Position numbers and translations under genes: made by a program. Source: Paraburkholderia edwinii (GTDB lineage: Bacteria > Pseudomonadota > Gammaproteobacteria > Burkholderiales > Burkholderiaceae). Taken from it: a stretch of DNA of 64,000 nucleotides. Below the pieces are notes generated by a model. It saw only the letters and a list, made by a program, of their open reading frames with translations, was not told the origin of the DNA and made no database searches. Of the stretch, positions 1 to 64,000 are shown piece by piece; position 1 is the stretch's first letter; each line of letters begins with the position of its first letter. The stretch is taken from the NCBI RefSeq assembly GCF_019428685.1, contig NZ_CP080096.1, forward strand, positions 1,054,001-1,118,000. The letters are read 5' to 3'.

Positions 1-791
1 CGGGCCGCACGCCGGAAAGCGTCAGCCAGCTCGTGCTGACCGACGCGCGTCCGATTCCGGTGCCGTCGCAAGGTGTGCCGGTCACACTGCCGTCCGAGGC
101 GTTGCTGCGCCGTCCCGATGTGCAGACCGCGTACGCAAGGGTCGAACAGCGTGCCGCGGAGGTTGGTGTATCGCGCTCCGAGCGCTATCCGAAGTTTCAG
201 CTTAACCTGACGGACGGGTTGCTCGCGGCGTCGTGGGTCGGTACGCCGACGCTGACCGATAACCTGTTCAGTGCCGCATTGAGCGCAACGAGCCCGATTT
301 TCAACGCGGGCCGTATCACCGCGAATATCGATGCAAGCGAAAGCCGGATGCGCGAATCGCAACTCGGGCTGCAGCAGACGATGCTCAACGCGCTCAAGGA
401 GATCGAGGACACGCGCAGCGACCTGGTGAGCGGCGGGACGCAGGTGGACCGGCTCGGCGGCGCGCTCGACTCTTCAGGCAAGGCGTTGAAGCTGTCGACG
501 CAACTCTATAAAGGCGGTGCGTCGAGTTTTCTCGATGTGCTCGATGCGCAGCAGGCCTACCTCGTCGATGCCGAAGCGTTGAACGAAGCGAAGCGCACGC
601 ATGCGCAAGCAGCCGTCGCGCTGTACCGGTCGCTCGGTGGTGGCTGGAATGCCGCGGCGGATACGGCGACGGCCGCAAATACGGCAAATACGGCGAATGC
701 GGCAAATACGGGCAATCCGGTTACGGGAGTACCTGCAATACCGGCAGCTTTGCCGGTGGCCGCTTCGTCTGCATCGGTCGCGGCCAATTAA
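1..791 (+). CDS. RND efflux outer-membrane factor, NodT/OprM family (5' truncated)
   Basis: This is the C-terminal part of an outer-membrane channel protein of a tripartite RND efflux pump. The reading frame is open from base 3 and enters from outside the window, so the signal peptide and first half are missing. The visible part holds the usual family block LLRRPDVQTAY, the FNAGRI segment and a late helix with YKGGASSFLDVLDAQQ, a typical second-repeat motif of TolC/OprM-like proteins. Such proteins form a trimeric beta-barrel with a periplasmic alpha-helical tunnel. The last 50 residues are an Ala/Thr/Asn-rich low-complexity tail built from near-repeats of an Ala-Asn-Thr unit and are probably disordered. 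The pump and adaptor genes would lie to the left. Family assignment is firm; the pump's substrate is unknown. Confidence 0.9.
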   Translation, partial: GRTPESVSQLVLTDARPIPVPSQGVPVTLPSEALLRRPDVQTAYARVEQRAAEVGVSRSERYPKFQLNLTDGLLAASWVGTPTLTDNLFSAALSATSPIFNAGRITANIDASESRMRESQLGLQQTMLNALKEIEDTRSDLVSGGTQVDRLGGALDSSGKALKLSTQLYKGGASSFLDVLDAQQAYLVDAEALNEAKRTHAQAAVALYRSLGGGWNAAADTATAANTANTANAANTGNPVTGVPAIPAALPVAASSASVAAN

Positions 792-905
792 TCGGCGGGC
801 GAGCGCGCTAACCGGCCGCTTCGACCATCGCCGCATGAACATCGGCGCCTCGCGTCCGGCGTGAGCGAGGCTTCCACGTGTAGCACTTCCTTGTGAGGAA
901 CAACG

Positions 906-2090
906 ATGACTTCTCGAGATATCGTGATCAGCAATCCGGTCAGAACCGCGATCGGCGCATTCGGCGGCACGCTCAAAGACGTGCCGGCGACCGACCTGGG
1001 TGGGCTCGTCGTGCGCGAAGCAGTGCGCCGTAGCGGAATCGACGCAAGCAAGCTCGGCTCCATCGTGATGGGCAACGTCGTGCAGGCCGGCAACGGGATG
1101 AACCCGGCGCGCCAGGCCGCGATTGCTGGCGGCGTGCCGGTGTCGGTGCCGTCGCAGACGGTGAATCGCGTATGCGGCTCGGGCGCCCAGGCGGTCGTGT
1201 CGGCCGCGCAGGAAATCTGGCTTGGCTTCGGCGACGTCGCGGTCGCGGGCGGCATGGAAAATATGGACCGCGCGCCGTACCTGCTCGACAAAGGCCGCTG
1301 GGGCTACCGCATGGGTAACGCGCAGATCTATGACAGCGCGTTGTACGACGGACTCCTCGACGCGTTTTCGGGCGAGCATTCGGGCTGGCACACGGAAGAC
1401 CTCGTCACGAAGCTTTCGATCACGCGCGAAGCGCAGGACCGCTGGGCCGCGCGTTCGCATCAGCGGTTCGCGGCCGCGCAAAAGCGTGGCGCGTTCGAAG
1501 CGGAACTGTTGGCGGTCGAAGTGCAGGGCCGCAAGGAAACGATCCGCTTTATCAACGACGAACAACTGCGCCCCGATACGACCGTCGAAACGCTGGCGAA
1601 GCTGCGTCCCGCCTTTCGCCGCGACGGCACGATTACGGCCGGCAATTCACCGGGCCTGAATTCGGGCGCGGCGGCCATGCTGGTCGCCGAGCGCGCTTAC
1701 GCGGAAGCGAACGGCATCGAGCCGCACGCGCGCCTCGTCGCGTATGGCATCGGCGCGGTCGAGCCCGGCATGTTCGGCCTGGGCCCGGTGCCGGCGGTGC
1801 GTATGGCGGTCGAGCGCGCGGGCTGGAAGCTCACCGATGTCGAGCGCTTCGAGATCAACGAAGCGTTTGCCGCGGTGCCGCTCGCCATCATCCAGCAGCT
1901 GGGTCTCGCGGAAGACGTGGTCAACGTCGAAGGCGGCGCGGTCGCGCACGGTCATCCGATCGGCGCGACCGGCGCGATTCTCACCACGCGTCTGATTCAT
2001 TCGATGAAGCGCGACGGTCTGAAGCACGGCATCGTCACGCTGTGCATCGGCGGCGGCCAGGGCATCGCGCTCGCGCTCGACATCCTCTGA
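906..2090 (+). CDS. Acetyl-CoA C-acyltransferase (thiolase)
   Basis: Thiolase of 394 residues, the normal length for the family. It catalyses condensation of two acyl-CoA molecules or the reverse thiolytic cleavage, in the cytoplasm. The nucleophilic cysteine is Cys90 in NRVCGSGAQAV, the active-site histidine is His350 in HGHPIGATG, and the second catalytic cysteine is Cys380 in CIGGGQG, so the enzyme looks intact. The start is supported by GAGGAAC a few bases upstream. It stands alone between the efflux gene and a ketopantoate-reductase-type gene. It could serve acetoacetyl-CoA formation, polyhydroxybutyrate synthesis or beta-oxidation; the sequence alone does not decide. Confidence 0.93.
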   Translation: MTSRDIVISNPVRTAIGAFGGTLKDVPATDLGGLVVREAVRRSGIDASKLGSIVMGNVVQAGNGMNPARQAAIAGGVPVSVPSQTVNRVCGSGAQAVVSAAQEIWLGFGDVAVAGGMENMDRAPYLLDKGRWGYRMGNAQIYDSALYDGLLDAFSGEHSGWHTEDLVTKLSITREAQDRWAARSHQRFAAAQKRGAFEAELLAVEVQGRKETIRFINDEQLRPDTTVETLAKLRPAFRRDGTITAGNSPGLNSGAAAMLVAERAYAEANGIEPHARLVAYGIGAVEPGMFGLGPVPAVRMAVERAGWKLTDVERFEINEAFAAVPLAIIQQLGLAEDVVNVEGGAVAHGHPIGATGAILTTRLIHSMKRDGLKHGIVTLCIGGGQGIALALDIL

Positions 2091-2228
2091 TTCAGCGCTC
2101 TGCCAGCGGCGAGCGCGCGCTCGCGCACGCCGCTGGCGGCGCCTGCCGTGTGCCGCACGCGTTTCTGGCCACTCCTGCATACTCACGCGTACGCTTTACT
2201 CAAGCAATCAATAGTCGAAGGAACGAAG

Positions 2229-3167
2229 ATGCGAATTCTGGTCGTTGGCGCGGGCGCGCTAGGCGGTTATTTCGGCGGACGTCTGATTCAGGCGGGCCGC
2301 GACGTGACGTTTCTCGTGCGCGCCGGGCGTGCCGAAGAACTGAAGCGCTCCGGTCTCGTGATCAAAAGCACGTACGGCAACGCGACGCTGCGCGATGTGC
2401 CGACCGTGCTCGCCGACGGCATCCGCGAACCGTACGATCTCGTGCTGCTCAGCTGCAAGGCCTATAACCTCGACGACGCGATCGAATCGTTTGCGCCCGC
2501 GGTCGGCCCGTCGACGATGATCCTGCCGGTGCTCAACGGCATGAGCCATATCGACGCGCTCAAGGCGAAGTTCGGCGACGCGAACGTGCTGGGCGGGCTC
2601 GCCTTTATTGCCGCGACGCTGAACCGCGACCGCGAAGTCGAGCATCTGAACGAATCTCACTCGATCACCTACGGCGAGCTCGCGGGCGGCATGTCGGACC
2701 GCGTCCGCGAAATCGAGCGCACGTTCGACGGCGCCAACTTTATCTCCCAGGCGGTCGACAATATCGGCCAGCGGATGTGGGACAAATGGACGTTCCTCGC
2801 GACGCTGGCCACGAGCACCTGCGTCACGCGCGCGTCGCTCGGCGACATTCTGAAGACGCCGGACGGCAAGCGGCTCATCGATGGTCTCTACGGCGAGTGC
2901 CTCGCCGTCGCGCAACACAACGGTTTTCCGATCAGCGAGGCGGTGCAGGCGCGCGATCGCGGCGTCCTGCTCAAGGAAGGCTCACCGCTGACCGCGTCGA
3001 TGCTGCGCGACATCGAGAACCGCTCGAAGATCGAAGCCGATCATATTGTCGGCGACCTGATTGCACGCGGCGCGCCGGCGCAACAGGCGGCTTCGTCGCT
3101 GTCGCTGCTGCGCGTCGCGTACACGCATCTGAAAGCATATGAAGCGCGCGAGGCGCGCGCGAGCTGA
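2229..3167 (+). CDS. panE: 2-dehydropantoate 2-reductase family protein
   Basis: Protein of 312 residues of the ApbA/PanE family. The family reduces ketopantoate to pantoate with NADPH in pantothenate (coenzyme A) synthesis. The N terminus carries the Rossmann dinucleotide motif GAGALGGYFGG, followed by the conserved NG in LPVLNGMSHID and a C-terminal helical domain containing SMLRDIENRSKIEADHIVG, where the KIE-type region binds substrate. I start it at the ATG of 2229, because a GGAACGA-type ribosome site lies just upstream and the Rossmann motif follows immediately. Several paralogues of this family occur in Burkholderia, and some act on other keto acids, so the symbol is a family-level call. 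Confidence 0.82.
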   Translation: MRILVVGAGALGGYFGGRLIQAGRDVTFLVRAGRAEELKRSGLVIKSTYGNATLRDVPTVLADGIREPYDLVLLSCKAYNLDDAIESFAPAVGPSTMILPVLNGMSHIDALKAKFGDANVLGGLAFIAATLNRDREVEHLNESHSITYGELAGGMSDRVREIERTFDGANFISQAVDNIGQRMWDKWTFLATLATSTCVTRASLGDILKTPDGKRLIDGLYGECLAVAQHNGFPISEAVQARDRGVLLKEGSPLTASMLRDIENRSKIEADHIVGDLIARGAPAQQAASSLSLLRVAYTHLKAYEAREARAS

Positions 3168-3320
3168 AGCGCCAGCCCATCCGCCGGCTGACCGCGCAGG
3201 CGTGTCCTCGAGCCTCGCCTCGGGGTGCGCTTCCGAAGCCAACCGGCCCGTGCTCGAAGCGCCATACGCTTGAAGTAGAATCGACGCCACGATAAAAAGC
3301 CTTGTGACAGGAGGTGAATC

Positions 3321-3623
3321 ATGCCGAGTCCCCAAGGATCGGTGGTCGCGATCAGTTCCGCTTCTGCAACCCTGTTTTCGATCGGCATGGCGTTTCTCGG
3401 CTACTGGGGGATCAACGAGCCGGGCGGCTGGACGCGCGCCGACCGGCTCATCGCGGCGCTTGCGCTAGTCGGATTCGCCTGCCTCGGCGTCGTGCCCTGG
3501 ATGGCCACCGCCCCTGTCGGCCCCGACGCCCCTGACGCGAAGATGCGCATCGCGCGGCATCTGTTTATGACGGGGGCCGCGCTTGTCTGGATCGCAATCG
3601 TCGTGGCGGTGGTGCTCATCTGA
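3321..3623 (+). CDS. Small hypothetical membrane protein
   Basis: Protein of 100 residues with three hydrophobic stretches (about residues 9-29, 42-62 and 78-99) that look like transmembrane helices. The ATG at 3321 is preceded by AGGAGGTG, a near-perfect ribosome site, which supports translation. I recognise no family. It is followed 43 bases later by another small membrane protein on the same strand, so the two may be co-transcribed. Function unknown. Confidence 0.65.
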   Translation: MPSPQGSVVAISSASATLFSIGMAFLGYWGINEPGGWTRADRLIAALALVGFACLGVVPWMATAPVGPDAPDAKMRIARHLFMTGAALVWIAIVVAVVLI

Positions 3624-3666
3624 GACCGTTCCTCGCATCCTCTGCTGCAACCCGCCCTGCAATACG

Positions 3667-4089
3667 ATGACAGACACATTGCGAACCGCCATCATCTACA
3701 TCGCTTATCTGATCGATCCGCACGCCTACCCAACCGGCAGCGCACTGCCGCGCCTGATTCTCGACATCGCGGCCGCGCAGTGCGCGCTTGCCGTGCTGCT
3801 ATTCGTACGGCGCGTGAGGAAGAGCGCATGGTTCGGCGTGCTCGCATTGCTGGGCGCGGTGGCCGTGCCGATCGGGTTATGGCTTGCCGGCACGCGCGAG
3901 GCGAGCATCCTCACGAACGCGCCGGTGTGGGTCTTCTGCGCGCTTCAACTGGCCGTCGCACTTTATTGGCTGGCGGCCCGGCACACACGGCTCATTGCGC
4001 ACGTCGCGTTATTTATCGTGTTTGCCGTGCCTTGCGTGAGCTTGGTCGTCGCCTCGCATCTCGCCGACCCATCCCACCGCACTTACTGA
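3667..4089 (+). CDS. Hypothetical membrane protein
   Basis: Protein of 140 residues with about four hydrophobic segments (around residues 24-43, 50-68, 79-98 and 104-125) and no recognisable catalytic motif. The ATG at 3667 is chosen because the region before it is not hydrophobic and reads like leader sequence. It follows the previous small membrane gene closely. No function can be assigned. Confidence 0.55.
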   Translation: MTDTLRTAIIYIAYLIDPHAYPTGSALPRLILDIAAAQCALAVLLFVRRVRKSAWFGVLALLGAVAVPIGLWLAGTREASILTNAPVWVFCALQLAVALYWLAARHTRLIAHVALFIVFAVPCVSLVVASHLADPSHRTY

Positions 4090-4098
4090 ACGCCGGCC

Positions 4099-4170
4099 GG
4101 ACCGGACGAACGGACCCATCAAGCGGACGAGCAAGCCAACGAGCAAGCGGACTAGCCAGCGGCTATCCCA
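4099..4170. repeat. Degenerate 12-bp tandem repeat
   Basis: About six imperfect 12-bp units run in register, for example GCGGACGAGCAA at 4123, GCCAACGAGCAA at 4135, GCGGACTAGCCA at 4147 and GCGGCTATCCCA at 4159. The repeat sits right after the stop of the preceding membrane protein gene. The remainder of the 474-base gap up to the HU gene shows no gene. A TAGAAT hexamer near 4490 could be a -10 element for HU, but I see no convincing -35. Confidence 0.55.
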
Positions 4171-4563
4171 GGCATCTGCGCTAACCGCGCAGCCGGCTCG
4201 CGAGCGTGCGAAGGCCGGCGTGCTGACGCGGCGCCGCGGGTCGTCAGTCTCCCGGACGCCGCCGTGACTCGCGTCGATGCTTCCCATCCAACCTGCATCC
4301 AGGTGAGCATTCAGGCGCGTATCCGGACGAGCTTCCGCGTTCCAAAAGGTGGTGTACAGGTACCTACAAAATGCGACGTAATGACTTTTAACCCGTAAAA
4401 CAAGCGTCAAAATGTGTCTCGTAGTCTGCGGCACGCAACAAAAGAGCGCATCGACGCATAAAAGATTCGCGCGAAACGCCTCGGCGCTTGTAGAATCCCG
4501 CGTGAAGCGTACACATGTCGTGTGCGCTTCGTGGCTCACTGACCAACAACAGGTAGGAGAAAC

Positions 4564-5010
4564 ATGCCGACTTCCGCAAAGAAGGTTGCCAAGAAGGCGA
4601 CCACCGCAGCGACCAAGAAGGCCGCTGCGACGAAAGCTCCCGCAAAGAAAGCCGCGGCTAAGAAGGTCGCCGTGAAGGCGTCCGGCGCACCGTCGCCGAT
4701 CAAGGACACCTTCACGAAGGCCTCGCTGGCCAATTACGTGGCTGAACGTGCGGGCGTTGAACCGAAGGCGGCCAAGGCTGTTATGGCTGCGCTCGAAGAC
4801 ACGATCCTCGGCACGGTCCACAAGAAGGGCGCTGGCGAATTCACGCTGTCGGGCCTTTTGAAGATCTCGGTGCAAGCTGTCCCGGCCAAGAAGAAGCGCT
4901 TCGGCAAAGACCCGTTCACGGGCGAAGAGCGCTGGTTCCCGGCCAAGCCGGCATCGGTGCGCGTCAAGGCACGTGCGCTGAAGAAGCTGAAGGACGCAGC
5001 AGCGGCCTAA
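4564..5010 (+). CDS. HU-family DNA-binding protein with Lys/Ala-rich N-terminal tail
   Basis: Nucleoid protein of 148 residues. Residues 1-45 are a histone-H1-like tail of Lys, Ala and Thr. Residues 46-145 are an HU/IHF fold, starting with the helical segment FTKASLANYVAERAG and ending in the DNA-contacting beta arm and the conserved FGKDPFTGEERWFPAKPA region. HU proteins bind and bend DNA as dimers; the basic tail probably adds sequence-independent DNA binding. A GTAGGAGAAAC ribosome site precedes the ATG. The gene is monocistronic, with its own terminator downstream. The tail makes it longer than a standard 90-residue HU, an arrangement known from Burkholderiales. Confidence 0.9.
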   Translation: MPTSAKKVAKKATTAATKKAAATKAPAKKAAAKKVAVKASGAPSPIKDTFTKASLANYVAERAGVEPKAAKAVMAALEDTILGTVHKKGAGEFTLSGLLKISVQAVPAKKKRFGKDPFTGEERWFPAKPASVRVKARALKKLKDAAAA

Positions 5011-5083
5011 GGGCTTAAATGGCCTGGCCTGATCGTCGCCGTCTTCGGGCGGTGTCGACGGACCTTGCCAATAGCGGTACTTG

Positions 5084-5116
5084 AATCCCCGCGAGGAACA
5101 CTCGCGGGGATTTTTT
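5084..5116 (+). terminator. Rho-independent terminator of the HU gene
   Basis: A perfect 12-bp stem (5084-5095 pairs with 5101-5112) closes a GAACA loop and runs into a T tract (5111-5116). It lies 74 bases past the HU stop codon. Confidence 0.93.
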
Positions 5117-5190
5117 ATTCCGCGGTCTTTCTTCATTGTTCATTGCCGCTCGATTTGTCCAGCGCGCCTGTTCTGCCTGTTCTTTTAGCA

Positions 5191-5316
5191 GGCTTCTGTT
5201 ATCCGGCTTCCACTAACCGGCTTCTGTTAACCCGCGTTGGTTATCCGGCTGCTCTTAACCGCCATGTTTTAACCGTCCGCTCCCCACCGGATTCCCTAAC
5301 CCGGTTCCCTAACTCG
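5191..5316. repeat. Degenerate 14-bp tandem repeat
   Basis: Nine consecutive imperfect 14-bp units, consensus close to GGCTTCTSTTAACC. Clear members are GGCTTCTGTTATCC (5191), GGCTTCCACTAACC (5205), GGCTTCTGTTAACC (5219) and GGCTGCTCTTAACC (5247); later units decay. The period is not a multiple of three and no gene covers it. The remaining bases to 5640 hold no recognisable gene, only the leader of the following operon. Confidence 0.7.
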
Positions 5317-5640
5317 GGTCGCGGCTGCCATCGAACCGGTCTTCGTGCGCTGCACCGCGCACCTTGGTAGCGCATTGCCGTCGTGCGCAGTACGATCGAA
5401 TCAAGCCATTCGCGGCCGTGCTCGACGCTTGACCCGCTCAACGTACGGCATGGCGCGTTCGCAGTGCATAGTGGTGTGCGCATCGCTCGTCGCCAGGCGG
5501 TGATCGCGATGCCATCCGCGACGAGCATCGCCCGCAAAGCACGGCCCACAGTAGTGAATGGCATAACGCTTGCTTGAATCAGCCGGACCCGAATGCGCAG
5601 CGCATTCGCCTTCTATCCGACAAAAAGAGCGGGGCGTGAC

Positions 5641-7050
5641 ATGCGATGCTATGACGAGATGCGTCATCACGACGAAGCCGTGCGGCCGCACTACACGCGC
5701 TTTGCGAACTGGCTCGTGCAGCAGGGCAACGAAGCGATCGCGCGCAAACGCGCCGAGGCGGACCTGCTTTTCAGGCGCGTCGGCATCACGTTCGCCGTCA
5801 ATGGCGACCTCTCCGGCACCGAGCGGCTCATCCCGTTCGACCTGATTCCACGCATCATTCCGCGCGACGAGTGGCGCACGCTCGAAGCCGGCCTGCGCCA
5901 GCGCGTGCAGGCGCTGAACCTGTTTATCCACGACGTCTATCACGACCGCAATATCGTGCGAGCCGGCGTCGTGCCCGCGGACCAGGTCTATACGAATGCG
6001 CAGTACCGGCCCGAGATGCAGGGCGTCGACGTGCCGCTCGGCGTGTATGCGCATATTGCCGGCGTGGACGTGGTGCGGGCCGGGATGGACGGCGAGTTCT
6101 ATGTGCTTGAGGACAACCTGCGCGTGCCGTCCGGCGTCTCGTACATGCTCGAGAACCGCAAGATGATGATGCGGCTATTCCCCGAGCTGTTCGTGCAGAA
6201 CCGTATCGCGCCGGTCGCGCATTATCCCGACCTGCTGCTCGATATGCTGCGCTCGGTCGCGCCGGCGGGCGTCGACGATCCGGTCGTCGTCGTGCTGACG
6301 CCGGGCATGTACAACTCCGCTTACTTCGAGCACACGTTTCTTGCGCAGCAGATGGGCGTCGAGCTCGTCGAAGGCAAGGATCTGTTCGTCGACGACAACT
6401 ATGTATTCATGCGCACCACGCAGGGGCCGCGGCGCGTCGATGTGATCTACCGCCGCGTCGACGACGATTTTCTCGACCCGCTCGCGTTCCGTCCGGATTC
6501 GGCGCTCGGCGTGCCCGGTCTTCTGACCGCCTACCGCGCCGGCCGCGTCGCGCTCGCGAATGCGATGGGCACCGGCATCGCCGACGACAAGTCGATCTAT
6601 CCGTACGTGCCGCAGATGATCGAGTTTTACCTCGGCGAAAAGCCGATTCTCAATAACGTGCCGACTTACCAGTGCCGCAAGCCCGACGATCTGGCCTATA
6701 CGCTCGCGCATCTGCCCGAACTGGTCGTGAAGGAGGTGCACGGTGCGGGCGGCTACGGCATGCTCGTCGGTCCGGCCGCAACGGCTGCGGAAATCGAGGC
6801 GTTTCGCGCGCGCCTCGTGGCGCGGCCGGCCGGCTATATCGCCCAGCCGACGCTCGCGCTGTCCGCGTGCCCGACCTTCGTCGAAGCCGGCATCGCGCCG
6901 CGTCATATCGACCTGCGTCCGTTCGTGCTGTCCGGCAAGACCGTCGCGATGGTGGCGGGTGGGCTCACGCGCGTCGCGCTGCAGCAGGGGTCGCTCGTCG
7001 TCAATTCGTCGCAGGGCGGCGGGACGAAAGACACGTGGATGGTCGACTGA
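5641..7050 (+). CDS. Circularly permuted ATP-grasp protein (Anbu operon)
   Basis: Protein of 469 residues of the circularly permuted ATP-grasp type 2 family (formerly DUF404/DUF407). ATP-grasp enzymes join a carboxylate to an amine or thiol through an acyl-phosphate. Diagnostic stretches include the N-terminal FDLIPRIIPRDEW block, EDNLRVPSGVSYMLENR, and the late VVKEVHGAGGYGMLVGP and QPTLALSACP blocks, all typical of the family. The first possible start at 5593 is less likely than 5641, because the conserved region begins after the second methionine. It is the first gene of a four-gene operon with alpha-E, transglutaminase and Anbu proteins, a grouping thought to make and process a peptide or amide product that has not been defined. 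Confidence 0.9.
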   Translation: MRCYDEMRHHDEAVRPHYTRFANWLVQQGNEAIARKRAEADLLFRRVGITFAVNGDLSGTERLIPFDLIPRIIPRDEWRTLEAGLRQRVQALNLFIHDVYHDRNIVRAGVVPADQVYTNAQYRPEMQGVDVPLGVYAHIAGVDVVRAGMDGEFYVLEDNLRVPSGVSYMLENRKMMMRLFPELFVQNRIAPVAHYPDLLLDMLRSVAPAGVDDPVVVVLTPGMYNSAYFEHTFLAQQMGVELVEGKDLFVDDNYVFMRTTQGPRRVDVIYRRVDDDFLDPLAFRPDSALGVPGLLTAYRAGRVALANAMGTGIADDKSIYPYVPQMIEFYLGEKPILNNVPTYQCRKPDDLAYTLAHLPELVVKEVHGAGGYGMLVGPAATAAEIEAFRARLVARPAGYIAQPTLALSACPTFVEAGIAPRHIDLRPFVLSGKTVAMVAGGLTRVALQQGSLVVNSSQGGGTKDTWMVD

Positions 7051-7072
7051 ACAACAATAAAGGAAGGTCATT

Positions 7073-8023
7073 ATGCTGAGCCGCACCGCCGACCACCTGT
7101 TCTGGATGGCCCGCTATATGGAGCGCGCCGAGAACACCGCGCGCATGCTCGATATCAACCTGAAAGCGCAGCTGCTGCCGCAGACCGCCGAACAGGACGC
7201 CCGCGCGCAGCGCGCGGTGCTGCGCATTTCCGAGCTCGAAAGCGCGTTTTCGCAGCGTTACGCGGAACCGACGCGCGAGCATATGCTTGACTTCATGGTG
7301 GCCGAAGCGGCCAACCCGTCGAGCATCCAGTCGTGCCTGCAGGCGGCGCGCGAAAACGCGCGCGCGGTGCGCGGCACGCTGACGACCGAATGGTGGGAAA
7401 CGATCAACGACACGTGGCTCGAGTTCAACGAGCGGATCGCGGCCGGCCAGTTGTCCGGCAATCCGGCCGCCTTGTTCGAATGGGTGAAGTTCCGCTCGCA
7501 CCTGTCGCGCGGGGTGACGATCGGCACCGCGCTGCAGGATGACGCGTTTTTCTTCACGCAACTCGGCACGTTTCTCGAGCGCGCGGACAATACCGCGCGG
7601 ATTCTCGACGTGCGATTCGCCGACGCCGCGCCCAATTCGCGCGACGCCGCACGCCAGCTCGAAGACTTTTATTACTGGACCTCGATCCTGAGCTCGGTGT
7701 CGGCGCTCGAGATTTACCGCAAGGTCTATCGCGACGTCGTGACACCGGCGCGCGTCGTCGAACTGATGATCCTCAATTCGCAGATGCCGCGTTCGCTGCT
7801 TGCGTCGCTCGACGGCGTCTGCGCGAATCTCGCGATGCTGCGCACGGAAGGCTCGAATACCTGCGAGCGGTTTGCAGGCAAGCTTCGTGCTGAGCTGTTG
7901 TATGCCGATATCCGGCAGATTTTCGAAGCGGGGTTGCATGCGTGGCTCACGCAATTCCTCGCGCGCGTGTTCGAACTCGGCAATCTCGTCGCGCGCACCT
8001 ACTTACTGCTGCCGGTGGCCTGA
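7073..8023 (+). CDS. Alpha-E domain protein (DUF403)
   Basis: All-helical protein of 316 residues with the family-defining N terminus LSRTADHLFWMARYMERAENTARM and a second, similar half, LGTFLERADNTARIL. The two RAENTAR/RADNTAR elements are the hallmark of alpha-E proteins. The biochemical role is unknown; genes of this family almost always travel with permuted ATP-grasp and transglutaminase genes, as here. It begins 22 bases after the ATP-grasp stop with AAAGGAAG upstream of its ATG, so it is translated from the same transcript. Confidence 0.9.
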   Translation: MLSRTADHLFWMARYMERAENTARMLDINLKAQLLPQTAEQDARAQRAVLRISELESAFSQRYAEPTREHMLDFMVAEAANPSSIQSCLQAARENARAVRGTLTTEWWETINDTWLEFNERIAAGQLSGNPAALFEWVKFRSHLSRGVTIGTALQDDAFFFTQLGTFLERADNTARILDVRFADAAPNSRDAARQLEDFYYWTSILSSVSALEIYRKVYRDVVTPARVVELMILNSQMPRSLLASLDGVCANLAMLRTEGSNTCERFAGKLRAELLYADIRQIFEAGLHAWLTQFLARVFELGNLVARTYLLLPVA

Positions 8024-8047
8024 AGAAAGCCTGGACGGAGTACCCCT

Positions 8048-8854
8048 ATGTTTCTGACGATCCGCCACGAAACGGTCTATCGCTACGATGCGACGGTCCA
8101 CTATTCGATCCAGCAGTTGCGTCTGACGCCCGCGAGCGGCTCGGCGCAGACCGTGCGGCGCTGGTTTGTCGATGCGCCCGGCAAGCTCGATCAGACCTTC
8201 GACGCATACGGCAATGTGCTGCACACGCTCGTGATGAACCGTCCGCACGATGAGATTCGCGTGCATGTATCGGGCGAGGTCGAAACCCTGCCGCTAATCG
8301 ACGGGCGCTTGAACGAGGACGCCGGTCCGATCCCGCTCGAACACTTTACGTGCAACACGCGTTTGACCGACGCGGATCCGGCGATCTGCGAGCTCGCGTA
8401 TTCGGTGCCGCCGCTCGATACGCCGGCCGCGCTGATTACGATGGCCGAGCGGATCATCGAACGCGTGCCGTTCCAGTCGGGCGTGACCGAGGTGACGAGT
8501 ACGGCGGCGCAGGCGCTCGCGCTTGGCCGCGGCGTGTGCCAGGACCATACGCATCTGATGCTCGCGTGCTGCCGCGCGCGCAATGTGCCGGCGCGCTACG
8601 TGAGCGGCTATATCGAGCCCGGCGAAGTCGACGATGCTGCAAGCCATGCATGGGTCGACGTCTGGCTGTCCGGCGTCGGCTGGGTGTCGGTCGACGTCAC
8701 GCATGCGGCGTTCGCGTCTAATGTGTATTGCCGGCTTGCGGTCGCGCGCGATTACGAAGCGGCGTCGCCGGTGCGCGGGCGGCGCATCGGCGGGCTCGGC
8801 GAACGGCTCGACGTATCGGTTGCGGTCAGCGCGTTCGAGCAGTCGCCGCAATAA
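8048..8854 (+). CDS. Transglutaminase-like protease-fold protein
   Basis: Protein of 268 residues with an N-terminal bacterial transglutaminase-associated domain and a papain-like transglutaminase core. The catalytic triad is visible: Cys164 in GRGVCQDHTH, His200 in ASHAWVDVW and Asp216 in GWVSVDVTH. Such enzymes hydrolyse or transfer amide bonds. It is the third gene of the ATP-grasp/alpha-E operon, starting 24 bases after the previous stop, which suggests that it cleaves or remodels an amide made by the ATP-grasp protein. Confidence 0.9.
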   Translation: MFLTIRHETVYRYDATVHYSIQQLRLTPASGSAQTVRRWFVDAPGKLDQTFDAYGNVLHTLVMNRPHDEIRVHVSGEVETLPLIDGRLNEDAGPIPLEHFTCNTRLTDADPAICELAYSVPPLDTPAALITMAERIIERVPFQSGVTEVTSTAAQALALGRGVCQDHTHLMLACCRARNVPARYVSGYIEPGEVDDAASHAWVDVWLSGVGWVSVDVTHAAFASNVYCRLAVARDYEAASPVRGRRIGGLGERLDVSVAVSAFEQSPQ

Positions 8855-8994
8855 CCGCGACAAGCGGGATATCAGGGGTAGAGCGATCGCGATGATCGTG
8901 GCCGGCGCTCGCGGCGCTTATACCGTTGATGGCGCTGATGGTGCTCGTGGCGCTTACAATAGCGGCGTTGTCCGTCCGCCATCAGGAATCTGTC

Positions 8995-9888
8995 ATGACG
9001 TATTGCGTCGCACTGAGCGTCGATGAAGGGATCGTGTTTCTGTCCGATACGCGAACCAACGCCGGCGTCGACCATATCAGCACGGCGCGCAAGATGTCCG
9101 TGTTCGAGCAACCGGGCGAACGCGTGCTTGTGCTGCTCAGCGCCGGCAATCTGTCGCTCACGCAGGCAGTGCTGCGCGAGTTGTCCGAACCGTCGGATCC
9201 GCTCGAGCCGACGTTATGGACCGTTGCAACGATGGCCGATGCGGCCGGCGTGGTCGGCCGCGCGGTGCGCAACGTGCATCAGCGGGATTCGCAGGCCTTG
9301 CAGCAGTTCGGCGTCGACTTCAATTGCAGCTTCATTCTGGGTGGGCAGATCGCGCAGGGCGATCCCGACGACCCGGCTCGCGCCTTGCCGCGCCCCCGTC
9401 TTTTCATGATCTATTCGGCCGGCAACTTCATCGAGGCGTCGAGCGTCAACCCGTATTTCCAGATCGGCGAATCGAAATACGGCAAGCCGATTATCGACCG
9501 CGTGCTGGTGCCGCAGACACCGCTCGACGAAGCCGCCAAATGCGCGCTGATTTCAATGGATTCGACCTTGCGCTCGAATCTGTCGGTCGGTTTGCCGCTC
9601 GATCTGCTCGTCTATCAGAAGGATGCGTTGCGCGTCACGCGCTTCGTGACGGTGACGCAAGACAACGCCTACTACCAGATGATTCACCGCACGTGGGGCG
9701 AACGCTTGCGGCAGGTCTTCGCCGAGATTCCAGACCCGGACTGGCAGGATACGGCGGCGATTCCGCATGCCGACATCGAAGGCGAGAGCGTGCTGTATCG
9801 CGCGCCTTCGGGCGCCGCGCACGATGCGCTCGACGTGCGGCCGGCCCAAACGCTTGCGCAATCGGACAAGCCGAAAACGCCGCGCTAG
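8995..9888 (+). CDS. Anbu proteasome-like peptidase
   Basis: Protein of 297 residues of the bacterial proteasome-related Anbu family (proteasome-type protease). After removal of Met the chain begins with Thr1, the N-terminal nucleophile. Asp17 (in FLSDTRTN) and Lys32 (in ARKM) sit where the catalytic Asp17 and Lys33 of proteasomal beta subunits are expected. The length exceeds HslV (about 175) because Anbu has extra C-terminal helices. I place the start at 8995, since an exposed N-terminal Thr is required for activity. It follows the transglutaminase gene after 140 bases. Anbu forms open-ring or helical assemblies, and its substrate is not established. Confidence 0.9.
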   Translation: MTYCVALSVDEGIVFLSDTRTNAGVDHISTARKMSVFEQPGERVLVLLSAGNLSLTQAVLRELSEPSDPLEPTLWTVATMADAAGVVGRAVRNVHQRDSQALQQFGVDFNCSFILGGQIAQGDPDDPARALPRPRLFMIYSAGNFIEASSVNPYFQIGESKYGKPIIDRVLVPQTPLDEAAKCALISMDSTLRSNLSVGLPLDLLVYQKDALRVTRFVTVTQDNAYYQMIHRTWGERLRQVFAEIPDPDWQDTAAIPHADIEGESVLYRAPSGAAHDALDVRPAQTLAQSDKPKTPR

Positions 9889-9971
9889 GCGGGCGCCGCC
9901 GGGCGCCCCCGCCGAACATCTGCGCGACATTTGCCGGGCACGCCTCGCCAAACCTCCGCGACTCATCAAAG

Positions 9972-10008
9972 AAAAAAGCCAGCCTCGGCTTGCGCCTTCG
10001 GCTGGCTT
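9972..10008 (-). terminator. Rho-independent terminator of the porin gene
   Basis: A stem of AAGCCAGCC (9976-9984) with GGCTGGCTT (10000-10008) is followed on the minus strand by a T run (complement of 9972-9977). It lies 47 bases past the porin stop. Confidence 0.9.
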
Positions 10009-10054
10009 CGAACTGCAGCGTAGAGCTTCACGCTGCGGAGTTTTGTTGTTGCTT

Positions 10055-11260
10055 TTAGAACTTGTGACGGATACCGAGGCTGATCATTTCCTGCGTGTCC
10101 TTGCCAGCCTGGAAGCCGTACGAACCGATCGAGGCCACTGCGTCGCCGGTCGTCGTCGAGTTGATGCGCTGCGTGCCGCTCGCATGCTGGTACGCGCCCA
10201 TCAGGTAGATGTCGGTACGCTTCGACAGCGAGTAGTCGGCGCCGGCAGAAACCTGGTGGTAGTTCGACGACGTATCGCCCGAGCCGTGCGTCCACGTATA
10301 GCCGAGGCCCAGCAGCAGGGCCGGCGACAGCTGGTAGCCGGCGTAAGCACCTACGACGTTGAACTTTTCCTGGTTGCTGAACGCCGAGAAAGCGTCCGGC
10401 TTGTACTGCGCGAAGCTGTAACGGCCGTTGAAGGTGAACGGACCGAACACGTACTGGGCAGCCGCCGACGTGATGCTGATCGACTTCGCCGATGCGTACG
10501 CGCTGTTGATCGTCGAGCCGTCGAAGGTTGCGTCCGACGTCGCACCCGTGCTCCAGCCCGGTGCCGTGCCAAGCGGGTTCGCTGCAGTCGGCAGTGCGCC
10601 GCCGCGAGCGGCGAAGCCGTTGGCGTTGTCCATGCGGAAGTAGCCCGCGGCCACGTTGAACGGGCCCGTGCCGTACGTTGCGGCACCGCCCCACGACTGG
10701 CCGGAACCGGTCGTGCCGGCCACGCCGCCGAATGCGTACATGCCTTCGAACTGGAAGCCGCCCCACACCGGCGAGACGTACTTGAACGAGTTGTTCGTAC
10801 GCGAGCTGTTGTCGTTGTTATCGACGTCACCCGGCGTGGCGAACATGCTGCCCCAGAAGTTGTCGGCCGTGATCGGCTGGATCATGTCGACGAGCGGGTC
10901 GTACTGGCGGCCCATCGTCAGCGTGCCGTACTTGTCTTGCGTCAGACCGACGTACGCTTGACGGCCAAACAGACGGCCGCCTTGCGACGATTTACCGTTG
11001 TTCGGATCGAAGCCGCTTTCCAGCTGGAAGATCGCCTTCAGGCCGCCGCCGAGGTCTTCAGTACCTTTCAAACCCCAACGATTACCTTGGATGTTGCCGG
11101 ACTGCAGGTGATAGAGGTTGTCATTCGCCGGGTTCGAGTTGTGGACCCACTGGAACGCATCGTCGATGACGCCGTACAAGGTCACGCTGCTCTGGGCGTG
11201 CGCCGCGCTGGCAGCACCTAGCAGAGCCAACGAGAGGGTAGACAGTGCGATTCGTTTCAT
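10055..11260 (-). CDS. Trimeric porin, OmpC-like Burkholderia type
   Basis: Outer-membrane porin of 401 residues. The mature protein starts after a signal peptide ending in SAAHA and begins SSVTLYGVIDD, the standard start of this family. It contains the block RWGLKGTEDLGGGLKAIFQLE and the GRQAYVGL strand, and it ends in the terminal phenylalanine (LGIRHKF) needed for barrel assembly. The ATG at 11260 is chosen because GGAG lies 7 bases before it. Such porins allow passive diffusion of small solutes; substrate preference cannot be read from sequence. Confidence 0.95.
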   Translation of the reverse strand: MKRIALSTLSLALLGAASAAHAQSSVTLYGVIDDAFQWVHNSNPANDNLYHLQSGNIQGNRWGLKGTEDLGGGLKAIFQLESGFDPNNGKSSQGGRLFGRQAYVGLTQDKYGTLTMGRQYDPLVDMIQPITADNFWGSMFATPGDVDNNDNSSRTNNSFKYVSPVWGGFQFEGMYAFGGVAGTTGSGQSWGGAATYGTGPFNVAAGYFRMDNANGFAARGGALPTAANPLGTAPGWSTGATSDATFDGSTINSAYASAKSISITSAAAQYVFGPFTFNGRYSFAQYKPDAFSAFSNQEKFNVVGAYAGYQLSPALLLGLGYTWTHGSGDTSSNYHQVSAGADYSLSKRTDIYLMGAYQHASGTQRINSTTTGDAVASIGSYGFQAGKDTQEMISLGIRHKF

Positions 11261-11634
11261 CCAAATCTCCACGCAGATGATTGTTTAGTTGTTGCGAAAC
11301 GGAGAATAACGCAGGGGGTCCATGCACAAGAAACGAAAAAAATAAAGGTGTATCGAAAATGTGACAGGTAGGCGAAACCCTTGTTTCACAAGCCTAAACG
11401 TGATTATTGCAATATGGACAATGTTTTATCGTCTATCTCGCATTATTGTTGTTTTGGTGTGAGATATCGCCTGAGAATTGCATAAGTGGCTGTTTTGTGA
11501 AAGTTTTTTGTAATGTAGTTGTCTAAGGTAAATCGCTGCGCCGGGCAGGGAGTAAGCATGCTAACTGTTCGCTTTCAATTTGAGCGGGTGGACAGTCGTG
11601 CGGAAATATGGTGCGACGGCGCGGTAGAGAGGGT
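11261..11634. promoter_or_regulatory. AT-rich leader and promoter region of the porin
   Basis: A 374-base non-coding stretch between the porin start and the end of the BrkB gene. The part from about 11330 to 11525 is clearly more AT-rich than its surroundings, as expected for a strong promoter and long untranslated leader. I see no small gene and no definite -35/-10 pair. Confidence 0.4.
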
Positions 11635-13050
11635 TCAGCGGCTGCCGCCGTTGCGGCCGGCCATGGTGGTGACGATGATCGCCGTGCCCGCTGCGACGAG
11701 CACCGAACTCCACGGGTGACGCCGCACATAGCGGTCGGCGACCGCGGCGGTGCGTCCCGCCTGGACGAGCGTGACGGCCGCCGCATGCGTCGCACGGGTT
11801 TCGGCGTGTATGACCGAGCGGCACATGTCGACGGCCTTGTCGAGCGCGCCCGGATCCTGTTTTATACCGCTGGCGGTAGTGGCCGCGGCTGCGGCTCCGG
11901 CTGATATCTCCGCTGCGGCCGCGGCAGCCTCATTGTTCACGGCGGCAGTGCCGGCGGCGGTTCTGGCGCTGCCACCCACGATCCCAGCCGGCGTCACGAC
12001 CGGTGCTTGCGCTGCGCTCGCCGTCCCGGCGGCCGCCTGCGCCGGATCCAGCGATTTACCGCGCATCGGCCTGGCGTGCCGCGCCGGATCGACGCCGGCC
12101 GTCGGTGCGGCGAGCACCGACGCAATCATCGCGCGGCTGCCCGGCGGCGTGCCGTGCAAAAACGCCCATGCGCCGCGCGGGTCGTGCATCCGGCCGCGCG
12201 CCGCGGCGAATTCCGCGCCGAGCAGCAGCACGAGCGCCGAGAAGTACAACCACATCAGCAGCACCGCGAGCGAACCGGCCGCGCCGAACGAATTGGCCGT
12301 GCCCGCATGCGCGAGATAGAGCGCGAACAGCTTCTTGCCTGCTGAGAACAGCACGGCCGCGACAAAGCCGCCGACCAGCGAATCGCGCCAGCGCACAGGC
12401 GCGTCGGGCAGAAACTTCAACAGTCCCGCGAAGGCGAGCGACAGCACAAGCAGCCCCACGCCCAGTTGCAGCAGATTGCCGATCACGACATACGGCGAAT
12501 CGCCCCACAGCCAGTTGCCGACGAACGTGATGCCCGCATCGAGCACGAGCGACACGATCAGCAGGAAGGCGACGCCGAGCACGAGGCTGAACGAAATCAG
12601 CCGCACCCGCACGAGCGCCAAGACGCTCGATGCGCGCGGACCGGTTGCCGGCCACACGATATTGAGCGCGCTGTTCAGCGACGAAAATGTTGCGGATGCA
12701 CCTATCGCAAGCAAGACGAACGAAATGATCGCAGCCGCGCCGCCCGCGCCTCCGCTGCGGTGCGCGTTCTGCACGATCGTCGAGATTGCGGCCGCAGCGT
12801 CGTTGCCGAGCACGGTGTGCACCTGGCGATAGAGCTCGCCGCGCGCGGCTTCGCCGCCGAGAAACCAGCCGGCGACCGCAATCACCATCACCAGCGTCGG
12901 CGCGAGCGAAAACGCTGCATAGAACGCGATGCCTGCGGCCAGCGCCGGACAGCGGTTTTCGATGAACTGCCGCAGCGCGCCGACTGCCCACGATGCCTGC
13001 TTCCGGGCGGCCTTTTCGAACTTTTGCGCGGAAAGAGATTCGAGTTCCAT
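11635..13050 (-). CDS. YihY/BrkB family membrane protein with YqjD-like C-terminal tail
   Basis: Inner-membrane protein of 471 residues. Residues 1-290 are a BrkB/YihY domain with six hydrophobic helices and family motifs such as NRCPALAAGIAFYAAFSLAP and the NSFGAAGSLAVLLMWLYFSA segment. Residues 290-400 are an Ala/Thr-rich linker. The last 70 residues end in YVRRHPWSSVLVAAGTAII, closely like the membrane anchor of ElaB/YqjD (DUF883) proteins, which tether ribosomes to the membrane. BrkB family proteins were once misannotated as ribonuclease BN; they are probably transporters of unknown substrate. The combination with the YqjD-like tail makes the protein much longer than a normal BrkB (about 290-320). 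Confidence 0.85.
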   Translation of the reverse strand: MELESLSAQKFEKAARKQASWAVGALRQFIENRCPALAAGIAFYAAFSLAPTLVMVIAVAGWFLGGEAARGELYRQVHTVLGNDAAAAISTIVQNAHRSGGAGGAAAIISFVLLAIGASATFSSLNSALNIVWPATGPRASSVLALVRVRLISFSLVLGVAFLLIVSLVLDAGITFVGNWLWGDSPYVVIGNLLQLGVGLLVLSLAFAGLLKFLPDAPVRWRDSLVGGFVAAVLFSAGKKLFALYLAHAGTANSFGAAGSLAVLLMWLYFSALVLLLGAEFAAARGRMHDPRGAWAFLHGTPPGSRAMIASVLAAPTAGVDPARHARPMRGKSLDPAQAAAGTASAAQAPVVTPAGIVGGSARTAAGTAAVNNEAAAAAAEISAGAAAAATTASGIKQDPGALDKAVDMCRSVIHAETRATHAAAVTLVQAGRTAAVADRYVRRHPWSSVLVAAGTAIIVTTMAGRNGGSR

Positions 13051-13372
13051 GGCGATTCTTCCTGTCCGGGGGTGACACGGGAACTGCTCGGCGACTCATG
13101 AGACCGGCGGCGCCAGGCGCGCCGCGACGGTAGCGGTGCAATCCGTATGCCTGTTGCTGCGGTGCGGGCTCGAACACGGATCGACGCGGTCGACACGCGA
13201 TCGACACGGGTTCGACGTTTGCCAGCTTAACCGCGTTTTCCCGCATGTTTGAAGGTGCCAAACCTGCGGAAGCGAACGCGGAGCGCAAAACAAGGGCAAA
13301 ACGAGGGGCAAACACGTCGAAATAAACGACTTATACTTTTTGGATACCCCACACCCGAACGCGAGGGCTTCC
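13051..13372. promoter_or_regulatory. Divergent intergenic region before formate dehydrogenase
   Basis: A 322-base non-coding stretch between divergent genes, holding the promoters of the BrkB gene (leftward) and of the formate dehydrogenase operon (rightward). The last 120 bases are A-rich. I see no convincing activator site or gene. Confidence 0.35.
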
Positions 13373-16300
13373 ATGCTACAGATGTCCCGGCGTCAGTTCC
13401 TGAAGGTCAGTGCAACCACACTGGCGGGGTCGAGCCTGGCTTTGCTCGGCTATTCGCCCGACGTTGCGCTTGCCGAAGTGCGGCAGTACAAACTGTCTCG
13501 CACCACCGAAACCCGCAACACGTGCCCTTATTGCTCAGTCGGCTGCGGCATTCTGATGTACGGCCTCGGCGACGGCGCGAAGAACGCGACCGCGAGCATC
13601 ATCCATATCGAAGGCGACCCCGATCACCCGGTCAATCGCGGCACGCTGTGCCCGAAGGGGGCGAGCCTGATCGATTTCATTCATAGCGAGAGCCGGCTTC
13701 TCGTGCCCGAATACCGGCCGCCCGGCGGCAAGGACTGGCAGCCGATTTCGTGGAACGATGCGCTCGACCGCATCGCGAAGCTGATGAAGGAGGATCGCGA
13801 CGCGAACTTCATCGAGACCACGGCGGACGGAAAAAAGGTCAACCGCTGGTTGACCACCGGCATGCTCGCCGCGTCCGCGAGCAGCAACGAAGTCGGTTAT
13901 CTGACGCATAAGGTGATCCGCGCGACGGGGATGCTCGCGTTCGACAACCAGGCACGTGTCTGACACGGCCCGACGGTGGCAGGTCTTGCCCCGACGTTTG
14001 GCCGCGGTGCGATGACGAACCATTGGGTCGACATCAAGAATGCGGACGTGATTCTGGTGATGGGCGGCGATTCGGCCGAGGCGCACCCGTGCGGTTTCAA
14101 ATGGGTCACCGAGGCGAAGGCGCATCGGCACGCGAAGCTGATCGTCGTCGATCCGCGTTTCAACCGCACCGCTTCGGTCGCGGATTTTTACGCGCCGATT
14201 CGCACCGGCACCGACATCGCGTTTCTCGGCGGCATGATCAACTACCTGCTGACGAACGACAAGATCCAGCACGAATACGTGAAGAACTATACGGACTTCA
14301 CGTTCCTCGTCCGCGAAGACTTCGCGTTCAACGACGGCATTTATTCCGGTTACGACGCGCAAAGCCACAAATACGCGGATAAGGCTTCGTGGGACTACGA
14401 GCTCGGCGACGACGGTTTCGTGAAAACCGACGAGACGCTGCAGAACCCTCGTTGCGTGTACAACCTGATGAAACAGCACTACTCGCGCTATACGCCCGAA
14501 ATGGTCGAGAAGGTGTGCGGCACGCCAAAGGACAAGTTCCTCAAGGTCTGCGAAATGCTCGCGACTACCGCGGCGCCGAACCGTGCCGGCACGATTCTCT
14601 ATGCGCTCGGCTGGACGCAGCACTCGATCGGCTCGCAGATGATCCGCTGCGGCGCGATGGTGCAATTGCTGCTCGGCAACATCGGTATCGCGGGCGGCGG
14701 GATGAACGCGTTGCGCGGTCACTCGAATATCCAGGGTTTGACCGATCTCGGCCTGATGTCGAACCTGCTGACCGGTTACATGACGTTGCCGAACGAGGGC
14801 GAGCAGGATTTCGAGGGGTATATCAAGAAGCGCGCGTCGCAACCGTTGCGGCCCAATCAGCTTAGCTACTGGAAAAACTATCGTGCGTTCTTCGTCAGCA
14901 TGATGAAGTCGTGGTACGGCGATGCGGCGAGCGCGGACAACAACTGGGGCTACGACTATCTCCCGAAGCTCGACAAGCCGTACGACATGTTGCAAATCTA
15001 CGAGCTGATGGCGCAAGGCAAGGTGAACGGCTATCTCGCGCAGGGCTTCAATCCGCTGGCGTCGGCGCCGAACAAGGCAAAGATGACCGCGGCGTTCTCG
15101 AAGCTCAAGTGGCTTGTGATCATGGATCCGCTCGCCACCGAAACGTCCGAGTTCTGGAAGAACTACGGCGAATACAACAATGTCGATTCGTCGCAAATCC
15201 AGACGGAAGTGTTCCGGCTGCCCACTACATGTTTTGCCGAGGAACGCGGGTCGCTCGTCAGTTCGTCGCGCGTGCTGCAATGGCACTGGCAAGGTGTGCA
15301 GCCGCCGGGCGAAGCGAGGAGCGACCTCGAGATCATGTCGGGCATTTTTGTGCGGATGCGGGCCGCGTATCAGAAGGATGGCGGCAAGTATCCCGATCCG
15401 CTGCTCAAACTCAGCTGGCCCTACGCGCACCCCGACAGCCCGACGCCGGAAGAGATGGCGATGGAGTTCAACGGCAAGGCGCTTGCGGACGTGACGGACC
15501 CGAAGGATCCGGCGAAAGTGCTTGCGAAAGCGGGAGACCAACTGCCCACTTACGCGCTGTTGCGCGACGACGGATCCACGGCAAGCGGCTGCTGGATTTT
15601 CTGCGGGTCCTGGACGCAAGCCGGCAACCAGATGGGCCGGCGCGACAATGCGGATCCGACCGGCATCGGCCAGACGCTCGGCTGGGCATGGGCGTGGCCC
15701 GCGAACCGGCGCGTGCTGTACAACCGCGCTTCATGCGACCTGAACGGCAAGCCATTCGATCCTTCGCGCAGACTTATTTCGTGGAACGGCAAGGCATGGA
15801 CCGGCGTCGATATTCCCGACTTCAAGGTCGACGAAATTCCGGATGCCGGCATGGGCCCGTTCATCAACAATCCAGAGGGCGTCGCGCGTTTCTTCGCGCG
15901 CGATGCGATGAACGAAGGGCCGTTCCCCGAGCACTACGAACCGTTTGAAACGCCGCTCGGCTATAACCCGTTCCATCCGCAGAATCCGCTCGCGACAAAT
16001 AACCCCGGTGCGCGGGTATTCCCCGACGATCGCGCGGCATTCGGCAAGGTCGATGCATTCCCCCATGTTGCGACGACCTATCGCATCACGGAGCATTTCC
16101 ACTTCTGGACCAAGCACGCGCGCCTCAACGCGATCATTCAGCCGCAGCAATTCGTCGAGATCGGCGAAGACCTCGCCAAAGAAGTCGGCGTGGTGGCGGG
16201 CGATCGCGTGAGGGTATCGAGCAACCGCGGCTATATCGTCGCGGTGGCGGTGGTGACGAAGCGGATCAAGCCGTTGATGGTCGACGGCAAGAAGATTCAG

Positions 16301-16444
16301 ACCGTTGGCATTCCGCTGCACTGGGGGTTCAAAGGCCTCACCAAACCCGGCTATCTGACAAACACGCTGACGCCATTCGTCGGCGACGCCAATACGCAGA
16401 CACCGGAGTTCAAGTCGTTCCTCGTGAAAGTCGAGAAGGCATAG
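13373..16444 (+). CDS. fdnG: Formate dehydrogenase-N/O alpha subunit, selenocysteine-containing
   Basis: Catalytic subunit of a membrane-bound formate dehydrogenase, 1023 residues when the in-frame TGA at 13961-13963 is read as selenocysteine (residue 197, close to Sec196 of E. coli FdnG). It oxidises formate to CO2 and passes electrons through FdnH and FdnI to quinone. A Tat signal ([15 protein letters not shown]) sends it to the periplasm. The 4Fe-4S cysteines follow in [11 protein letters not shown], and the molybdopterin domain in [23 protein letters not shown]. Both halves are in one frame, and the reading continues without loss of conservation across the TGA. Start at 13373: GAGGG precedes it and the Tat motif follows. 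A conventional automatic annotation would split this gene in two. Confidence 0.96.
13974..13993 (+). promoter_or_regulatory. Bacterial SECIS element directing UGA to selenocysteine
   Basis: Ten bases after the TGA a hairpin forms: CGG (13974-13976), a bulged U (13977), GGCA (13978-13981), apical loop GGUCU (13982-13986), then UGCC (13987-13990) and CCG (13991-13993). All seven pairs are Watson-Crick. The bulged U and the GU-containing loop are the features SelB recognises in E. coli fdhF and fdnG. The hairpin lies inside the coding sequence. Confidence 0.93.
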
Positions 16445-16452
16445 GGGGCGCC

Positions 16453-17415
16453 ATGGCACTGCAATCACTCGATATCAGACGCCAGTCGGCTACCACGGTG
16501 CAGCCGGCCTCGGTACGCGAGCCGGCGACCGGCAGCGTCGCGAAGCTGATCGACGTCACCAAATGCATCGGCTGCAAGGCGTGCCAGACCGCGTGCATGG
16601 AGTGGAACGACCTGCGCGATGAAATCGGCGTCAATACGGGCGTTTATGACAATCCGCACGACCTCACCGAACATTCATGGACGGTAATGCGCTTTGCCGA
16701 ATACGAGAACCCGAACGGCAACCTCGAATGGCTGATCCGCAAGGACGGCTGCATGCATTGCGAAGATCCGGGGTGCCTGAAAGCGTGCCCGTCGCCGGGT
16801 GCGATCGTGCAATACACGAATGGCATCGTCGATTTCCACGAGGAAAACTGCATCGGCTGCGGCTATTGCATCGCGGGGTGTCCGTTCAATATTCCGCGGC
16901 TTTCGAAGGCCGACCATCGCGTCTACAAGTGCACGTTGTGTTCGGACCGCGTCGCGGTCGGGCAGGAGCCGGCCTGCGTGAAGACGTGTCCAACTGGCGC
17001 AATCGTGTTCGGCACGAAGGTCGACATGATCGCGCATGCGGAAGAGCGCATCGTCGACCTGAAAGAGCGCGGCTTCGAGCATGCGGGTTTATACGACCCG
17101 GCCGGCGTGAGCGGCACCCATGTGATGTATGTGCTGCACCACGCGGACCAGCCGTCGCTGTATCACGGCTTGCCCGATAACCCGACGATCAGCCCGATGG
17201 TGCGCGTCTGGAAGGGCATCGCCAAACCGCTCGCGCTGGCGGGCATCGTGCTCACCGCGCTCGCGGGCTTCTTCCACTACACGCGTGTCGGTCCGAACGA
17301 AGTAACGGAAGACGACGAACTCGCGGCACGCGACGAAGCGCGCAGGATCCGCGAGCAGCGCGGTTCGCAAACCGTCGACAGGCCGGAAGGCAAAACCGAG
17401 GAGCCGACCAAATGA
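16453..17415 (+). CDS. fdnH: Formate dehydrogenase beta subunit (iron-sulfur)
   Basis: Electron-transfer subunit of 320 residues with four ferredoxin-type 4Fe-4S cysteine clusters: [38 protein letters not shown] and CTLCSDRV followed by CVKTCP. These form the wire between the molybdenum site and cytochrome b. A hydrophobic helix near residues 255-275 ([17 protein letters not shown]) anchors it in the membrane, as in FdnH. It lies 8 bases after fdnG and overlaps the gamma-subunit gene by 4 bases, so the three are one translational unit. Confidence 0.96.
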
Positions 17416-18038
17416 AAGAACACGATCCGCACCTGATCGTGCGCTATACGGCAAACGAGCGCACGAATCACTGGATTACCGCGATCACGTTCGTACTGCT
17501 CGCGCTATCCGGTCTCGCGATGTTTCATCCGGCGATGTTCTGGCTATCCGCGCTGTTCGGCGGCGGTCAGTGGACCCGCATTCTGCATCCGTTCGTCGGG
17601 CTCGTGATGTTCGTGTCGTTCCTGATTCTTGCCGTGCGTTTCTGGCGCCACAACTATCTCGACGACAACGACTGGCAATGGATGCGTCAAATTGACGATG
17701 TGCTCGCCAATCGCGAGGAAAAACTGCCCGAAATCGGGCGCTACAACGCCGGGCAGAAGCTGCTGTTCTTCGTGATGGTTGTGTGCCTGGTATTGCTGTT
17801 GTTGAGCGGCATCGTGATCTGGCGTGCGTACTTTTCGTTTTACTTCCCGATCGGGCTGGTCAGGGCGGCGGCGCTCGTGCACGCGGTCGCGGCGTTCGTG
17901 CTGATCGTCGGCATCATCGTGCATATCTATGCGGCGCTATGGGTCAAGGGCTCGGTCAGCGCGATGGTGCGCGGCACGGTCACGCTCGGTTGGGCAAGGA
18001 AACATCATCCGCGCTGGTTCCGCGAAAGCATCAAATAG
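17412..18038 (+). CDS. fdnI: Formate dehydrogenase gamma subunit (cytochrome b556)
   Basis: Membrane subunit of 208 residues with four hydrophobic helices and the histidines expected to ligate two b-type hemes, for example in ERTNHWITA near the N terminus and in [19 protein letters not shown] in the last helix. It passes electrons from FdnH to the quinone pool. It starts within the stop of fdnH (ATGA overlap), so the two are translationally coupled. Confidence 0.95.
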
Positions 18039-18208
18039 CGTGCGCGCATGCACGCAGGTTGGCGATTTGCGCGGGTTGCGGGTTTTGCGTGCTTGCTGAT
18101 CGGCGAAACCGACGCCAGAATCGGGAGTCACGCACATGCGCTGGCGTGTGCGATCAGCGATCACCCGCTCACCCGATCACTTTCCGCCTAACCGGAGCCA
18201 CGCAATTG

Positions 18209-19150
18209 GTGCAGCGCATACTCGAGCCGGGGCAGATCGAGTCTCTCGATCCGTCGGCCATTCCTCGCATCCGTCTGCCCGAACGGGCTTCTTTCTTCTC
18301 CACTCGCGCGGCGCGCTTGCGCACGCTGGCCAACGGCAATCCGATCGGCGGCTATCTGCGGCTGATGGCGTCGCTTGCCGATGCGCAGCAGCAGGTGCTT
18401 GCGAAGTTCGAAGCGGCGATGCCGGATGCCGACGCCATTGCACAGGCACAGCAACATTCGATGCCGCTCGTGCCGGCGTTGATGTCCACGCTGATGACGC
18501 AGCGCGAGCCCGCATGGCGCGACGTGTTGCAGCGTGTGCTCGATCGCATCGAGGCTGCGGGGCCGGTGTCGCCGGCGCTCGGCAAGGTGCTCGACGGTCT
18601 GCGTCTGGCGGGCGCCGGGCAGCTCGATGCGCAAGCGGATGCAATCCTCGCGCAGCGTTTCAACGAAGTCGATCCGGCGACCGCGCCATTCATCATGGCG
18701 GCGCTACAGGTTATATGGACCGATCTCGCGAGCCGCTTCGATGTGCGCGATATTCCTTATCTCGACACGCCGGGCGGGTGCCCGGTCTGCGGCGCGCAAC
18801 CGGTCGCGAGCGTCGTACGCATCGGCGGCCCGTACCAGGGTTATCGCTATCTGCAATGCGGACTGTGCGGCACGGAAGCGCATATGGTTCGCGTGAAGTG
18901 CTCGAATTGCGATTCGACGAAGGGCATTGCGTACCACGGCGTCGAAGGCGGCAGCGAGGCATTGAAGGCCGAATCGTGCGACGAATGCCATACATACCGG
19001 AAGATCGGCTACATGGAAAAGGACGTCGATATCGAGCCGCTTGCGGACGATCTTGCGAGCCTCACGCTCGATCTGTTGATGAATGAAGCGGGCTATCAGC
19101 GCAGCGCGCCGAATCCGCTGCTATGGCCTGAGGTAACGTCGGACCGTTAA
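18209..19150 (+). CDS. fdhE: Formate dehydrogenase accessory protein FdhE
   Basis: Cytoplasmic maturation factor of about 313 residues (E. coli 309) that assists assembly of respiratory formate dehydrogenases before Tat export. It has the rubredoxin-like metal-binding cysteine pairs CPVCGAQP, CGLCGTEAH, CSNCDST and CDECHTY in the C-terminal half. The start is uncertain: GTG at 18209 or TTG at 18206, with CGGAG upstream fitting either. A longer reading upstream would overlap fdnI without conservation. It follows the structural genes after 170 bases and precedes selA by 12. Confidence 0.92.
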   Translation: MQRILEPGQIESLDPSAIPRIRLPERASFFSTRAARLRTLANGNPIGGYLRLMASLADAQQQVLAKFEAAMPDADAIAQAQQHSMPLVPALMSTLMTQREPAWRDVLQRVLDRIEAAGPVSPALGKVLDGLRLAGAGQLDAQADAILAQRFNEVDPATAPFIMAALQVIWTDLASRFDVRDIPYLDTPGGCPVCGAQPVASVVRIGGPYQGYRYLQCGLCGTEAHMVRVKCSNCDSTKGIAYHGVEGGSEALKAESCDECHTYRKIGYMEKDVDIEPLADDLASLTLDLLMNEAGYQRSAPNPLLWPEVTSDR

Positions 19151-19162
19151 GCGGAGGCACGC

Positions 19163-20626
19163 GTGAGCGATGCGGCGACAAGTGAGCAGCGTGCGCGACT
19201 GGCGCGGTTGCCGGCGGTCGAGCGTGTGATGTCGCGGCAAGCGGCGCAGGCGTTGAGCGACGCATATGGGCGCAGCCAGGTTGTCGATGCGGTGCGTGCC
19301 GCGCTCGATGTATTGCGCGGGGAGATGCTTGCGGGCGTGGAGGCATCGAATTGCGCGGACGCAAGCGAATCGGATGGTGCCGATGCGACTGTCGAAGCAC
19401 GCATCATCGATCACGCGAGCCATTCTCTCGAAGCACGCGCGCGCAGCCGCATGCGTGCCGTGTTCAATCTGACCGGCACGGTCCTGCATACGAATCTTGG
19501 TCGCGCATTGCTGCCCGACGAAGCGGTGCGCGCGGTCGTCGATGCGCTCACGCGGCCCACCAACCTCGAATTCGATCTCGCCACCGGCGCGCGCGGCGAT
19601 CGCGACGATCTGGTCGACGACCTGATCTGCGAATTGACGGGGGCTGAAGCGGCAACCGTCGTCAATAACAACGCGGCTGCGGTTTTATTGACCTTGTCGG
19701 CGTTGGCATCGAAGAAGGAAGTGATCGTCTCGCGCGGCGAACTCGTTGAAATAGGCGGCGCGTTCCGGATTCCCGACATCATGACGCGCGCCGGCGTCCG
19801 ATTGCGCGAGGTCGGCACGACAAACCGCACCCATGCGAAGGATTACGAAGAGGCGATCAACCCACGCACTGCATTGCTGATGAAAGTGCATTGCAGCAAC
19901 TATGCGATCAGCGGCTTTACGAAAAGCGTCGATATCGGCGAACTGGCGCAGATCGCCCATCGTCATGCATTGCCGGTTGCGTTCGATCTCGGCAGCGGCA
20001 CGCTGGTGGATCTCGCGCAATGGGGCTTGCCTGCCGAGCCGACTGTGCGCGGCACGATTGACGCGGGTGCTGATCTTGTCACGTTCAGCGGCGACAAGCT
20101 GCTCGGCGGCCCACAGGCGGGCTTGATCGTTGGGCGCGAAGCGTTGATTCGCAAGATCAGGAAGCATCCGTTAAAGCGCGCACTGCGTGTCGGCAAACTC
20201 ACGCTCGCGGCGCTCGAGCCCGTGCTGCGGTTGTATCGCGCGCCGGAATTGCTTGCGCAGAGGCTGACGACCTTGCGTCTTCTGACGCGGCCCGCTGCCG
20301 ATATGCATGCGGCTGCGCTGCGCATGCAGCCTGCCTTTCAGCTCGCGCTCGGCGAGCGTTATGCGTTGACTGTCGAACCGATGTTCAGCCAGATCGGCAG
20401 CGGTGCATTGCCGGTCGACCAGTTGCCGAGCTATGGGCTCGCGGTACGCGTTGCCGGTGCGAAACGCGGTGGACGCGCGCTCGTGCAGTTGGAACAGGCG
20501 CTGCGCGACTTGCCGCGCCCCGTGCTTGGCCGCATCGCCGACGATACCTTGCAGCTCGATCTACGTTGCCTCGAAGCGGCGGATGAAGCGGCGTTTATCG
20601 CGCAATGCGCGGAGCTGCACCTATGA
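19163..20626 (+). CDS. selA: L-seryl-tRNA(Sec) selenium transferase
   Basis: Enzyme of 487 residues that converts seryl-tRNA(Sec) to selenocysteyl-tRNA(Sec) using selenophosphate. The N-terminal [11 protein letters not shown] and the [16 protein letters not shown] block are typical, and the pyridoxal-phosphate lysine is Lys312 in [16 protein letters not shown] start at 19163 with GGAGG a few bases upstream. Its last four bases overlap the selB start. Length is slightly above E. coli SelA (463) because of an insertion near residue 65. Confidence 0.97.
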
Positions 20627-22551
20627 TCGTCGGCACCGCGGGTCATATCGATCACGGTAAGACGACGCTTGTGCGCGCGTTGACGGGCGTCGATACCGAT
20701 CGCCTGAAGGAAGAAAAGGCGCGTGGCATTTCGATCGAACTCGGGTATGCCTATACGCCGCTCGCAAACGGCGAAGTGCTCGGCGTGATCGACGTGCCGG
20801 GCCATGAAAAGCTCGTGCACACGATGGCCGCGGGCGCATGCGGCATCGACTTCGCGTTGCTGGTGATCGCCGCGGACGACGGCGTGATGCCGCAAACACG
20901 CGAGCATCTGGCGATTCTGGAATTGCTTGGGGTCACACGGGGCGCCGTTGCGTTGACGAAGGTCGATCGCGTCGATGCGGCGCGGCTTGCGCAGGTGCGC
21001 GAGGAGATCGGGGCGTGGCTTGCGTCGACGGTGTTTGCCGGTGTGCGAATTTTCTGCACCAATGCGACGGTGGACGGCGATGCGGGTGTTGGCGAGCTTA
21101 ATGCCTATCTTCGCGAGGCTGCTGCCGACCTTGTCCTGCATAAGGGTCGCGACGATGCGCTATTTCGTCTGGCAATCGACCGTGTGTTTACGCTCGCGGG
21201 CCACGGAACGATTGTGACCGGAACGGTCTTCGCGGGTCGCGTGACGGCGGGCGAAACGCTGATGCTTGCACCGGCGCTTGAACCGGTTCGCGTGCGCAGC
21301 ATCCACGCGCAAAATCACGCGGCGGAAGGCGGACATGCGGGACAACGTTGCGCGCTCAACCTTGCCGGTGTTGACAAGGATGCGATTGCGCGCGGCGACT
21401 GGATTATCGATGCGCGGCTAGCAAGGCCTTCGGAGCGGCTCGATGTCGAATTGACGCTGCTCGAAGATGCAGGCCTTACGTTAGAACACTGGGCGCCATT
21501 GCATGTTCATCTCGGCACGACGCATCAGGTTGCTCACGTCGCTTTGCTCGATGGCGATACGTTGGCGGCTGGAGACAAGGCGCGTGCGCAACTCGTGTTC
21601 GATACGCCGCTTTGCGCGCTGCCCGGCGATCGTTTTATTGTGCGCAACGCGCAAGCGACGCGCACGGTCGGCGGTGGACGTGTGCTCGATCCATTCGGAC
21701 CGGCGCGCAAACGCAGGACCGCGGAACGGCGCGCGTGGCTCGATGCGTTACAGACCTGGCTCGACGATGGACGCATCGAGCCGCTACTCGACCATGCGCC
21801 ACATGGGATGCAGCGCTCCACGCTTGTATGTTTGACAGGGGTGTCGCATCACGCGCTGCAGTTTCCGCATGACGTGATCGATATCGCGCTACATGGCAAA
21901 GCCGCTGATGACGGTTTCGTTTTGCTGCGGCGCCATTGGAATGGACTGCGCGAACACGTCATAGGCGCATTGCAGCAGTTTCACGCACGTTTTCCCGATG
22001 AGCAGGGGCCGGATTCCGCGCGTTTGCGCCGCATTGCTGCGCCTTTGCTCACCGACACGTTGTGGCGCGCCTTGATCGAAGCGCTTGTTTCCGAAGGCCT
22101 TGTGTCTAAGAGCGGGCCCTGGCTACACCTGCCTGAGCATTCAGTATCGCTCGATAAGCAGGAAGAAGCGCTTAAACAGATGCTGTTGCCTTTGATGGCG
22201 GAAGGCCGCTTCGATCCGCCTTGGGTGCGTGAGCTGGCAGCGACCGTGCATCGACATGAAGACGACGTGCGCGCGTTGCTGCGCAAGCTTGCGCGACAAG
22301 GCGACGTGTACCAGGTCGTGCGTGATCTTTTTTACCATCGCGACTCGATGCGCGAGCTTGCGCGCGTGGTCGCGCAACTGGCGGCGCAGCAGGGCGGTGC
22401 GCTTTCAGCCGCGGCGTTTCGTGATGAGACGGGGCTTGGGCGTAAGCGGGCGATTCAGGTGCTGGAGTTTTTCGATCGTGTTGGATATACCCGCTTTCAG
22501 CGAGATGTTCATTTGTTGCGCGTGGATAGCAGGTTGAGTGAGATGTTGTAG
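20623..22551 (+). CDS. selB: Selenocysteine-specific elongation factor SelB
   Basis: GTPase of 642 residues that delivers Sec-tRNA(Sec) to ribosomes paused at a SECIS-marked UGA. The G1 loop GHIDHGKTT (residues 7-15), the switch region with [11 protein letters not shown], and DVPGHEKL are intact. The long C-terminal half is a set of winged-helix domains that bind the mRNA hairpin. The ATG at 20623 overlaps the selA stop. Together with selA, selC and the target gene this gives almost a complete decoding set; selD (selenophosphate synthetase) is not in the window. Confidence 0.97.
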
Positions 22552-22584
22552 CTGCAATTCGTCGTTGAGGGAAAGTGGTTAAGG

Positions 22585-22680
22585 GAAGGCATTCGCATCT
22601 GGTGGTGCGGCTGGACTTCAAATCCAGTAGGGGGTGTCAGACACTCTCTGGTAGGTTCGACTCCTGCTGCCTTCCGCCGG
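22585..22680 (+). tRNA. selC: tRNA-Sec (UCA)
   Basis: An unusually long tRNA of about 96 bases. The 5' acceptor strand GGAAGGCA (from 22585) pairs with TGCCTTCC ending at 22676, giving the 8-bp acceptor stem typical of tRNA-Sec. The anticodon arm has stem CTGGA/TCCAG and loop CTTCAAA, with anticodon TCA at 22619-22621. A long variable arm follows (about 22631-22651), then the T arm with GGTTCGACTCC. The encoded 3' end is GCCG rather than GCCA, so CCA would need to be completed or repaired. It lies 33 bases after selB on the same strand. Confidence 0.97.
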
Positions 22681-22714
22681 TTTTAAAGCGGTGGAACTCC
22701 ACAACACGTATTAA

Positions 22715-23494
22715 CTATCCTCCGAACCGCGCACGGCCTTGCGATTGGTGCGTCAGCCAGTCAAAGCAGTTACGCCACAGTCGCGCGTAACCGTTCCAGG
22801 ACGAGAACTCGGGAGGTAGCCAATGGACGGACATGTCGCTGGTCCAGGCCAGCGTACGGCCAGAACCGAACTCGCCGGCAGCGAGCAACGGATGTCCTGT
22901 GCCGGGCACCCGCGCGATGAGCGTTGCGTCGGATTTGAGCTCCACTTCGTTGTAGCCGAGCAGATGCGGCCAGGGGGCGTCGATGCCCTGAAGCACCGGG
23001 TGGTCCGTTACGGTCTCGGGCGTGAATCCCTCCGGTACTTCAACGCGGTCGTCATAGGGTAGACAGCGCACGGGCAAGACTTCTTCGACCGGTGTGTGTC
23101 GAAAGCGCGCACTGCCGTTGATGCCCTGAAAGCTCAGATAGCCGCCGATCATCATGAGCCCACCGCCCGCGGCGACGTAGTCGCGCAGCAGCTTCAACCG
23201 GTTCGGCGTGCGCTGGCTTTTGATCCATGTGTCCGGGTGCAGCAGCAGCGTGTTCGCGCCGATATCGGACAGGATCACCGCATCCCATGCGCGAAGCGCT
23301 TCCGGTGTCTGCGGGAAGTGCGTCTGCGCATCGTGACTGGGCATATGCGTCACCGCATAATCGCCATGTTCGAACAGCGCGAGAAACTGCTCTGCACCGC
23401 TGTGGTGAGTGATCGACGCAAACTGATCGAAACCTTTCGCATGCGTGGCCGTCGAGGTCCACGATTCTCCGGCCAGCAATATCTTCTTTTTCAT
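22715..23494 (-). CDS. Glutamine amidotransferase-like (ThuA/GATase1-like) protein
   Basis: Cytoplasmic protein of 259 residues with a class-I amidotransferase-like flavodoxin fold. It begins KKILLAGESW and contains WDAVILSDIGANTLLL, the LRDYVAAGGGLMMIGGYLSFQG segment and SGRTLAWTSDMSVHWLP, typical of the GATase1-like family related to ThuA. No clear catalytic Cys nucleophile elbow is visible, so it may not be an amidotransferase. Its start overlaps the stop of the phosphotriesterase-like gene by 4 bases, so the two are translated together. Exact role unknown; ThuA relatives act on oxidised sugars. Confidence 0.75.
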   Translation of the reverse strand: MKKKILLAGESWTSTATHAKGFDQFASITHHSGAEQFLALFEHGDYAVTHMPSHDAQTHFPQTPEALRAWDAVILSDIGANTLLLHPDTWIKSQRTPNRLKLLRDYVAAGGGLMMIGGYLSFQGINGSARFRHTPVEEVLPVRCLPYDDRVEVPEGFTPETVTDHPVLQGIDAPWPHLLGYNEVELKSDATLIARVPGTGHPLLAAGEFGSGRTLAWTSDMSVHWLPPEFSSWNGYARLWRNCFDWLTHQSQGRARFGG

Positions 23495-24633
23495 TCGATA
23501 TCCTTTTCAATCCTTGACTGAGCGACGCCTTCGCTGTCCGCGCAGGCGCGGCGTGAAAATACGCGGGCAGGGTTTGCGACGAGCATCGTATCGATCTGCT
23601 CATCGGTTACACCGTGCCGTCTGAGCCTCGGAACGAAGTGCTCGAGGATATAGCCGTAGCCGAACCCACCGTAGTGCGTCAGCATCATCTTGAGAAAAAC
23701 ATCCTGCGACATCAGCAGCCGGTCGAGGTAGCCGGCATCGATCAGTGCGCGAATCGCGCGCGCATTTTCTTCGTCTGATGGCGATTGCGCGTCTTCGTCC
23801 GCGTAGTAGTAGTCCATACCGATCATGTCGTATTCAAGCCATGCGCCGCGTTCCGCAAGCGCGTGCTGGTACCCGACGTCCGCATGGCTCGGATTCATAT
23901 GGCACAAAACGGTGTGCCGCAATTGCGCGCCCTCTTCCTCGACGATGTCGAGCACGCGGTGACCGTGCCGGGCCCAGCCCGGCAGATGCACCGAAAGCGG
24001 CACGCCAGTTGCAGCGCTCGCGCGCGCGGCGGCACGCAGCGACTTCGTTTCTTCCGCGGTGAATGCAGCCGACACACCGATTTCGCCAATCAGCCCGGCG
24101 ATGACCTCGGGTCTGCGCTCAAGCGCGCCGACGTCGAACATCAACTGTTCGGCCAGTTCGTCGATGGTCCGTTCACGGACATAGGCGGGGTGCGAGGGCT
24201 CGAGATAGAAGCCCGTCGACATCACGATGTGCAGGCCCGTGCGACGCGAAACCTCCTGCAGTGCGGCCGGGTCGCGGCCGATGCCGATGTTGGTCGGATC
24301 GACAACCGTTGTGCCGCCGCGCTCGCGAAACTTCATCAGTTCGTCAACGGCGAGATCCACGTCGACGAGCCGGCAATTGTCGCGATTCATGAGCGGGTTC
24401 ATGCGCAGCGCGCCGAGTATGCCGATGTGCACCTTCTGTTCGCCGATGTGGCGTCCGGCGCAGCAGGACGGCGGTACCCATTTGTTCGATGCGTCGAGCA
24501 GGATGTGTTCGTGCATTAGCGTCACACCCATTTGGTCGACAGGCACGGGGCCACACACGGTCATCACATGGCCGCTGTCGACGCCGACCGGTAAAGCAGC
24601 GGTCGGGAGCAACGCGGGTTGGGGCTCGGTCAT
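23491..24633 (-). CDS. Phosphotriesterase-family hydrolase
   Basis: TIM-barrel metal hydrolase of 380 residues. The metal-binding start is TLMHEHILLDA (HxH), and later metal ligands are expected in LSVHLPGW, VLCHMNPSHAD and MIGMDYYY. The position of the carboxylated lysine in true phosphotriesterases reads GLIGEIGVS, with Glu bridging the metals as in the E. coli Php-type homologues, so a lactonase or other hydrolase is more likely than organophosphate cleavage. It is transcribed away from the LacI gene, with a LacI-type operator 27 bases before its start. It is probably part of the same catabolic pathway as the kinase and transporter on the other strand. Confidence 0.88.
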   Translation of the reverse strand: MTEPQPALLPTAALPVGVDSGHVMTVCGPVPVDQMGVTLMHEHILLDASNKWVPPSCCAGRHIGEQKVHIGILGALRMNPLMNRDNCRLVDVDLAVDELMKFRERGGTTVVDPTNIGIGRDPAALQEVSRRTGLHIVMSTGFYLEPSHPAYVRERTIDELAEQLMFDVGALERRPEVIAGLIGEIGVSAAFTAEETKSLRAAARASAATGVPLSVHLPGWARHGHRVLDIVEEEGAQLRHTVLCHMNPSHADVGYQHALAERGAWLEYDMIGMDYYYADEDAQSPSDEENARAIRALIDAGYLDRLLMSQDVFLKMMLTHYGGFGYGYILEHFVPRLRRHGVTDEQIDTMLVANPARVFSRRACADSEGVAQSRIEKDIE

Positions 24634-24659
24634 TTGTTTGCCTCGCGAAACGCATCGAA

Positions 24660-24673
24660 GTAAAGCGCTTTAC
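24660..24673. promoter_or_regulatory. LacI-family operator 1
   Basis: Perfect palindrome GTAAAGCGCTTTAC with a central CG, the typical shape of LacI/GalR-family operators. It lies just upstream of the phosphotriesterase-like gene (minus strand). Confidence 0.85.
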
Positions 24674-24841
24674 TGCGCAAGGTATGTCGATGTCGGCGCC
24701 CATGTCAACCGGACAAAAAAAGCGACGGCTAACCAGGCGATCGCGTCGGTCGACATTTCGATGCCTGTTTTACGGGGTTTCTAGCGCTCAACCGATGACC
24801 GTCCTCGGGAAAACACCAGCACACCGTTTATTTTGAAGTGC

Positions 24842-24870
24842 TTGACACGCGAGATATGGCCACGTTCAAT
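24842..24870 (+). promoter_or_regulatory. Candidate sigma-70 promoter for the LacI gene
   Basis: TTGACA (24842-24847) and TTCAAT (24865-24870) are separated by 17 bases. Operator 2 begins 15 bases downstream, where a bound repressor would block transcription, so the regulator is probably autoregulated. Confidence 0.5.
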
Positions 24871-24884
24871 CAGCTCAAACGGAA

Positions 24885-24898
24885 GTAAAGCGCTTTAC
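24885..24898. promoter_or_regulatory. LacI-family operator 2
   Basis: Second exact copy of GTAAAGCGCTTTAC, with the same GAA preceding it, 62 bases before the LacI start. Confidence 0.85.
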
Positions 24899-24960
24899 AA
24901 ACCAGGGCAGGTCGCGACCGGAGAGGGCGCGATCCGAGTGCCAAATTCAATGAGGCATGT

Positions 24961-25995
24961 GTGACGCAACGCCGTTTCGTACCCGGTCTGAAGGATGTCG
25001 CCCGCACTGCGGGCGTCTCGATGACGACCGTTTCGCGGTACCTGAACGCGGATCTCGTGCTGCCCGCCGACACCGCGCAGCGCATCGATGCGGCGATCCG
25101 GCAACTCGGCTATGTCCCGAACCTGCATGCACGCAGTCTTGGACGCGGCCGCTCGGACACGGTCGGGCTCGTGATTCCCGACATCGCGAATCCGTTCTTT
25201 GCGATGCTCGCCGCGGCGGTCGAGCAGGCGGCAGAAGCGAAAGGCCTCGGCGTGTTGCTGAGCGCGACTTCGAACAGCGCGAACCGCGAGCTGCAATACG
25301 TGACGCGCATGCGGCGCAATCAGGTGAGCGGTCTGCTGTTCGTGAGCGCGCATCACCACACGAGCGAACTCGCGCAAGCGCTGAACGACACGCGCGGGCT
25401 CGTGCTGATCGACGAAGACATTCCAGGCGTGCAGTGCGCGAAAGTGCTGTGCGACAACTGTCGCGGCGGATGGCTTGCCGGCGAGCATCTGACGGAACAG
25501 GGCCACCGGCGCATCGCGTTCATCGGTGGGCCGTCGGAACTCGCGAGCACACGCGAGCGCTTCGCCGGATTGCGCGACGCGGCAGCGGCAGCCAGCGCGG
25601 AAATCGCGTTCGAACTGTATGGACCGTATTCGGCCGCGCAAGGCGAAGACGCCGCGCGTGCGCTGCTGAGCGTCGGCCGGCCACCGACGGCGGTATTCGT
25701 GTCGAGTGGCGAGATCGCATTCGGGCTGCTCGATGCACTGAACCGCGCCGGCGTGGCGGTGCCGGAGCGCCTGTCGCTCGTCGTGTTCGACGATGCGGGC
25801 CCGCTGCATCTGTTCAATCCGCCATTGACGGCGATCCGGCAGCCGATCGCCGAAATGGGCACGCGCGCCGTCGATCTCGTGCTGGCCGCCTCGCACGGTG
25901 ACGCCGCACAGCCGGAAGTCCGTTTGCCGGTGGAACTCGTAAAACGCGCATCGGTGGCGCCGCCGTCGTCCATGTCGTCAGCTTCGTTTGCTTGA
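24961..25995 (+). CDS. LacI-family transcriptional regulator
   Basis: Repressor of 344 residues. The N-terminal helix-turn-helix reads LKDVARTAGVSMTTVSRYLN and is followed by a hinge with RIDAAIRQLGYVPNLHARSL. The remainder is a periplasmic-binding-protein-like effector domain, so the inducer is probably a sugar or nucleoside-like ligand. The start is a GTG with GAGG 5 bases before it. It is divergent from the phosphotriesterase operon and upstream of the sugar-type ABC operon, and the two palindromic operators next to it are its likely targets. Confidence 0.93.
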   Translation: MTQRRFVPGLKDVARTAGVSMTTVSRYLNADLVLPADTAQRIDAAIRQLGYVPNLHARSLGRGRSDTVGLVIPDIANPFFAMLAAAVEQAAEAKGLGVLLSATSNSANRELQYVTRMRRNQVSGLLFVSAHHHTSELAQALNDTRGLVLIDEDIPGVQCAKVLCDNCRGGWLAGEHLTEQGHRRIAFIGGPSELASTRERFAGLRDAAAAASAEIAFELYGPYSAAQGEDAARALLSVGRPPTAVFVSSGEIAFGLLDALNRAGVAVPERLSLVVFDDAGPLHLFNPPLTAIRQPIAEMGTRAVDLVLAASHGDAAQPEVRLPVELVKRASVAPPSSMSSASFA

Positions 25996-26045
25996 ACCCA
26001 TTTTAGTTGCTCGATCCGCTTGTCCAACCTTCCTTGGAGAAGTCC

Positions 26046-26990
26046 ATGAACAAGACATTACGTATTGCGATCCTGTGTTGTGCTTTGCCGTTTGGCCTCG
26101 TTGCACGCGCACAGGCTGCCGAGCCTCCGACCTACGCGCTCATTCTGATTAACCAGCAGGCCGTGTTCTTCAACCAGATGCGCAGCGGCGCCGAAGAGGA
26201 AGCGAAGAAGCTCGGCGCGAAGCTCGTCGTCTTCAACGCGAACGATGCATCGTCGGCGCAGGTGAATGCGATCGACGACTACATCCAGCAGAAGGTGAAC
26301 GGCATTGCAATCGATGCGATCGACGTGAATGCCGTACGCGGCGCTTTGCGCAACGCAAGCACGGCGGGCATTCCGGTGGTCGGCGTCGACGCGGTGCTGC
26401 CGCCGGGGCCGCAGAAGGCACAGGTTGGTGTCGACAACGTAGTCGGTGCGAAACAGATGGCCACGCATTTTCTCGACTACGTCCAGAAGAATCTGCATGG
26501 CAGCGCGCAGGTCGGCGTGGTCGGCGCCCTGAGTTCGGTGATCCAGAACACGCGCCAGAAGGGTTTTGTCGATGCGCTTGCGGCCAATCCCAAGGTGAAA
26601 ATCGTCGGTGTCGTCGATGGACAGAATACGCAGGACGTCGCCTTGTCCGCGGCCGAAAACCTGTTGACCGCCAACCCCGATCTCGACGCGATCTATGCGA
26701 CCGGCGAGCCGGCCATGCTCGGTGCGATCGCGGCGGTGCAGGCGCAGGGCCGCGCAGGGAAGGTCAAGGTGATCGGCTGGGATCTCGCGCCGGAGGTGAT
26801 TCGAGGCATCGAACGGGGCGTGGTGCTCGGCGTCGTGCAGCAGGACCCGTCCGCCATGGGCCGCGCGGCGATCGATGTGCTCAGCAGCGCGCATCAGGGC
26901 AAACCGGTGCAGGCCGTCGTGGCGACGCCGCTCACGATTGTCACGAAGGCGAACGTGAATGCCTATCGCAGCCAGTTCGCGGCCAAGTAG
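26046..26990 (+). CDS. Sugar-type ABC transporter substrate-binding protein (RbsB-like)
   Basis: Periplasmic binding protein of 314 residues with a signal peptide (about residues 1-23, ending ARAQA). It has the ribose/xylose-binding fold: YALILINQQAVFFNQMRSGAEE at the start, GIPVVGVDAV in the middle and IYATGEPAMLGAIAAVQ later. It delivers its ligand to the ATPase and permease encoded next. The ATG at 26046 has GGAG 7 bases upstream. The ligand is unknown but probably contains a pentose or similar ring, given the RbsC-like permease and PfkB kinase. Confidence 0.93.
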   Translation: MNKTLRIAILCCALPFGLVARAQAAEPPTYALILINQQAVFFNQMRSGAEEEAKKLGAKLVVFNANDASSAQVNAIDDYIQQKVNGIAIDAIDVNAVRGALRNASTAGIPVVGVDAVLPPGPQKAQVGVDNVVGAKQMATHFLDYVQKNLHGSAQVGVVGALSSVIQNTRQKGFVDALAANPKVKIVGVVDGQNTQDVALSAAENLLTANPDLDAIYATGEPAMLGAIAAVQAQGRAGKVKVIGWDLAPEVIRGIERGVVLGVVQQDPSAMGRAAIDVLSSAHQGKPVQAVVATPLTIVTKANVNAYRSQFAAK

Positions 26991-27000
26991 TGAAAACCCA

Positions 27001-27807
27001 ATGGCAACTACGGTGACTAACCCAACGATGAACCCGCTTACTCCGTCGCGGGAGTCCGCTGCCGCGCAGGCTTCGCGTGTGCCCGTGCTCGCGCTGAAGG
27101 GCATTCGCAAGAACTTCGGTTCGTTTCCGGCGCTGCGCGGCGTCGATCTCGATCTGTATGCGGGCGAATGTCTCGGTTTGATCGGCGATAACGCGGCCGG
27201 CAAGTCGACGCTGACCAAGGTGATGGCGGGCACCTATCTGCCCGATGACGGCGCGATCTATATGGAAGGCGAGGAGGTGCGTCTCACTGGTCCGGCCGAT
27301 GCACGCGCCCGCCACATCGAAATGGTTTATCAGGACCTGAGTCTGTGCGACACGGTCGACGTGGCGGGCAACCTGTTTCTCGGCCGCGAGATCTGCAAGG
27401 GTGGCATGTTGCAGCGCAAGCGCATGCTGACTGAAGCGCGCGCGCTGCTCGAGCGGCTCAAGATTCGCATTCCGAATCTGAGTAATACGGTTGAACAACT
27501 GTCCGGCGGGCAGCGGCAATCGATTGCGATCGCCCGTGCCGCGTCATTTGCACCGCGTGTGCTGATCATGGACGAGCCGACCTCGGCGCTTGCGGTCGCC
27601 GAGGTAGACGCAGTGCTCGAACTGATCAACCGGGTGAAGGCACAGGGCGTGGCCGTCGTGCTCATTACGCATCGGCTGCAGGACCTGTTTCGTGTCTGCG
27701 ACCGGATCGCAGTGATGTACGAGGGGACGAAGATCGCGGAGCGCCGTCTCGAAGAAACCACCCTTGAGGATCTGGTCCAGTTGATTGTCGGAGGGAGGCA
27801 CGGATGA
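27001..27807 (+). CDS. Sugar-type ABC transporter ATP-binding protein
   Basis: ATPase of 268 residues with Walker A GDNAAGKST, signature LSGGQRQSIAIARA and Walker B VLIMDEPTSAL. Unlike RbsA or XylG (about 500 residues, two ATPase domains), it has one domain and so must form a homodimer; single-domain versions are known in this transporter class. The last four bases overlap the permease start. Confidence 0.94.
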   Translation: MATTVTNPTMNPLTPSRESAAAQASRVPVLALKGIRKNFGSFPALRGVDLDLYAGECLGLIGDNAAGKSTLTKVMAGTYLPDDGAIYMEGEEVRLTGPADARARHIEMVYQDLSLCDTVDVAGNLFLGREICKGGMLQRKRMLTEARALLERLKIRIPNLSNTVEQLSGGQRQSIAIARAASFAPRVLIMDEPTSALAVAEVDAVLELINRVKAQGVAVVLITHRLQDLFRVCDRIAVMYEGTKIAERRLEETTLEDLVQLIVGGRHG

Positions 27808-28802
27808 GCACCACATCGTATACCGAGCGCGAACTCGGGTCGCGCTCGCGCGACTACTTCGCCGCGCATGCACAGGTGTTGTCGATCGCTGCATTCTTTG
27901 TGGGTTGCTGTGTGTTCTTCTCGCTCGGCAGCGCGAATTTCCTTTCCGCGAGCAATGCGCTGAACATCCTGCGGCAGCTTGCGCCGATCCTGGTGGTCGG
28001 GATCGCAATGACGTTCGTCATCACAACGGGCGGCATCGATCTGTCGGTTGGCTCGATGGCAGCGCTGAGCAACGCGCTGGTGGCGATTCTGATCCAGCAT
28101 GGCGTGCCATGGCCCGTCGCGGTGCTGGCCACGTTACTGCTCGGCGGGGCGATCGGCTGGCTGCAGGGCTGGATTTCAGCGAGCCAGGCGATTCCGTCGT
28201 TTATCGTGACGCTCGCGGCCATGACGACATTGCGCGGCATCGCGCTGTATTCGACCAAGGGCTTTTCGGTCGCTATCGATCCCGGCACGGGCTTCGATTT
28301 TATCGGCACGGGCACGCTGTTCGATATTCCGGTGCCGGCGTTGATTGCAGTCGTGGTATCGGCGGCCGGCTATGTCTATCTGAATCGCGCGCGTTACGGC
28401 AGACGCGTGATCGCAGTCGGCTCGAATGCGGAAGCGGCGCGGCGGGCCGGTATGCCAACGCTGCGGATCAAGGCCTCGGTGTTTCTGCTAACCGGACTCG
28501 CGTCCGCGGTCGCAGGCCTGATTCTCGCCTCGCGCCTCGGTTCGGGTTCCTCGAATGCGGCGGTTGGCTTCGAACTCGACGTGATCGCGGCCGTCGTGCT
28601 TGGCGGTACGTCGCTGATGGGCGGACGCGCGACGATCATCGGCACGGTTCTCGGTTCGCTGACCATTGCGGTGATCGGCAACGGACTGATCCTTATGCAT
28701 ATCTCACCGTTTTTCACGCAGATCATCACGGGCGCGATCATTCTCGGCGCGATCTGGCTGAACACACGCGTGTTCGGCAATTACAAGTCGGCAAAGAAAT
28801 AG
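27804..28802 (+). CDS. Sugar-type ABC transporter permease (RbsC-like)
   Basis: Inner-membrane permease of 332 residues with roughly eight to ten hydrophobic helices. Family blocks are FVITTGGIDLSVGSMAALSN and VIAAVVLGGTSLMGGRATIIG. It overlaps the ATPase gene and completes the importer with the binding protein. Confidence 0.94.
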   Translation: MSTTSYTERELGSRSRDYFAAHAQVLSIAAFFVGCCVFFSLGSANFLSASNALNILRQLAPILVVGIAMTFVITTGGIDLSVGSMAALSNALVAILIQHGVPWPVAVLATLLLGGAIGWLQGWISASQAIPSFIVTLAAMTTLRGIALYSTKGFSVAIDPGTGFDFIGTGTLFDIPVPALIAVVVSAAGYVYLNRARYGRRVIAVGSNAEAARRAGMPTLRIKASVFLLTGLASAVAGLILASRLGSGSSNAAVGFELDVIAAVVLGGTSLMGGRATIIGTVLGSLTIAVIGNGLILMHISPFFTQIITGAIILGAIWLNTRVFGNYKSAKK

Positions 28803-28815
28803 GACGTTCAACCAG

Positions 28816-29475
28816 ATGACAACACCCCACTCGCAGGAAACGCATTCGGCACGCCTGCTCGCATCCGCGACGGATGTGTGGCAGGCGATGCAGGAACATC
28901 GTTTCGTGGTCGACATCGAGCGCGACAGGCTGCCGGCCGATGCATTCACTCGGTATCTGTCGTACGAAGGACGCTTCGTCGAAACGGCGATGGCGATCTT
29001 CGGCTACGCGCTGGTGAAGGCCGATACGATCGCGCACAAGCACTGGCTGATCGGCGTGCTGCATGCGCTATCGACCGAGCAGGTGCCGTACTTCGAGCGC
29101 ACGATCGCCGCGCTCGATCTGCCGCCTTCGTACCACGATGTGCCGTTGCCGGCTGCTGTCAGCGCGTTCGATTCGGGCATGCTCGATATCGCGCGAAACG
29201 GCACTTACGAAGAGGTCATCGTATCGATGCTCGCGGCCGAATGGATGTACGGCACCTGGTGCACGCGCGCGAATCGGGCGCCCGCCAGCAACCCGTTTGT
29301 GCGCGAATGGGTCGCGCTGCATGCGGAGCCGACCTTCCTTGGCCAGGTGCAATGGCTTAGGGCGCAGGTCGATGGATGGTCCGCGCAACGTTTCGACTTC
29401 GAGCGCAGCAGCACGATCTTTCGCAAGGTGCTCGCGCTCGAGATCGATTTCCACAGCGCGGCTTATGGCGGTTGA
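28816..29475 (+). CDS. TenA-family protein lacking the usual active-site cysteine
   Basis: Helical protein of 219 residues with the TenA/PqqC fold. TenA enzymes hydrolyse thiamine or its aminopyrimidine breakdown products. The region that normally reads LPCxWxYxE here reads LAAEWMYGTW (residues 139-148), so the catalytic Cys is replaced, with a Glu beside it, resembling the Cys-free TenA_E subgroup. The C-terminal Glu of the active site is kept in LALEIDFHSAAY. It lies inside the LacI-controlled sugar operon, 13 bases after the permease gene, which suggests a substrate imported by that transporter rather than ordinary thiamine salvage. Confidence 0.85.
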   Translation: MTTPHSQETHSARLLASATDVWQAMQEHRFVVDIERDRLPADAFTRYLSYEGRFVETAMAIFGYALVKADTIAHKHWLIGVLHALSTEQVPYFERTIAALDLPPSYHDVPLPAAVSAFDSGMLDIARNGTYEEVIVSMLAAEWMYGTWCTRANRAPASNPFVREWVALHAEPTFLGQVQWLRAQVDGWSAQRFDFERSSTIFRKVLALEIDFHSAAYGG

Positions 29476-29502
29476 TGCGCTCGACGCTACAGGTGAGAAG
29501 CG

Positions 29503-30354
29503 ATGAATACTCAAAGCAAACCGGTTTTCAGGACCAAGCCCAACGCCATCGAGACGTTGTTCGGCAAGCGTAAGGCGGTGCTCGGCATGATTCATTGTCT
29601 GCCGCTGCCGGGCGCGCCGCGCTATGAGGGGCAACCGATCGGCGAGATCGTCGAGTTTGCGGTGAACGAAGCGAAGGCTTACGCGCAGTTCGGACTGGAT
29701 GGCCTCGTTGTCGAAAACCATGGCGACATTCCATTTTCGAAACCCGAGGATCTCGGCCCCGAGACTGCCGCATCGATGGCGGTCGTAGCCGATGCGGTGC
29801 GTCGCGCGGTCGGCCTGCCGGTCGGCATCAACGTGCTCGCGAATGGCGCGCTGCAGGCGCTCGCGGTGGCTAAAGCGGCCGGCGCGACCTTCGTACGCGT
29901 TAATCAGTGGGCCAATGCGTATGTCGCAAACGAGGGCTTTATCGAAGGGCCGGCGGCGCTCGCAACGCGGTATCGCGCCCGGTTGCGCGCGCAGGATATT
30001 CAGGTGTTCGCTGACGTGCATGTCAAACATGGCGCGCATGCGATCACGGCGGATCGGTCGCTCGCGGAACTTGCGCGCGATGTCGAATTCTTCGATGCCG
30101 ATGCGGCGATTGTCACCGGTCAGCGCACCGGCGATTCCGCGACGATGGACGAGCTGCGCGCGATTGCGCAAGGCACGTCGTTGCCGGTGGTGATCGGCTC
30201 GGGTGTTAATCCGTCGAATGTCGGCGAGCTGTTCACCGTTGCCGATGCGGTGATCGTCGCGAGCTTTCTGAAGCGGGACGGCGTGTGGTGGAACCCGGTC
30301 GATCGCGACCGTGTCGCGACGTTCATGAAAGAAGCCGTAAAGGCGCGCGCATGA
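29503..30354 (+). CDS. BtpA/SgcQ family TIM-barrel protein
   Basis: Protein of 283 residues of the BtpA family. Typical blocks are VLGMIHCLPLPGAPRY near the start, GLVVENHGDIPF and TIM-barrel strands such as DVHVKHGAHA and VVIGSGVNPSNV. In cyanobacteria BtpA stabilises photosystem I, but in other bacteria (SgcQ) it sits in sugar operons and its reaction is unknown. Its last four bases overlap the kinase gene, so it is translationally coupled to a PfkB kinase. A barrel enzyme acting on a phosphorylated sugar product is a fair inference. Confidence 0.88.
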   Translation: MNTQSKPVFRTKPNAIETLFGKRKAVLGMIHCLPLPGAPRYEGQPIGEIVEFAVNEAKAYAQFGLDGLVVENHGDIPFSKPEDLGPETAASMAVVADAVRRAVGLPVGINVLANGALQALAVAKAAGATFVRVNQWANAYVANEGFIEGPAALATRYRARLRAQDIQVFADVHVKHGAHAITADRSLAELARDVEFFDADAAIVTGQRTGDSATMDELRAIAQGTSLPVVIGSGVNPSNVGELFTVADAVIVASFLKRDGVWWNPVDRDRVATFMKEAVKARA

Positions 30355-31286
30355 AGGTGGCAAACCGGCTGTTCGTGGTCGGCAATGCGGTGTCCGATCT
30401 GACCTTGAGGGTCGAGCGCGCGGCGCACGCGGGCGAATCGATTCTCGCCGACAGCATGCAGCGCGCGCCGGGCGGCAAGGGATTGAATCAGGCGGTGGCC
30501 GCGCATCGCGCGGGCGCCGCAGTCGTTTTTCACGCGAGCATTGGCGACGACGGCGACGGCGCGGATATCGCCGCGCGTCTCGACGAGGAGGGCATGCATG
30601 CACTACGCCTCGTGCGACACGCGCTGCCGACCGATCTCTCGGTACTCACGGTCACGCGCAACGGCGAAAACTCGATCATTACGACGGCAGGCTGCACGCG
30701 CGCGCTCGATGCGGCGGGGCTCATCGCGCAGATCGCCGATATCACGGCGGCAGACACGCTGCTGATGCAGGGCAATCTGTCGCTCGAGAGTACCCGTGAT
30801 GTGATCGACCATGCCCGCGGTTCGGGCGCCGCGGTTATCGTCAACGCGGCGCCGTGGTGCTGGCCCGACGCATCGGCGCTTGCATCGTGCGACGGCGTGA
30901 TCGCGAACGAGGGAGAGATTTGCGCCATCACCGGTGTCGATGATCCCGGGCTCGGCGCGTCGCGCCTGCTTGCGCAAGGCCCGCGCTGGGTGATCGTCAC
31001 GCTCGGCGCGCGCGGAGTGCTGATCGCGCGCGGTAACGAGCGGGTTCGCATGCCGGCCGCGTCGGTCGTGACCGTCGATACGTCGGGCGCGGGTGATGTG
31101 TTCTGCGGTGTGCTGGCTGCGCTCTATACATCACGACGCGAAGCTGTGCCGTTCTTGCGTGCGATTGAATACGCGCAACTTGCCGCGGCGATCGCTGTCG
31201 GGCGGCATGGAACGTTTTCGGCGATTCCGTCGGCTGGGGAGATGCGGCGTGTAATGGATTCGACGCGCGAGAGCACTGCGCGATAA
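30351..31286 (+). CDS. PfkB-family carbohydrate kinase
   Basis: Kinase of 311 residues of the ribokinase family. Signature 1 is GGKGLNQAVAAHRAG, and signature 2 is DTSGAGDVFCG with the catalytic Asp. It phosphorylates a sugar or nucleoside at a hydroxymethyl or similar group. It is the last gene of the ABC/TenA/BtpA operon. The exact substrate is unknown; ribokinase, adenosine-type and 5-dehydro-2-deoxygluconate kinases all share this fold. Confidence 0.92.
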   Translation: MKVANRLFVVGNAVSDLTLRVERAAHAGESILADSMQRAPGGKGLNQAVAAHRAGAAVVFHASIGDDGDGADIAARLDEEGMHALRLVRHALPTDLSVLTVTRNGENSIITTAGCTRALDAAGLIAQIADITAADTLLMQGNLSLESTRDVIDHARGSGAAVIVNAAPWCWPDASALASCDGVIANEGEICAITGVDDPGLGASRLLAQGPRWVIVTLGARGVLIARGNERVRMPAASVVTVDTSGAGDVFCGVLAALYTSRREAVPFLRAIEYAQLAAAIAVGRHGTFSAIPSAGEMRRVMDSTRESTAR

Positions 31287-31897
31287 CCGGCTAAAGCTGA
31301 GGGTGCTTGTACGGCGTGGGCGCACTCTCACCGGACAATCCACCGGATCACGGCTGGAGCACATCCATCAACTCTGCAAGCGCCGTTTCAATGGCAATGT
31401 CGATAGGAGTGCGCGGGCCACTTCGGTCCTTGTCGGGCCAACCAGCAACTCACACGTCATGTCTGCATCGGGACGCTAATGCCGATGTTCGAGCGCGCTC
31501 GAGTTCTCACAGATACGCTCGCATGCGCTTCGCGTGCTTCAAGCCCTGACCCACGCGGTGCCTTGACAATGACTGGACCTTCCATGCATCATTTCTTCAG
31601 TTCCTATATATAGTTTATAGTTCTTATATACGGAACGATAGCGTATCTTTGAGCTTCCAGGCAGGTTCAGCACACTCGGTGTCGAACCAGCGGCGGCGCG
31701 TACCCGCGCGCCCGGCTGGTTGTGCAGGGCTGCCCGTCGGTATGAGGCTTTACAAAAAAGGTATGAGGCTCGCGGTTCTCGCGCGCCGCGCTATTTCCAC
31801 GGAGACACGATGGGTCACTTTCTGACGTCCCTGCTCAACGACGCCGAGCGCAGCTGCCCGGTTTCTGCAGAGATTCTTCTCAAGGCGCCTTTGTGCG
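31287..31897. other. Intergenic region before the island porin
   Basis: A 611-base stretch with no convincing gene. It marks the change from the LacI cluster to the catabolic island. It contains the first tandem box pair (31600-31636). A 61-codon reading frame at 31720 has no ribosome site or family and is not annotated. Confidence 0.5.
31600..31636. promoter_or_regulatory. Tandem 20-bp-phased regulatory boxes, pair 1
   Basis: GTTCCTATATATAGTTT (31600-31616) and GTTCTTATATACGGAAC (31620-31636) start exactly 20 bp apart. The second is a near-perfect palindrome. The pair is about 260 bases before the porin start, so the transcript may have a long leader. Confidence 0.75.
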
Positions 31898-32992
31898 ATG
31901 AGTAAATGGATCTTCGCTTCATTCGTTGGTGCAATGCTTGCCGTCCTTAGCACTACTTGTGGCGCGCAAAACGTAGCGTTGTACGGTGAACTTGACGCAG
32001 GGCTCGCTTACGTCAGCAACGTGAACGGCAATCCGCAATACCGTGCAACGTCTGGATTGATCGACGGTAGCTACTGGGGCTTGCAAGGGAACGAAGAACT
32101 TGGTGGTGGATCAAGAGCAGTGTTCCGTCTTGAGCGCGGCTTCTCAGCTACGTCAGGCGAAGACTTCAACGACCACCCGGCCTATGTAGGGCTTCAGTCG
32201 GATGCACTTGGGACGCTAACGGTCGGCCATCAGTACGACCTTATTCACGATGACTTCGCGCCGTACACGCTCACCGGTGGCACAGGGGGAACGGCATTCG
32301 CGCACCCATTCGATAACGACAATGCCAACAACACTTACCTCGCGCGCAACTCGATAAAGTATGCGAGTTCCTCGTTCGGTGGTTTCAGCTTCGGTGGCAT
32401 GTACGCGTTCTCGAACGGCGCCGGGGCATTCGCGAACAACCGCGCGTACAGCATTGGCGCGAGCTATCAGGGCGGTGCACTCAGTGCGGGGGCGGCGTGG
32501 CTGCATGCGAATGGCCGCGGCAATACGGCGGACGGCGCCTACGATCCGGTTGTCCTGCCGGGTTTGAACACGGATGTGTTCGATGCCAACGTGCAGACGC
32601 AGAACACCTACGGCGTCGGAGCGAGTTTAACTATGGGTGATTTTGTCTTCGGCGCGGCCTGGTCTCGTTCGACCTATTCCGGTGTGGTCAACATTGAATC
32701 TGGTGATGCCAGTCCATCAGTTGGTTTCAGCAACTATGAAGTCAACGGTGTTTACCAGTTGACGCCCGCTGTGTCGCTCGCGGGTATGTACTCGTACACG
32801 AAGGGATCAGGTGCGCACTGGAACGAGGCCGCGTTGCAGGCGAGCTATGCGCTATCGAAGCGCACCGATGCGTATGTCGAAGCGATCTACCAACGGGCTT
32901 CGTCGGGTGCGCCAGCAGTTATCAACGCAAATGACCCTTCGTCAAGCTCCAGCCAGTTGATGATCGCAACGGGTATTCGACACCATTTCTAA
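31898..32992 (+). CDS. Porin, OmpC-like
   Basis: Outer-membrane porin of 364 residues with a signal peptide (about 1-23, ending CGA), mature start NVALYGELDAGLAY, the barrel blocks YWGLQGNEELGGGSRAVFRLE and VGHQYDL, and a C-terminal Phe (GIRHHF). It is shorter and more AT-rich than the porin at 10 kb. It is the outer-membrane entry candidate for the island's substrate, because it lies behind a regulon box pair. Confidence 0.92.
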   Translation: MSKWIFASFVGAMLAVLSTTCGAQNVALYGELDAGLAYVSNVNGNPQYRATSGLIDGSYWGLQGNEELGGGSRAVFRLERGFSATSGEDFNDHPAYVGLQSDALGTLTVGHQYDLIHDDFAPYTLTGGTGGTAFAHPFDNDNANNTYLARNSIKYASSSFGGFSFGGMYAFSNGAGAFANNRAYSIGASYQGGALSAGAAWLHANGRGNTADGAYDPVVLPGLNTDVFDANVQTQNTYGVGASLTMGDFVFGAAWSRSTYSGVVNIESGDASPSVGFSNYEVNGVYQLTPAVSLAGMYSYTKGSGAHWNEAALQASYALSKRTDAYVEAIYQRASSGAPAVINANDPSSSSSQLMIATGIRHHF

Positions 32993-33034
32993 TTGACACC
33001 AACGTATCGTCTGCGCTGCAACGCCTCCATGTGC

Positions 33035-33071
33035 GTTCCGCATGCGAGAACGAAATTCTTTCATAAGTAAC
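33035..33071. promoter_or_regulatory. Tandem 20-bp-phased regulatory boxes, pair 2
   Basis: GTTCCGCATGCGAGAAC (33035-33051) and ATTCTTTCATAAGTAAC (33055-33071), starts 20 bp apart, 81 bases before the first DUF4148 gene. Confidence 0.7.
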
Positions 33072-33152
33072 ACTACTATGAGTGAAAACCCGTACAATGG
33101 CTTTCCAAGGGTTGGCTTGGCGCGGCACCCATGAATCACTACTGAATCTCAC

Positions 33153-33425
33153 ATGAAATCGCTCATCAATCTTGCCTTCGCGGTTGCTCTCATCGCTCCG
33201 GTGCTATCGCACGCTGCTTCACCGGTTACGCGCGCACAGGTGCGCGCGGAATTGATTGATCTTGAAGATGCGGGCTACAACCCCGTCGATGACAACCACT
33301 ATCCGCAGAATCTGAAGCGCGCGGAGACTATCGTCGCGCGACAAAACGGTGCGAACACCGCGTACGGTTCGGACACCGCCGGAGCATCGCAATCCGGTGC
33401 AGTGGTGCGATCAAACGAAAAGTGA
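33153..33425 (+). CDS. Small secreted DUF4148 protein
   Basis: Protein of 90 residues with a signal peptide (MKSLINLAFAVALIAPVLSHA) and the DUF4148 core VTRAQVRAELIDLEDAGYNP. These periplasmic proteins are abundant in Burkholderia and have no known function. It lies behind a regulon box pair, so it is likely co-expressed with the catabolic genes. Confidence 0.85.
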   Translation: MKSLINLAFAVALIAPVLSHAASPVTRAQVRAELIDLEDAGYNPVDDNHYPQNLKRAETIVARQNGANTAYGSDTAGASQSGAVVRSNEK

Positions 33426-33426
33426 G

Positions 33427-33457
33427 AAAAGCTGCCCTAAAGAAAGCGCAGCTTTTT
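33427..33457. terminator. Bidirectional terminator between convergent genes
   Basis: AAAAGCTGC (33427-33435) pairs with GCAGCTTTT (33448-33456), with A and T runs at either side. It can serve both the DUF4148 gene and the solute-binding gene on the opposite strand. Confidence 0.85.
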
Positions 33458-33472
33458 GCGGGAATGTGAACC

Positions 33473-34531
33473 CTAACCTAGAAACAGGTGATTAAAGAGG
33501 TCGTTCCATTTGTTGCGCTCGGCTGCCGACATCGTCGGATCCACAGGCGTCATCTTGCTATTCTGGAACGGTGACGGGATATTCCGATGCGTTGGAACGT
33601 AGTCCATGTTCGCCAGAATTTTCTGCGCGTCCGCTGAGAGCATGTAATCGTAGAGCAACATGCCCGCAGCGGGATGCGGCGCGTGCTTGAACAGCGCAAT
33701 GCCATTCGCTCTCGCCACCGCAGGCTGCAACAGGAACCAGTCTATCGGCGCTTTTTTGCGCTTTGCCTGCATAGGCATGTAGTTGTATGTCTCGAGCGCA
33801 AGCGGCACTTCGCCTGAGCCAACCATATTGTTCAGCAATGAGTTGCCGTTGCGGACAGATATGCCATTGGTGGCAATCAATTCTTTGAAGAAGGCAATGC
33901 CTTTTTCGGTTCCCATCTGCTGACAAACCGTCGCAAACCAGTCAGAGCTCTTCGACTCGATGCCGAGTTTTCCTTTCCATTTCGGCAGCAGCAAATCACC
34001 AAATGAAGAGGGCAGGTCTTCCTTCTTGATGGCATTAGTATTGTAGGACTGGACCCATACGGACAGCAGCGTCGACGCCCACATACGATGTTCCGGTACC
34101 GATCCTGGTAGTAGATCCGCGAACATGGGTGATACGGCAGGCTGCAGCAGGTTCTCTTGTCGCAAGTTATCCAGGAACGAGGAGCCGACATGCACGGTGT
34201 CTGGCGTGTAACGACCGGCTCGTGCCTCTGAAACGGCACGTTGTACGACTTGCTCATCCCCTGCGCGCCAGGTATTGACCTTTACGCCGTATTTCTTCTC
34301 AAACGGATTCAACAACGGTTCGAGATCCGATTTGGCGATCGTAGTGTAAAAACTGACTTGCCCTTCTTTTTTTGCGGCTGTGAGAATTCGGGCTTCGCGA
34401 TCCGATCCGGTGTAGTTCGCCAGTGCAAGGTTCGGCGAAATGACCTCGGCCGATCTGACATGGAACGGCACCCATGCCGCGCTCGATGCTAGTCCCAAAC
34501 TCGCTTTCAATAGGGTACGTCGGCTAGTCAT
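33473..34531 (-). CDS. ABC transporter solute-binding protein (Fe3+/AfuA-like fold), copy 1
   Basis: Periplasmic binding protein of 352 residues with a Tat-like signal (TSRRTLLKASLGLASSAAW). It shares the motifs of the iron-type extracellular binding family: KKEGQVSFYTT, ARAGRYTPDTVHVGSS and WKGKLGIESK. Despite the family name, many members bind organic anions. The ATG at 34531 is chosen over an upstream start because GGAGACAGG lies just before it. It is a paralogue of the binding protein at 39159. No permease lies beside it, so it may share the one encoded at 43902. Confidence 0.9.
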   Translation of the reverse strand: MTSRRTLLKASLGLASSAAWVPFHVRSAEVISPNLALANYTGSDREARILTAAKKEGQVSFYTTIAKSDLEPLLNPFEKKYGVKVNTWRAGDEQVVQRAVSEARAGRYTPDTVHVGSSFLDNLRQENLLQPAVSPMFADLLPGSVPEHRMWASTLLSVWVQSYNTNAIKKEDLPSSFGDLLLPKWKGKLGIESKSSDWFATVCQQMGTEKGIAFFKELIATNGISVRNGNSLLNNMVGSGEVPLALETYNYMPMQAKRKKAPIDWFLLQPAVARANGIALFKHAPHPAAGMLLYDYMLSADAQKILANMDYVPTHRNIPSPFQNSKMTPVDPTMSAAERNKWNDLFNHLFLG

Positions 34532-34810
34532 CCTGTCTCCATGCTTGAATGAGCTCTGAATACTGCAGCGTTTCTCGAAGCGCATTCTCCAGTTCGAAAC
34601 GTTTATCCAGATTCGATACGGCTCAGCATCTCGGGATCAGTGGCTTTCTCGCAAATTGCACCTTACTCCCGCTCCGAATTCGGACGCGGTTAGCAATCAC
34701 TCGATTTAGAATCCCACTATTTGTGTAAATTAGTGATTTCCCTATAGTGCCCCAATGATGGGTGTATACTGACTCCTTGAGTCAGACGTTTACACCCCAG
34801 AGGGGAGACC

Positions 34811-35068
34811 ATGAAATCCCTAGTCAATATTGTTTGCGCGGCCGTCATTCTCGTCCCGCTGACGTCGCATGCGACCGAGTCCATCACGCGCGCTCAGGTA
34901 ATCAAAGAACTTGAGCAGCTGGAAGCGGCGGGCTACAACCCCGGTGAGGCTGACGACAGCTACCCGGCAACGTTGGAACGAGCTCAGGCAGTCCTCCTCG
35001 AGCGGCAAGGAATCGAGGCAGCTTCATACGGGCCGGATATGCAAGGCGCAACGCAATCGGGTCACTAA
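34811..35068 (+). CDS. Small secreted DUF4148 protein, second copy
   Basis: Protein of 85 residues, similar along its length to the DUF4148 protein at 33153: signal peptide MKSLVNIVCAAVILVPLTSHA, then ITRAQVIKELEQLEAAGYNPGE. AGGGGAG precedes the ATG. GTATACT near 34769 may be its -10 element. Function unknown; the two copies probably arose by local duplication around the solute-binding gene. Confidence 0.83.
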   Translation: MKSLVNIVCAAVILVPLTSHATESITRAQVIKELEQLEAAGYNPGEADDSYPATLERAQAVLLERQGIEAASYGPDMQGATQSGH

Positions 35069-35836
35069 AAAGACCGCGCTTGACGAGTCTGTTTAGACTG
35101 CCCGCCCGGGATCGGTCCCACTTAGCCGGGATCGCGTCCACGCGTCCCATGCGGTATCCCTGATCGCTAGTGCTGCCGAAACCGATCGTATAGAAATCGT
35201 TTCGGCTATTGCTAGCGCGATCCATTCCGACTTCCTGACCTCCGGATCTCTGATGTCGGCGCTTACGCGATTGCGCGTCGCGCTGGCTGCTGGTTGCCGA
35301 CATGGCATCCGTAAGCCTGCCCGGAGACGGCATCAACGCGAATAAACAAACGCTTCTCTGTTTCTCTTCCATTGCGCCAGATTCGAAATTAGGTAAAAGC
35401 GATATTTGTGGGCGTTTGCTGCTACGAAGAACAATTGGGCACACGTCACAGGAAATATCGTCTTTCTTCGTGACTTTTGTCCGTCATGCCATCGTTCCTT
35501 TATATGGACCGATGGACCAATTCTAAAGCGCAAATAGACTCTACTTGCCGCCAGTATTGATGTCAATCGAGATTCATTGCTTTCCGGGTTAACCCCGTTT
35601 GCAAGCAACTCGAACGGGCGAAGTTGAATGAAAAATCGGTGCATTTCGAATCGACTTTCTACACTCTGCGTAAGAACAATTTTTAGAAAGGTAATACAGC
35701 AAAGTTCGGATGCCGAATAATATTCGACCCCTTAAATTTTGCCGCGCGTTAAACGCGCCTCCGGACTAGTCACAGCTGCTGACGAGCCAAAAAGGGTTGC
35801 CGAAGGCGTCCGGGAAACCAGACGGGGAGCCTGGAA
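35069..35836. other. Gene-poor stretch with one orphan regulatory box
   Basis: A 768-base region without a supportable gene. Near 35100-35150 two related strings (GGGATCGGTCCC and CGGGATCGCGTCC) look like debris of a mobile element, but no transposase remains. A single box, GTTCCTTTATATGGACC (35494-35510), resembles the regulon motif, without a partner 20 bp away. The neighbouring DNA is AT-rich compared with the flanking genes. Confidence 0.45.
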
Positions 35837-37090
35837 TCAGGCTGTCGCGCTCGCATCGAGTGCAGCTCGCTTAGGGTCACGCTGTTCCGGATACACGTAG
35901 GGCCCGAGACGTATGATCGAGACTGCGGCAATCGAAATGAAGCCGGAGAACGTCCAGAGGGCGATCTTGTACGAGTGTGTGAGGTCGAACGATAGTCCGG
36001 AGGCAAAGATCATGATGCCGGCACCCCATCCCCACGCCATCCACATCGCCCCGCTTACCCGGCCAAACAGGCGCAAATCGAAATAGCGGCTCACGATAAA
36101 CGTAATGATGTCCGCTTCCGCGCCCATCGAAACGCCGATTAGTGCAGCAGCCATCATTGCTGCGGAGCCGGTCGCGCCCATTGCGAGAATGAGAACACCA
36201 ACGAGGGTCAGCGAGAACGATAGCGCAGCACAATAGGGCGCATGAACCCGATCCATCAACCATCCTGCCAACAGACGGCCGACTGCGGATGTTAAACCGG
36301 CGATCGACAGCATCGTCGCGGCAGTCGCGACTGTTTCGCCGCGATCGGTCATCATCGGTACAAGCTGCGAAAGCAACGCGAGCAGCACACCGGACACGCA
36401 GAAGATCGAAAGGCCTAGCAGACGGAACGTGCGGTCCTTGAGGAATAACGTCCAGAGCGATGGAAGCTCGCCTCTTGCGACATGCGCCTTACGCACAAGC
36501 TCTTCGTCTACGCCTGGCGGCATTTTCACGAGGAAGTAAAGTGCGGGCACAGAAAACATGGCCATTAACGCAGCGACGCCGAAATAGCCAGCACGCCAAC
36601 CGAAGTGCCTCAGCAGATAACCAGCATAGTGCGGCATGAACATCGCACCTATTGCTGTGCCGCCGACCATCAAACCGAGTGCGAGACCACGCTGGCGGTC
36701 GAAGCGGGTACAAATGACTTTCGCATACGGCAACGCGTTCGTGCTGGGTGCAAACAGACCGACCGCAACGAATGCTAGTGCAAAGATCCATGGAGACGCC
36801 GGCAACACGCCGACGAGCGCCGTGGACGCTGCAAACAGGATCAGAAACAGGAGCGTAGGGCGACGCACCCCCATTTTGTCGATAAGCGATCCGAGAAGGA
36901 TTGTCCCCGGCCCCATGGAAAATTCGAAGACAGTCAAGCCAAGTGAAACCTGTGCACGGCTCCAGTGATTCTCGGCAGCGATCGCTTTGATAAACATGCC
37001 GAACATGAATGCCGACAACACGCCTGCACCGACTGAAACGCAGACCGCGCCGCCGAATACAGTCCACCATCTATTAATATCGCGTTTCAC
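35837..37090 (-). CDS. MFS transporter, monocarboxylate/OFA-like
   Basis: Twelve-helix major-facilitator permease of 417 residues. It starts INRWWTVFGGAVCVSVGAG and has the family loop GSLIDKMGVRRP between helices 2 and 3. It resembles the oxalate/formate and monocarboxylate transporter branch, so a small organic anion is a fair guess. It is the last gene of the minus-strand run that begins with the ABC permease at 45638, one base after the hypothetical gene upstream. Confidence 0.88.
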   Translation of the reverse strand: MKRDINRWWTVFGGAVCVSVGAGVLSAFMFGMFIKAIAAENHWSRAQVSLGLTVFEFSMGPGTILLGSLIDKMGVRRPTLLFLILFAASTALVGVLPASPWIFALAFVAVGLFAPSTNALPYAKVICTRFDRQRGLALGLMVGGTAIGAMFMPHYAGYLLRHFGWRAGYFGVAALMAMFSVPALYFLVKMPPGVDEELVRKAHVARGELPSLWTLFLKDRTFRLLGLSIFCVSGVLLALLSQLVPMMTDRGETVATAATMLSIAGLTSAVGRLLAGWLMDRVHAPYCAALSFSLTLVGVLILAMGATGSAAMMAAALIGVSMGAEADIITFIVSRYFDLRLFGRVSGAMWMAWGWGAGIMIFASGLSFDLTHSYKIALWTFSGFISIAAVSIIRLGPYVYPEQRDPKRAALDASATA

Positions 37091-37091
37091 G

Positions 37092-37673
37092 CTATTCTCC
37101 TTGCTGCGCGCCGAGTGCGGAAAGCAGATCGCCCAGATAGCCGGCCATCGCTGGAAGAACCATCATCGTGCTGCAGGGGCGCAGCATATCGGCGGTGCTG
37201 TTCGATTTCTTCCCGGAAGGGCTGATCACGACGGACACGGTTACACCGTTCATGCGATACATCTTCGCTGCAACCGCAATCGCTTGAGCATCGTCACCTT
37301 CGCGTCCTGAGATCACGACGGTATCCGGCGAACCGAGCCATTCGTTTAGCGCATCGGGGATCAGGCCTGGCCTCTCATCCGGGTTTTGCAAAAGCACAGC
37401 GAAATCGCTCGCCCTCGAAAACTCCACATCGGCATATGTGTGGCAGTTCGCGACTTCTGGATCGTTATCTGTCAGCGCAATGACGCGAATGCGACGAGGA
37501 GAGGAATTCGGAGTCCGAATCCGATAACGCACTTCGGATGGGGTCGGGTAGTCAAGCATCGCTTGCTTCGAAGGGTCCGTTTCATCGAGACCCAACGTCC
37601 GCGTACTCACCTGCATCGTGTCTCGCCGGCGGTCAGTAGCCTTAAAGGTATTGGAGTGAAAAGTATCGTTCAT
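37092..37673 (-). CDS. Hypothetical protein, Rossmann-like
   Basis: Protein of 193 residues that I do not recognise. The middle alternates beta strands and helices (RIRVIALTDNDPEVANC, TVVISGREGDDAQAIAVAAK, VTVSVVISPSG), which suggests a Rossmann-like alpha/beta fold. There is no signal peptide, metal motif or nucleotide-binding loop that I can name. It is almost fused to the MFS gene downstream and lies after the porin gene in the same direction. The start is uncertain; ATG at 37616 is an alternative. Confidence 0.6.
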   Translation of the reverse strand: MNDTFHSNTFKATDRRRDTMQVSTRTLGLDETDPSKQAMLDYPTPSEVRYRIRTPNSSPRRIRVIALTDNDPEVANCHTYADVEFSRASDFAVLLQNPDERPGLIPDALNEWLGSPDTVVISGREGDDAQAIAVAAKMYRMNGVTVSVVISPSGKKSNSTADMLRPCSTMMVLPAMAGYLGDLLSALGAQQGE

Positions 37674-37733
37674 CAGATTTCGTTCGAAAGGGGCGCGACG
37701 GGGCGCTCTTTATGCGAATGCCCGCGCCGCTGC

Positions 37734-38885
37734 CTAGAAGCGATGTCGCAGAATGAACTTCACTGCGATTTGGGTCGGTGTGGTCGAGGCGCCGAGTGAT
37801 CCGATTGTTGCGACGGCCGCCTTGCCGGTCGAATCGATGCCGGAAGCGTGCTGCCAGATCCCGCTAAGCTGGATATCGGTGGCCTTCGAAAGGATGTAGT
37901 CCGGACCAAAATTGACCTGGTGATAGTGTGCCGCCCTGCCGGGTGCGCGTACGGTCGTATAGTCGTAGGCTGCCGCAACCAGCAACGTCGGCACGATGCG
38001 ATAACGTACGTTGCCTTCATAGCTGTTGAACGTAGCCGAGCCGATATTAGGCGTCGTAGAGGTTCTCAGCATGTCGCTGAAGACCGTGCGCGTGTAGACA
38101 AAACTGACCTGGCCACCGGTGCCGAACCGGTAGCCAACACCTGCTGCGAAGATCGCCTGCGTGTTTGCGGACAGATAGCCGCTGAATGATGGGGATTTCC
38201 CCGGCGACTTGAAAGCCGGGTTAGTTGGTTCGACCGTACTATCGTAGACCGACACAGCAGGGTTGTTGATATTCTCGTATGCAACAGCACCGAGAACAGG
38301 ACCCGATTCATAGGTCATCGCCAGTTGATACCGGCGACTCGTACCAAAGTTGCCCGGCGTCCCGCCCGGCGCAAATTCGCCATCGAACTTGAAACCCGCG
38401 AACGTAGGCGAGATATAGCGGATCGAATCGTCGAACCGGAAATTCGCGTTCAGATTATCGAAATCGCCCTGATGGCTTCCCACCCACGCCCAGATGCCCG
38501 TTGCTGCAAGGCGCTCGCCCACATCATCATGCATCGCATCGTATTGTCGTCCCAGCGTGAGTCGGCCATAGGGCGATTGCAGACCCATCCACGCCGAGCG
38601 GCCAAAAAGGCGACCGCCCTGAGAGAGCGTGCCGGCAGAACCGTCAAAACCGTTCTCCAGGTCGAAGATTGCCTTTATGCCGCCGCCGAGATCTTCGGCG
38701 CCACGCAGACCCCAACGACTGCCGTTGGTTTGACCTTTGATCAGCCCGACAACCGATCCGCCACTCTGATTGCTGATGTAGTTAATACCCTCATTGACGA
38801 TGCCGTACAGCGTCACTGAGCTTTGAGCATGCGCGACGCTGGCGAGGGCCGGGAAAGCGATCAGCGGAAGTAATCTTATTCTCAT
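37734..38885 (-). CDS. Porin, OmpC-like
   Basis: Outer-membrane porin of 383 residues with a signal peptide ending ASVAHA, mature start QSSVTLYGIVNEGINY, the block RWGLRGAEDLGGGIKAIFDLE, the GRSAWMGLQ strand and a terminal Phe (LRHRF). A single regulon-like half box lies 45 bases upstream. It is the second porin of the island and lies downstream of the solute-binding and cupin genes. Confidence 0.93.
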   Translation of the reverse strand: MRIRLLPLIAFPALASVAHAQSSVTLYGIVNEGINYISNQSGGSVVGLIKGQTNGSRWGLRGAEDLGGGIKAIFDLENGFDGSAGTLSQGGRLFGRSAWMGLQSPYGRLTLGRQYDAMHDDVGERLAATGIWAWVGSHQGDFDNLNANFRFDDSIRYISPTFAGFKFDGEFAPGGTPGNFGTSRRYQLAMTYESGPVLGAVAYENINNPAVSVYDSTVEPTNPAFKSPGKSPSFSGYLSANTQAIFAAGVGYRFGTGGQVSFVYTRTVFSDMLRTSTTPNIGSATFNSYEGNVRYRIVPTLLVAAAYDYTTVRAPGRAAHYHQVNFGPDYILSKATDIQLSGIWQHASGIDSTGKAAVATIGSLGASTTPTQIAVKFILRHRF

Positions 38886-38930
38886 ATGTCTCCAATCATG
38901 ACTTAAACGACAACCGGTCTATATCCAGCT

Positions 38931-38947
38931 GTTCCTTTCATGCAAAC
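38931..38947. promoter_or_regulatory. Weak single regulatory box
   Basis: GTTCCTTTCATGCAAAC has the GTTCC left arm but a poor right arm, and no partner at 20 bp. It lies upstream of the porin on the minus strand. It may be a decayed member of the box family. Confidence 0.3.
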
Positions 38948-39123
38948 ATGCCGCAGCCATACGAAACAAATCGCATAACTAATTAAACGAATTTATTGTG
39001 CAGCAGCCGGTAAATAATTACGGCACTGCATTTGATATGTGAGGCGGCGCTGACTGGATGCGGGACTGAGCTTCCGTGTGGTAACGGGTCGGCTCAACAA
39101 GCTACTGCATTTTTAGGCGAAGA

Positions 39124-39148
39124 TAAAAGGCGGGCAGACTTTCCCGCC
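39124..39148 (-). terminator. Rho-independent terminator after the solute-binding gene
   Basis: On the minus strand GGCGGG pairs with CCCGCC (39129-39134 with 39143-39148), followed by TTTTAT. It lies 11 bases past the stop of the gene at 39159 and would end the long ABC-cupin operon. Confidence 0.8.
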
Positions 39149-39158
39149 CTGGAATCGA

Positions 39159-40220
39159 CTACGTGCCACTAAAAACACTATCGAACAATGCCTGGTTTTT
39201 CGCCTGATTGTCGATGATGTCCTTATTCGAAATGATTTGCATCGAGACGTCCGGGAGCTTGCGCTTCACCGTCGTGTTCGTCACCGCCATATCGTGCGCC
39301 GCGTACAGGGCCTGACCGTCGGTGAGCAGGAAGTCATAAAACAGGACCGCTGCATTCGGATGCCTGAGCATGTGCGCGACACCGACGCCGTTCGGCTGGG
39401 TGATAGCCGGCCCGATCGAAAACCAGTCGATAGGGGCGCCGGCCTCCTTCATGGACTGAACCTTGTAGTTGTAAATGCCGAAAGCCATCGGCACGTCGCC
39501 CGAGGCGACCAGGTTCGCCACGAGCGTATGGCCGCGACGCACGGACACGTGGTTTGTTGCGACGATCTGCTTGAAAAGGTCGATTCCCGATTGACCGCCG
39601 AGGTTGTGTACGGTTTCGGCGAACCACGGCAACGAATCCTGGCCTTCCACGCCAAGCTTGCCTTTCCACTTGGGATCGAGCAGGTCTTTATACGACTTTG
39701 GAAGATCAGCCTTCTTGATAAGGTTAGTGTTGTACGCGACTGTGAATACGTTCAGGCGCGTAGCCGTCCACGCGTTGTTGTCCTGAATTGCCGCGGGAAT
39801 CAGCAATTTGAGAACCGGCGAATTGATCGGTTGCAACAGTTTTTCCCGATACATCGCCTCAAGCTGCGGGCCGTTGGTTTCGTACACGTCGGCTTCATAG
39901 CGACCGGCGCGGCCTTCCGAAATGGCGCGTTGCAGAATGCCCGAAGCGCTCGAGCGCCAGACCGTAACGTGCACGCCGTACTTCTGCTCGAACGCCTTGA
40001 TGACCGGGTCGAAGTCTGCAGGCGGCAGCGACGAATACACCGTCAGCTTGCCTTCCTGCTTCGCCCCGGCGATCAGCTTTTGCGTGCGGTCCGCACCGTT
40101 ATATTGTGCGACGGACTCACTCGATTCATAACCTGCGGAGAAGGCGGGACTGGGGCCCATCAATGTCAACGCGGCACCGAGAAGCCCAGCAATTGCTGCG
40201 AGGCGGATATTCTTCTTCAT
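39159..40220 (-). CDS. ABC transporter solute-binding protein (Fe3+/AfuA-like fold), copy 2
   Basis: Periplasmic binding protein of 353 residues with a Sec signal peptide (about 1-29, ending AFSA). It shares with copy 1 the AKQEGKLTVYSS, EGRAGRYEADVYETN and DPKWKGKLGVEGQ blocks. It is the last gene of the operon permease-ATPase-cupin-cupin-cupin-binding protein, so it is the cognate binding protein. The linked cupins make an organic acid ligand more likely than iron. Confidence 0.92.
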   Translation of the reverse strand: MKKNIRLAAIAGLLGAALTLMGPSPAFSAGYESSESVAQYNGADRTQKLIAGAKQEGKLTVYSSLPPADFDPVIKAFEQKYGVHVTVWRSSASGILQRAISEGRAGRYEADVYETNGPQLEAMYREKLLQPINSPVLKLLIPAAIQDNNAWTATRLNVFTVAYNTNLIKKADLPKSYKDLLDPKWKGKLGVEGQDSLPWFAETVHNLGGQSGIDLFKQIVATNHVSVRRGHTLVANLVASGDVPMAFGIYNYKVQSMKEAGAPIDWFSIGPAITQPNGVGVAHMLRHPNAAVLFYDFLLTDGQALYAAHDMAVTNTTVKRKLPDVSMQIISNKDIIDNQAKNQALFDSVFSGT

Positions 40221-40315
40221 CAGGAGTCTCAGATAGGTTTACTTTGGCAGGGCACATCGGCCTGATGTACCCCGCACCTTCAGCTGTACCGGACTAACGG
40301 CTCACCGGCTGGGAT

Positions 40316-41434
40316 TCAGGCTGCGAGCGGAGGCAGCGTTTCCAGTTCCTTCGTATACGCGCCGTCCATCTGCATCGCCAGGCCGATCTTTTCCAGCTCC
40401 GATGAAAACGTCGAACGGATGACCGGATTTTCGTCCGCGTAGTCGATCTGGCAACCGCCGATGCGCCGTGAAATCCACGCCTTCGGCACGCCTTGCGAAT
40501 TGCGCTGAGAGACGACCTCGTGTTTGAGCGCGAGATAACGCGACGGATTCGGGTTCGTGTTGAAGTGCTGATGAAACTCGCCGTTGGCCGGCGTGATCAG
40601 CGAACCTGTCTGCCAGTCGTAACGCTTCGGCTCTTCTCCCTCACGCCACATCATTGAGTACCCTGAACCACTCATGATGATGACGTGCGCGCCGGGACCA
40701 TGGGAGTGCGCTTTTTTGTAAGTCGAGGTCGGGAATTGAGAAATGTGGCTGTTCTGCGAACCGCGCGCCATGTTGAAACGGATATGACCGCCGCCGGCGC
40801 CCCGTTCAGCGGCGCTGATCAGCGGCAGGTTCACTGCGTCAGCGACAAAATTCGTTTCCATCAGCAGGCCCTTCTGCTCACCGCCGTTCGCGAAGTAGTC
40901 GGGCTCGCCGTTAAAGCGGTTCTTGAAATCGTACGCCGTGCCGAAGATGAAATCGATGTCTTCGAGCGCGTTGATCGTGGGCGGGCCGTTCGTGACCGAG
41001 ACAAAACGCGCGGCATCTTTGCCGGACGTGTTGTAGTGCGTGTGCCAGCAGTTCAGGGGGATGGCGAAGAGGGCACCCGCCTGCCATTCGAACGTGACTT
41101 CCGCACCTGCTTCGTTGCGAACGGTAGTCGACCCGCGACCGCTCAGCACGTAGATCATTTCTTCGAACAACTGGCGCTGCGGTGCGAGCGATTTACCCGG
41201 CGGGATTTCGCAGACGTAGCAGTCGTTCGACGTGCGCGACGCTTCGTGATTGATGTACACGCCCTTGCCTCCACGACGCGCCCAATCTTTCAGATCAACC
41301 GTACGCAAGTCCTGAATATAGTGACCGTCGATGATGTCCAGGCCTTGCTGGGCAATCCAGCGCGTATACGCCGTTTCCTTCTCGGTAGCGAATTTCTTCG
41401 CCATGTCCTCGGAAACAACTGCGTTCTTGCTCAT
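40316..41434 (-). CDS. Double-cupin protein (gentisate-dioxygenase-like)
   Basis: Bicupin of 372 residues, related to ring-cleaving dioxygenases of the gentisate 1,2-dioxygenase type. In the first cupin the expected HxH is replaced (APQRQLFEE, residues 84-92), so it probably lacks metal, although H131 and H133 remain in CWHTHYN. The second has His243 and His245 (KAHSHGPGAH) and His288/His290 (EFHQHFN), giving a three-histidine site without the usual Glu. Three-His cupins bind Fe, Ni or other divalent metals. AGAAG lies before the start. It is homologous to the partial cupin at 63027, and both lie near an EutA-like gene. Confidence 0.85.
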   Translation of the reverse strand: MSKNAVVSEDMAKKFATEKETAYTRWIAQQGLDIIDGHYIQDLRTVDLKDWARRGGKGVYINHEASRTSNDCYVCEIPPGKSLAPQRQLFEEMIYVLSGRGSTTVRNEAGAEVTFEWQAGALFAIPLNCWHTHYNTSGKDAARFVSVTNGPPTINALEDIDFIFGTAYDFKNRFNGEPDYFANGGEQKGLLMETNFVADAVNLPLISAAERGAGGGHIRFNMARGSQNSHISQFPTSTYKKAHSHGPGAHVIIMSGSGYSMMWREGEEPKRYDWQTGSLITPANGEFHQHFNTNPNPSRYLALKHEVVSQRNSQGVPKAWISRRIGGCQIDYADENPVIRSTFSSELEKIGLAMQMDGAYTKELETLPPLAA

Positions 41435-41512
41435 TCACTTCTCCATTCAATGCGGGTTGCGCACACCACAAGATAGCTCGCGGAGCTGCAAGCTAACTGA
41501 TTCAGGCGTTGT

Positions 41513-42121
41513 TTAGACGGTGGCCGTGTGCTTCAGATATTCGCGAATCTTCTCGGCTGTGAGCGTGACGGCCGGATCGTATTCCGGTGCGTCTTCGAGT
41601 TGCTGCAGATCGTTGAGGCCGCTCTTCCAGAAAATGCGGTTGATCGCGGAGATCAGGCGCACGGGACGATCCGGGTCTGCGTTGAAATGCTGATGGGCGG
41701 TGCCGGGCGGAATATAGATCACGTCGCCGGCTTCCCATTCGAAGCGCTTGACGTCACCGACCGGCTTCCACGCGTACTGATCGACGATTTCGACATCGAA
41801 GTCCTGGTGCAGGTCATAGCCGCGACCTTCGAGCACGTAGAGGCATTCTTCAGCCAGGTGACGGTGCTTGCCCGACTTGCTGCCCGGCGGAATGATCTGC
41901 ATGTATGCGTCGACGGTCTCCATGCGCGTGTTCATGCCTTCGTTCAGCAGGTGCTTGAGCAGGCCTTGGCGCGACATCTCCCACGGCATGTTCTCAGGTC
42001 GCACGATCTTCGCGCGTTTGGCGTTACGCTCCGCGGCCTGTTCAGCGTTTTCCAGCAGACCCTTGTAAAGCGCACGATTTTCTTTGCCAGCCAACCAGTT
42101 TCCCGATTCGGTCCATGCCAT
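41513..42121 (-). CDS. Single-cupin protein
   Basis: Protein of 202 residues with one cupin barrel. Its metal site looks complete: His86 and His88 in GKHRHLAEE, Glu91 or Glu92, and the second motif with His143/His145 in TAHQHFNAD. The N-terminal 60 residues are helical and charged. It begins 2 bases after the stop of the cupin gene before it. It may be a dioxygenase, isomerase or a subunit paired with the neighbouring cupin. The HQHFN string is shared by all cupins of the island. Confidence 0.85.
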   Translation of the reverse strand: MAWTESGNWLAGKENRALYKGLLENAEQAAERNAKRAKIVRPENMPWEMSRQGLLKHLLNEGMNTRMETVDAYMQIIPPGSKSGKHRHLAEECLYVLEGRGYDLHQDFDVEIVDQYAWKPVGDVKRFEWEAGDVIYIPPGTAHQHFNADPDRPVRLISAINRIFWKSGLNDLQQLEDAPEYDPAVTLTAEKIREYLKHTATV

Positions 42122-42123
42122 GA

Positions 42124-42744
42124 TCAGTAGCCTCCTTCCGGATGATTGAAATCAGTCTCTTCCATGCGCGCGACGAAACCAGCACCGGTTGGCGACGGCT
42201 CATCGGGACGAGGCTCGACAGTCTTCTGGAACAGCATGTTCATGAACATGAACATCGGCTTCGTCTTGATGACGAGCGCACGCGCAGGCTTGTCGAGACT
42301 ACGGTTGAAGTGTTGGTGCACGCAGTTGTTGTGCACGATCGCGATGTCGCCTGCTTCCCAGTCGTAGCGGACGCCGTCGTGCACTTCATAGCCGATGCCG
42401 TCGAGAATGTAAAACGCTGCTTCGTTCACGTGGCCGTGCTTCTGCGAGTGACCGCCCGGCGAGTATTCTTCGAGGTGAATGTGGAACGTCTGCGTGATTC
42501 CGTTCTTCGGCTGCACATAGTGGCGGCTGAAGGTCTGCGGTCCCTTGCTGAACTTGATTTCTTTCCCTTTGCGCACGCGCGGAACGGAACGCAGGCGTTC
42601 CAGTTCTACGTTCAGGTTGTACGCGCCTTCAATGCCACGCACGAATACGCGATTTTTCACGTTGCCCGCGGGACTGTGATGCGATTCTTCAGCGCGCTGA
42701 TCCTCTTCATACATCTGGTTCGTGTCGATATTTGCTTCAGACAT
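42124..42744 (-). CDS. Single-cupin protein
   Basis: Protein of 206 residues with one cupin barrel near residues 85-175. The metal site is complete: His103, His105 and Glu108 in QKHGHVNEA, and His143/His145 in CVHQHFNRS. The first 35 residues are acidic and probably flexible. AAGGAGTC lies before the ATG. It follows the ABC ATPase gene after 26 bases, in the same operon. It is paralogous to the next cupin and could form a heteromer with it. Confidence 0.85.
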   Translation of the reverse strand: MSEANIDTNQMYEEDQRAEESHHSPAGNVKNRVFVRGIEGAYNLNVELERLRSVPRVRKGKEIKFSKGPQTFSRHYVQPKNGITQTFHIHLEEYSPGGHSQKHGHVNEAAFYILDGIGYEVHDGVRYDWEAGDIAIVHNNCVHQHFNRSLDKPARALVIKTKPMFMFMNMLFQKTVEPRPDEPSPTGAGFVARMEETDFNHPEGGY

Positions 42745-42770
42745 AGTGACTCCTTGTGGGTACAGCGAAT

Positions 42771-43871
42771 TTACTGAGGGTTCAACGCGACACAGCGGGC
42801 TGGATCAATCGTCACCCAGATTTTTGCGCCAACCGGCTCGCGATGTGACGGATGCGCGCGTGCGAGCAGAATCTGTTCACCGACCTTGATCTGCAAATCA
42901 AGCGTCTCGCCAAGGAATACTTTGGAATAGACGGTTCCTTCAAACACATTGCCGTGCCCGATCGATGGCTTACGATCGAAAATCTCCAGATTCTCGGGGC
43001 GCAACGACACGACGGCTTTTGCGCCGACGTTCATGCCGCCGCTGTGGGTCACCGTGATCGGGCCGATAGTTGAATTAATGGTGAGCTCCTCGCCGTTCGT
43101 GTCCCGGACGGTGCCATCGACAAAGCTCGTTGTGCCGATGAAATCTGCTACAAACCGATTAGCCGGCTGTTCGTAGATACTGCGAGGGCGTGCCTTCTGG
43201 ACGATGTGGCCGTCCTTCATGATCGCGATCTCGTGCGACATCGCGAGCGCTTCTTCCTGATCGTGCGTCACGTAGATCGTCGTGATGTTCAGTTCACGTT
43301 GCAAACGCTTGAGTTCGAAACGCATCTTGTCGCGCAGCTTCGCGTCGAGGTTCGACAGCGGCTCGTCCAGCAGCAGCAGTTTCGGCTCCATCACAATCGC
43401 GCGGGCGAGGGCCAAACGTTGCTGCTGCCCGCCGGACATCTTCGTTGCATCGCGATCCGCGGCATGATCGAGGCCGACTGCGGTGAGCGCACGCATGACC
43501 TTCGCGGTGATCTGCTGTTTCGTAAATTTCTTCTTGCCGACTTCAAGCGGGAAGCTGCAATTCCTGAAGACGGTCATATGCGGCCAGATGGCGTACGACT
43601 GAAACACCATGCCAAACTGGCGTTTGTTCGGCGGTACGAAAATCTTGCGATCTGCATCAAAGACGGTCACGCCGTCCGCCGTGATCTTTCCACCATCGGG
43701 CTTTTCGAGTCCTGCGATCGAGCGCAGGGTAGTGGATTTACCGCATCCGCTCGGGCCGAGAAGCGTGAACAGTTTGCCTTCGGGGACCTCGAAACTGACA
43801 TTTTCAATGCCTGCGACTTTGGCGCCGTGACTGTCGAGATACACCGTGTTCAGATTCTGAATATTCAGCAT
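42771..43871 (-). CDS. ABC transporter ATP-binding protein (PotA/FbpC-like)
   Basis: ATPase of 366 residues. Walker A is GPSGCGKST, the signature MSGGQQQRLALARA and Walker B LLLLDEPLSNLD; a C-terminal TOBE-like regulatory domain follows from about residue 285. It powers the fused permease encoded just upstream. Family members import iron, polyamines or organic acids such as 2-aminoethylphosphonate. Confidence 0.94.
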   Translation of the reverse strand: MLNIQNLNTVYLDSHGAKVAGIENVSFEVPEGKLFTLLGPSGCGKSTTLRSIAGLEKPDGGKITADGVTVFDADRKIFVPPNKRQFGMVFQSYAIWPHMTVFRNCSFPLEVGKKKFTKQQITAKVMRALTAVGLDHAADRDATKMSGGQQQRLALARAIVMEPKLLLLDEPLSNLDAKLRDKMRFELKRLQRELNITTIYVTHDQEEALAMSHEIAIMKDGHIVQKARPRSIYEQPANRFVADFIGTTSFVDGTVRDTNGEELTINSTIGPITVTHSGGMNVGAKAVVSLRPENLEIFDRKPSIGHGNVFEGTVYSKVFLGETLDLQIKVGEQILLARAHPSHREPVGAKIWVTIDPARCVALNPQ

Positions 43872-43901
43872 AGTCGTCTCAATGATTTCCGTTTCGCGAG
43901 T

Positions 43902-45638
43902 TCAGATCGATTTCACGCCGAATTTGCTGCCCACCCACTGCGCGAGCGATACGAGCGCGAGCAGGCCAATCGCGAACATCACACTCAATGCCGACAGCTC
44001 GACGTATTGACCGTTTTGCCACAGCTCCCAGACCACGACGGAAATCGTTTCGCTACCAGGGCTATACAGCAGGATCGATGCGGACAGCTCACGGATCGAC
44101 ACAATGAACACGTAAATCCAGCCGGCCATCAGACCGGGCTTGAGTAGCGGCAAGACGATACGGGAGAACGTCGTGCCCCAGCCAGAACCGCACATTTCCG
44201 CGGACTCTTCCAGCTCCTTCGACAATTGCACCATCGACGTTTGCGTATAGCGCATCCCATACGGCATGAACCGCGTGATGTATGCAATGAGGAGAATCGA
44301 CAGCGTGCCGTAAATACCGATGTTGACGTTCAGGAAGAAGACCATGAATGCCAGGCCTAACACGAGTCCCGGAAACACCATCGGAAGCGATGCGAGGTTA
44401 TCGAGCAGCCAGCGGCCGCGAATCTTCGTCTTGATCACGATCCAGCACACAATGGAGGAAAGCAGCATCACACCCGTTGCGCACGAGAAGCCGAGAATCA
44501 GGCTGTTGCCTACGGCTTCTCTAAGTTCGGGATAACTGAAGATGTAGCGATAAGAATCGAGCGTCAGATGATGCAGGGCTTCCATCGATGGCGGCGCATA
44601 AAACTTCTGGAAGGAAGACCACAGCAGCACGAGCAAAGGCAGAACCACGATGACAAGCGCGTACAGCACAAAGAGCGCGGCAGTCAGATAGCGCCATGGT
44701 CCAAGGTCGATGGCGCGTGCGCGGAATGCCTTCCCGCTGACCGTCGTGAATTTTCCGCCCTTGGCAAGCAGGCGGCTCTGAAGGAAGATGCCGGCCGAAG
44801 TGATGAGCAGCAGGATCGTTGAATAGGAGGCAGCCAGTCCGGTCGGCGTCGGATATTGCTGCAACGCCTCGTAGATCGACGACGTGAGAACCTGGATTTT
44901 TACCGGCAGGCCGATCAGCGCAGGCACTTCGAACGATTCGACGGCACGCACGAAAAGGATAAGGACCGTCGAAACGATTGCGGGCACGGCAAGTCGGAAG
45001 GTGATGCTGAATGTGGTCTTGAACAGGCCGGCGCCACTCATGATGGCGGACTCTTCCAGTGATGGGTCCATGCCACGAAATGCAGCGGACATCAGCAGGA
45101 AAGCCATGGGGGAATATTGCAAGCCGTCGATCCAGATCATCCCGCCCATGCTGTAGATGTTGAACGGCGGGTGCGAAAGATCAAACAAGTGCATCAACGC
45201 AACGTTCAACACGCCGATCTTCGGGCTGGCAAGCAGAATCCACGCAATCGTAAAGAGGATTGCCGGATTGATGAGCGGAACGACCGTGACGACCGAAAAG
45301 AAACGACGCAAAGGCGTATTGGTGCGCTCGTTTATCCAGGCAAGCGCTGAGCCGACGACGAACGAAACGAGTGCGGCGCCAATGGCGAACTCCACCGAAT
45401 TCGCGAAAGCCGACCAGGAGTCGGCGCTGCCGAACGCAATGCGGTAGTTGTCGAGCGTGAATACCGACGGCGTATCTGCACCCTGCGGCGTCATAAAGCT
45501 CTGCCACAGCAGGAAACAAAGCGGGATCAACGCCAGCACGGCGACGATAAGGATCGCGCTGCCTACCACCAGCCATTTTGAATCGAGCCGCTTCAAGAAT
45601 CGAGGCGGCGTATTGGTGACATCAAGTTGAAGCTCCAC
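43902..45638 (-). CDS. ABC transporter permease, fused two-domain (AfuB/FbpB-like)
   Basis: Inner-membrane protein of 578 residues containing two complete permease domains in one chain, about 12 hydrophobic helices. Each half has a permease EAA-like loop: one near ESAIMSGAGLFKTTF and one near ESAEMCGSGWGTTFSRI. It is the first gene of the minus-strand ABC-cupin operon, 28 bases downstream of the strongest regulon box pair. Confidence 0.93.
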   Translation of the reverse strand: MELQLDVTNTPPRFLKRLDSKWLVVGSAILIVAVLALIPLCFLLWQSFMTPQGADTPSVFTLDNYRIAFGSADSWSAFANSVEFAIGAALVSFVVGSALAWINERTNTPLRRFFSVVTVVPLINPAILFTIAWILLASPKIGVLNVALMHLFDLSHPPFNIYSMGGMIWIDGLQYSPMAFLLMSAAFRGMDPSLEESAIMSGAGLFKTTFSITFRLAVPAIVSTVLILFVRAVESFEVPALIGLPVKIQVLTSSIYEALQQYPTPTGLAASYSTILLLITSAGIFLQSRLLAKGGKFTTVSGKAFRARAIDLGPWRYLTAALFVLYALVIVVLPLLVLLWSSFQKFYAPPSMEALHHLTLDSYRYIFSYPELREAVGNSLILGFSCATGVMLLSSIVCWIVIKTKIRGRWLLDNLASLPMVFPGLVLGLAFMVFFLNVNIGIYGTLSILLIAYITRFMPYGMRYTQTSMVQLSKELEESAEMCGSGWGTTFSRIVLPLLKPGLMAGWIYVFIVSIRELSASILLYSPGSETISVVVWELWQNGQYVELSALSVMFAIGLLALVSLAQWVGSKFGVKSI

Positions 45639-45665
45639 CCACTGTCTCCTTACGTGACTTCTTTG

Positions 45666-45702
45666 GTTCCTATATATGGAACGGCGTTTCCATTTCAGGA
45701 TG
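45666..45702. promoter_or_regulatory. Tandem 20-bp-phased regulatory boxes, pair 3
   Basis: GTTCCTATATATGGAAC (45666-45682), a perfect 17-bp palindrome apart from the centre, and the weaker GTTTCCATTTCAGGATG (45686-45702), starts 20 bp apart. The pair overlaps the probable promoter or leader of the ABC permease operon (minus strand). Confidence 0.85.
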
Positions 45703-45848
45703 CGGTCCCGGTATTGAGCGCGCCCGGTAGATTTTTGTCAAGGAGCAGGAGGGGCGGGTTAGCCCTAGGGCGGACGGTTTTATTGCCTTCTGCACGGCCT
45801 TCTTTGCCGTATGACAGCGGCTGCGGTCAAATATTTCATTGAAAAACG

Positions 45849-45885
45849 ATTCTTTTATGTGGAGAGCCGTTCCATTTTAGGGATG
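45849..45885. promoter_or_regulatory. Tandem 20-bp-phased regulatory boxes, pair 4
   Basis: ATTCTTTTATGTGGAGA (45849-45865) and GTTCCATTTTAGGGATG (45869-45885), starts 20 bp apart, 63 bases before the EutA-like gene. It shares a 309-base divergent region with pair 3; nothing else is seen in this region. Confidence 0.7.
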
Positions 45886-45947
45886 CTGTGGCTGCGCAAG
45901 CTGCGGTATGATCGCGGCACATAGGCCATTCAAACCGGAGACACCCT

Positions 45948-47750
45948 ATGCCGAACGATGCAAAAAACGTTCATTCGCTTGACGATCACCTGGGCGGCTA
46001 CGATCCTGACCATGAGCATGGTGACGACGCTGATCATGACCACGATCACGATTTTTCCCAGTCCGAAACAAATCAGGAAGCGGTGTGGCTGCTCGATAAC
46101 GTCGTTCTCAACAGCGTAGGTATCGATATCGGTTCGTCGGGTACGCAACTCGTGTTCTCGCGCATCCATATGCGGCGCATCGCTGAAGAGCTCTCGAGCC
46201 GTTACATCATCGTCGGGCGTGAACCGATCTACCAGAGCCCGATTTCGCTCACGCCATACCTGAGCGAAACGCAGATGGATACGCGCGGGCTCAAGCGTAT
46301 CGTTGCGGCGGCCTACAAGGAGGCCAATCTTGGTCCGGACGACATCGATACAGGTGCTGTGATCCTGACCGGCGAAGCGCTACGGCGTGAGAACAGTGAG
46401 GGCATCGCGGATATGCTCGCGGAACAGGGCGGCGAATTTGTCTGCGCGACGGCCGGGCATCACATGGAAGCGATGCTTGCCGTTTATGGTTCTGGCGCCG
46501 CGAAATACTCGCACGAGCACAAGAAGCGCGTGCTCAATGTCGATATCGGTGGCGGCACGACCAAGCTCGGCTTGGTGGATTCCGGCAACGTGATCGGTAC
46601 GGCCGCGGTTCACCTTGGTGGACGTCTGATCGTGACAGATCAGAAAGGGCGCATCACGCGCCTCGACCCGGCGGGTAAAGACCACGCACGGGCAGCAGGA
46701 TTCGCTTGGGAAATTGGCAGTCAAACGACGCGCGAACAGCTTGAACAGGTTGCCGACTGGATGGCGCAAACGCTTGTGCGTGTGCTGACCGAGCGCTTCA
46801 CCGCTGACGATCTGAATTCACTGTTCCTGACCGATCCGATTGCGGACTTGGGTAAACTGGACGGTCTGATTTTCTCGGGTGGTGTCGGCGAATATGTTTA
46901 CGAGCGTGAAACACGGGACTTTCTCGATCTTGGGAAACTTTTCGGTTCCGCGGTGCGTCAGCGCTTGCTCGCTGCTCAAGTGCCCTGGCCGCTGCTACCT
47001 GCCATCGAATGCATTCGCGCGACCGTTCTAGGCGCATCGGAATACAGCATCCAGTTGAGCGGTAACACGACGTTCATTTCGAATCCGCGCAACCTGCTGC
47101 CACGCAAGAATATGCAGGTCGTGCCGATCGAAGAGCGCATGCCCGAAGTGATCGATCCTGCCGCGGTCGTTCAATCGCTGCGCAAGAGCTTCCAGCGCTA
47201 CGACCTGAAGGAGGGCGATCGGGATGTGGCAATCGTAGTGCGTTGGGCGGGGCCACCCGAATATTCGCGTCTGGCTGCACTCGCTCGCGGGTTGATCGAC
47301 GGCAATCCGCGGACCATCGCGGCTGGCAAGCCGCTGTATGTCATTGCCGATGGAGACATTGCCAATTCGCTCGGCAACCTGTTGCGCGAATCACTGGGTG
47401 GAAATGACCTGTTCGTGATCGATGGCGTTTCGCTGCGAGGGCTCGATTACGTCGATCTGGGCCGCATCCGTATGCCGTCACGCACGGTTCCGGTCACGGT
47501 CAAATCGCTGGTGTTCAGCGAGGATCCCAGCCTGCACGGCAAATCCGATGCATCCGAATGGCATGCGCACGAAGATGGCACCGTACATCGTCACCATCAC
47601 CCTGTAACCGCAGGCAAGCATCAACATCACGATCATGCACACGCACACGGCCATCACCATCATCACAATCATGACCATAGTCACGGTGCTGATCACGGGC
47701 ATCACCACCATGTGGATCACACGCGTGACCACGCAGGCAGTCACGACTAA
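45948..47750 (+). CDS. EutA-like actin-fold ATPase with His-rich ends
   Basis: Protein of 600 residues related to EutA, the reactivating factor that exchanges damaged cofactor from ethanolamine ammonia-lyase. The phosphate-1 loop is SVGIDIGSSGTQ (57-66 region), phosphate-2 is NVDIGGGTTKLGL (197-209) and FSGGVGEYVYERE is the adenosine region. The N terminus has an Asp/His stretch (residues 7-35), and the last 64 residues hold about 28 His (HHHHHNHDHSHG and similar), as in nickel storage or insertion proteins such as HypB and UreE. EutA of E. coli is about 467 residues and has no such tails. No eutB or eutC is present. Neighbours are cupins, NikR and a NiCoT permease, so a metal-enzyme chaperone is inferred. 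Confidence 0.85.
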   Translation: MPNDAKNVHSLDDHLGGYDPDHEHGDDADHDHDHDFSQSETNQEAVWLLDNVVLNSVGIDIGSSGTQLVFSRIHMRRIAEELSSRYIIVGREPIYQSPISLTPYLSETQMDTRGLKRIVAAAYKEANLGPDDIDTGAVILTGEALRRENSEGIADMLAEQGGEFVCATAGHHMEAMLAVYGSGAAKYSHEHKKRVLNVDIGGGTTKLGLVDSGNVIGTAAVHLGGRLIVTDQKGRITRLDPAGKDHARAAGFAWEIGSQTTREQLEQVADWMAQTLVRVLTERFTADDLNSLFLTDPIADLGKLDGLIFSGGVGEYVYERETRDFLDLGKLFGSAVRQRLLAAQVPWPLLPAIECIRATVLGASEYSIQLSGNTTFISNPRNLLPRKNMQVVPIEERMPEVIDPAAVVQSLRKSFQRYDLKEGDRDVAIVVRWAGPPEYSRLAALARGLIDGNPRTIAAGKPLYVIADGDIANSLGNLLRESLGGNDLFVIDGVSLRGLDYVDLGRIRMPSRTVPVTVKSLVFSEDPSLHGKSDASEWHAHEDGTVHRHHHPVTAGKHQHHDHAHAHGHHHHHNHDHSHGADHGHHHHVDHTRDHAGSHD

Positions 47751-47771
47751 CGGCTAAAGCCACAAACGCCG

Positions 47772-48206
47772 TCACACGTGCAAATGCTCGTGTGGCGGAG
47801 CGTGCTCTTCCATCAACGGCATCAGATGCAGGTTGCTGTTGCGCACACCACGTTGTGACGCAAGCGACCATGCGAACTGCTGAATCGTACCCACTGGACC
47901 GCGCAGCACGATCATTTCCAGGCAATTGTCGTGATCGAGATAGATGCGACTGCCGCTAACGATCAGCGCGTGTTGTGCGTGATACGCATCCGATAAGCGC
48001 TGCGCGAGGTCGCGCACGCCGTGCTCAAACACAATCGTCAAGGTGCCGACGCATTGTGCGTGGAGGTCATCGAGAAGCTCCCCTGAACGATGGGCGCGCA
48101 GGATGTCACGCAGCGCCTCCGAGCGGCTGTTATAGCCGCGCTGCTTCATCGTGTCGTCAAGCGTCGAGAGCAGGACATCGTCAATCGTAATCGTGATGCG
48201 TTGCAT
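47772..48206 (-). CDS. nikR: NikR-like ribbon-helix-helix metalloregulator with altered metal site
   Basis: Regulator of 144 residues. The N-terminal ribbon-helix-helix (QRITITIDDVLLSTLDD, RSEALRDILR) and the ACT-like C-terminal domain align with E. coli NikR. Of the four nickel ligands, His76 and Cys95 are kept, but His87 is Arg and His89 is Tyr (GSRIYLDHDNC). Extra histidines appear at the C terminus (HAPPHEHLHV). It may sense nickel differently, sense another metal, or have lost metal sensing. It is convergent with the EutA-like gene and divergent from the NiCoT permease. Confidence 0.85.
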   Translation of the reverse strand: MQRITITIDDVLLSTLDDTMKQRGYNSRSEALRDILRAHRSGELLDDLHAQCVGTLTIVFEHGVRDLAQRLSDAYHAQHALIVSGSRIYLDHDNCLEMIVLRGPVGTIQQFAWSLASQRGVRNSNLHLMPLMEEHAPPHEHLHV

Positions 48207-48279
48207 GTCGGCTATCCATTTCCGCAGAAATTGCGTCTTGACACCACCATAGCACAGCCCCCATCATTCGTTGTCTTTT

Positions 48280-48316
48280 GTTCCAAATACAGACATGTCG
48301 TTCTTATATATGGAAC
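48280..48316. promoter_or_regulatory. Tandem 20-bp-phased regulatory boxes, pair 5
   Basis: GTTCCAAATACAGACAT (48280-48296) and GTTCTTATATATGGAAC (48300-48316), starts 20 bp apart. The second is almost identical to box 1 of pair 3. It lies 89 bases before the NiCoT permease and 74 after the nikR start, so it could control both. Confidence 0.85.
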
Positions 48317-48404
48317 TTAAGATGCGGTCAGAAATATGAGGAACTTCGCAAAAAGTGTGAGCGATGTGCGGTCCGTGCATGACGGTCTTTCGGTGGAGAC
48401 ATGA

Positions 48405-49454
48405 ATGATTCAATTCCTGAAATTTCTGTTCAATGATGCCGACACAAATATTCGAGGCCGTATAGGCGCGATGTATGTGCTCCTGGTCGTGTTCAACCTC
48501 GGAGCATGGGCGTGGGCATTCATCGCGTTACACGGGCAACCGGTGTTGCTCGGCACGGCCCTTCTTGCCTACAGCTTTGGGTTGCGTCACGCAGTCGACG
48601 CCGACCATATCGCCGCCATCGATAATGCGACGCGCAAACTCATGCAGGAGGGGCAGCGACCGGTGACGGTGGGGTTCATGTTTTCGTTGGGTCATTCGAC
48701 CGTCGTCGTCGCCGCAACCGCTGCGATTGCGGCTACCGCCATGGCGTTGCAACATCGCTTCGAGGCGTTTCAGGAAATTGGCGGCGTGATCGGTACGCTG
48801 GTATCGGCGGGCTTTCTGTTCGTGATCGCGGCCATCAATCTCATCGTGCTGAGATCGGTGTTTGCGACATTTATGCGCGTGCGCCGGGGCGAGCGCTACG
48901 ATGAAGAAGATTTCAACCTGCTGCTCGCCAATCGCGGCCTGCTCGCGCGCATTTTCAAGCCGATGTTCCGCCTGATTACGCGAAGCTGGCATATGTACCC
49001 GCTCGGCGTGCTCTTCGGACTTGGCTTTGATACGGCATCCGAAATAGGATTACTCAGCGTGTCGGCCACGCAGGTGTCGCATGGTGTGCCTATCTGGTCG
49101 ATCATGGTATTCCCCGCGCTGTTCACGGCAGGAATGTCCCTCGTTGATGCGACCGACAGCATCCTGATGTTAGGCGCGTACGGCTGGGCGTTTATGAAGC
49201 CGATTCGCAAGCTCTATTACAACATGACGATCACGCTAGTGTCGGCGGTTGTCGCAATCGGCGTTGGCGGAATAGAAGCGCTTGGGCTGATCGCGGACAA
49301 ATTGCATCTGAACGGCGCGTTCTGGGATGTAATCGGTGAGATTGGCGATAATTTCGGGGTGGTCGGCTATGCGATTATCGGCCTCTGCGCGTTCATCTGG
49401 CTGGCCTCTACCATCGTCTACAAGTGGCGGCGTATCGATGAACTGGAAGTGTGA
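48405..49454 (+). CDS. NiCoT-family nickel/cobalt permease
   Basis: Inner-membrane transporter of 349 residues with about eight hydrophobic helices and the family metal signature RHAVDADHIAAIDN (H-x4-DH) in helix 2, plus GFMFSLGHSTVVV. NiCoT proteins take up Ni(II) or Co(II) with high affinity. It lies behind regulon pair 5, next to NikR and the His-rich EutA-like protein. No nickel urease or hydrogenase genes are in the window, so its metal may serve the cupin or EutA-linked enzyme. Confidence 0.93.
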   Translation: MIQFLKFLFNDADTNIRGRIGAMYVLLVVFNLGAWAWAFIALHGQPVLLGTALLAYSFGLRHAVDADHIAAIDNATRKLMQEGQRPVTVGFMFSLGHSTVVVAATAAIAATAMALQHRFEAFQEIGGVIGTLVSAGFLFVIAAINLIVLRSVFATFMRVRRGERYDEEDFNLLLANRGLLARIFKPMFRLITRSWHMYPLGVLFGLGFDTASEIGLLSVSATQVSHGVPIWSIMVFPALFTAGMSLVDATDSILMLGAYGWAFMKPIRKLYYNMTITLVSAVVAIGVGGIEALGLIADKLHLNGAFWDVIGEIGDNFGVVGYAIIGLCAFIWLASTIVYKWRRIDELEV

Positions 49455-49530
49455 TCGCAATGACGAGGCGACACATGGTGCGTTCGGTTCGAACGCGCTC
49501 GCTCAACGCGATCGGTCTACCGAAAAACGC

Positions 49531-49556
49531 AAGAGGCGGATCTATGTCCGCCTCTT
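49531..49556. terminator. Bidirectional terminator
   Basis: Ten-bp stem AAGAGGCGGA (49531-49540) with TCCGCCTCTT (49547-49556), loop TCTATG. It separates the convergent NiCoT gene and chromate-transporter-like genes. Confidence 0.88.
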
Positions 49557-49592
49557 TGTGCTCAGTTCACATCCGCTGCCCGTTTCGTTCTA

Positions 49593-50126
49593 TCAGAACG
49601 GCATGTAAAAAACGGCCGCGTAGGCTAGCGCTACGGCTGACATCAGCACGTACGGATTGAGCTTGGTGAAGTACACGACGCAAGCCGCAATGGCCGTTGT
49701 TCCCCATGCAAACGTAGTAGCGTGCATGGATTGCATCACGGCAACCGCGCCGGCGAAAATCAGACCAACTGCAACCGGCGCCAGCCCGCGCTCGATGGCG
49801 AGACGCCAACGTGTACCTTCACTCTTATGCCAGAACAGCGTCACGGTCACGAACACCGTTGACGACGGGATATACATCGCGAGCGTCGCAACGAGCGCGC
49901 CTATCAATCCCTCCAGATGCCAGCCGATCAGCGCGGAAATCAACGTAGTCGGCCCAGGGGATACGCGCGAGATAGCGAAGAGGTCAGCGAATTCCTGACC
50001 GGAAAGCCAGTGATAGACCGACACGCTTTGAAGCTGGATATCGGCAATGATGGTCTGGCCACCGCCAAACGAAAGCGCGGAAAGCGGCGCGAACAGAACG
50101 ATAAGTCTTAGCAGGACGTTGGCCAT
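49593..50126 (-). CDS. CHR-family transporter, half-size subunit
   Basis: Membrane protein of 177 residues with the CHR (chromate ion transporter) domain: LSFGGGQTIIADIQ near the N terminus and the motif SRVSPGPTTLISALIG. Short-chain CHR proteins act in pairs made by adjacent genes. It begins directly after the stop of its partner. The physiological substrate may be sulfate or another anion rather than chromate. Confidence 0.88.
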   Translation of the reverse strand: MANVLLRLIVLFAPLSALSFGGGQTIIADIQLQSVSVYHWLSGQEFADLFAISRVSPGPTTLISALIGWHLEGLIGALVATLAMYIPSSTVFVTVTLFWHKSEGTRWRLAIERGLAPVAVGLIFAGAVAVMQSMHATTFAWGTTAIAACVVYFTKLNPYVLMSAVALAYAAVFYMPF

Positions 50127-50696
50127 TTACTTTTCCATAGCAGCGCAAATAACGCTAAGTGGTACGAGAACGAGCACGACAGGCACGGTAGGCCAGTGCA
50201 GCACGCCGACCGCGACGAAGGCGATAACGGCAAACGCGTAGCGCAGTAGCTTGCGCTCGATGCGCACCGCAACCTTGGCGCCCATCGAGAACGTCGCACC
50301 CACACCGGCCGCGGCAATGCCGAGTAGCAGAAAGTGCGTGAGCGGATAGCCCGAAAGACGCGCATAGAGCACCGCGAGCACGAGCACAACCACAAGCGCA
50401 GGCGAAATCATGCCGAGCGCACCAACCAGCGCGCCGAGCGGCCCACGCAGACGCTGGCCGACATAAAGCGAGACATTGACGGGGTTTGCGCCCGGCATGA
50501 CTTGCGAGAGGGTCATGCCCGAGACGAACGCGTCGTTATCCAGCCATTTGCGTTCTTCGACGACAGCGCGATAGGACCATGCGGCAGTGCTACCGCCGAA
50601 CGACATCACACTGATGCGCACGAACGTTGTGAATATGTCCCATAGCGCGACGTTTTGAGCTGCGCGCGCGGCAGCGGGTTCATCGATGGTAGACAT
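50127..50696 (-). CDS. CHR-family transporter, partner half-size subunit
   Basis: Membrane protein of 189 residues with the second CHR-domain copy: VMSFGGSTAAWSYRAVVEERKW and MTLSQVMPGANPVNVSLYVG. The likely start is the ATG at 50696, since residues before it are not conserved-looking. It lies 30 bases after a regulon box pair, so this transporter is expressed with the island. Confidence 0.87.
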   Translation of the reverse strand: MSTIDEPAAARAAQNVALWDIFTTFVRISVMSFGGSTAAWSYRAVVEERKWLDNDAFVSGMTLSQVMPGANPVNVSLYVGQRLRGPLGALVGALGMISPALVVVLVLAVLYARLSGYPLTHFLLLGIAAAGVGATFSMGAKVAVRIERKLLRYAFAVIAFVAVGVLHWPTVPVVLVLVPLSVICAAMEK

Positions 50697-50725
50697 GGTG
50701 CGAAGTGAACAGAGGTTAAAAGTTT

Positions 50726-50762
50726 GTTCCGCATAAAGGAACTGCATTCCGATTTATACCTG
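50726..50762. promoter_or_regulatory. Tandem 20-bp-phased regulatory boxes, pair 6
   Basis: GTTCCGCATAAAGGAAC (50726-50742), perfect arms, and ATTCCGATTTATACCTG (50746-50762) with only its left arm kept; starts 20 bp apart. It lies upstream of the CHR pair on the minus strand. Confidence 0.75.
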
Positions 50763-50836
50763 TACTTTTAACATGTCACGTCCATGCTGGGCAATGAGGT
50801 TTTGCGCGATGTGTACGTCCGTTGTGTTACGTAAAA

Positions 50837-50871
50837 TAAAAAAGCGCTGTGCCTATCGGACACAGCGCTTT
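50837..50871 (-). terminator. Rho-independent terminator of the IclR gene
   Basis: Eleven-bp stem AAAGCGCTGTG (50841-50851) with CACAGCGCTTT (50861-50871), followed on the minus strand by a T run. It lies about 100 bases past the IclR stop. Confidence 0.88.
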
Positions 50872-50972
50872 GAGGAGGGGCGTACTAAAGACTTGCTAAA
50901 GGCGGTTCGTTACGCCGCTACGTCCAGGCATCGCAAGGACTGAACGAAACCTTCGTAACCTGATGGACTATC

Positions 50973-51809
50973 TCAAGGGTGATAGCCAAGCGTTGCAGAA
51001 ATGCCTTCCGTGGCGGCGATCAGATGCGGCAACGCCGCCCGCAGTGCTTTCTTCGTGAGACGTTGTGCAGGTCCGCCGAAACCGATTGCTGCGACGACAT
51101 TGCCGGTCGTGTCACGCACGGGCGCCGCAATGCCGCGCATGCCGATTTCAGATTCCTCATCGTCGATCGCATAGCCGTCGCGACGGACTTCCTCAAGCGT
51201 TTTCAAAAACACCTGCGTATCCGTGTTCGTCTTGGGCGTTTGCGCGACAAGTCCCTGCCTGATCGCGCGTGAAACGACATCGGGCGTGCTGAACGCGAGC
51301 AGTACATGGCCTTCTGCGGTATAGCAGGCAGGTTTGCGCACACCGATATACGAGCGCATACGGATCGTCTGTTCGCTTTCAAGGTTGAACATGTAGACGA
51401 CGCTCGTATCGTCGAGAATGGCCAGGTGGACGGTTTCGTCTGTCTGCGAGCGCAATACATGCAAGAACGGCAGCGCCTGTTTCGTCACGTCGAAACGACG
51501 GCGCACAAGGCCGCCGAGTGTGAACAAAAGGACGCCGAGCCGATAGCGGCCGTTGTCCGGATTCTGTTCCAGCATTCCCTCAGCGAGCAACGCAGCGCAC
51601 AGACGATGCACCGTGCTCTTTGCGAGGCTCATGCGCTTTGACAATACGCTGATCCCCAGTTCGGGCTCCTCTTGCGAAAACATCTTGAGTAGTCGCAATG
51701 CCGCCGTCACCGATGACAGCCTGCGCGGCCCATCCTGTTCCGCTTCCAGTTCTGCGTCCGTTTCGTTGTTCCGCATGCTTTTTGCGTCCAATTTACTCAT
51801 CCTCGTCAT
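50973..51809 (-). CDS. IclR-family transcriptional regulator
   Basis: Regulator of 278 residues. The helix-turn-helix spans about residues 30-90 (VTAALRLLKMFS and ISVLSKRMSLAKSTVHRLC), and the effector domain ends in FGGPAQRLTKKALRAALP. IclR proteins govern aromatic catabolism and bind short palindromes, often in tandem. It is divergent from the aldolase gene, and the shared region holds box pair 7, so autoregulation is likely. It is the best candidate to bind the 20-bp-phased boxes of the island. Two other starts (51800, 51776) are possible. Confidence 0.92.
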   Translation of the reverse strand: MTRMSKLDAKSMRNNETDAELEAEQDGPRRLSSVTAALRLLKMFSQEEPELGISVLSKRMSLAKSTVHRLCAALLAEGMLEQNPDNGRYRLGVLLFTLGGLVRRRFDVTKQALPFLHVLRSQTDETVHLAILDDTSVVYMFNLESEQTIRMRSYIGVRKPACYTAEGHVLLAFSTPDVVSRAIRQGLVAQTPKTNTDTQVFLKTLEEVRRDGYAIDDEESEIGMRGIAAPVRDTTGNVVAAIGFGGPAQRLTKKALRAALPHLIAATEGISATLGYHP

Positions 51810-51954
51810 ATTTAGCGCCGCGTCTTCAGGGAACGCAATCTATAGGGTAGCTCGGCGTATACCGGCGGCTCCCCGTCCGACGCATGCGCACTAACCCTAA
51901 GTTCTCTTCCGTTTACCTTGACTTTTCTATCGACGCACACGGATACTTATTTTT

Positions 51955-51991
51955 GTTCCATCTTAACATACGTGGTTCCACATATAAGAAC
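51955..51991. promoter_or_regulatory. Tandem 20-bp-phased regulatory boxes, pair 7
   Basis: GTTCCATCTTAACATAC (51955-51971) and GTTCCACATATAAGAAC (51975-51991), starts 20 bp apart, between the divergent IclR and aldolase genes. Nothing else is seen in this 319-base region. Confidence 0.82.
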
Positions 51992-52128
51992 AATTTTTAG
52001 CGCAGTAGCCAAGGTTAGCATCACTTGCGTCGGATTCCCAGGCAGATCGGGTACGCCCCGATAGCTGCAACCTTTCCCATGCTGGCGAGCGACATTGAAT
52101 GCAAGCTGATTCCATGGAAGTGAAGATA

Positions 52129-52833
52129 ATGGATCGACACATGCAGCAGAAGCACATGCTCGTTGACGCAATTCTGATGCTCGAACGTGCTGGGGTCATC
52201 GACTTCAACGGTCACTTTAGCTGGCGTGTGACGGGTCAAGATCGCATGTTGATCAACTCAGGTGCGTCAGTGCGTAGCGCGCTTGACGTGAATGACATCG
52301 TGACGATCGATTTCGACGGCAACCTGATTGACGGCGATGCGGTTCCGCCGATGGAGTTCCACATTCACTCGGAAGTCTATCGCAAACGACCTGACGTCAA
52401 TTCGGTCGTGCATACGCATCCTACCTGGTCCACCCTGTTCAGCATGACGGGCAATGTCGTGCAACCGGTGATCATGCAGGCTTCAGTGCTCGGTAAGATC
52501 CAGCAGTTCCCGAAGACGGCTTCGATCAACCAGAGGCCGCTTGGTCAGGAGTTGGCGGAATGTCTTGGCGCGCACCGCGTCGCAATGCTCAAATCGCACG
52601 GTGCGGTGATTGCGGCCGAAGGCGTTCTTGAGGCATTTGTGCTCGCGTTTTATCTCGAGGAGAACGCGCATCGCCAGTATCTTGCGCAACAAATCGGTGA
52701 GCCGATGGTTCTATCGCCCGAACAGGTCGAGACGATCGGCCGTAATCTGTGGAAACCGAACCTGTTGCAAAAGGTGTGGGACTATCACGCGGGTAAGCTC
52801 CGCGCAGAACAGACAGTGCCGATGCATCAGTAA
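52129..52833 (+). CDS. Class II aldolase/adducin-family protein
   Basis: Cytoplasmic zinc-type enzyme of 234 residues. The metal histidines are in EFHIHSEVYR and VVHTHPTWS, with a third in LKSHGAVIAAEG. The family includes fuculose-phosphate aldolase but also decarboxylases of hydroxylated aromatic acids such as 3,4-dihydroxyphthalate decarboxylase. Lying beside a phthalate-type Rieske oxygenase, a decarboxylase role is plausible. ATG at 52129 is preferred because GGAAGTGAAG precedes it; ATGs at 52114 and 52099 are alternatives. Confidence 0.87.
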   Translation: MDRHMQQKHMLVDAILMLERAGVIDFNGHFSWRVTGQDRMLINSGASVRSALDVNDIVTIDFDGNLIDGDAVPPMEFHIHSEVYRKRPDVNSVVHTHPTWSTLFSMTGNVVQPVIMQASVLGKIQQFPKTASINQRPLGQELAECLGAHRVAMLKSHGAVIAAEGVLEAFVLAFYLEENAHRQYLAQQIGEPMVLSPEQVETIGRNLWKPNLLQKVWDYHAGKLRAEQTVPMHQ

Positions 52834-53002
52834 TCAGCGCAGCGGAAATGCCCGTCGGCGATTATTGTGCAGGTTCGCACATCCTCCATTCCGCTAAAGG
52901 CAAGCTTCTGCCAGACGAAGCACTTACGCTGCTTTCGCGACCCGTGAGGCATGCAGCACGCACGGCCTTTCCCGATGTTTGATTGCATCGGGAGCGTCGT
53001 TT

Positions 53003-53329
53003 TCAATCCCCATCCGTTTCGATCACGATCACCCCATCTTCAACGTGCGTCCTGTACGTCTTGAGCGGAATCATGCATGGCGGCGCAACGACCTCACCGG
53101 TCCTGATATTGAACGAGCCGTTGTGGAAATCGCATTCCACTGTGTCGCCATCAATATAGCCTTCCGACAACGAGCCTGGACCGTGCGTGCAGGTGTCATC
53201 CGTTACGAAATATTCACCCTGAACGTTAAATACAGCGAGTGTCAGGCCGTTCTTTTCGACCTTGATCGCTTTACCTTCAGCTACGTCTCCTGCGTGGCAG
53301 AGGTGAGCGAATGCGCAAGCGTGACTCAT
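53003..53329 (-). CDS. Rieske-type 2Fe-2S ferredoxin
   Basis: Protein of 108 residues with the Rieske cluster ligands CTHG (Cys47, His49) and CDFHNGSF (Cys66, His69). Such ferredoxins carry electrons to ring-hydroxylating oxygenases. The reductase of this island already has its own plant-type 2Fe-2S domain, so this is a possible additional carrier. GGAGATTC lies before the ATG at 53329. It is divergent from the oxygenase, and box pair 8 lies between them. Confidence 0.93.
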   Translation of the reverse strand: MSHACAFAHLCHAGDVAEGKAIKVEKNGLTLAVFNVQGEYFVTDDTCTHGPGSLSEGYIDGDTVECDFHNGSFNIRTGEVVAPPCMIPLKTYRTHVEDGVIVIETDGD

Positions 53330-53374
53330 AGGGAATCTCCATCGTTGACATGTTGTGGGTCCGATGATAACTTT

Positions 53375-53411
53375 GTTCTTGCTTCTTGAACAGCGTTCCT
53401 CATAGAAGAAC
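53375..53411. promoter_or_regulatory. Tandem 20-bp-phased regulatory boxes, pair 8
   Basis: GTTCTTGCTTCTTGAAC (53375-53391) and GTTCCTCATAGAAGAAC (53395-53411), starts 20 bp apart, between the divergent Rieske ferredoxin and oxygenase genes. Confidence 0.82.
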
Positions 53412-53470
53412 ATAAGAGGAAACGGATTACAACTGCGTTGCGCAACAACAGCACCCCCGAGGCACATACC

Positions 53471-54760
53471 ATGTTGAGAAAAGAGCAGAACGATCTCGTC
53501 ACACAAACCGGCCCCGGTACCCCGATGGGCGAACTGTTCCGTCGTTACTGGCTGCCGGCGTTGCTGTCGGAAGAACTGGCGGAGCCTGGGGGCGAACCGG
53601 TTCGTCTGCAACTGCTCTCGGAACGCATGCTTGCGTTCCGGGATTCGGACGGCAAGCTGGGCCTGATCGATGAATTCTGCGCACACCGTGGCGTGTCGCT
53701 GTGGTTCGGCCGCAATGAGGACGGCGGTATTCGCTGCCCGTACCACGGCTGGAAATACAACGTGACCGGTCAATGCACCGAGGTGCCGTCCGAAGCAAAG
53801 GAAAGCGGCTACGCGGAAAGGATCAAGCTGAAGTCGTATCCGCTCGTTGAACAGGGCGGCGTCATCTGGGTGTACATGGGGCCGGCCGACCAGCAGCCGC
53901 CCCTTCCCGCATGGGAGTTCTCGACTGTGCCGGCACGACAGTCATTCATGAGCAAGCGGATTCAGGAATGCAACTGGCTACAGGCGCTCGAAGGCGGCAT
54001 CGATTCAAGCCACGTTTCGTTCCTGCACAGCGGCAGCCTCAACGCCGATCCGTTGTTCAAGGGCGCCAAGGGCAACCAGTACAACATGAACGACCTCGCG
54101 CCCGTCTTCGAGGTTGTCGAAGCGTCCGGCGGCCTGGCAATCGGCGTGCGGCGCAACGCAGAGGACGATCAGTATTACTGGCGTATTACGCCGTGGGTCA
54201 TGCCTTGCTTCACGATGGTTCCTCCGCGTGGCGATCACCCGATACATGGCCACTTCTGGGTGCCGATTGACGATCACAATTGCTGGGCCTGGAGCTTCGA
54301 TTACCATCCGACGCGCGATTTGACGGAAGGCGAAGTGCAAGCCATGAGGGACGGCAAGGGTATCCACGTGCGCTATGTGCCGGGCAGCAACTACGTTCCC
54401 GAGCAGAACAGGACGAACAACTATCTGATGGACCGCGCGGCACAGAGGGCGGGCACCACGTACAGCGGGGTGGAAGGCATCGCCATGCAGGATGCCTCGC
54501 TTCAGGAGAGCATGGGGCCGATCCAGGATCGTACGAGAGAGAACCTGGTTGGCACCGACAACGGCATCATCATGATGCGCAGCCGGATCATGAAATCCGC
54601 GCGTGCACTCGTCGAGCACGGCACGCTGCCGCCGGGCCGCGATGCGGAGTCGCAGAAAGTTCGCTCGGTTGCCATTCTGCTGAAGCGCGAAACTCCGTTC
54701 AGCGACGGCGCACGCGATGCAATGATCGCGGAAGCAGGCAAGAAACACCAATCGATCTAA
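53471..54760 (+). CDS. Rieske non-heme iron oxygenase (phthalate 4,5-dioxygenase type)
   Basis: Oxygenase alpha subunit of 429 residues. The Rieske centre is CAHRGVSLWFG (Cys70, His72) and CPYHGWKYN (Cys89, His92). The mononuclear iron site is visible in GGIDSSHVSFLH: Asp178, His181 and His186. This gene resembles OphA2-type phthalate 4,5-dioxygenases, which hydroxylate aromatic acids using electrons from a separate reductase, and need no beta subunit. The ATG at 53471 is chosen because the conserved domain begins there. A reductase and a decarboxylase-like gene follow on the same strand. The substrate is not determined. Confidence 0.92.
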   Translation: MLRKEQNDLVTQTGPGTPMGELFRRYWLPALLSEELAEPGGEPVRLQLLSERMLAFRDSDGKLGLIDEFCAHRGVSLWFGRNEDGGIRCPYHGWKYNVTGQCTEVPSEAKESGYAERIKLKSYPLVEQGGVIWVYMGPADQQPPLPAWEFSTVPARQSFMSKRIQECNWLQALEGGIDSSHVSFLHSGSLNADPLFKGAKGNQYNMNDLAPVFEVVEASGGLAIGVRRNAEDDQYYWRITPWVMPCFTMVPPRGDHPIHGHFWVPIDDHNCWAWSFDYHPTRDLTEGEVQAMRDGKGIHVRYVPGSNYVPEQNRTNNYLMDRAAQRAGTTYSGVEGIAMQDASLQESMGPIQDRTRENLVGTDNGIIMMRSRIMKSARALVEHGTLPPGRDAESQKVRSVAILLKRETPFSDGARDAMIAEAGKKHQSI

Positions 54761-54837
54761 AGCCCCTGCAACTCCGCTGTTCAAAGAGGTATTCGTTCGA
54801 GCCGCCGGAAAAAGGACGCAAAGCACGAATACCCGAC

Positions 54838-55875
54838 ATGGATGAGACTCTTGTGAATAACCAGAATCATCGCATCACGCTTGCGGGCACCGATCAGTTC
54901 TTCGAATGCGCTAACGATGACGTACTGTTGCGATCGGCCCTCCGGAATAACATCGCGTTTCCATACGAGTGCAATGTAGGCGCGTGCGGCAACTGCAAAT
55001 TCGAACTGATCGAAGGCGCGGTTGACGCCAGATGGCCCGAGGCGCCTGGCTGGACCGCGAAGGACCGCGAGCGCCGTCGTCATCTTGGCTGTCAGAGCAC
55101 GCCGCGAGCCGACTGCACGATCAGGATACGTCCAAGTCAGCACTACGCGCCTATACATCGACCGAAGCGTGTGACGGGTACGCTCACATCGCGTCGCCCG
55201 GTCACGCACGATATCTGGGAATTCCGCTTCGAGCTTGCCGATGACATGCGATTTGAGCCGGGACAATACGCGTTGCTGACGCTACCCGGCGTTAGCGGTC
55301 AGCGGGCCTATTCGATGAGCAACATCGTGCAAGGCTCGCATGCAAAGGTGCTTGATTTCCAGGTGCGCCGCGTACCGAATGGTCGCGGGAGCAACGCGCT
55401 GTTCCACACCCTGGCGACCGGCGATGAGGTCGGGATCGATGGTCCCTACGGTATGGCCTATCTGCGTCGGGACGTGAAACGCGACATTCTATGTCTCGCC
55501 GGCGGTTCGGGCCTGGCGCCGATGATTTCGATCGCGCGCGGTGTGGCGGCAGACCCGGAAATGCGGGGCGTCAGACTGAACTTCCTGTATGGCGGTCGTT
55601 CGCCACGTGATGTGTGCGGACGCGACATGCTCGAAGCGCTCGAGAATTTCGGCGAGCTTCTTCATTTTGACGCAGCCGTTTCGGACGCGGGCGGTGAGCA
55701 GTGGGGCGGTCACACCGGCTTTGTGCACGAACTGGCTGAGTCGATGTTCGGTGATCGCCTGCGCGACATGGAAATCTATTTTGCGGGACCCCCTGCGATG
55801 GGGCAGGCGATCCAGAAGATGCTGCTGGCGCACGGCGTGTCGTTCGGACAGGTGCACTTCGACCAGTTCTATTGA
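54838..55875 (+). CDS. Oxygenase reductase: 2Fe-2S ferredoxin plus FAD/NAD(P)H domains
   Basis: Reductase of 345 residues. The N-terminal plant-type 2Fe-2S domain has Cys45, Cys50, Cys53 and Cys85 (YECNVGACGNC and LGCQ). The FAD-binding site includes RAYSMSN and the NAD(P)H domain LCLAGGSGLAPMISIAR. This order is that of BenC- and XylZ-type reductases, rather than the OphA1 order with the ferredoxin at the C terminus. It feeds electrons to the oxygenase, 77 bases upstream. The start at 54838 lacks a strong ribosome site. Confidence 0.9.
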   Translation: MDETLVNNQNHRITLAGTDQFFECANDDVLLRSALRNNIAFPYECNVGACGNCKFELIEGAVDARWPEAPGWTAKDRERRRHLGCQSTPRADCTIRIRPSQHYAPIHRPKRVTGTLTSRRPVTHDIWEFRFELADDMRFEPGQYALLTLPGVSGQRAYSMSNIVQGSHAKVLDFQVRRVPNGRGSNALFHTLATGDEVGIDGPYGMAYLRRDVKRDILCLAGGSGLAPMISIARGVAADPEMRGVRLNFLYGGRSPRDVCGRDMLEALENFGELLHFDAAVSDAGGEQWGGHTGFVHELAESMFGDRLRDMEIYFAGPPAMGQAIQKMLLAHGVSFGQVHFDQFY

Positions 55876-55903
55876 TTTTTCTTCGCACTCTAAAGGAGAC
55901 AGC

Positions 55904-56896
55904 GTGAGCAAGCTGCAGCTTTCAGTTGCGGTCGGCCCCTATGACCGTATGCGCCCCTTGGTCGATGGTGAAGTGCAGATCGAGGGCGTCGATCCGACAT
56001 TCATGTTGCAGGAACCCGAGGAAATCTTTTTTCGCGCGCTGCGTCACGCGGATTACGACATCTGCGAACTGTCGTTAAGCAGCTATTCGGTCAAGACAGC
56101 AGCGGGTACGTCGGCCTACGTTGCGATTCCGGTATTCCCGTCGCGGGCGTTCCGTCACACGTCGGTGTATGTGAACGCAAACGCGGGTATCAACAAACCG
56201 GAAGATCTGAAGGGCAAGCGCATCGGCGTGCCCGAATATCAGTTGACCGCGAACGTGTGGGTGCGCCTGTTCCTCGAGGAGGAATACGGCGTCAAGGCAT
56301 CGGATGTCACGTGGGTGCGTGGCGGTTACGAAGACCCGACGCGCGTCGAAAAGATCAGTCTGAATCTGCCTGAAGATGTGGAACTGGCGAACGCACCCGA
56401 AGGCAAAGCGATTTCCGGCATGCTCGACGCCGGTGAAATCGATGCGCTGATCGGCCCGCGCGCACCGTCGTGTTTCGAGCGCGGCTCCCCGAACGTGAAG
56501 TATCTGTTCGACGATCCGCAGGCAGAAGCCGCGGCCTGGTATCGCAAAACAAGGCTGTTTCCGATCATGCACACGCTTGGCATCAGGCGCACGCTCGTTG
56601 AACAGCATCCGTGGCTGCCGATGTCGGTGATGAAGGCCTTCGAGAAATCGAAAGCGATCGCACTGCACCGTCTGACCGATACATCGGCTACGAAGGTGAC
56701 ATTGCCGTTTATCGAGACTCAACTGCGCGCCGCGCGCGCATTGATGGGCGACGATTTCTGGTCGTACGGTTTCGCCGCGAACGAACATACGCTCAATCGA
56801 TTCCTCGCGCAGCACCACGCGGAAGGACTGTCGAGCCGCCTGCTGGAGGCGAAGGATCTGTTCCATCCGGCGAGTCTCGAAAGCTTCAGCATTTGA
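55904..56896 (+). CDS. 4,5-dihydroxyphthalate decarboxylase-like (solute-binding-fold) protein
   Basis: Cytoplasmic protein of 330 residues with no signal peptide. It resembles OphC/Pht5, the 4,5-dihydroxyphthalate decarboxylase that has a periplasmic-binding-protein fold: LSVAVGPYDRMRPLVDGEVQIEG, GKRIGVPEYQLTANVWVR and DALIGPRAPS. It would remove a carboxyl group from the product of the preceding oxygenase. GTG start with AAAGGAGAC upstream. Some relatives are thiamine-precursor or taurine binding proteins; lack of a leader argues for the enzyme. Confidence 0.85.
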   Translation: MSKLQLSVAVGPYDRMRPLVDGEVQIEGVDPTFMLQEPEEIFFRALRHADYDICELSLSSYSVKTAAGTSAYVAIPVFPSRAFRHTSVYVNANAGINKPEDLKGKRIGVPEYQLTANVWVRLFLEEEYGVKASDVTWVRGGYEDPTRVEKISLNLPEDVELANAPEGKAISGMLDAGEIDALIGPRAPSCFERGSPNVKYLFDDPQAEAAAWYRKTRLFPIMHTLGIRRTLVEQHPWLPMSVMKAFEKSKAIALHRLTDTSATKVTLPFIETQLRAARALMGDDFWSYGFAANEHTLNRFLAQHHAEGLSSRLLEAKDLFHPASLESFSI

Positions 56897-56962
56897 TCGG
56901 TCATCAGGAAACGTCGGGGAGATCTCCGGCGTCTTTATTCGGGGGCGCGTAGAAAGATAACC

Positions 56963-58342
56963 ATGCAACAGATCGCAATCGAGCGGGGTGGCTTCGCTGC
57001 GAAGGAGGATGCGCTGGCAGGCAGCAAGCTGATATTTGCTGTGATCGCAATATCCCTTGCTACTGCGCTCAGTAGCCTCGATAGCGTGATTGCCAATATA
57101 GCGTTGCCGACCATCACAACGATACTGCATACCAGCCCTGCGGATTCGGTGTGGATCGTCAATGCTTATCAGCTGTCGATCATCATGACGTTGTTGCCGC
57201 TGTCGTCACTCGGCGATCGTGTCGGCTATGCACGCATCTACGTGGTGGGTCTGGCACTCTTCACATTCGCATCACTGATGTGCGCGATGTCGACATCACT
57301 CGATATGCTGATCATTTCACGTGTCTTGCAGGGACTAGGTGCAGCTGGTATTGGCAGCGTGAACACCGCCATCATCAAGATGATTTATCCATCGCGGCTG
57401 CTCGGGCGAGGTGTCAGTATTCATGCGTCGGTTGTTTCCATTTCGACCGCTGCCGGGCCGACGATTGCAGCGGCGATCCTCTCTGTGGCGACATGGCCGT
57501 GGCTGTTTGCGATCAACGTGCCGCTCGGCGTTATTACGTTCTTCGTCGGATTCAAGGCACTGCCTCGACCGCCTGTCTCGAGGGCGTCTTATGATTACTT
57601 CAGCGCACTGCTGAATGCAGCCATGTTCGGACTGCTCGTGATAGGCGTTGATCGGATGGGTCACAGTGACGGCATTAGCGCAAGCGTCGTGATCCAGCTA
57701 TCCGCGGCGGCGATCTGTGCGTGGCTGCTGGTGCGTCGCGAGCGAAAGCGAACCAAGCCGCTATTGCCGGTAGATCTGCTGCTTACACCGGCATTTCTGC
57801 TGGCCATCCTGACATCTGTCTGTTCGTTTACCGCGCAGATGCTCGCCTTCGTATCGCTGCCATTCATGCTACAGGACGCGCTCGGACGCAGTACGATGGA
57901 AACCGGTGCGCTCATTACACCGTGGCCGATTGCGGTGCTATGTATCGCACCTCTGGCAGGTTCATTGTCGAACCGCTTTAAAGCGGGGGCGCTTGGTGGT
58001 GTCGGACTGGCTATCCTTGCAACCGGTCTGACATTACTCGCGCTACTGCCCGCGCATCCCGCTTCGTTCGATATCGGCTGGCGCATGACGGTCTGCGGAA
58101 TCGGCTTCGGGCTGTTCCAGCCGCCTAATAACAGGTCGATTCTCGCCCTTGCGCCGCTGGGCCGCACCGGCAACGCGAGCGGCATGATTAGCGTAGCGCG
58201 CGTGCTCGGACAGACATTCGGTGCTGTGCTGACCGCATTGATATTGCTGATCGAGCCTCATCATGCCGGCGAGGTTGCGTTGATCACCGGCGCGAGTTTC
58301 GCCGCTGTTGCGGCGTGCGTCAGTCTGACTCGTTTGTTGTAG
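56963..58342 (+). CDS. MFS transporter, DHA2 (EmrB/QacA) family
   Basis: Inner-membrane drug:proton antiporter-like protein of 459 residues with about 14 hydrophobic helices, LDSVIANIALPTI (motif D1) and GDRVGYARIYVVGLALF (motif A). It probably exports toxic acids or intermediates. It is the last gene of the oxygenase operon before a terminator. Confidence 0.92.
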   Translation: MQQIAIERGGFAAKEDALAGSKLIFAVIAISLATALSSLDSVIANIALPTITTILHTSPADSVWIVNAYQLSIIMTLLPLSSLGDRVGYARIYVVGLALFTFASLMCAMSTSLDMLIISRVLQGLGAAGIGSVNTAIIKMIYPSRLLGRGVSIHASVVSISTAAGPTIAAAILSVATWPWLFAINVPLGVITFFVGFKALPRPPVSRASYDYFSALLNAAMFGLLVIGVDRMGHSDGISASVVIQLSAAAICAWLLVRRERKRTKPLLPVDLLLTPAFLLAILTSVCSFTAQMLAFVSLPFMLQDALGRSTMETGALITPWPIAVLCIAPLAGSLSNRFKAGALGGVGLAILATGLTLLALLPAHPASFDIGWRMTVCGIGFGLFQPPNNRSILALAPLGRTGNASGMISVARVLGQTFGAVLTALILLIEPHHAGEVALITGASFAAVAACVSLTRLL

Positions 58343-58372
58343 GTTGAAATCGCTACAAAGGCGCTCTCTGCC

Positions 58373-58404
58373 TGGGTTCTTAGTCGTTTTCAGAACCCAT
58401 TTTT
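58373..58404 (+). terminator. Rho-independent terminator of the oxygenase operon
   Basis: Stem TGGGTTCT (58373-58380) with AGAACCCA (58392-58399), then TTTTT. It lies 30 bases after the MFS stop. Confidence 0.85.
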
Positions 58405-58440
58405 CTTCTGTTGTCGATGGCGTTGCCTGGAGAGATAGTG

Positions 58441-58935
58441 ATGAACACACAAGACTTTACGCACGCATCCCAAACGGCTGACATTGAAGCGCCGGCGCGC
58501 CAAAGCGACGCTAGCATGGTCTGGTCAGATGCACGGCTGCTCGGTTTCACACCGATGGATGACGTACACGAGGAATTCTACGAGGTCGTGCTACGCCTCG
58601 TGACTTGTACCGATACCAATGCGCTGGCCGCGATCGAGGAATTTGAGGGCCACGCGGTCCGCCATTTTGCGCAGGAAGACGAATGGATGAGCACGACGAA
58701 TTTCCCACCACGCGATTGCCATATCGAAGAGCATGCGGCTGTTTTGAAATCGGTGTGCGAGGTCAAGGCGGCTCTTGAGGCGGGTCAGGTCAACGCGGGC
58801 GTTGTGCGCGATTTTGGTGTGCATCTGTTTGGCTGGTTTCCCGGCCATGCAGACTATCTGGATTCCGCGTTGGCAGCGTGGATGACGAAACTGACAATGG
58901 GTGGAAAGCCCGTTGTGCTGAGACGGACCATCTAG
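58441..58935 (+). CDS. Bacteriohemerythrin-like protein
   Basis: Protein of 164 residues with the di-iron ligand set of hemerythrin: HEEFYE, HFAQEDEWM (H, E), CHIEEH and FPGHADYLD. Hemerythrins bind oxygen reversibly and may deliver it to oxygenases or sense it. The first ATG within reach of GGAGA is 58441. It stands alone after the terminator and before minus-strand genes. Its closeness to a Rieske oxygenase may be coincidence. Confidence 0.9.
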   Translation: MNTQDFTHASQTADIEAPARQSDASMVWSDARLLGFTPMDDVHEEFYEVVLRLVTCTDTNALAAIEEFEGHAVRHFAQEDEWMSTTNFPPRDCHIEEHAAVLKSVCEVKAALEAGQVNAGVVRDFGVHLFGWFPGHADYLDSALAAWMTKLTMGGKPVVLRRTI

Positions 58936-59004
58936 TCGAAACGAAGCCGCGGCCACCCAGCGAACGCGCGGGCTGAGCCGCCCGCCGCCCGCTTCAAGCT
59001 GCAG

Positions 59005-60339
59005 TTACTTCGTCGGGAAGCGATCCCGGGCCGCGCGTGAGAGCCAGATCGTGGCCACGCAACCGACGACCGACACGATTGCCGGCGCCCAAAATATCTG
59101 GGCCATGTGCAAGCGCATGTGGATCAGTTCACCGCCGGTCATGGGGCCGGCAATGGCGCCAAAGCGTCCGAGACCGTGTGCCCAGCCCGTTCCCGAAGCG
59201 CGGATCTGAGTGGGGTAGCAAACGGCCATCAGAGCATTCGTACCCGATTGCGTACCCAGGATGAAGAGGCCGACGCCGAATACGCCAAGCGCAAGCGCCA
59301 TGGAGTGCGTTTGCTGCCCCAGGAACAGGGCCGCCGCGGCTCCGAGCGCCATATACAGAGGCACAACCCAAAGGCGCCCCCGATCAAGCATCAACGACAT
59401 CATGAGGCCTCCGAGAACGCCACCCAGGTAGTACATGGAAGCAGCGTGTTCGGCTTGATGCGGGTCCAGGCCCAACGAATGCAGAAGGGTCGGCATCCAG
59501 CTGTTCATGAAAAAATTCGCGAACAGCGTCGTGATCGACATCACCCAGATGAGCGGAGTGATGATGCGCAGATTGCCTTCGAATAGTTGGCTGACGTGGA
59601 ATTTCTTTTCCGCAAGGTGAAGGATCTGAAATCTCGTACCGACCGGAATGTTCAACTCCGGACGGATCCTGCGCGCAAGCTTCACGATCTGTGGATCGTG
59701 TGCGTTACGCACGGCCAGGAACTTGATCGACTCGGGCAGGAAGAAGCCCGCCAGGACCACGGTCACCAGCGGAGCGAGGCCGCCGATGGTGAAAATCAGG
59801 CGCCATTGCGTGGGGTGAATGATGCTTCCGAGTTGGCCAGGCAGAGCACCACCAAAAGTCAGCCCCACAAACATGATCGTGATCAACAGCGAGCGCTTGC
59901 GCTGCGGCGCGTATTCGGCTGTCAGCGCCACTGTATTTGCGGGTAGACCCCCGAGCGCAATACCGGTGAAGAAGCGGAAGACCAGCAGCATAGCAAAGGA
60001 GTGGGCAGTTGCGCTAAGCAGGGTGAACACACTGCAAAGCAATGCCGAAGAGAGGACGGCCACACGCCGGCCCCAGCGATCGCCGATGTAGCCGAAACCC
60101 AAGGCGCCAAACAGCATGCCGAAGAGGCCGACACTGAACAGAGGGGCCAAGGCGTGTCTCTCGAGTCCGAATTCATTGGCGATACCAATCGCCGCGAATG
60201 CGGCGGCCGAAAGATCGTAGCCATCACATAATTGGCATAAAAATCCAATGAACACGACTGTCCAGATAAATGGGCCTATTTTTTGTTCGTCAACAAGATC
60301 AGCAATGCGAACTGTTTGTGAATCTACTTCCTGGTTCAT
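59005..60339 (-). CDS. Aromatic acid:H+ symporter (AAHS) MFS transporter
   Basis: Twelve-helix permease of 444 residues. It has DGYDLSAAAFA in helix 1 and LGFGYIGDRWGRRVAVL between helices 2 and 3, as in PcaK and BenK, which take up 4-hydroxybenzoate, protocatechuate or benzoate. It is the first plus-side neighbour of the EutA-like/peptidase pair and is transcribed in the same direction, so it may carry the substrate of that block. Confidence 0.92.
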   Translation of the reverse strand: MNQEVDSQTVRIADLVDEQKIGPFIWTVVFIGFLCQLCDGYDLSAAAFAAIGIANEFGLERHALAPLFSVGLFGMLFGALGFGYIGDRWGRRVAVLSSALLCSVFTLLSATAHSFAMLLVFRFFTGIALGGLPANTVALTAEYAPQRKRSLLITIMFVGLTFGGALPGQLGSIIHPTQWRLIFTIGGLAPLVTVVLAGFFLPESIKFLAVRNAHDPQIVKLARRIRPELNIPVGTRFQILHLAEKKFHVSQLFEGNLRIITPLIWVMSITTLFANFFMNSWMPTLLHSLGLDPHQAEHAASMYYLGGVLGGLMMSLMLDRGRLWVVPLYMALGAAAALFLGQQTHSMALALGVFGVGLFILGTQSGTNALMAVCYPTQIRASGTGWAHGLGRFGAIAGPMTGGELIHMRLHMAQIFWAPAIVSVVGCVATIWLSRAARDRFPTK

Positions 60340-60431
60340 TTTCGCTAGTCTCCAGCTGTAGCCTGCGCGGTGTAAGCACAGGTGGCAAAGTATCGGATGC
60401 GAACGACACTCAAGAAATGGGAAGGTGGATG

Positions 60432-61388
60432 TCAGCTATTCAAACTCATTAACTCACTGGAGTTTCGAATAATGCAATCAATCATTCCGGGATGGTCACT
60501 GCTTAGATGGGTTCCACCTTCGATAGGGTGAAACACCGATTTTTTCCATGCCTTGATTAACGCGTATACGCCGATGGGCGTAACCTCGTCACGCGTACCG
60601 TGAATTAACGCACCGGGAATGTCATGCAATTGATCGGCATTGTTGAGTAGCTGGTGAGGTGACAGGAATCCGTCATTCAGAAAGTAGTGTACGGAGATGC
60701 GAGCCATTGCCAACTCTTGCGCCTTTGTTTCTGGGCCTGTTTCGCGTTCCTGGTCTCGCAATCCGGCCAGATGGTCTTCCCAGGCGCACCACAAATAAGC
60801 CGCCTCGTATTCCTCTTCTGGGACGCCGCAATTCAATACCTCCCCGTAGGCCTGTAGGAGATCTTGACGTCCGGTGGCGCCGGTCCATCCGGAGAATTGT
60901 TCCCAGGCCTCGGGATGCAGGCGACCGGCGCCGCCTCCATAAAGCCACTCCAGTTCGTTTCCGGTGCAGAGAAAAACGCCGCGCAGGAGCAGGGCGCGGA
61001 CCCTTTGTCGACGGGTTTGCGCATAGACCAGGGCCAGCGTGGTCCCCCAGGATGCACCGGAAATAATCCAGCGTTCAATACCGAGCAGGGTGCGTACTTG
61101 CTCAATATCGGAGATCTGATCGTCTATCGTGTTGTGCTCTACGCTGGCCGCGGGCGTAGAACGGCCAGCTCCGCGTGGGTGAATGAGCACGATTCGATAA
61201 CCGAAGGGATTAAAGAATCGCGGATCCTGGCGGTTAGGGAAACCGCCGGGGCCTCCGCATAGATGCAGCAAGGGAACTCCCAGGGGATTGCCATGGGCCT
61301 CCCAGAAGACGCGATGACCGCCGCTGGCATCGATCCAACCGGATTCGCGGGCGGTGCTTGGGGGATAAAGATCGCGCAGATAGATCAT
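60432..61388 (-). CDS. Alpha/beta hydrolase of the prolyl aminopeptidase family
   Basis: Serine hydrolase of 318 residues. The oxyanion region HLCGGPGGFP, the nucleophile elbow GASWGTT (catalytic Ser) and the C-terminal IEGGTHLSSDHPG (His) match proline iminopeptidase. It might cleave N-terminal proline from peptides or act on another amide or ester. Its start overlaps the stop of the EutA-like gene by 4 bases, an unexpected partnership for a peptidase. Confidence 0.88.
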   Translation of the reverse strand: MIYLRDLYPPSTARESGWIDASGGHRVFWEAHGNPLGVPLLHLCGGPGGFPNRQDPRFFNPFGYRIVLIHPRGAGRSTPAASVEHNTIDDQISDIEQVRTLLGIERWIISGASWGTTLALVYAQTRRQRVRALLLRGVFLCTGNELEWLYGGGAGRLHPEAWEQFSGWTGATGRQDLLQAYGEVLNCGVPEEEYEAAYLWCAWEDHLAGLRDQERETGPETKAQELAMARISVHYFLNDGFLSPHQLLNNADQLHDIPGALIHGTRDEVTPIGVYALIKAWKKSVFHPIEGGTHLSSDHPGMIDCIIRNSSELMSLNS

Positions 61389-62935
61389 CGCGCGGCTTCG
61401 GTTGCCGTTCCGGTCACGGGTTCAAACGCCGCTTGGCCCAAACCGCTTGACGTCGGGAACACCAGGGATTTGATCACTACGGGCGCCGCCGAGGCCGTAG
61501 GAAGTAGTTCACCGATGTCAACAAAATCGAATTCCTTGAGTGAGATCCCGTCTATGGAAACGATGGGCACCGGGAGGTCGCGTTCCCGCTTGAAGTGGAT
61601 GCCGATCAAGCCGCCGACATCGCCCTCACCGATCAGGACGATAGGTTGCCCGGCTGCGATCCGCATGCGCATGGCGTTCATGACACCGACAACAAACGCG
61701 TCCATGCGGCGATAGAAGGCGGTCCCGGCAAACCGATAGAAGAGGGCAACGGCCTTCGTGTCCGACTGCAGGTCCATCCGCTCAAGCGCTGTGGTGACTG
61801 CCTTTTCGATGTCGTTGGGGTCGAGTTGATCGGGCTCGAGATCGAAATCGAGGACCACTACCGGGAGGTTGCGCAGCGGAAGAACCGACTGCGGTTCAAC
61901 ATAAACCGTGCTGCCACTGACTTGAACCGTGTATTGCGAGGCACCGACGACGGTGGCCCGGATACCCTCATCCGTTTCCCTGATTTCAGCTCCCGAGGCT
62001 TCGATGCGCTTGCGAACCGCGGCGGCCAACATCAAGCCCAAGTCGCCGAATACCCGTGTTTCGCGGCCGTAAACGTATTCCGAAACACCGCCCGAGAACG
62101 TGACAAGATCGGGAACCCGCGCGCCTTCCAGGGGCGTGAGGCGCAGCAACGAAGCCGTTAGCGGACTGAGTTCCGCGCCGTTCTTCATCGACGCCTCGCA
62201 CAGGCGCTCGGCCATGCGGTCAACGATCGCCTCCAGTACACCGGGGAGCGGGGGATAACCCACGGTCAGCGTGGCGCCAACCTCCTCGGCAAATCGTTCG
62301 CCCGCGGCTTCGACACGGGTAACGCTGCCTTCCGCGTCAAAGGTAATGATGCGGGCGCCGATGTCGATCGCGGTCACGCTTTTGACCTCGCCATCTTCAC
62401 AGATAGCGATCTTCGTGGTCCCGCCGCCAATATCCAGATGGAGCAGGCGGGTACCTTGACGCAGCGCACGCAAGACGGCGCCGGAACCGAACGCGGCCAG
62501 CATGGATTCGAGACCATCGCCGGCGGAGACCGAAACGAACTTGCCCGCCTGCGCTGCAAACAGATCACCGATTGCGCGTGAATTACGACGGCGGACCGCC
62601 AGGCCGGTCAGGATCAGGGCGCCGGTATCAATCTGATCCGGCGTGACGCCCGCCTTTTCGTATTGCTCATCAATGAACGCACCCAGCCGGATCTCGTCGA
62701 TCGTCAGATCGTCGGTGTACGGGGTGATCAAGATATCCGATTCGTGAAGGATCGTACGTTGTGCGACGATGTAGCGCGTGGTCGTTCGTTCGAGAACGAT
62801 GTGCGAAATGACCATGTGGGAAGTGGAGGACCCGACATCGATTCCCACGCTGACCAGGTGGATTTCATCTTCTTCCTCCAGACTTCGGCCGGTGTCGGTA
62901 AAGAAGATCCGACCTTCTTGCGGCTCGTTGCTCAT
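61385..62935 (-). CDS. EutA-like actin-fold ATPase, second copy
   Basis: Protein of 516 residues homologous to the EutA-like protein at 45948. It has SVGIDVGSSTSH (phosphate 1), HLDIGGGTTKIAI (phosphate 2), and FSGGVSEYVYGRE. It lacks the His-rich ends. The ATG at 62935 is chosen because GGAG lies before it. It follows the cupin gene at 63027 in the same direction and overlaps the peptidase gene. As with copy 1, no eutBC genes are nearby, so its client enzyme is not ethanolamine ammonia-lyase in this window; the cupin is the closest candidate. Confidence 0.88.
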   Translation of the reverse strand: MSNEPQEGRIFFTDTGRSLEEEDEIHLVSVGIDVGSSTSHMVISHIVLERTTTRYIVAQRTILHESDILITPYTDDLTIDEIRLGAFIDEQYEKAGVTPDQIDTGALILTGLAVRRRNSRAIGDLFAAQAGKFVSVSAGDGLESMLAAFGSGAVLRALRQGTRLLHLDIGGGTTKIAICEDGEVKSVTAIDIGARIITFDAEGSVTRVEAAGERFAEEVGATLTVGYPPLPGVLEAIVDRMAERLCEASMKNGAELSPLTASLLRLTPLEGARVPDLVTFSGGVSEYVYGRETRVFGDLGLMLAAAVRKRIEASGAEIRETDEGIRATVVGASQYTVQVSGSTVYVEPQSVLPLRNLPVVVLDFDLEPDQLDPNDIEKAVTTALERMDLQSDTKAVALFYRFAGTAFYRRMDAFVVGVMNAMRMRIAAGQPIVLIGEGDVGGLIGIHFKRERDLPVPIVSIDGISLKEFDFVDIGELLPTASAAPVVIKSLVFPTSSGLGQAAFEPVTGTATEAAR

Positions 62936-62960
62936 ACGTGTCTCCAGTCCATAAAAGACC

Positions 62961-62988
62961 GGGCTGTGCCCCTGAAAGAACACAGCCC
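62961..62988 (-). terminator. Hairpin between the cupin and EutA-like genes
   Basis: Eight-bp stem GGGCTGTG (62961-62968) with CACAGCCC (62981-62988), loop of 12. On the minus strand it is followed by TCTTTTAT. It may be a weak terminator that lowers expression of the EutA-like gene relative to the cupin. Confidence 0.55.
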
Positions 62989-63026
62989 TCTACACTCACT
63001 ACCTGCGGACCCACTACACGAACGCA

Positions 63027-64000
63027 CTAAACTACCGAGTCACCGACATTCTTTTCCGGCTTGACGTACCACGAAGCGTTCATACGGCTTTGCACGCCAT
63101 TCTTCGCCAGGCGTGATTCGTACTCTTGACGGATATACGGATCCTCCATCCAGTAGGGAATAGCCGTGCCGCCGGAGCCGACGTCCTGAGCCGTGTAATC
63201 GGTATGCTTCGAACCCGGGGCACCCGGATCACGCCCCGGGTTGTGCGGACCAAACCATGCCGTCAGGCGGAACGGTTCGCTGGACGTGCTGAAGTGCTGG
63301 TGGTACCAACGTGCGCCGCCAGGCGCTGCGGTAACCATTCCGCCGTAACCGTAGTCGAGGCGACGAACCTTGTCCGCTTGACCGGTGGCCCACGGGGTTT
63401 CACCACATTCTTCCGGCCACGTGTACGTATAGCCTTCACCCTTCAGGCAGATGAGGATTGCTGCTGACGTGTGAGCGTGAGCCTTCGAATAGCGGCCTTG
63501 CTCGTGCTGACCGATCCAGAAGTAGAAGCAGTTTTCCGTCATGAATGGCTCAACGCGGCGATAGCCCGGCGAACGACGGTTGTCCAGCGGCAGATCGCAG
63601 TTGACCGCGTCGGTGATCAGGTTGGTACGACGACGGGCAAGACCGCGCACCGGATCCGTTTCGATTTCATCGCGCGGCTTGTAGAAATCTTCGTCTGCAC
63701 TGAAGCGATCACGGAACACGAACGGGTTGTTAAACACCGCTTCGACGTTGTTGATCTGATTCATCACGTTCGGCGCCGTGTTGCCTGCGAGCAGAACCGC
63801 GCCGGAGTTCGAGCCGTCAACGATGCGGAACCAGGCGTTCATCGGAATCGAGAACATCGAGCCGGCTTGCCATTCGAAGACATGCTTGCGGCCTTCGCCT
63901 TCGAGCCAAACCTCAGTGGTGCCACGGCCTTCGACCACCCAGTAGATTTCCTCGAACATGTGCTTTTCGGGGTTCAGTGCGCCGCCGGCGGGCACTTCAA
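63027..64000 (-). CDS. Double-cupin protein (gentisate-dioxygenase-like), 5' end outside window
   Basis: At least 323 residues of a bicupin; the frame stays open to base 64000, so the N terminus is missing. It is homologous to the cupin at 40316: first domain PEKHMFEEIYWVVEGRG has a single His, and the second has HAH in SKAHAHTSAAI and YHQHFST, again a three-histidine site without Glu. The second copy has the same neighbour type, an EutA-like gene 91 bases downstream. A metal-dependent ring-cleavage dioxygenase is likely; the substrate is unknown. Confidence 0.83.
   Translation of the reverse strand, partial: EVPAGGALNPEKHMFEEIYWVVEGRGTTEVWLEGEGRKHVFEWQAGSMFSIPMNAWFRIVDGSNSGAVLLAGNTAPNVMNQINNVEAVFNNPFVFRDRFSADEDFYKPRDEIETDPVRGLARRRTNLITDAVNCDLPLDNRRSPGYRRVEPFMTENCFYFWIGQHEQGRYSKAHAHTSAAILICLKGEGYTYTWPEECGETPWATGQADKVRRLDYGYGGMVTAAPGGARWYHQHFSTSSEPFRLTAWFGPHNPGRDPGAPGSKHTDYTAQDVGSGGTAIPYWMEDPYIRQEYESRLAKNGVQSRMNASWYVKPEKNVGDSVV

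Follow-up and report, generated by a model that had tools for sequence, protein, structure and literature searches.

EutA-type reactivases are described for B12 enzymes (PMC5821096). Among the loci compared here, the canonical EutA of L198, L282, L283 and L288-L290 adjoins EutB or EutC, and in E. coli K-12 (L285) eutA is separated from eutB by a prophage. Haloarchaeal plasmids carry a canonical EutA that stands beside eutBC. Among cupins, quercetinase is described as an enzyme able to use nickel. The literature searched contained nothing on EutA with cupins; in two matches EutA is presumably a different protein, of ectoine use.

The DNA analysed, hereafter the window, is a stretch of 64,000 nt from Paraburkholderia edwinii, and its features are collected in Table 1. 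According to the initial annotation, it holds two EutA-like ATPases whose gene blocks each include a double cupin, which was confirmed by matches to PF06277 and Cupin_2. Both EutA1 and EutA2 cover positions 3-474 of 475 in PF06277, indicating full-length family members, and they share 38% identity and are the only full-length EutA genes in the whole genome. Their reading frames are open and intact, and G10, D12, G14, D152, G154, G155, T157, S262, G263 and G264 (E. coli numbering), which we take to be the nucleotide-site residues of EutA, are retained in at least 97% of 52 aligned rows, E. coli EutA included. On one NCBIfam EutA equivalog model they scored 322 and 308 bits against a cut-off of 598, and they were also below the cut-offs of three other models. 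Features not covered by the initial annotation are the single cupins cS1 and cS2, the histidine tails of EutA1, NikR and the nickel/cobalt transporter beside it, a COG0523 GTPase gene beyond the window edge, and the operator that several promoters have in common.

The absence of an ammonia-lyase gene, likewise claimed at the outset, held: eutB was found neither in the window nor adjoining it, and an eutBC operon just beyond the window, which could have explained the genes away, was looked for and not found. Neither EutA gene is encoded with eutBC, and EutB occurs in 0/80 relatives' loci. The genome has a single eutB on another contig (C1:203043), far from any EutA, and on this gene one could base the view that the EutA-like genes act in trans on the ethanolamine ammonia-lyase of this genome, or else are misnamed remnants. 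We give this view next to no credence, since 35 of the 44 genomes carrying close relatives have no eutB match, no relative's locus contains EutB, and the open frames and retained nucleotide-site residues argue against remnants.

Table 1 Features of the window and the matches on which their names rest
Feature	Position	Strand	Basis
ABC substrate-binding protein	39159..40220	-	PhnS-type models matched, all below cut-off
Bicupin 1 (BC1)	40316..41434	-	372 aa; Cupin_2 4.6e-13; three-histidine site in C-terminal cupin (motif and class alignment)
Single cupin cS1	41513..42121	-	202 aa; Cupin_2 1.7e-13; PDB match gentisate 1,2-dioxygenase 3bu7, E 1.8e-7
Single cupin cS2	42124..42744	-	206 aa; Cupin_2 8.2e-12
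ABC transporter ATPase	42771..43871	-	PF00005 5.9e-36
ABC transporter permease	43902..45638	-	PF00528 2.1e-19
Putative 17-bp palindromic operator, between cupin/ABC operon and EutA1	45666..45682		score 22.4; among 8 matrix-building sites
EutA-like ATPase E1 (EutA1)	45948..47750	+	600 aa; PF06277 7.2e-117; histidine-rich N and C tails (relatives' alignment)
NikR nickel-responsive regulator	47772..48206	-	PF08753 1.6e-23; NF002815 144 bits, cut-off 83; TIGR02793 129.5, below cut-off 175
Putative 17-bp operator, between NikR and nickel/cobalt transporter	48300..48316		score 21.3; among 8 matrix-building sites
HoxN/HupN/NixA-type nickel/cobalt transporter	48405..49454	+	TIGR00802 421 bits, cut-off 333
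Chromate-transporter-like gene pair	49593-50747		named by eye
Putative 17-bp operator, start of chromate-transporter-like pair	50726..50742		score 20.4; matrix-found
IclR-type regulator	50973..51809	-	PF01614 9.6e-43
Putative 17-bp operator, between IclR and class II aldolase gene	51975..51991		score 18.4; matrix-found
Class II aldolase/decarboxylase-like	52099..52833	+	PF00596 6.1e-32; NF053537 PhtC 73 bits, below cut-off 200
Putative 17-bp operator, before Rieske oxygenase	53395..53411		score 17.5; matrix-found; below best of 100 shuffled windows (18.3)
Rieske oxygenase, LigXa-like	53438..54760	+	PF19301 7e-34; PF00355 3.4e-18
Ferredoxin-type reductase	54280..55875, about the 3' two thirds of ORF	+	by eye like a family with a Fer2/FAD/NAD-matching representative
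NMT1-like protein	55589..56896, gene shorter than ORF	+	PF09084 2.1e-5; presumably resembles dihydroxyphthalate decarboxylase
Alpha/beta hydrolase	60432..61388	-	PF00561 3.5e-17; 4-nt overlap with EutA2
EutA-like ATPase E2 (EutA2)	61385..62983	-	532 aa; PF06277 6e-108; no histidine tail
Bicupin 2 (BC2)	63027..64000, continuing to window coordinate 64247	-	Cupin_2 4.6e-7; 43 nt upstream of EutA2

The double cupins had been described as homologous three-histidine proteins, and the alignments bore this out. BC1 and the portion of BC2 inside the window share 31% identity over 312 aligned positions; the window end cuts BC2, whose complete gene (L004:7027-8247) encodes 406 aa. Each of three bicupin classes (33, 20 and 19 rows) retains H243, H245, H288 and H290 in at least 90% of its rows, and the histidines common to all bicupin classes lie in the C-terminal cupin only. 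The bicupins have two cupin domains and a three-histidine metal site; Pfam scores one cupin stretch per bicupin, and the second domain is visible in the alignment. The single cupins cS1 and cS2 share 26% identity over 174 positions, and cS1 showed marginal similarity to acireductone dioxygenase (E 0.002).

The check proposed in the initial annotation, co-occurrence of EutA and bicupins across genomes, gave a strongly positive result. In the 44 genomes with close relatives, 101/116 EutA matches lay within 20 kb of a bicupin, with about 5.6 expected by random placement, and 59/116 lay within 500 nt (0.5 expected), 55 of these being co-directional. Among co-directional neighbours of EutA and BC2, counted as distinct pairs after doubles from overlapping loci were removed, BC2 came first in 23/23 and the gap was at most 130 nt in 18/23. 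A family sample of 298 genomes contained 25 that bear EutA, of which 24 had 3-5 matches and the remaining one a single match beside eutB. In a phylogenetic tree, the cupin-linked EutAs formed one group apart from the canonical eutBC-linked EutA (support 98/95), with four classes: E1 with BC1, E2 with BC2, E3 with BC3, and E4 with two single cupins. The cupin nearest to class E4 was cS1 for 11/17 in additional genomes. Several E2 genes were without BC2, four E4 genes (L180, L184, L264 and L267) had formate dehydrogenase genes as neighbours and no cupin was found near them, and 13/69 EutA genes in 18 additional genomes had no cupin within 6 kb.

The EutA and cupin trees were then compared. For 42 adjacent co-directional EutA-bicupin pairs (19 E3, 17 E2 and 6 E1) the match reached r 0.891, while the best of 2000 shuffles was 0.184 and 0/2000 shuffles within classes reached the observed value. 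Wider sets including divergent or distant neighbours gave r 0.575 (50 pairs) and r 0.462 (89 pairs, thinned from 102 by removing EutAs at least 95% identical), and still exceeded every shuffle (best 0.185 and 0.098, respectively). The lower values are due to E1, which is often arranged back to back with a BC2 already provided with an E2 partner. In many betaproteobacteria E1 is not adjacent to BC1 and lies about 4.5-8.5 kb from it, and it is therefore hardly represented in the tree test. The EutA relatives are inherited in step with the cupins, and therefore probably keep the cupins loaded or repaired, quite possibly with nickel. The earlier proposal, in which the cupin or a pathway enzyme associated with it is the client, is supported by the co-occurrence, the matched paralogue trees and the many genomes without eutB. 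One EutA per cupin step would also be explained if the EutA-like protein were a catalytic subunit that phosphorylates or otherwise ATP-activates the substrate for the neighbouring cupin, and the wider ATPase fold of EutA includes kinases. We regard such a role as improbable, as the protein is a full-length EutA homologue that groups beside the EutA of eutBC loci, and class E4 goes with two single cupins rather than a bicupin.

The surrounding genes share a putative regulatory element. A 17-bp operator is common to the cupin, EutA, Rieske-oxygenase, IclR and nickel/cobalt-transporter promoters, and a scan of the window with the matrix (8 sites) found 5 further operator sites. Another site is located at L004:16505, corresponding to window coordinate 72505. 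Across the 80 relatives' loci, 105 sites were found, compared with 1 in one shuffle per locus; 42 loci carry sites, and 38/80 are without an operator of score 15. The operator precedes the nickel/cobalt transporter in all four Paraburkholderia-type loci inspected. We infer that IclR is the protein binding this operator. For a NikR-like site, two intergenic gaps (abcP-EutA1 and NikR-transporter) were compared among four loci for exact inverted repeats of 6 bp spaced by 8-22 bp; no consistent site emerged, and the comparison led to the 17-bp operator.

The ABC substrate-binding protein family is found in 48/80 relatives' loci, the reductase in 35/80 and the Rieske oxygenase in 28/80. The last two frequencies, together with the operator shared by several such genes, are what would be expected if the client were a Rieske oxygenase, reductase or decarboxylase encoded in the regulon, with the cupins as mere neighbours. 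However, in locus L101 no recognised family other than EutA1 and BC1 occurs in the 14.6 kb covered, L100 adds to these two just a transporter-receptor match, and the trees match for EutA-cupin pairs, the only pairs that the comparison covered. We therefore consider this explanation very improbable.

As for the metal, at least 8 histidines in the last 60 residues were found in 92/97 E1 proteins versus 0/102 E2-E4 proteins. An N-terminal histidine motif is found in class E4 too. In 21/80 loci the nickel/cobalt transporter follows EutA1 on the same strand as the next recognised gene; only 34/79 E1 genes have NikR or the transporter within 6 kb, and any of NikR, transporter or COG0523 is nearby for 5/24 E2, 0/22 E3 and 1/8 E4 genes. 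A COG0523 GTPase is encoded just outside the window, in the same-strand gene string upstream of BC2. Urease, present in 33/44 genomes, could account for nickel genes, and NiFe hydrogenase is present in 4/44. Of 12 genomes that carry NikR at the locus (G426-G437), 2 gave no urease match, both of them metagenome genomes, and none of the 12 matched NiFe hydrogenase. Rfam at gathering thresholds matched neither a cobalamin nor a nickel riboswitch in the window or in four loci of relatives, and a B12 link of the cupin-linked EutA locus, considered by way of the cobalamin riboswitch, was rejected. In class E1 a metal role is favoured by both the nickel genes and the histidine tails.

The same features could suggest an EutA-like protein that acts on new cupin once, as a nickel (or cobalt) insertase or assembly chaperone, and not as a repair factor, with metal held on the histidine tails and inserted with ATP; histidine tails, NikR, the nickel/cobalt transporter and the COG0523 GTPase all occur in and around E1 loci. 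Yet E2 and E3 are equally tight with their cupins, while their C-terminal histidine tail is found in 0/41 and 0/36 and metal genes nearby are few or none, and we judge this explanation unlikely.

The reading that we consider probable, as judged from sequence comparison, is that a cupin-dedicated EutA branch uses ATP to (re)activate three-histidine cupins or to load them with metal, with nickel as the probable metal in E1. The EutA-cupin partnership is well supported; physical contact, ATP-driven opening, metal identity and substrate are inferred. Each EutA class would serve its own three-histidine cupin (BC1, BC2, BC3 or the cS1/cS2 pair), with both partners produced from one operon or regulon. 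The ATPase would bind the inactive cupin, as EutA does with the B12 enzyme, and open it at the expense of ATP; a damaged or incorrect metal (or a bound cofactor) could then exit and fresh metal enter. In class E1 the metal would probably be nickel. It would come from the co-regulated nickel/cobalt transporter, perhaps with the COG0523 GTPase, and be held on the histidine-rich tails. The cupins probably are dioxygenase-like and act in an IclR-controlled pathway for aromatic or similar acids.

A broader reading, possible rather than probable, is that ATP-driven reactivases serve metal enzymes other than those dependent on B12 as a general class, in which EutA-type ATPases would renew the metal (nickel in one class) of turnover-inactivated cupins, with up to four co-evolved ATPase-cupin pairs per cell. 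A protein search with EutA1 returned at least 7991 homologues, canonical EutA possibly included. If a large part of these pair with cupins, ATP-driven repair would extend to mononuclear metal enzymes, the current database name of such proteins would have to be corrected, and an undiscovered nickel-dependent catabolic pathway may exist in freshwater and soil bacteria.

Compared with known systems, the cupin-linked proteins resemble EutA, the ethanolamine ammonia-lyase reactivating factor (PF06277), in full-length homology and nucleotide-site residues, but they form a separate group, fall below all four matching NCBIfam equivalog cut-offs, have cupin partners in place of adjoining eutBC, and carry histidine tails in E1. 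Among nickel cupins, which include acireductone dioxygenase as well as quercetinase, an EutA-type partner was not found in the literature searched. The bicupins of gentisate and 5-aminosalicylate 1,2-dioxygenase are likewise two-cupin proteins with an HxH...H site. BC1 matches NF049978 weakly (30.9 bits against an equivalog cut-off of 650), and the gentisate-type structure 3bu7 is a weak match to the BC1 profile; BC2 has no equivalog family, and its profile matches no solved structure at E 0.1. In contrast to gentisate-type bicupins, the histidines shared by all classes here lie in the C-terminal cupin only, and a dedicated ATPase accompanies the bicupin. The COG0523/CobW, HypB and UreG metal-insertion GTPases share nucleotide-driven metal delivery and histidine-rich stretches with the system proposed here, whereas EutA belongs to the actin/Hsp70-like ATPase group, unlike these G3E GTPases.

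EutA1, the first of the two EutA-family genes in the window, is divergent from a minus-strand string on its left, which comprises an ABC permease (abcP), an ABC ATPase, the single cupins cS2 and cS1, the first bicupin and a substrate-binding protein, with a gap of 309 nt between. On its 3' side, a convergent NikR gene is followed by a nickel/cobalt transporter gene. EutA2 is encoded 43 nt downstream of the second bicupin, in the same orientation, and shares 4 nt with an alpha/beta hydrolase gene. Upstream of this bicupin, on the same strand and beyond the window, are genes for a histidine-phosphatase-like protein, a COG0523 GTPase with a histidine-rich insert, an alcohol dehydrogenase, an HpaI-type aldolase, an amidohydrolase (presumably LigJ-like), another alpha/beta hydrolase, a PanB-like protein and a putative dihydroxyphthalate decarboxylase-like protein.

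Features of the window and of locus L004, which extends beyond it
Feature	Position	Strand
EutA1 (class E1), PF06277 covered almost end to end	45948-47750	+
EutA2 (class E2), PF06277 covered almost end to end	61385-62983	-
Bicupin of class BC1	40316-41434	-
Bicupin of class BC2, running past the window end	63027-64247	-
cS1	41513-42121	-
cS2	42124-42744	-
abcP	43902-45638	-
Operator between abcP and EutA1	45666-45682	
Operator copy preceding the porin-like gene at 31898	31620	
Further operator site	35494	
Operator upstream of the BC2-EutA2 string, score 19.7	L004:16505 = window 72505	
LysR-type and protocatechuate 3,4-dioxygenase-like genes adjoining the BC2-EutA2 string (names by eye)	L004:16880-20000	
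Selenocysteine system, with selA/selB-like genes between SECIS_3 and tRNA-Sec (names by eye)	13958-22675	
SECIS_3 element at the beginning of a reading frame for formate dehydrogenase	13958-14016	
tRNA-Sec	22584-22675	

A search of the source genome gave no full-length EutA besides these two, and its only eutB lies on another contig. A third hit, of 48 model positions and 28 bits and presumably FtsA, was not counted as EutA. None of 58 relatives, 34 from the source genome's genus and 24 from its order, had a full-length EutA match, the hits being weak and short and one relative having none, so the EutA-cupin block looks acquired.

GTDB genomes were scanned with a 12-sequence alignment; at least 525 of 588 pattern matches were confirmed as relatives, and the best 80 loci were analysed. 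With annotation models derived from these loci themselves, which could overlook distant cupins, 65 of the 80 contained a cupin of one of the four kinds, and a bicupin was present in 62; all but one of the 15 loci without cupin were shorter than 15 kb. EutB was found in none of the 80. Whole-genome searches, for which 45 of these loci were taken and 44 genomes covered, showed bicupin matches in all 44 and EutB in 9. At least 101 of the 116 EutA matches, which include a few pieces of one gene, were within 20 kb of a bicupin and at least 59 within 500 nt, counted on 150 listed of 168 bicupin matches, while about 5.6 and 0.5 would be expected if all 168 were randomly placed. The 44 genomes were selected for carrying E1, and their E2-E4 copies were not selected for. 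The association that the initial annotation had drawn from two blocks in one window is thus general.

Samples not selected for EutA were also examined. Among 250 genomes of the family of a Limnohabitans genome (centre included), BC1 was found in 3 and full EutA in 4, namely the same 3 and one with EutA beside EutB. The family of a Beijerinckiaceae genome (298 genomes, centre included) had EutA in 25, 24 of them with 3 to 5 matches and one with a single canonical copy beside EutB. Eighteen of the 24 were newly examined: all four classes occurred in 13, and a cupin lay within 6 kb of 56 of the 69 EutA genes, 7 of the other 13 being 2 kb or less from one end of the stretch read. In a class-wide sample of 369 genomes, EutA at 1e-20 was found in only two besides the window's genome, once beside EutB and once as a fragment that lies at the end of a contig. 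EutA matched 25 plasmid records; of five examined, two rhizobial copies adjoined bicupins and three haloarchaeal copies adjoined eutBC. On a Phyllobacterium zundukense plasmid, an E3-bicupin pair, its bicupin annotated as hypothetical protein, lies beside a thiamine-diphosphate enzyme, a YjbE-type metal transport gene and threonate-use genes.

In a tree of 52 EutA proteins, the cupin-linked members formed one group separate from four canonical EutA (support 98/95), whose long branches, flagged by a program warning, leave their exact placement unsure. The group comprised four classes, E2, E3 and E4 firmly supported and E1 less so (69/92), and each had its own partner: BC1 for E1, BC2 for E2, BC3 for E3, and for E4 two single cupins, cS2-cS1, instead of one double cupin. 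For 42 co-directional EutA-bicupin pairs with a gap of at most 500 nt (19 E3, 17 E2, 6 E1), tree distances correlated with r 0.891, against a best of 0.184 in 2000 shuffles; none of 2000 shuffles within classes reached this value (best 0.866). Because shared ancestry of the loci contributes, the matched sequence trees show joint inheritance and not contact. In five loci (L225, L228, L233, L236, L238) E2 without BC2 stands back to back with E1, and four of them have two BC1 copies instead. E4 genes adjoin NAD-linked formate dehydrogenase subunit genes in L179 and L180 (checked against Pfam) and in L184, L264 and L267 (by eye); no cupin was found near the E4 gene in L180, L184, L264 and L267. 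This neighbourhood hints at a formate-releasing cupin step, which is a guess only.

The putative metal site lies in the C-terminal cupin, where H243, H245, H288 and H290 (first-bicupin numbering) are kept in all three bicupin classes and position 250 varies (H, V and H, respectively). The N-terminal cupin of BC1 has no HxH, and BC2 and BC3 keep one histidine at that place. The nearest solved relatives by sequence, both remote, were auxin-binding protein (E 3e-5) and gentisate 1,2-dioxygenase (E 7e-5); with the BC2 profile, no solved structure reached E 0.1. At least 8 histidines were found in the last 60 residues of 92 of 97 E1 proteins and in none of 41 E2, 36 E3 and 25 E4, and an N-terminal HDHD-type motif in 79 of 97 E1 and 18 of 25 E4. 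Within 6 kb of 79 E1 genes, NikR, which is nickel-specific, was near 23 and a NicO-family transporter, whose cargo may include cobalt as well, near 34; the transporter was the next recognised gene after EutA1 in 21 of the 80 loci. Urease occurred in 33 of the 44 genomes, so another use for nickel remains.

A 17-bp palindrome of GTTCC-N7-GGAAC type was seen by eye in four Paraburkholderia-type loci before abcP/EutA1 and before the nickel/cobalt transporter, and a matrix was built from these 8 sites. It gave five further window sites scoring 17.5-20.9, four of them before a Rieske oxygenase, an IclR/aldolase pair, a chromate-transporter-like pair and a porin. Across 100 shuffled windows the top score was 11.1 on average and at most 18.3; taken by itself, the lowest-scoring of these five sites (17.5) therefore does not exceed chance. 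Across the 80 loci, many of them closely related, 105 sites in 42 loci scored at least 15, against 1 site with one shuffle per locus; 100 of the 105 fell outside recognised genes, and six were matrix-building sites from three loci. Ten stretches outside the cluster scored at most 10.7. We infer that the IclR protein binds this operator.

Renewal of the metal centre of cupins agrees with the pairing of each class with its own cupin, with the conserved ATP-site residues and with the metal genes. As described in PMC5821096, EutA takes damaged cobalamin out of ethanolamine ammonia-lyase, using ATP. By analogy, the cupin-linked ATPases would probably open inactive cupins and so make their metal centre renewable.
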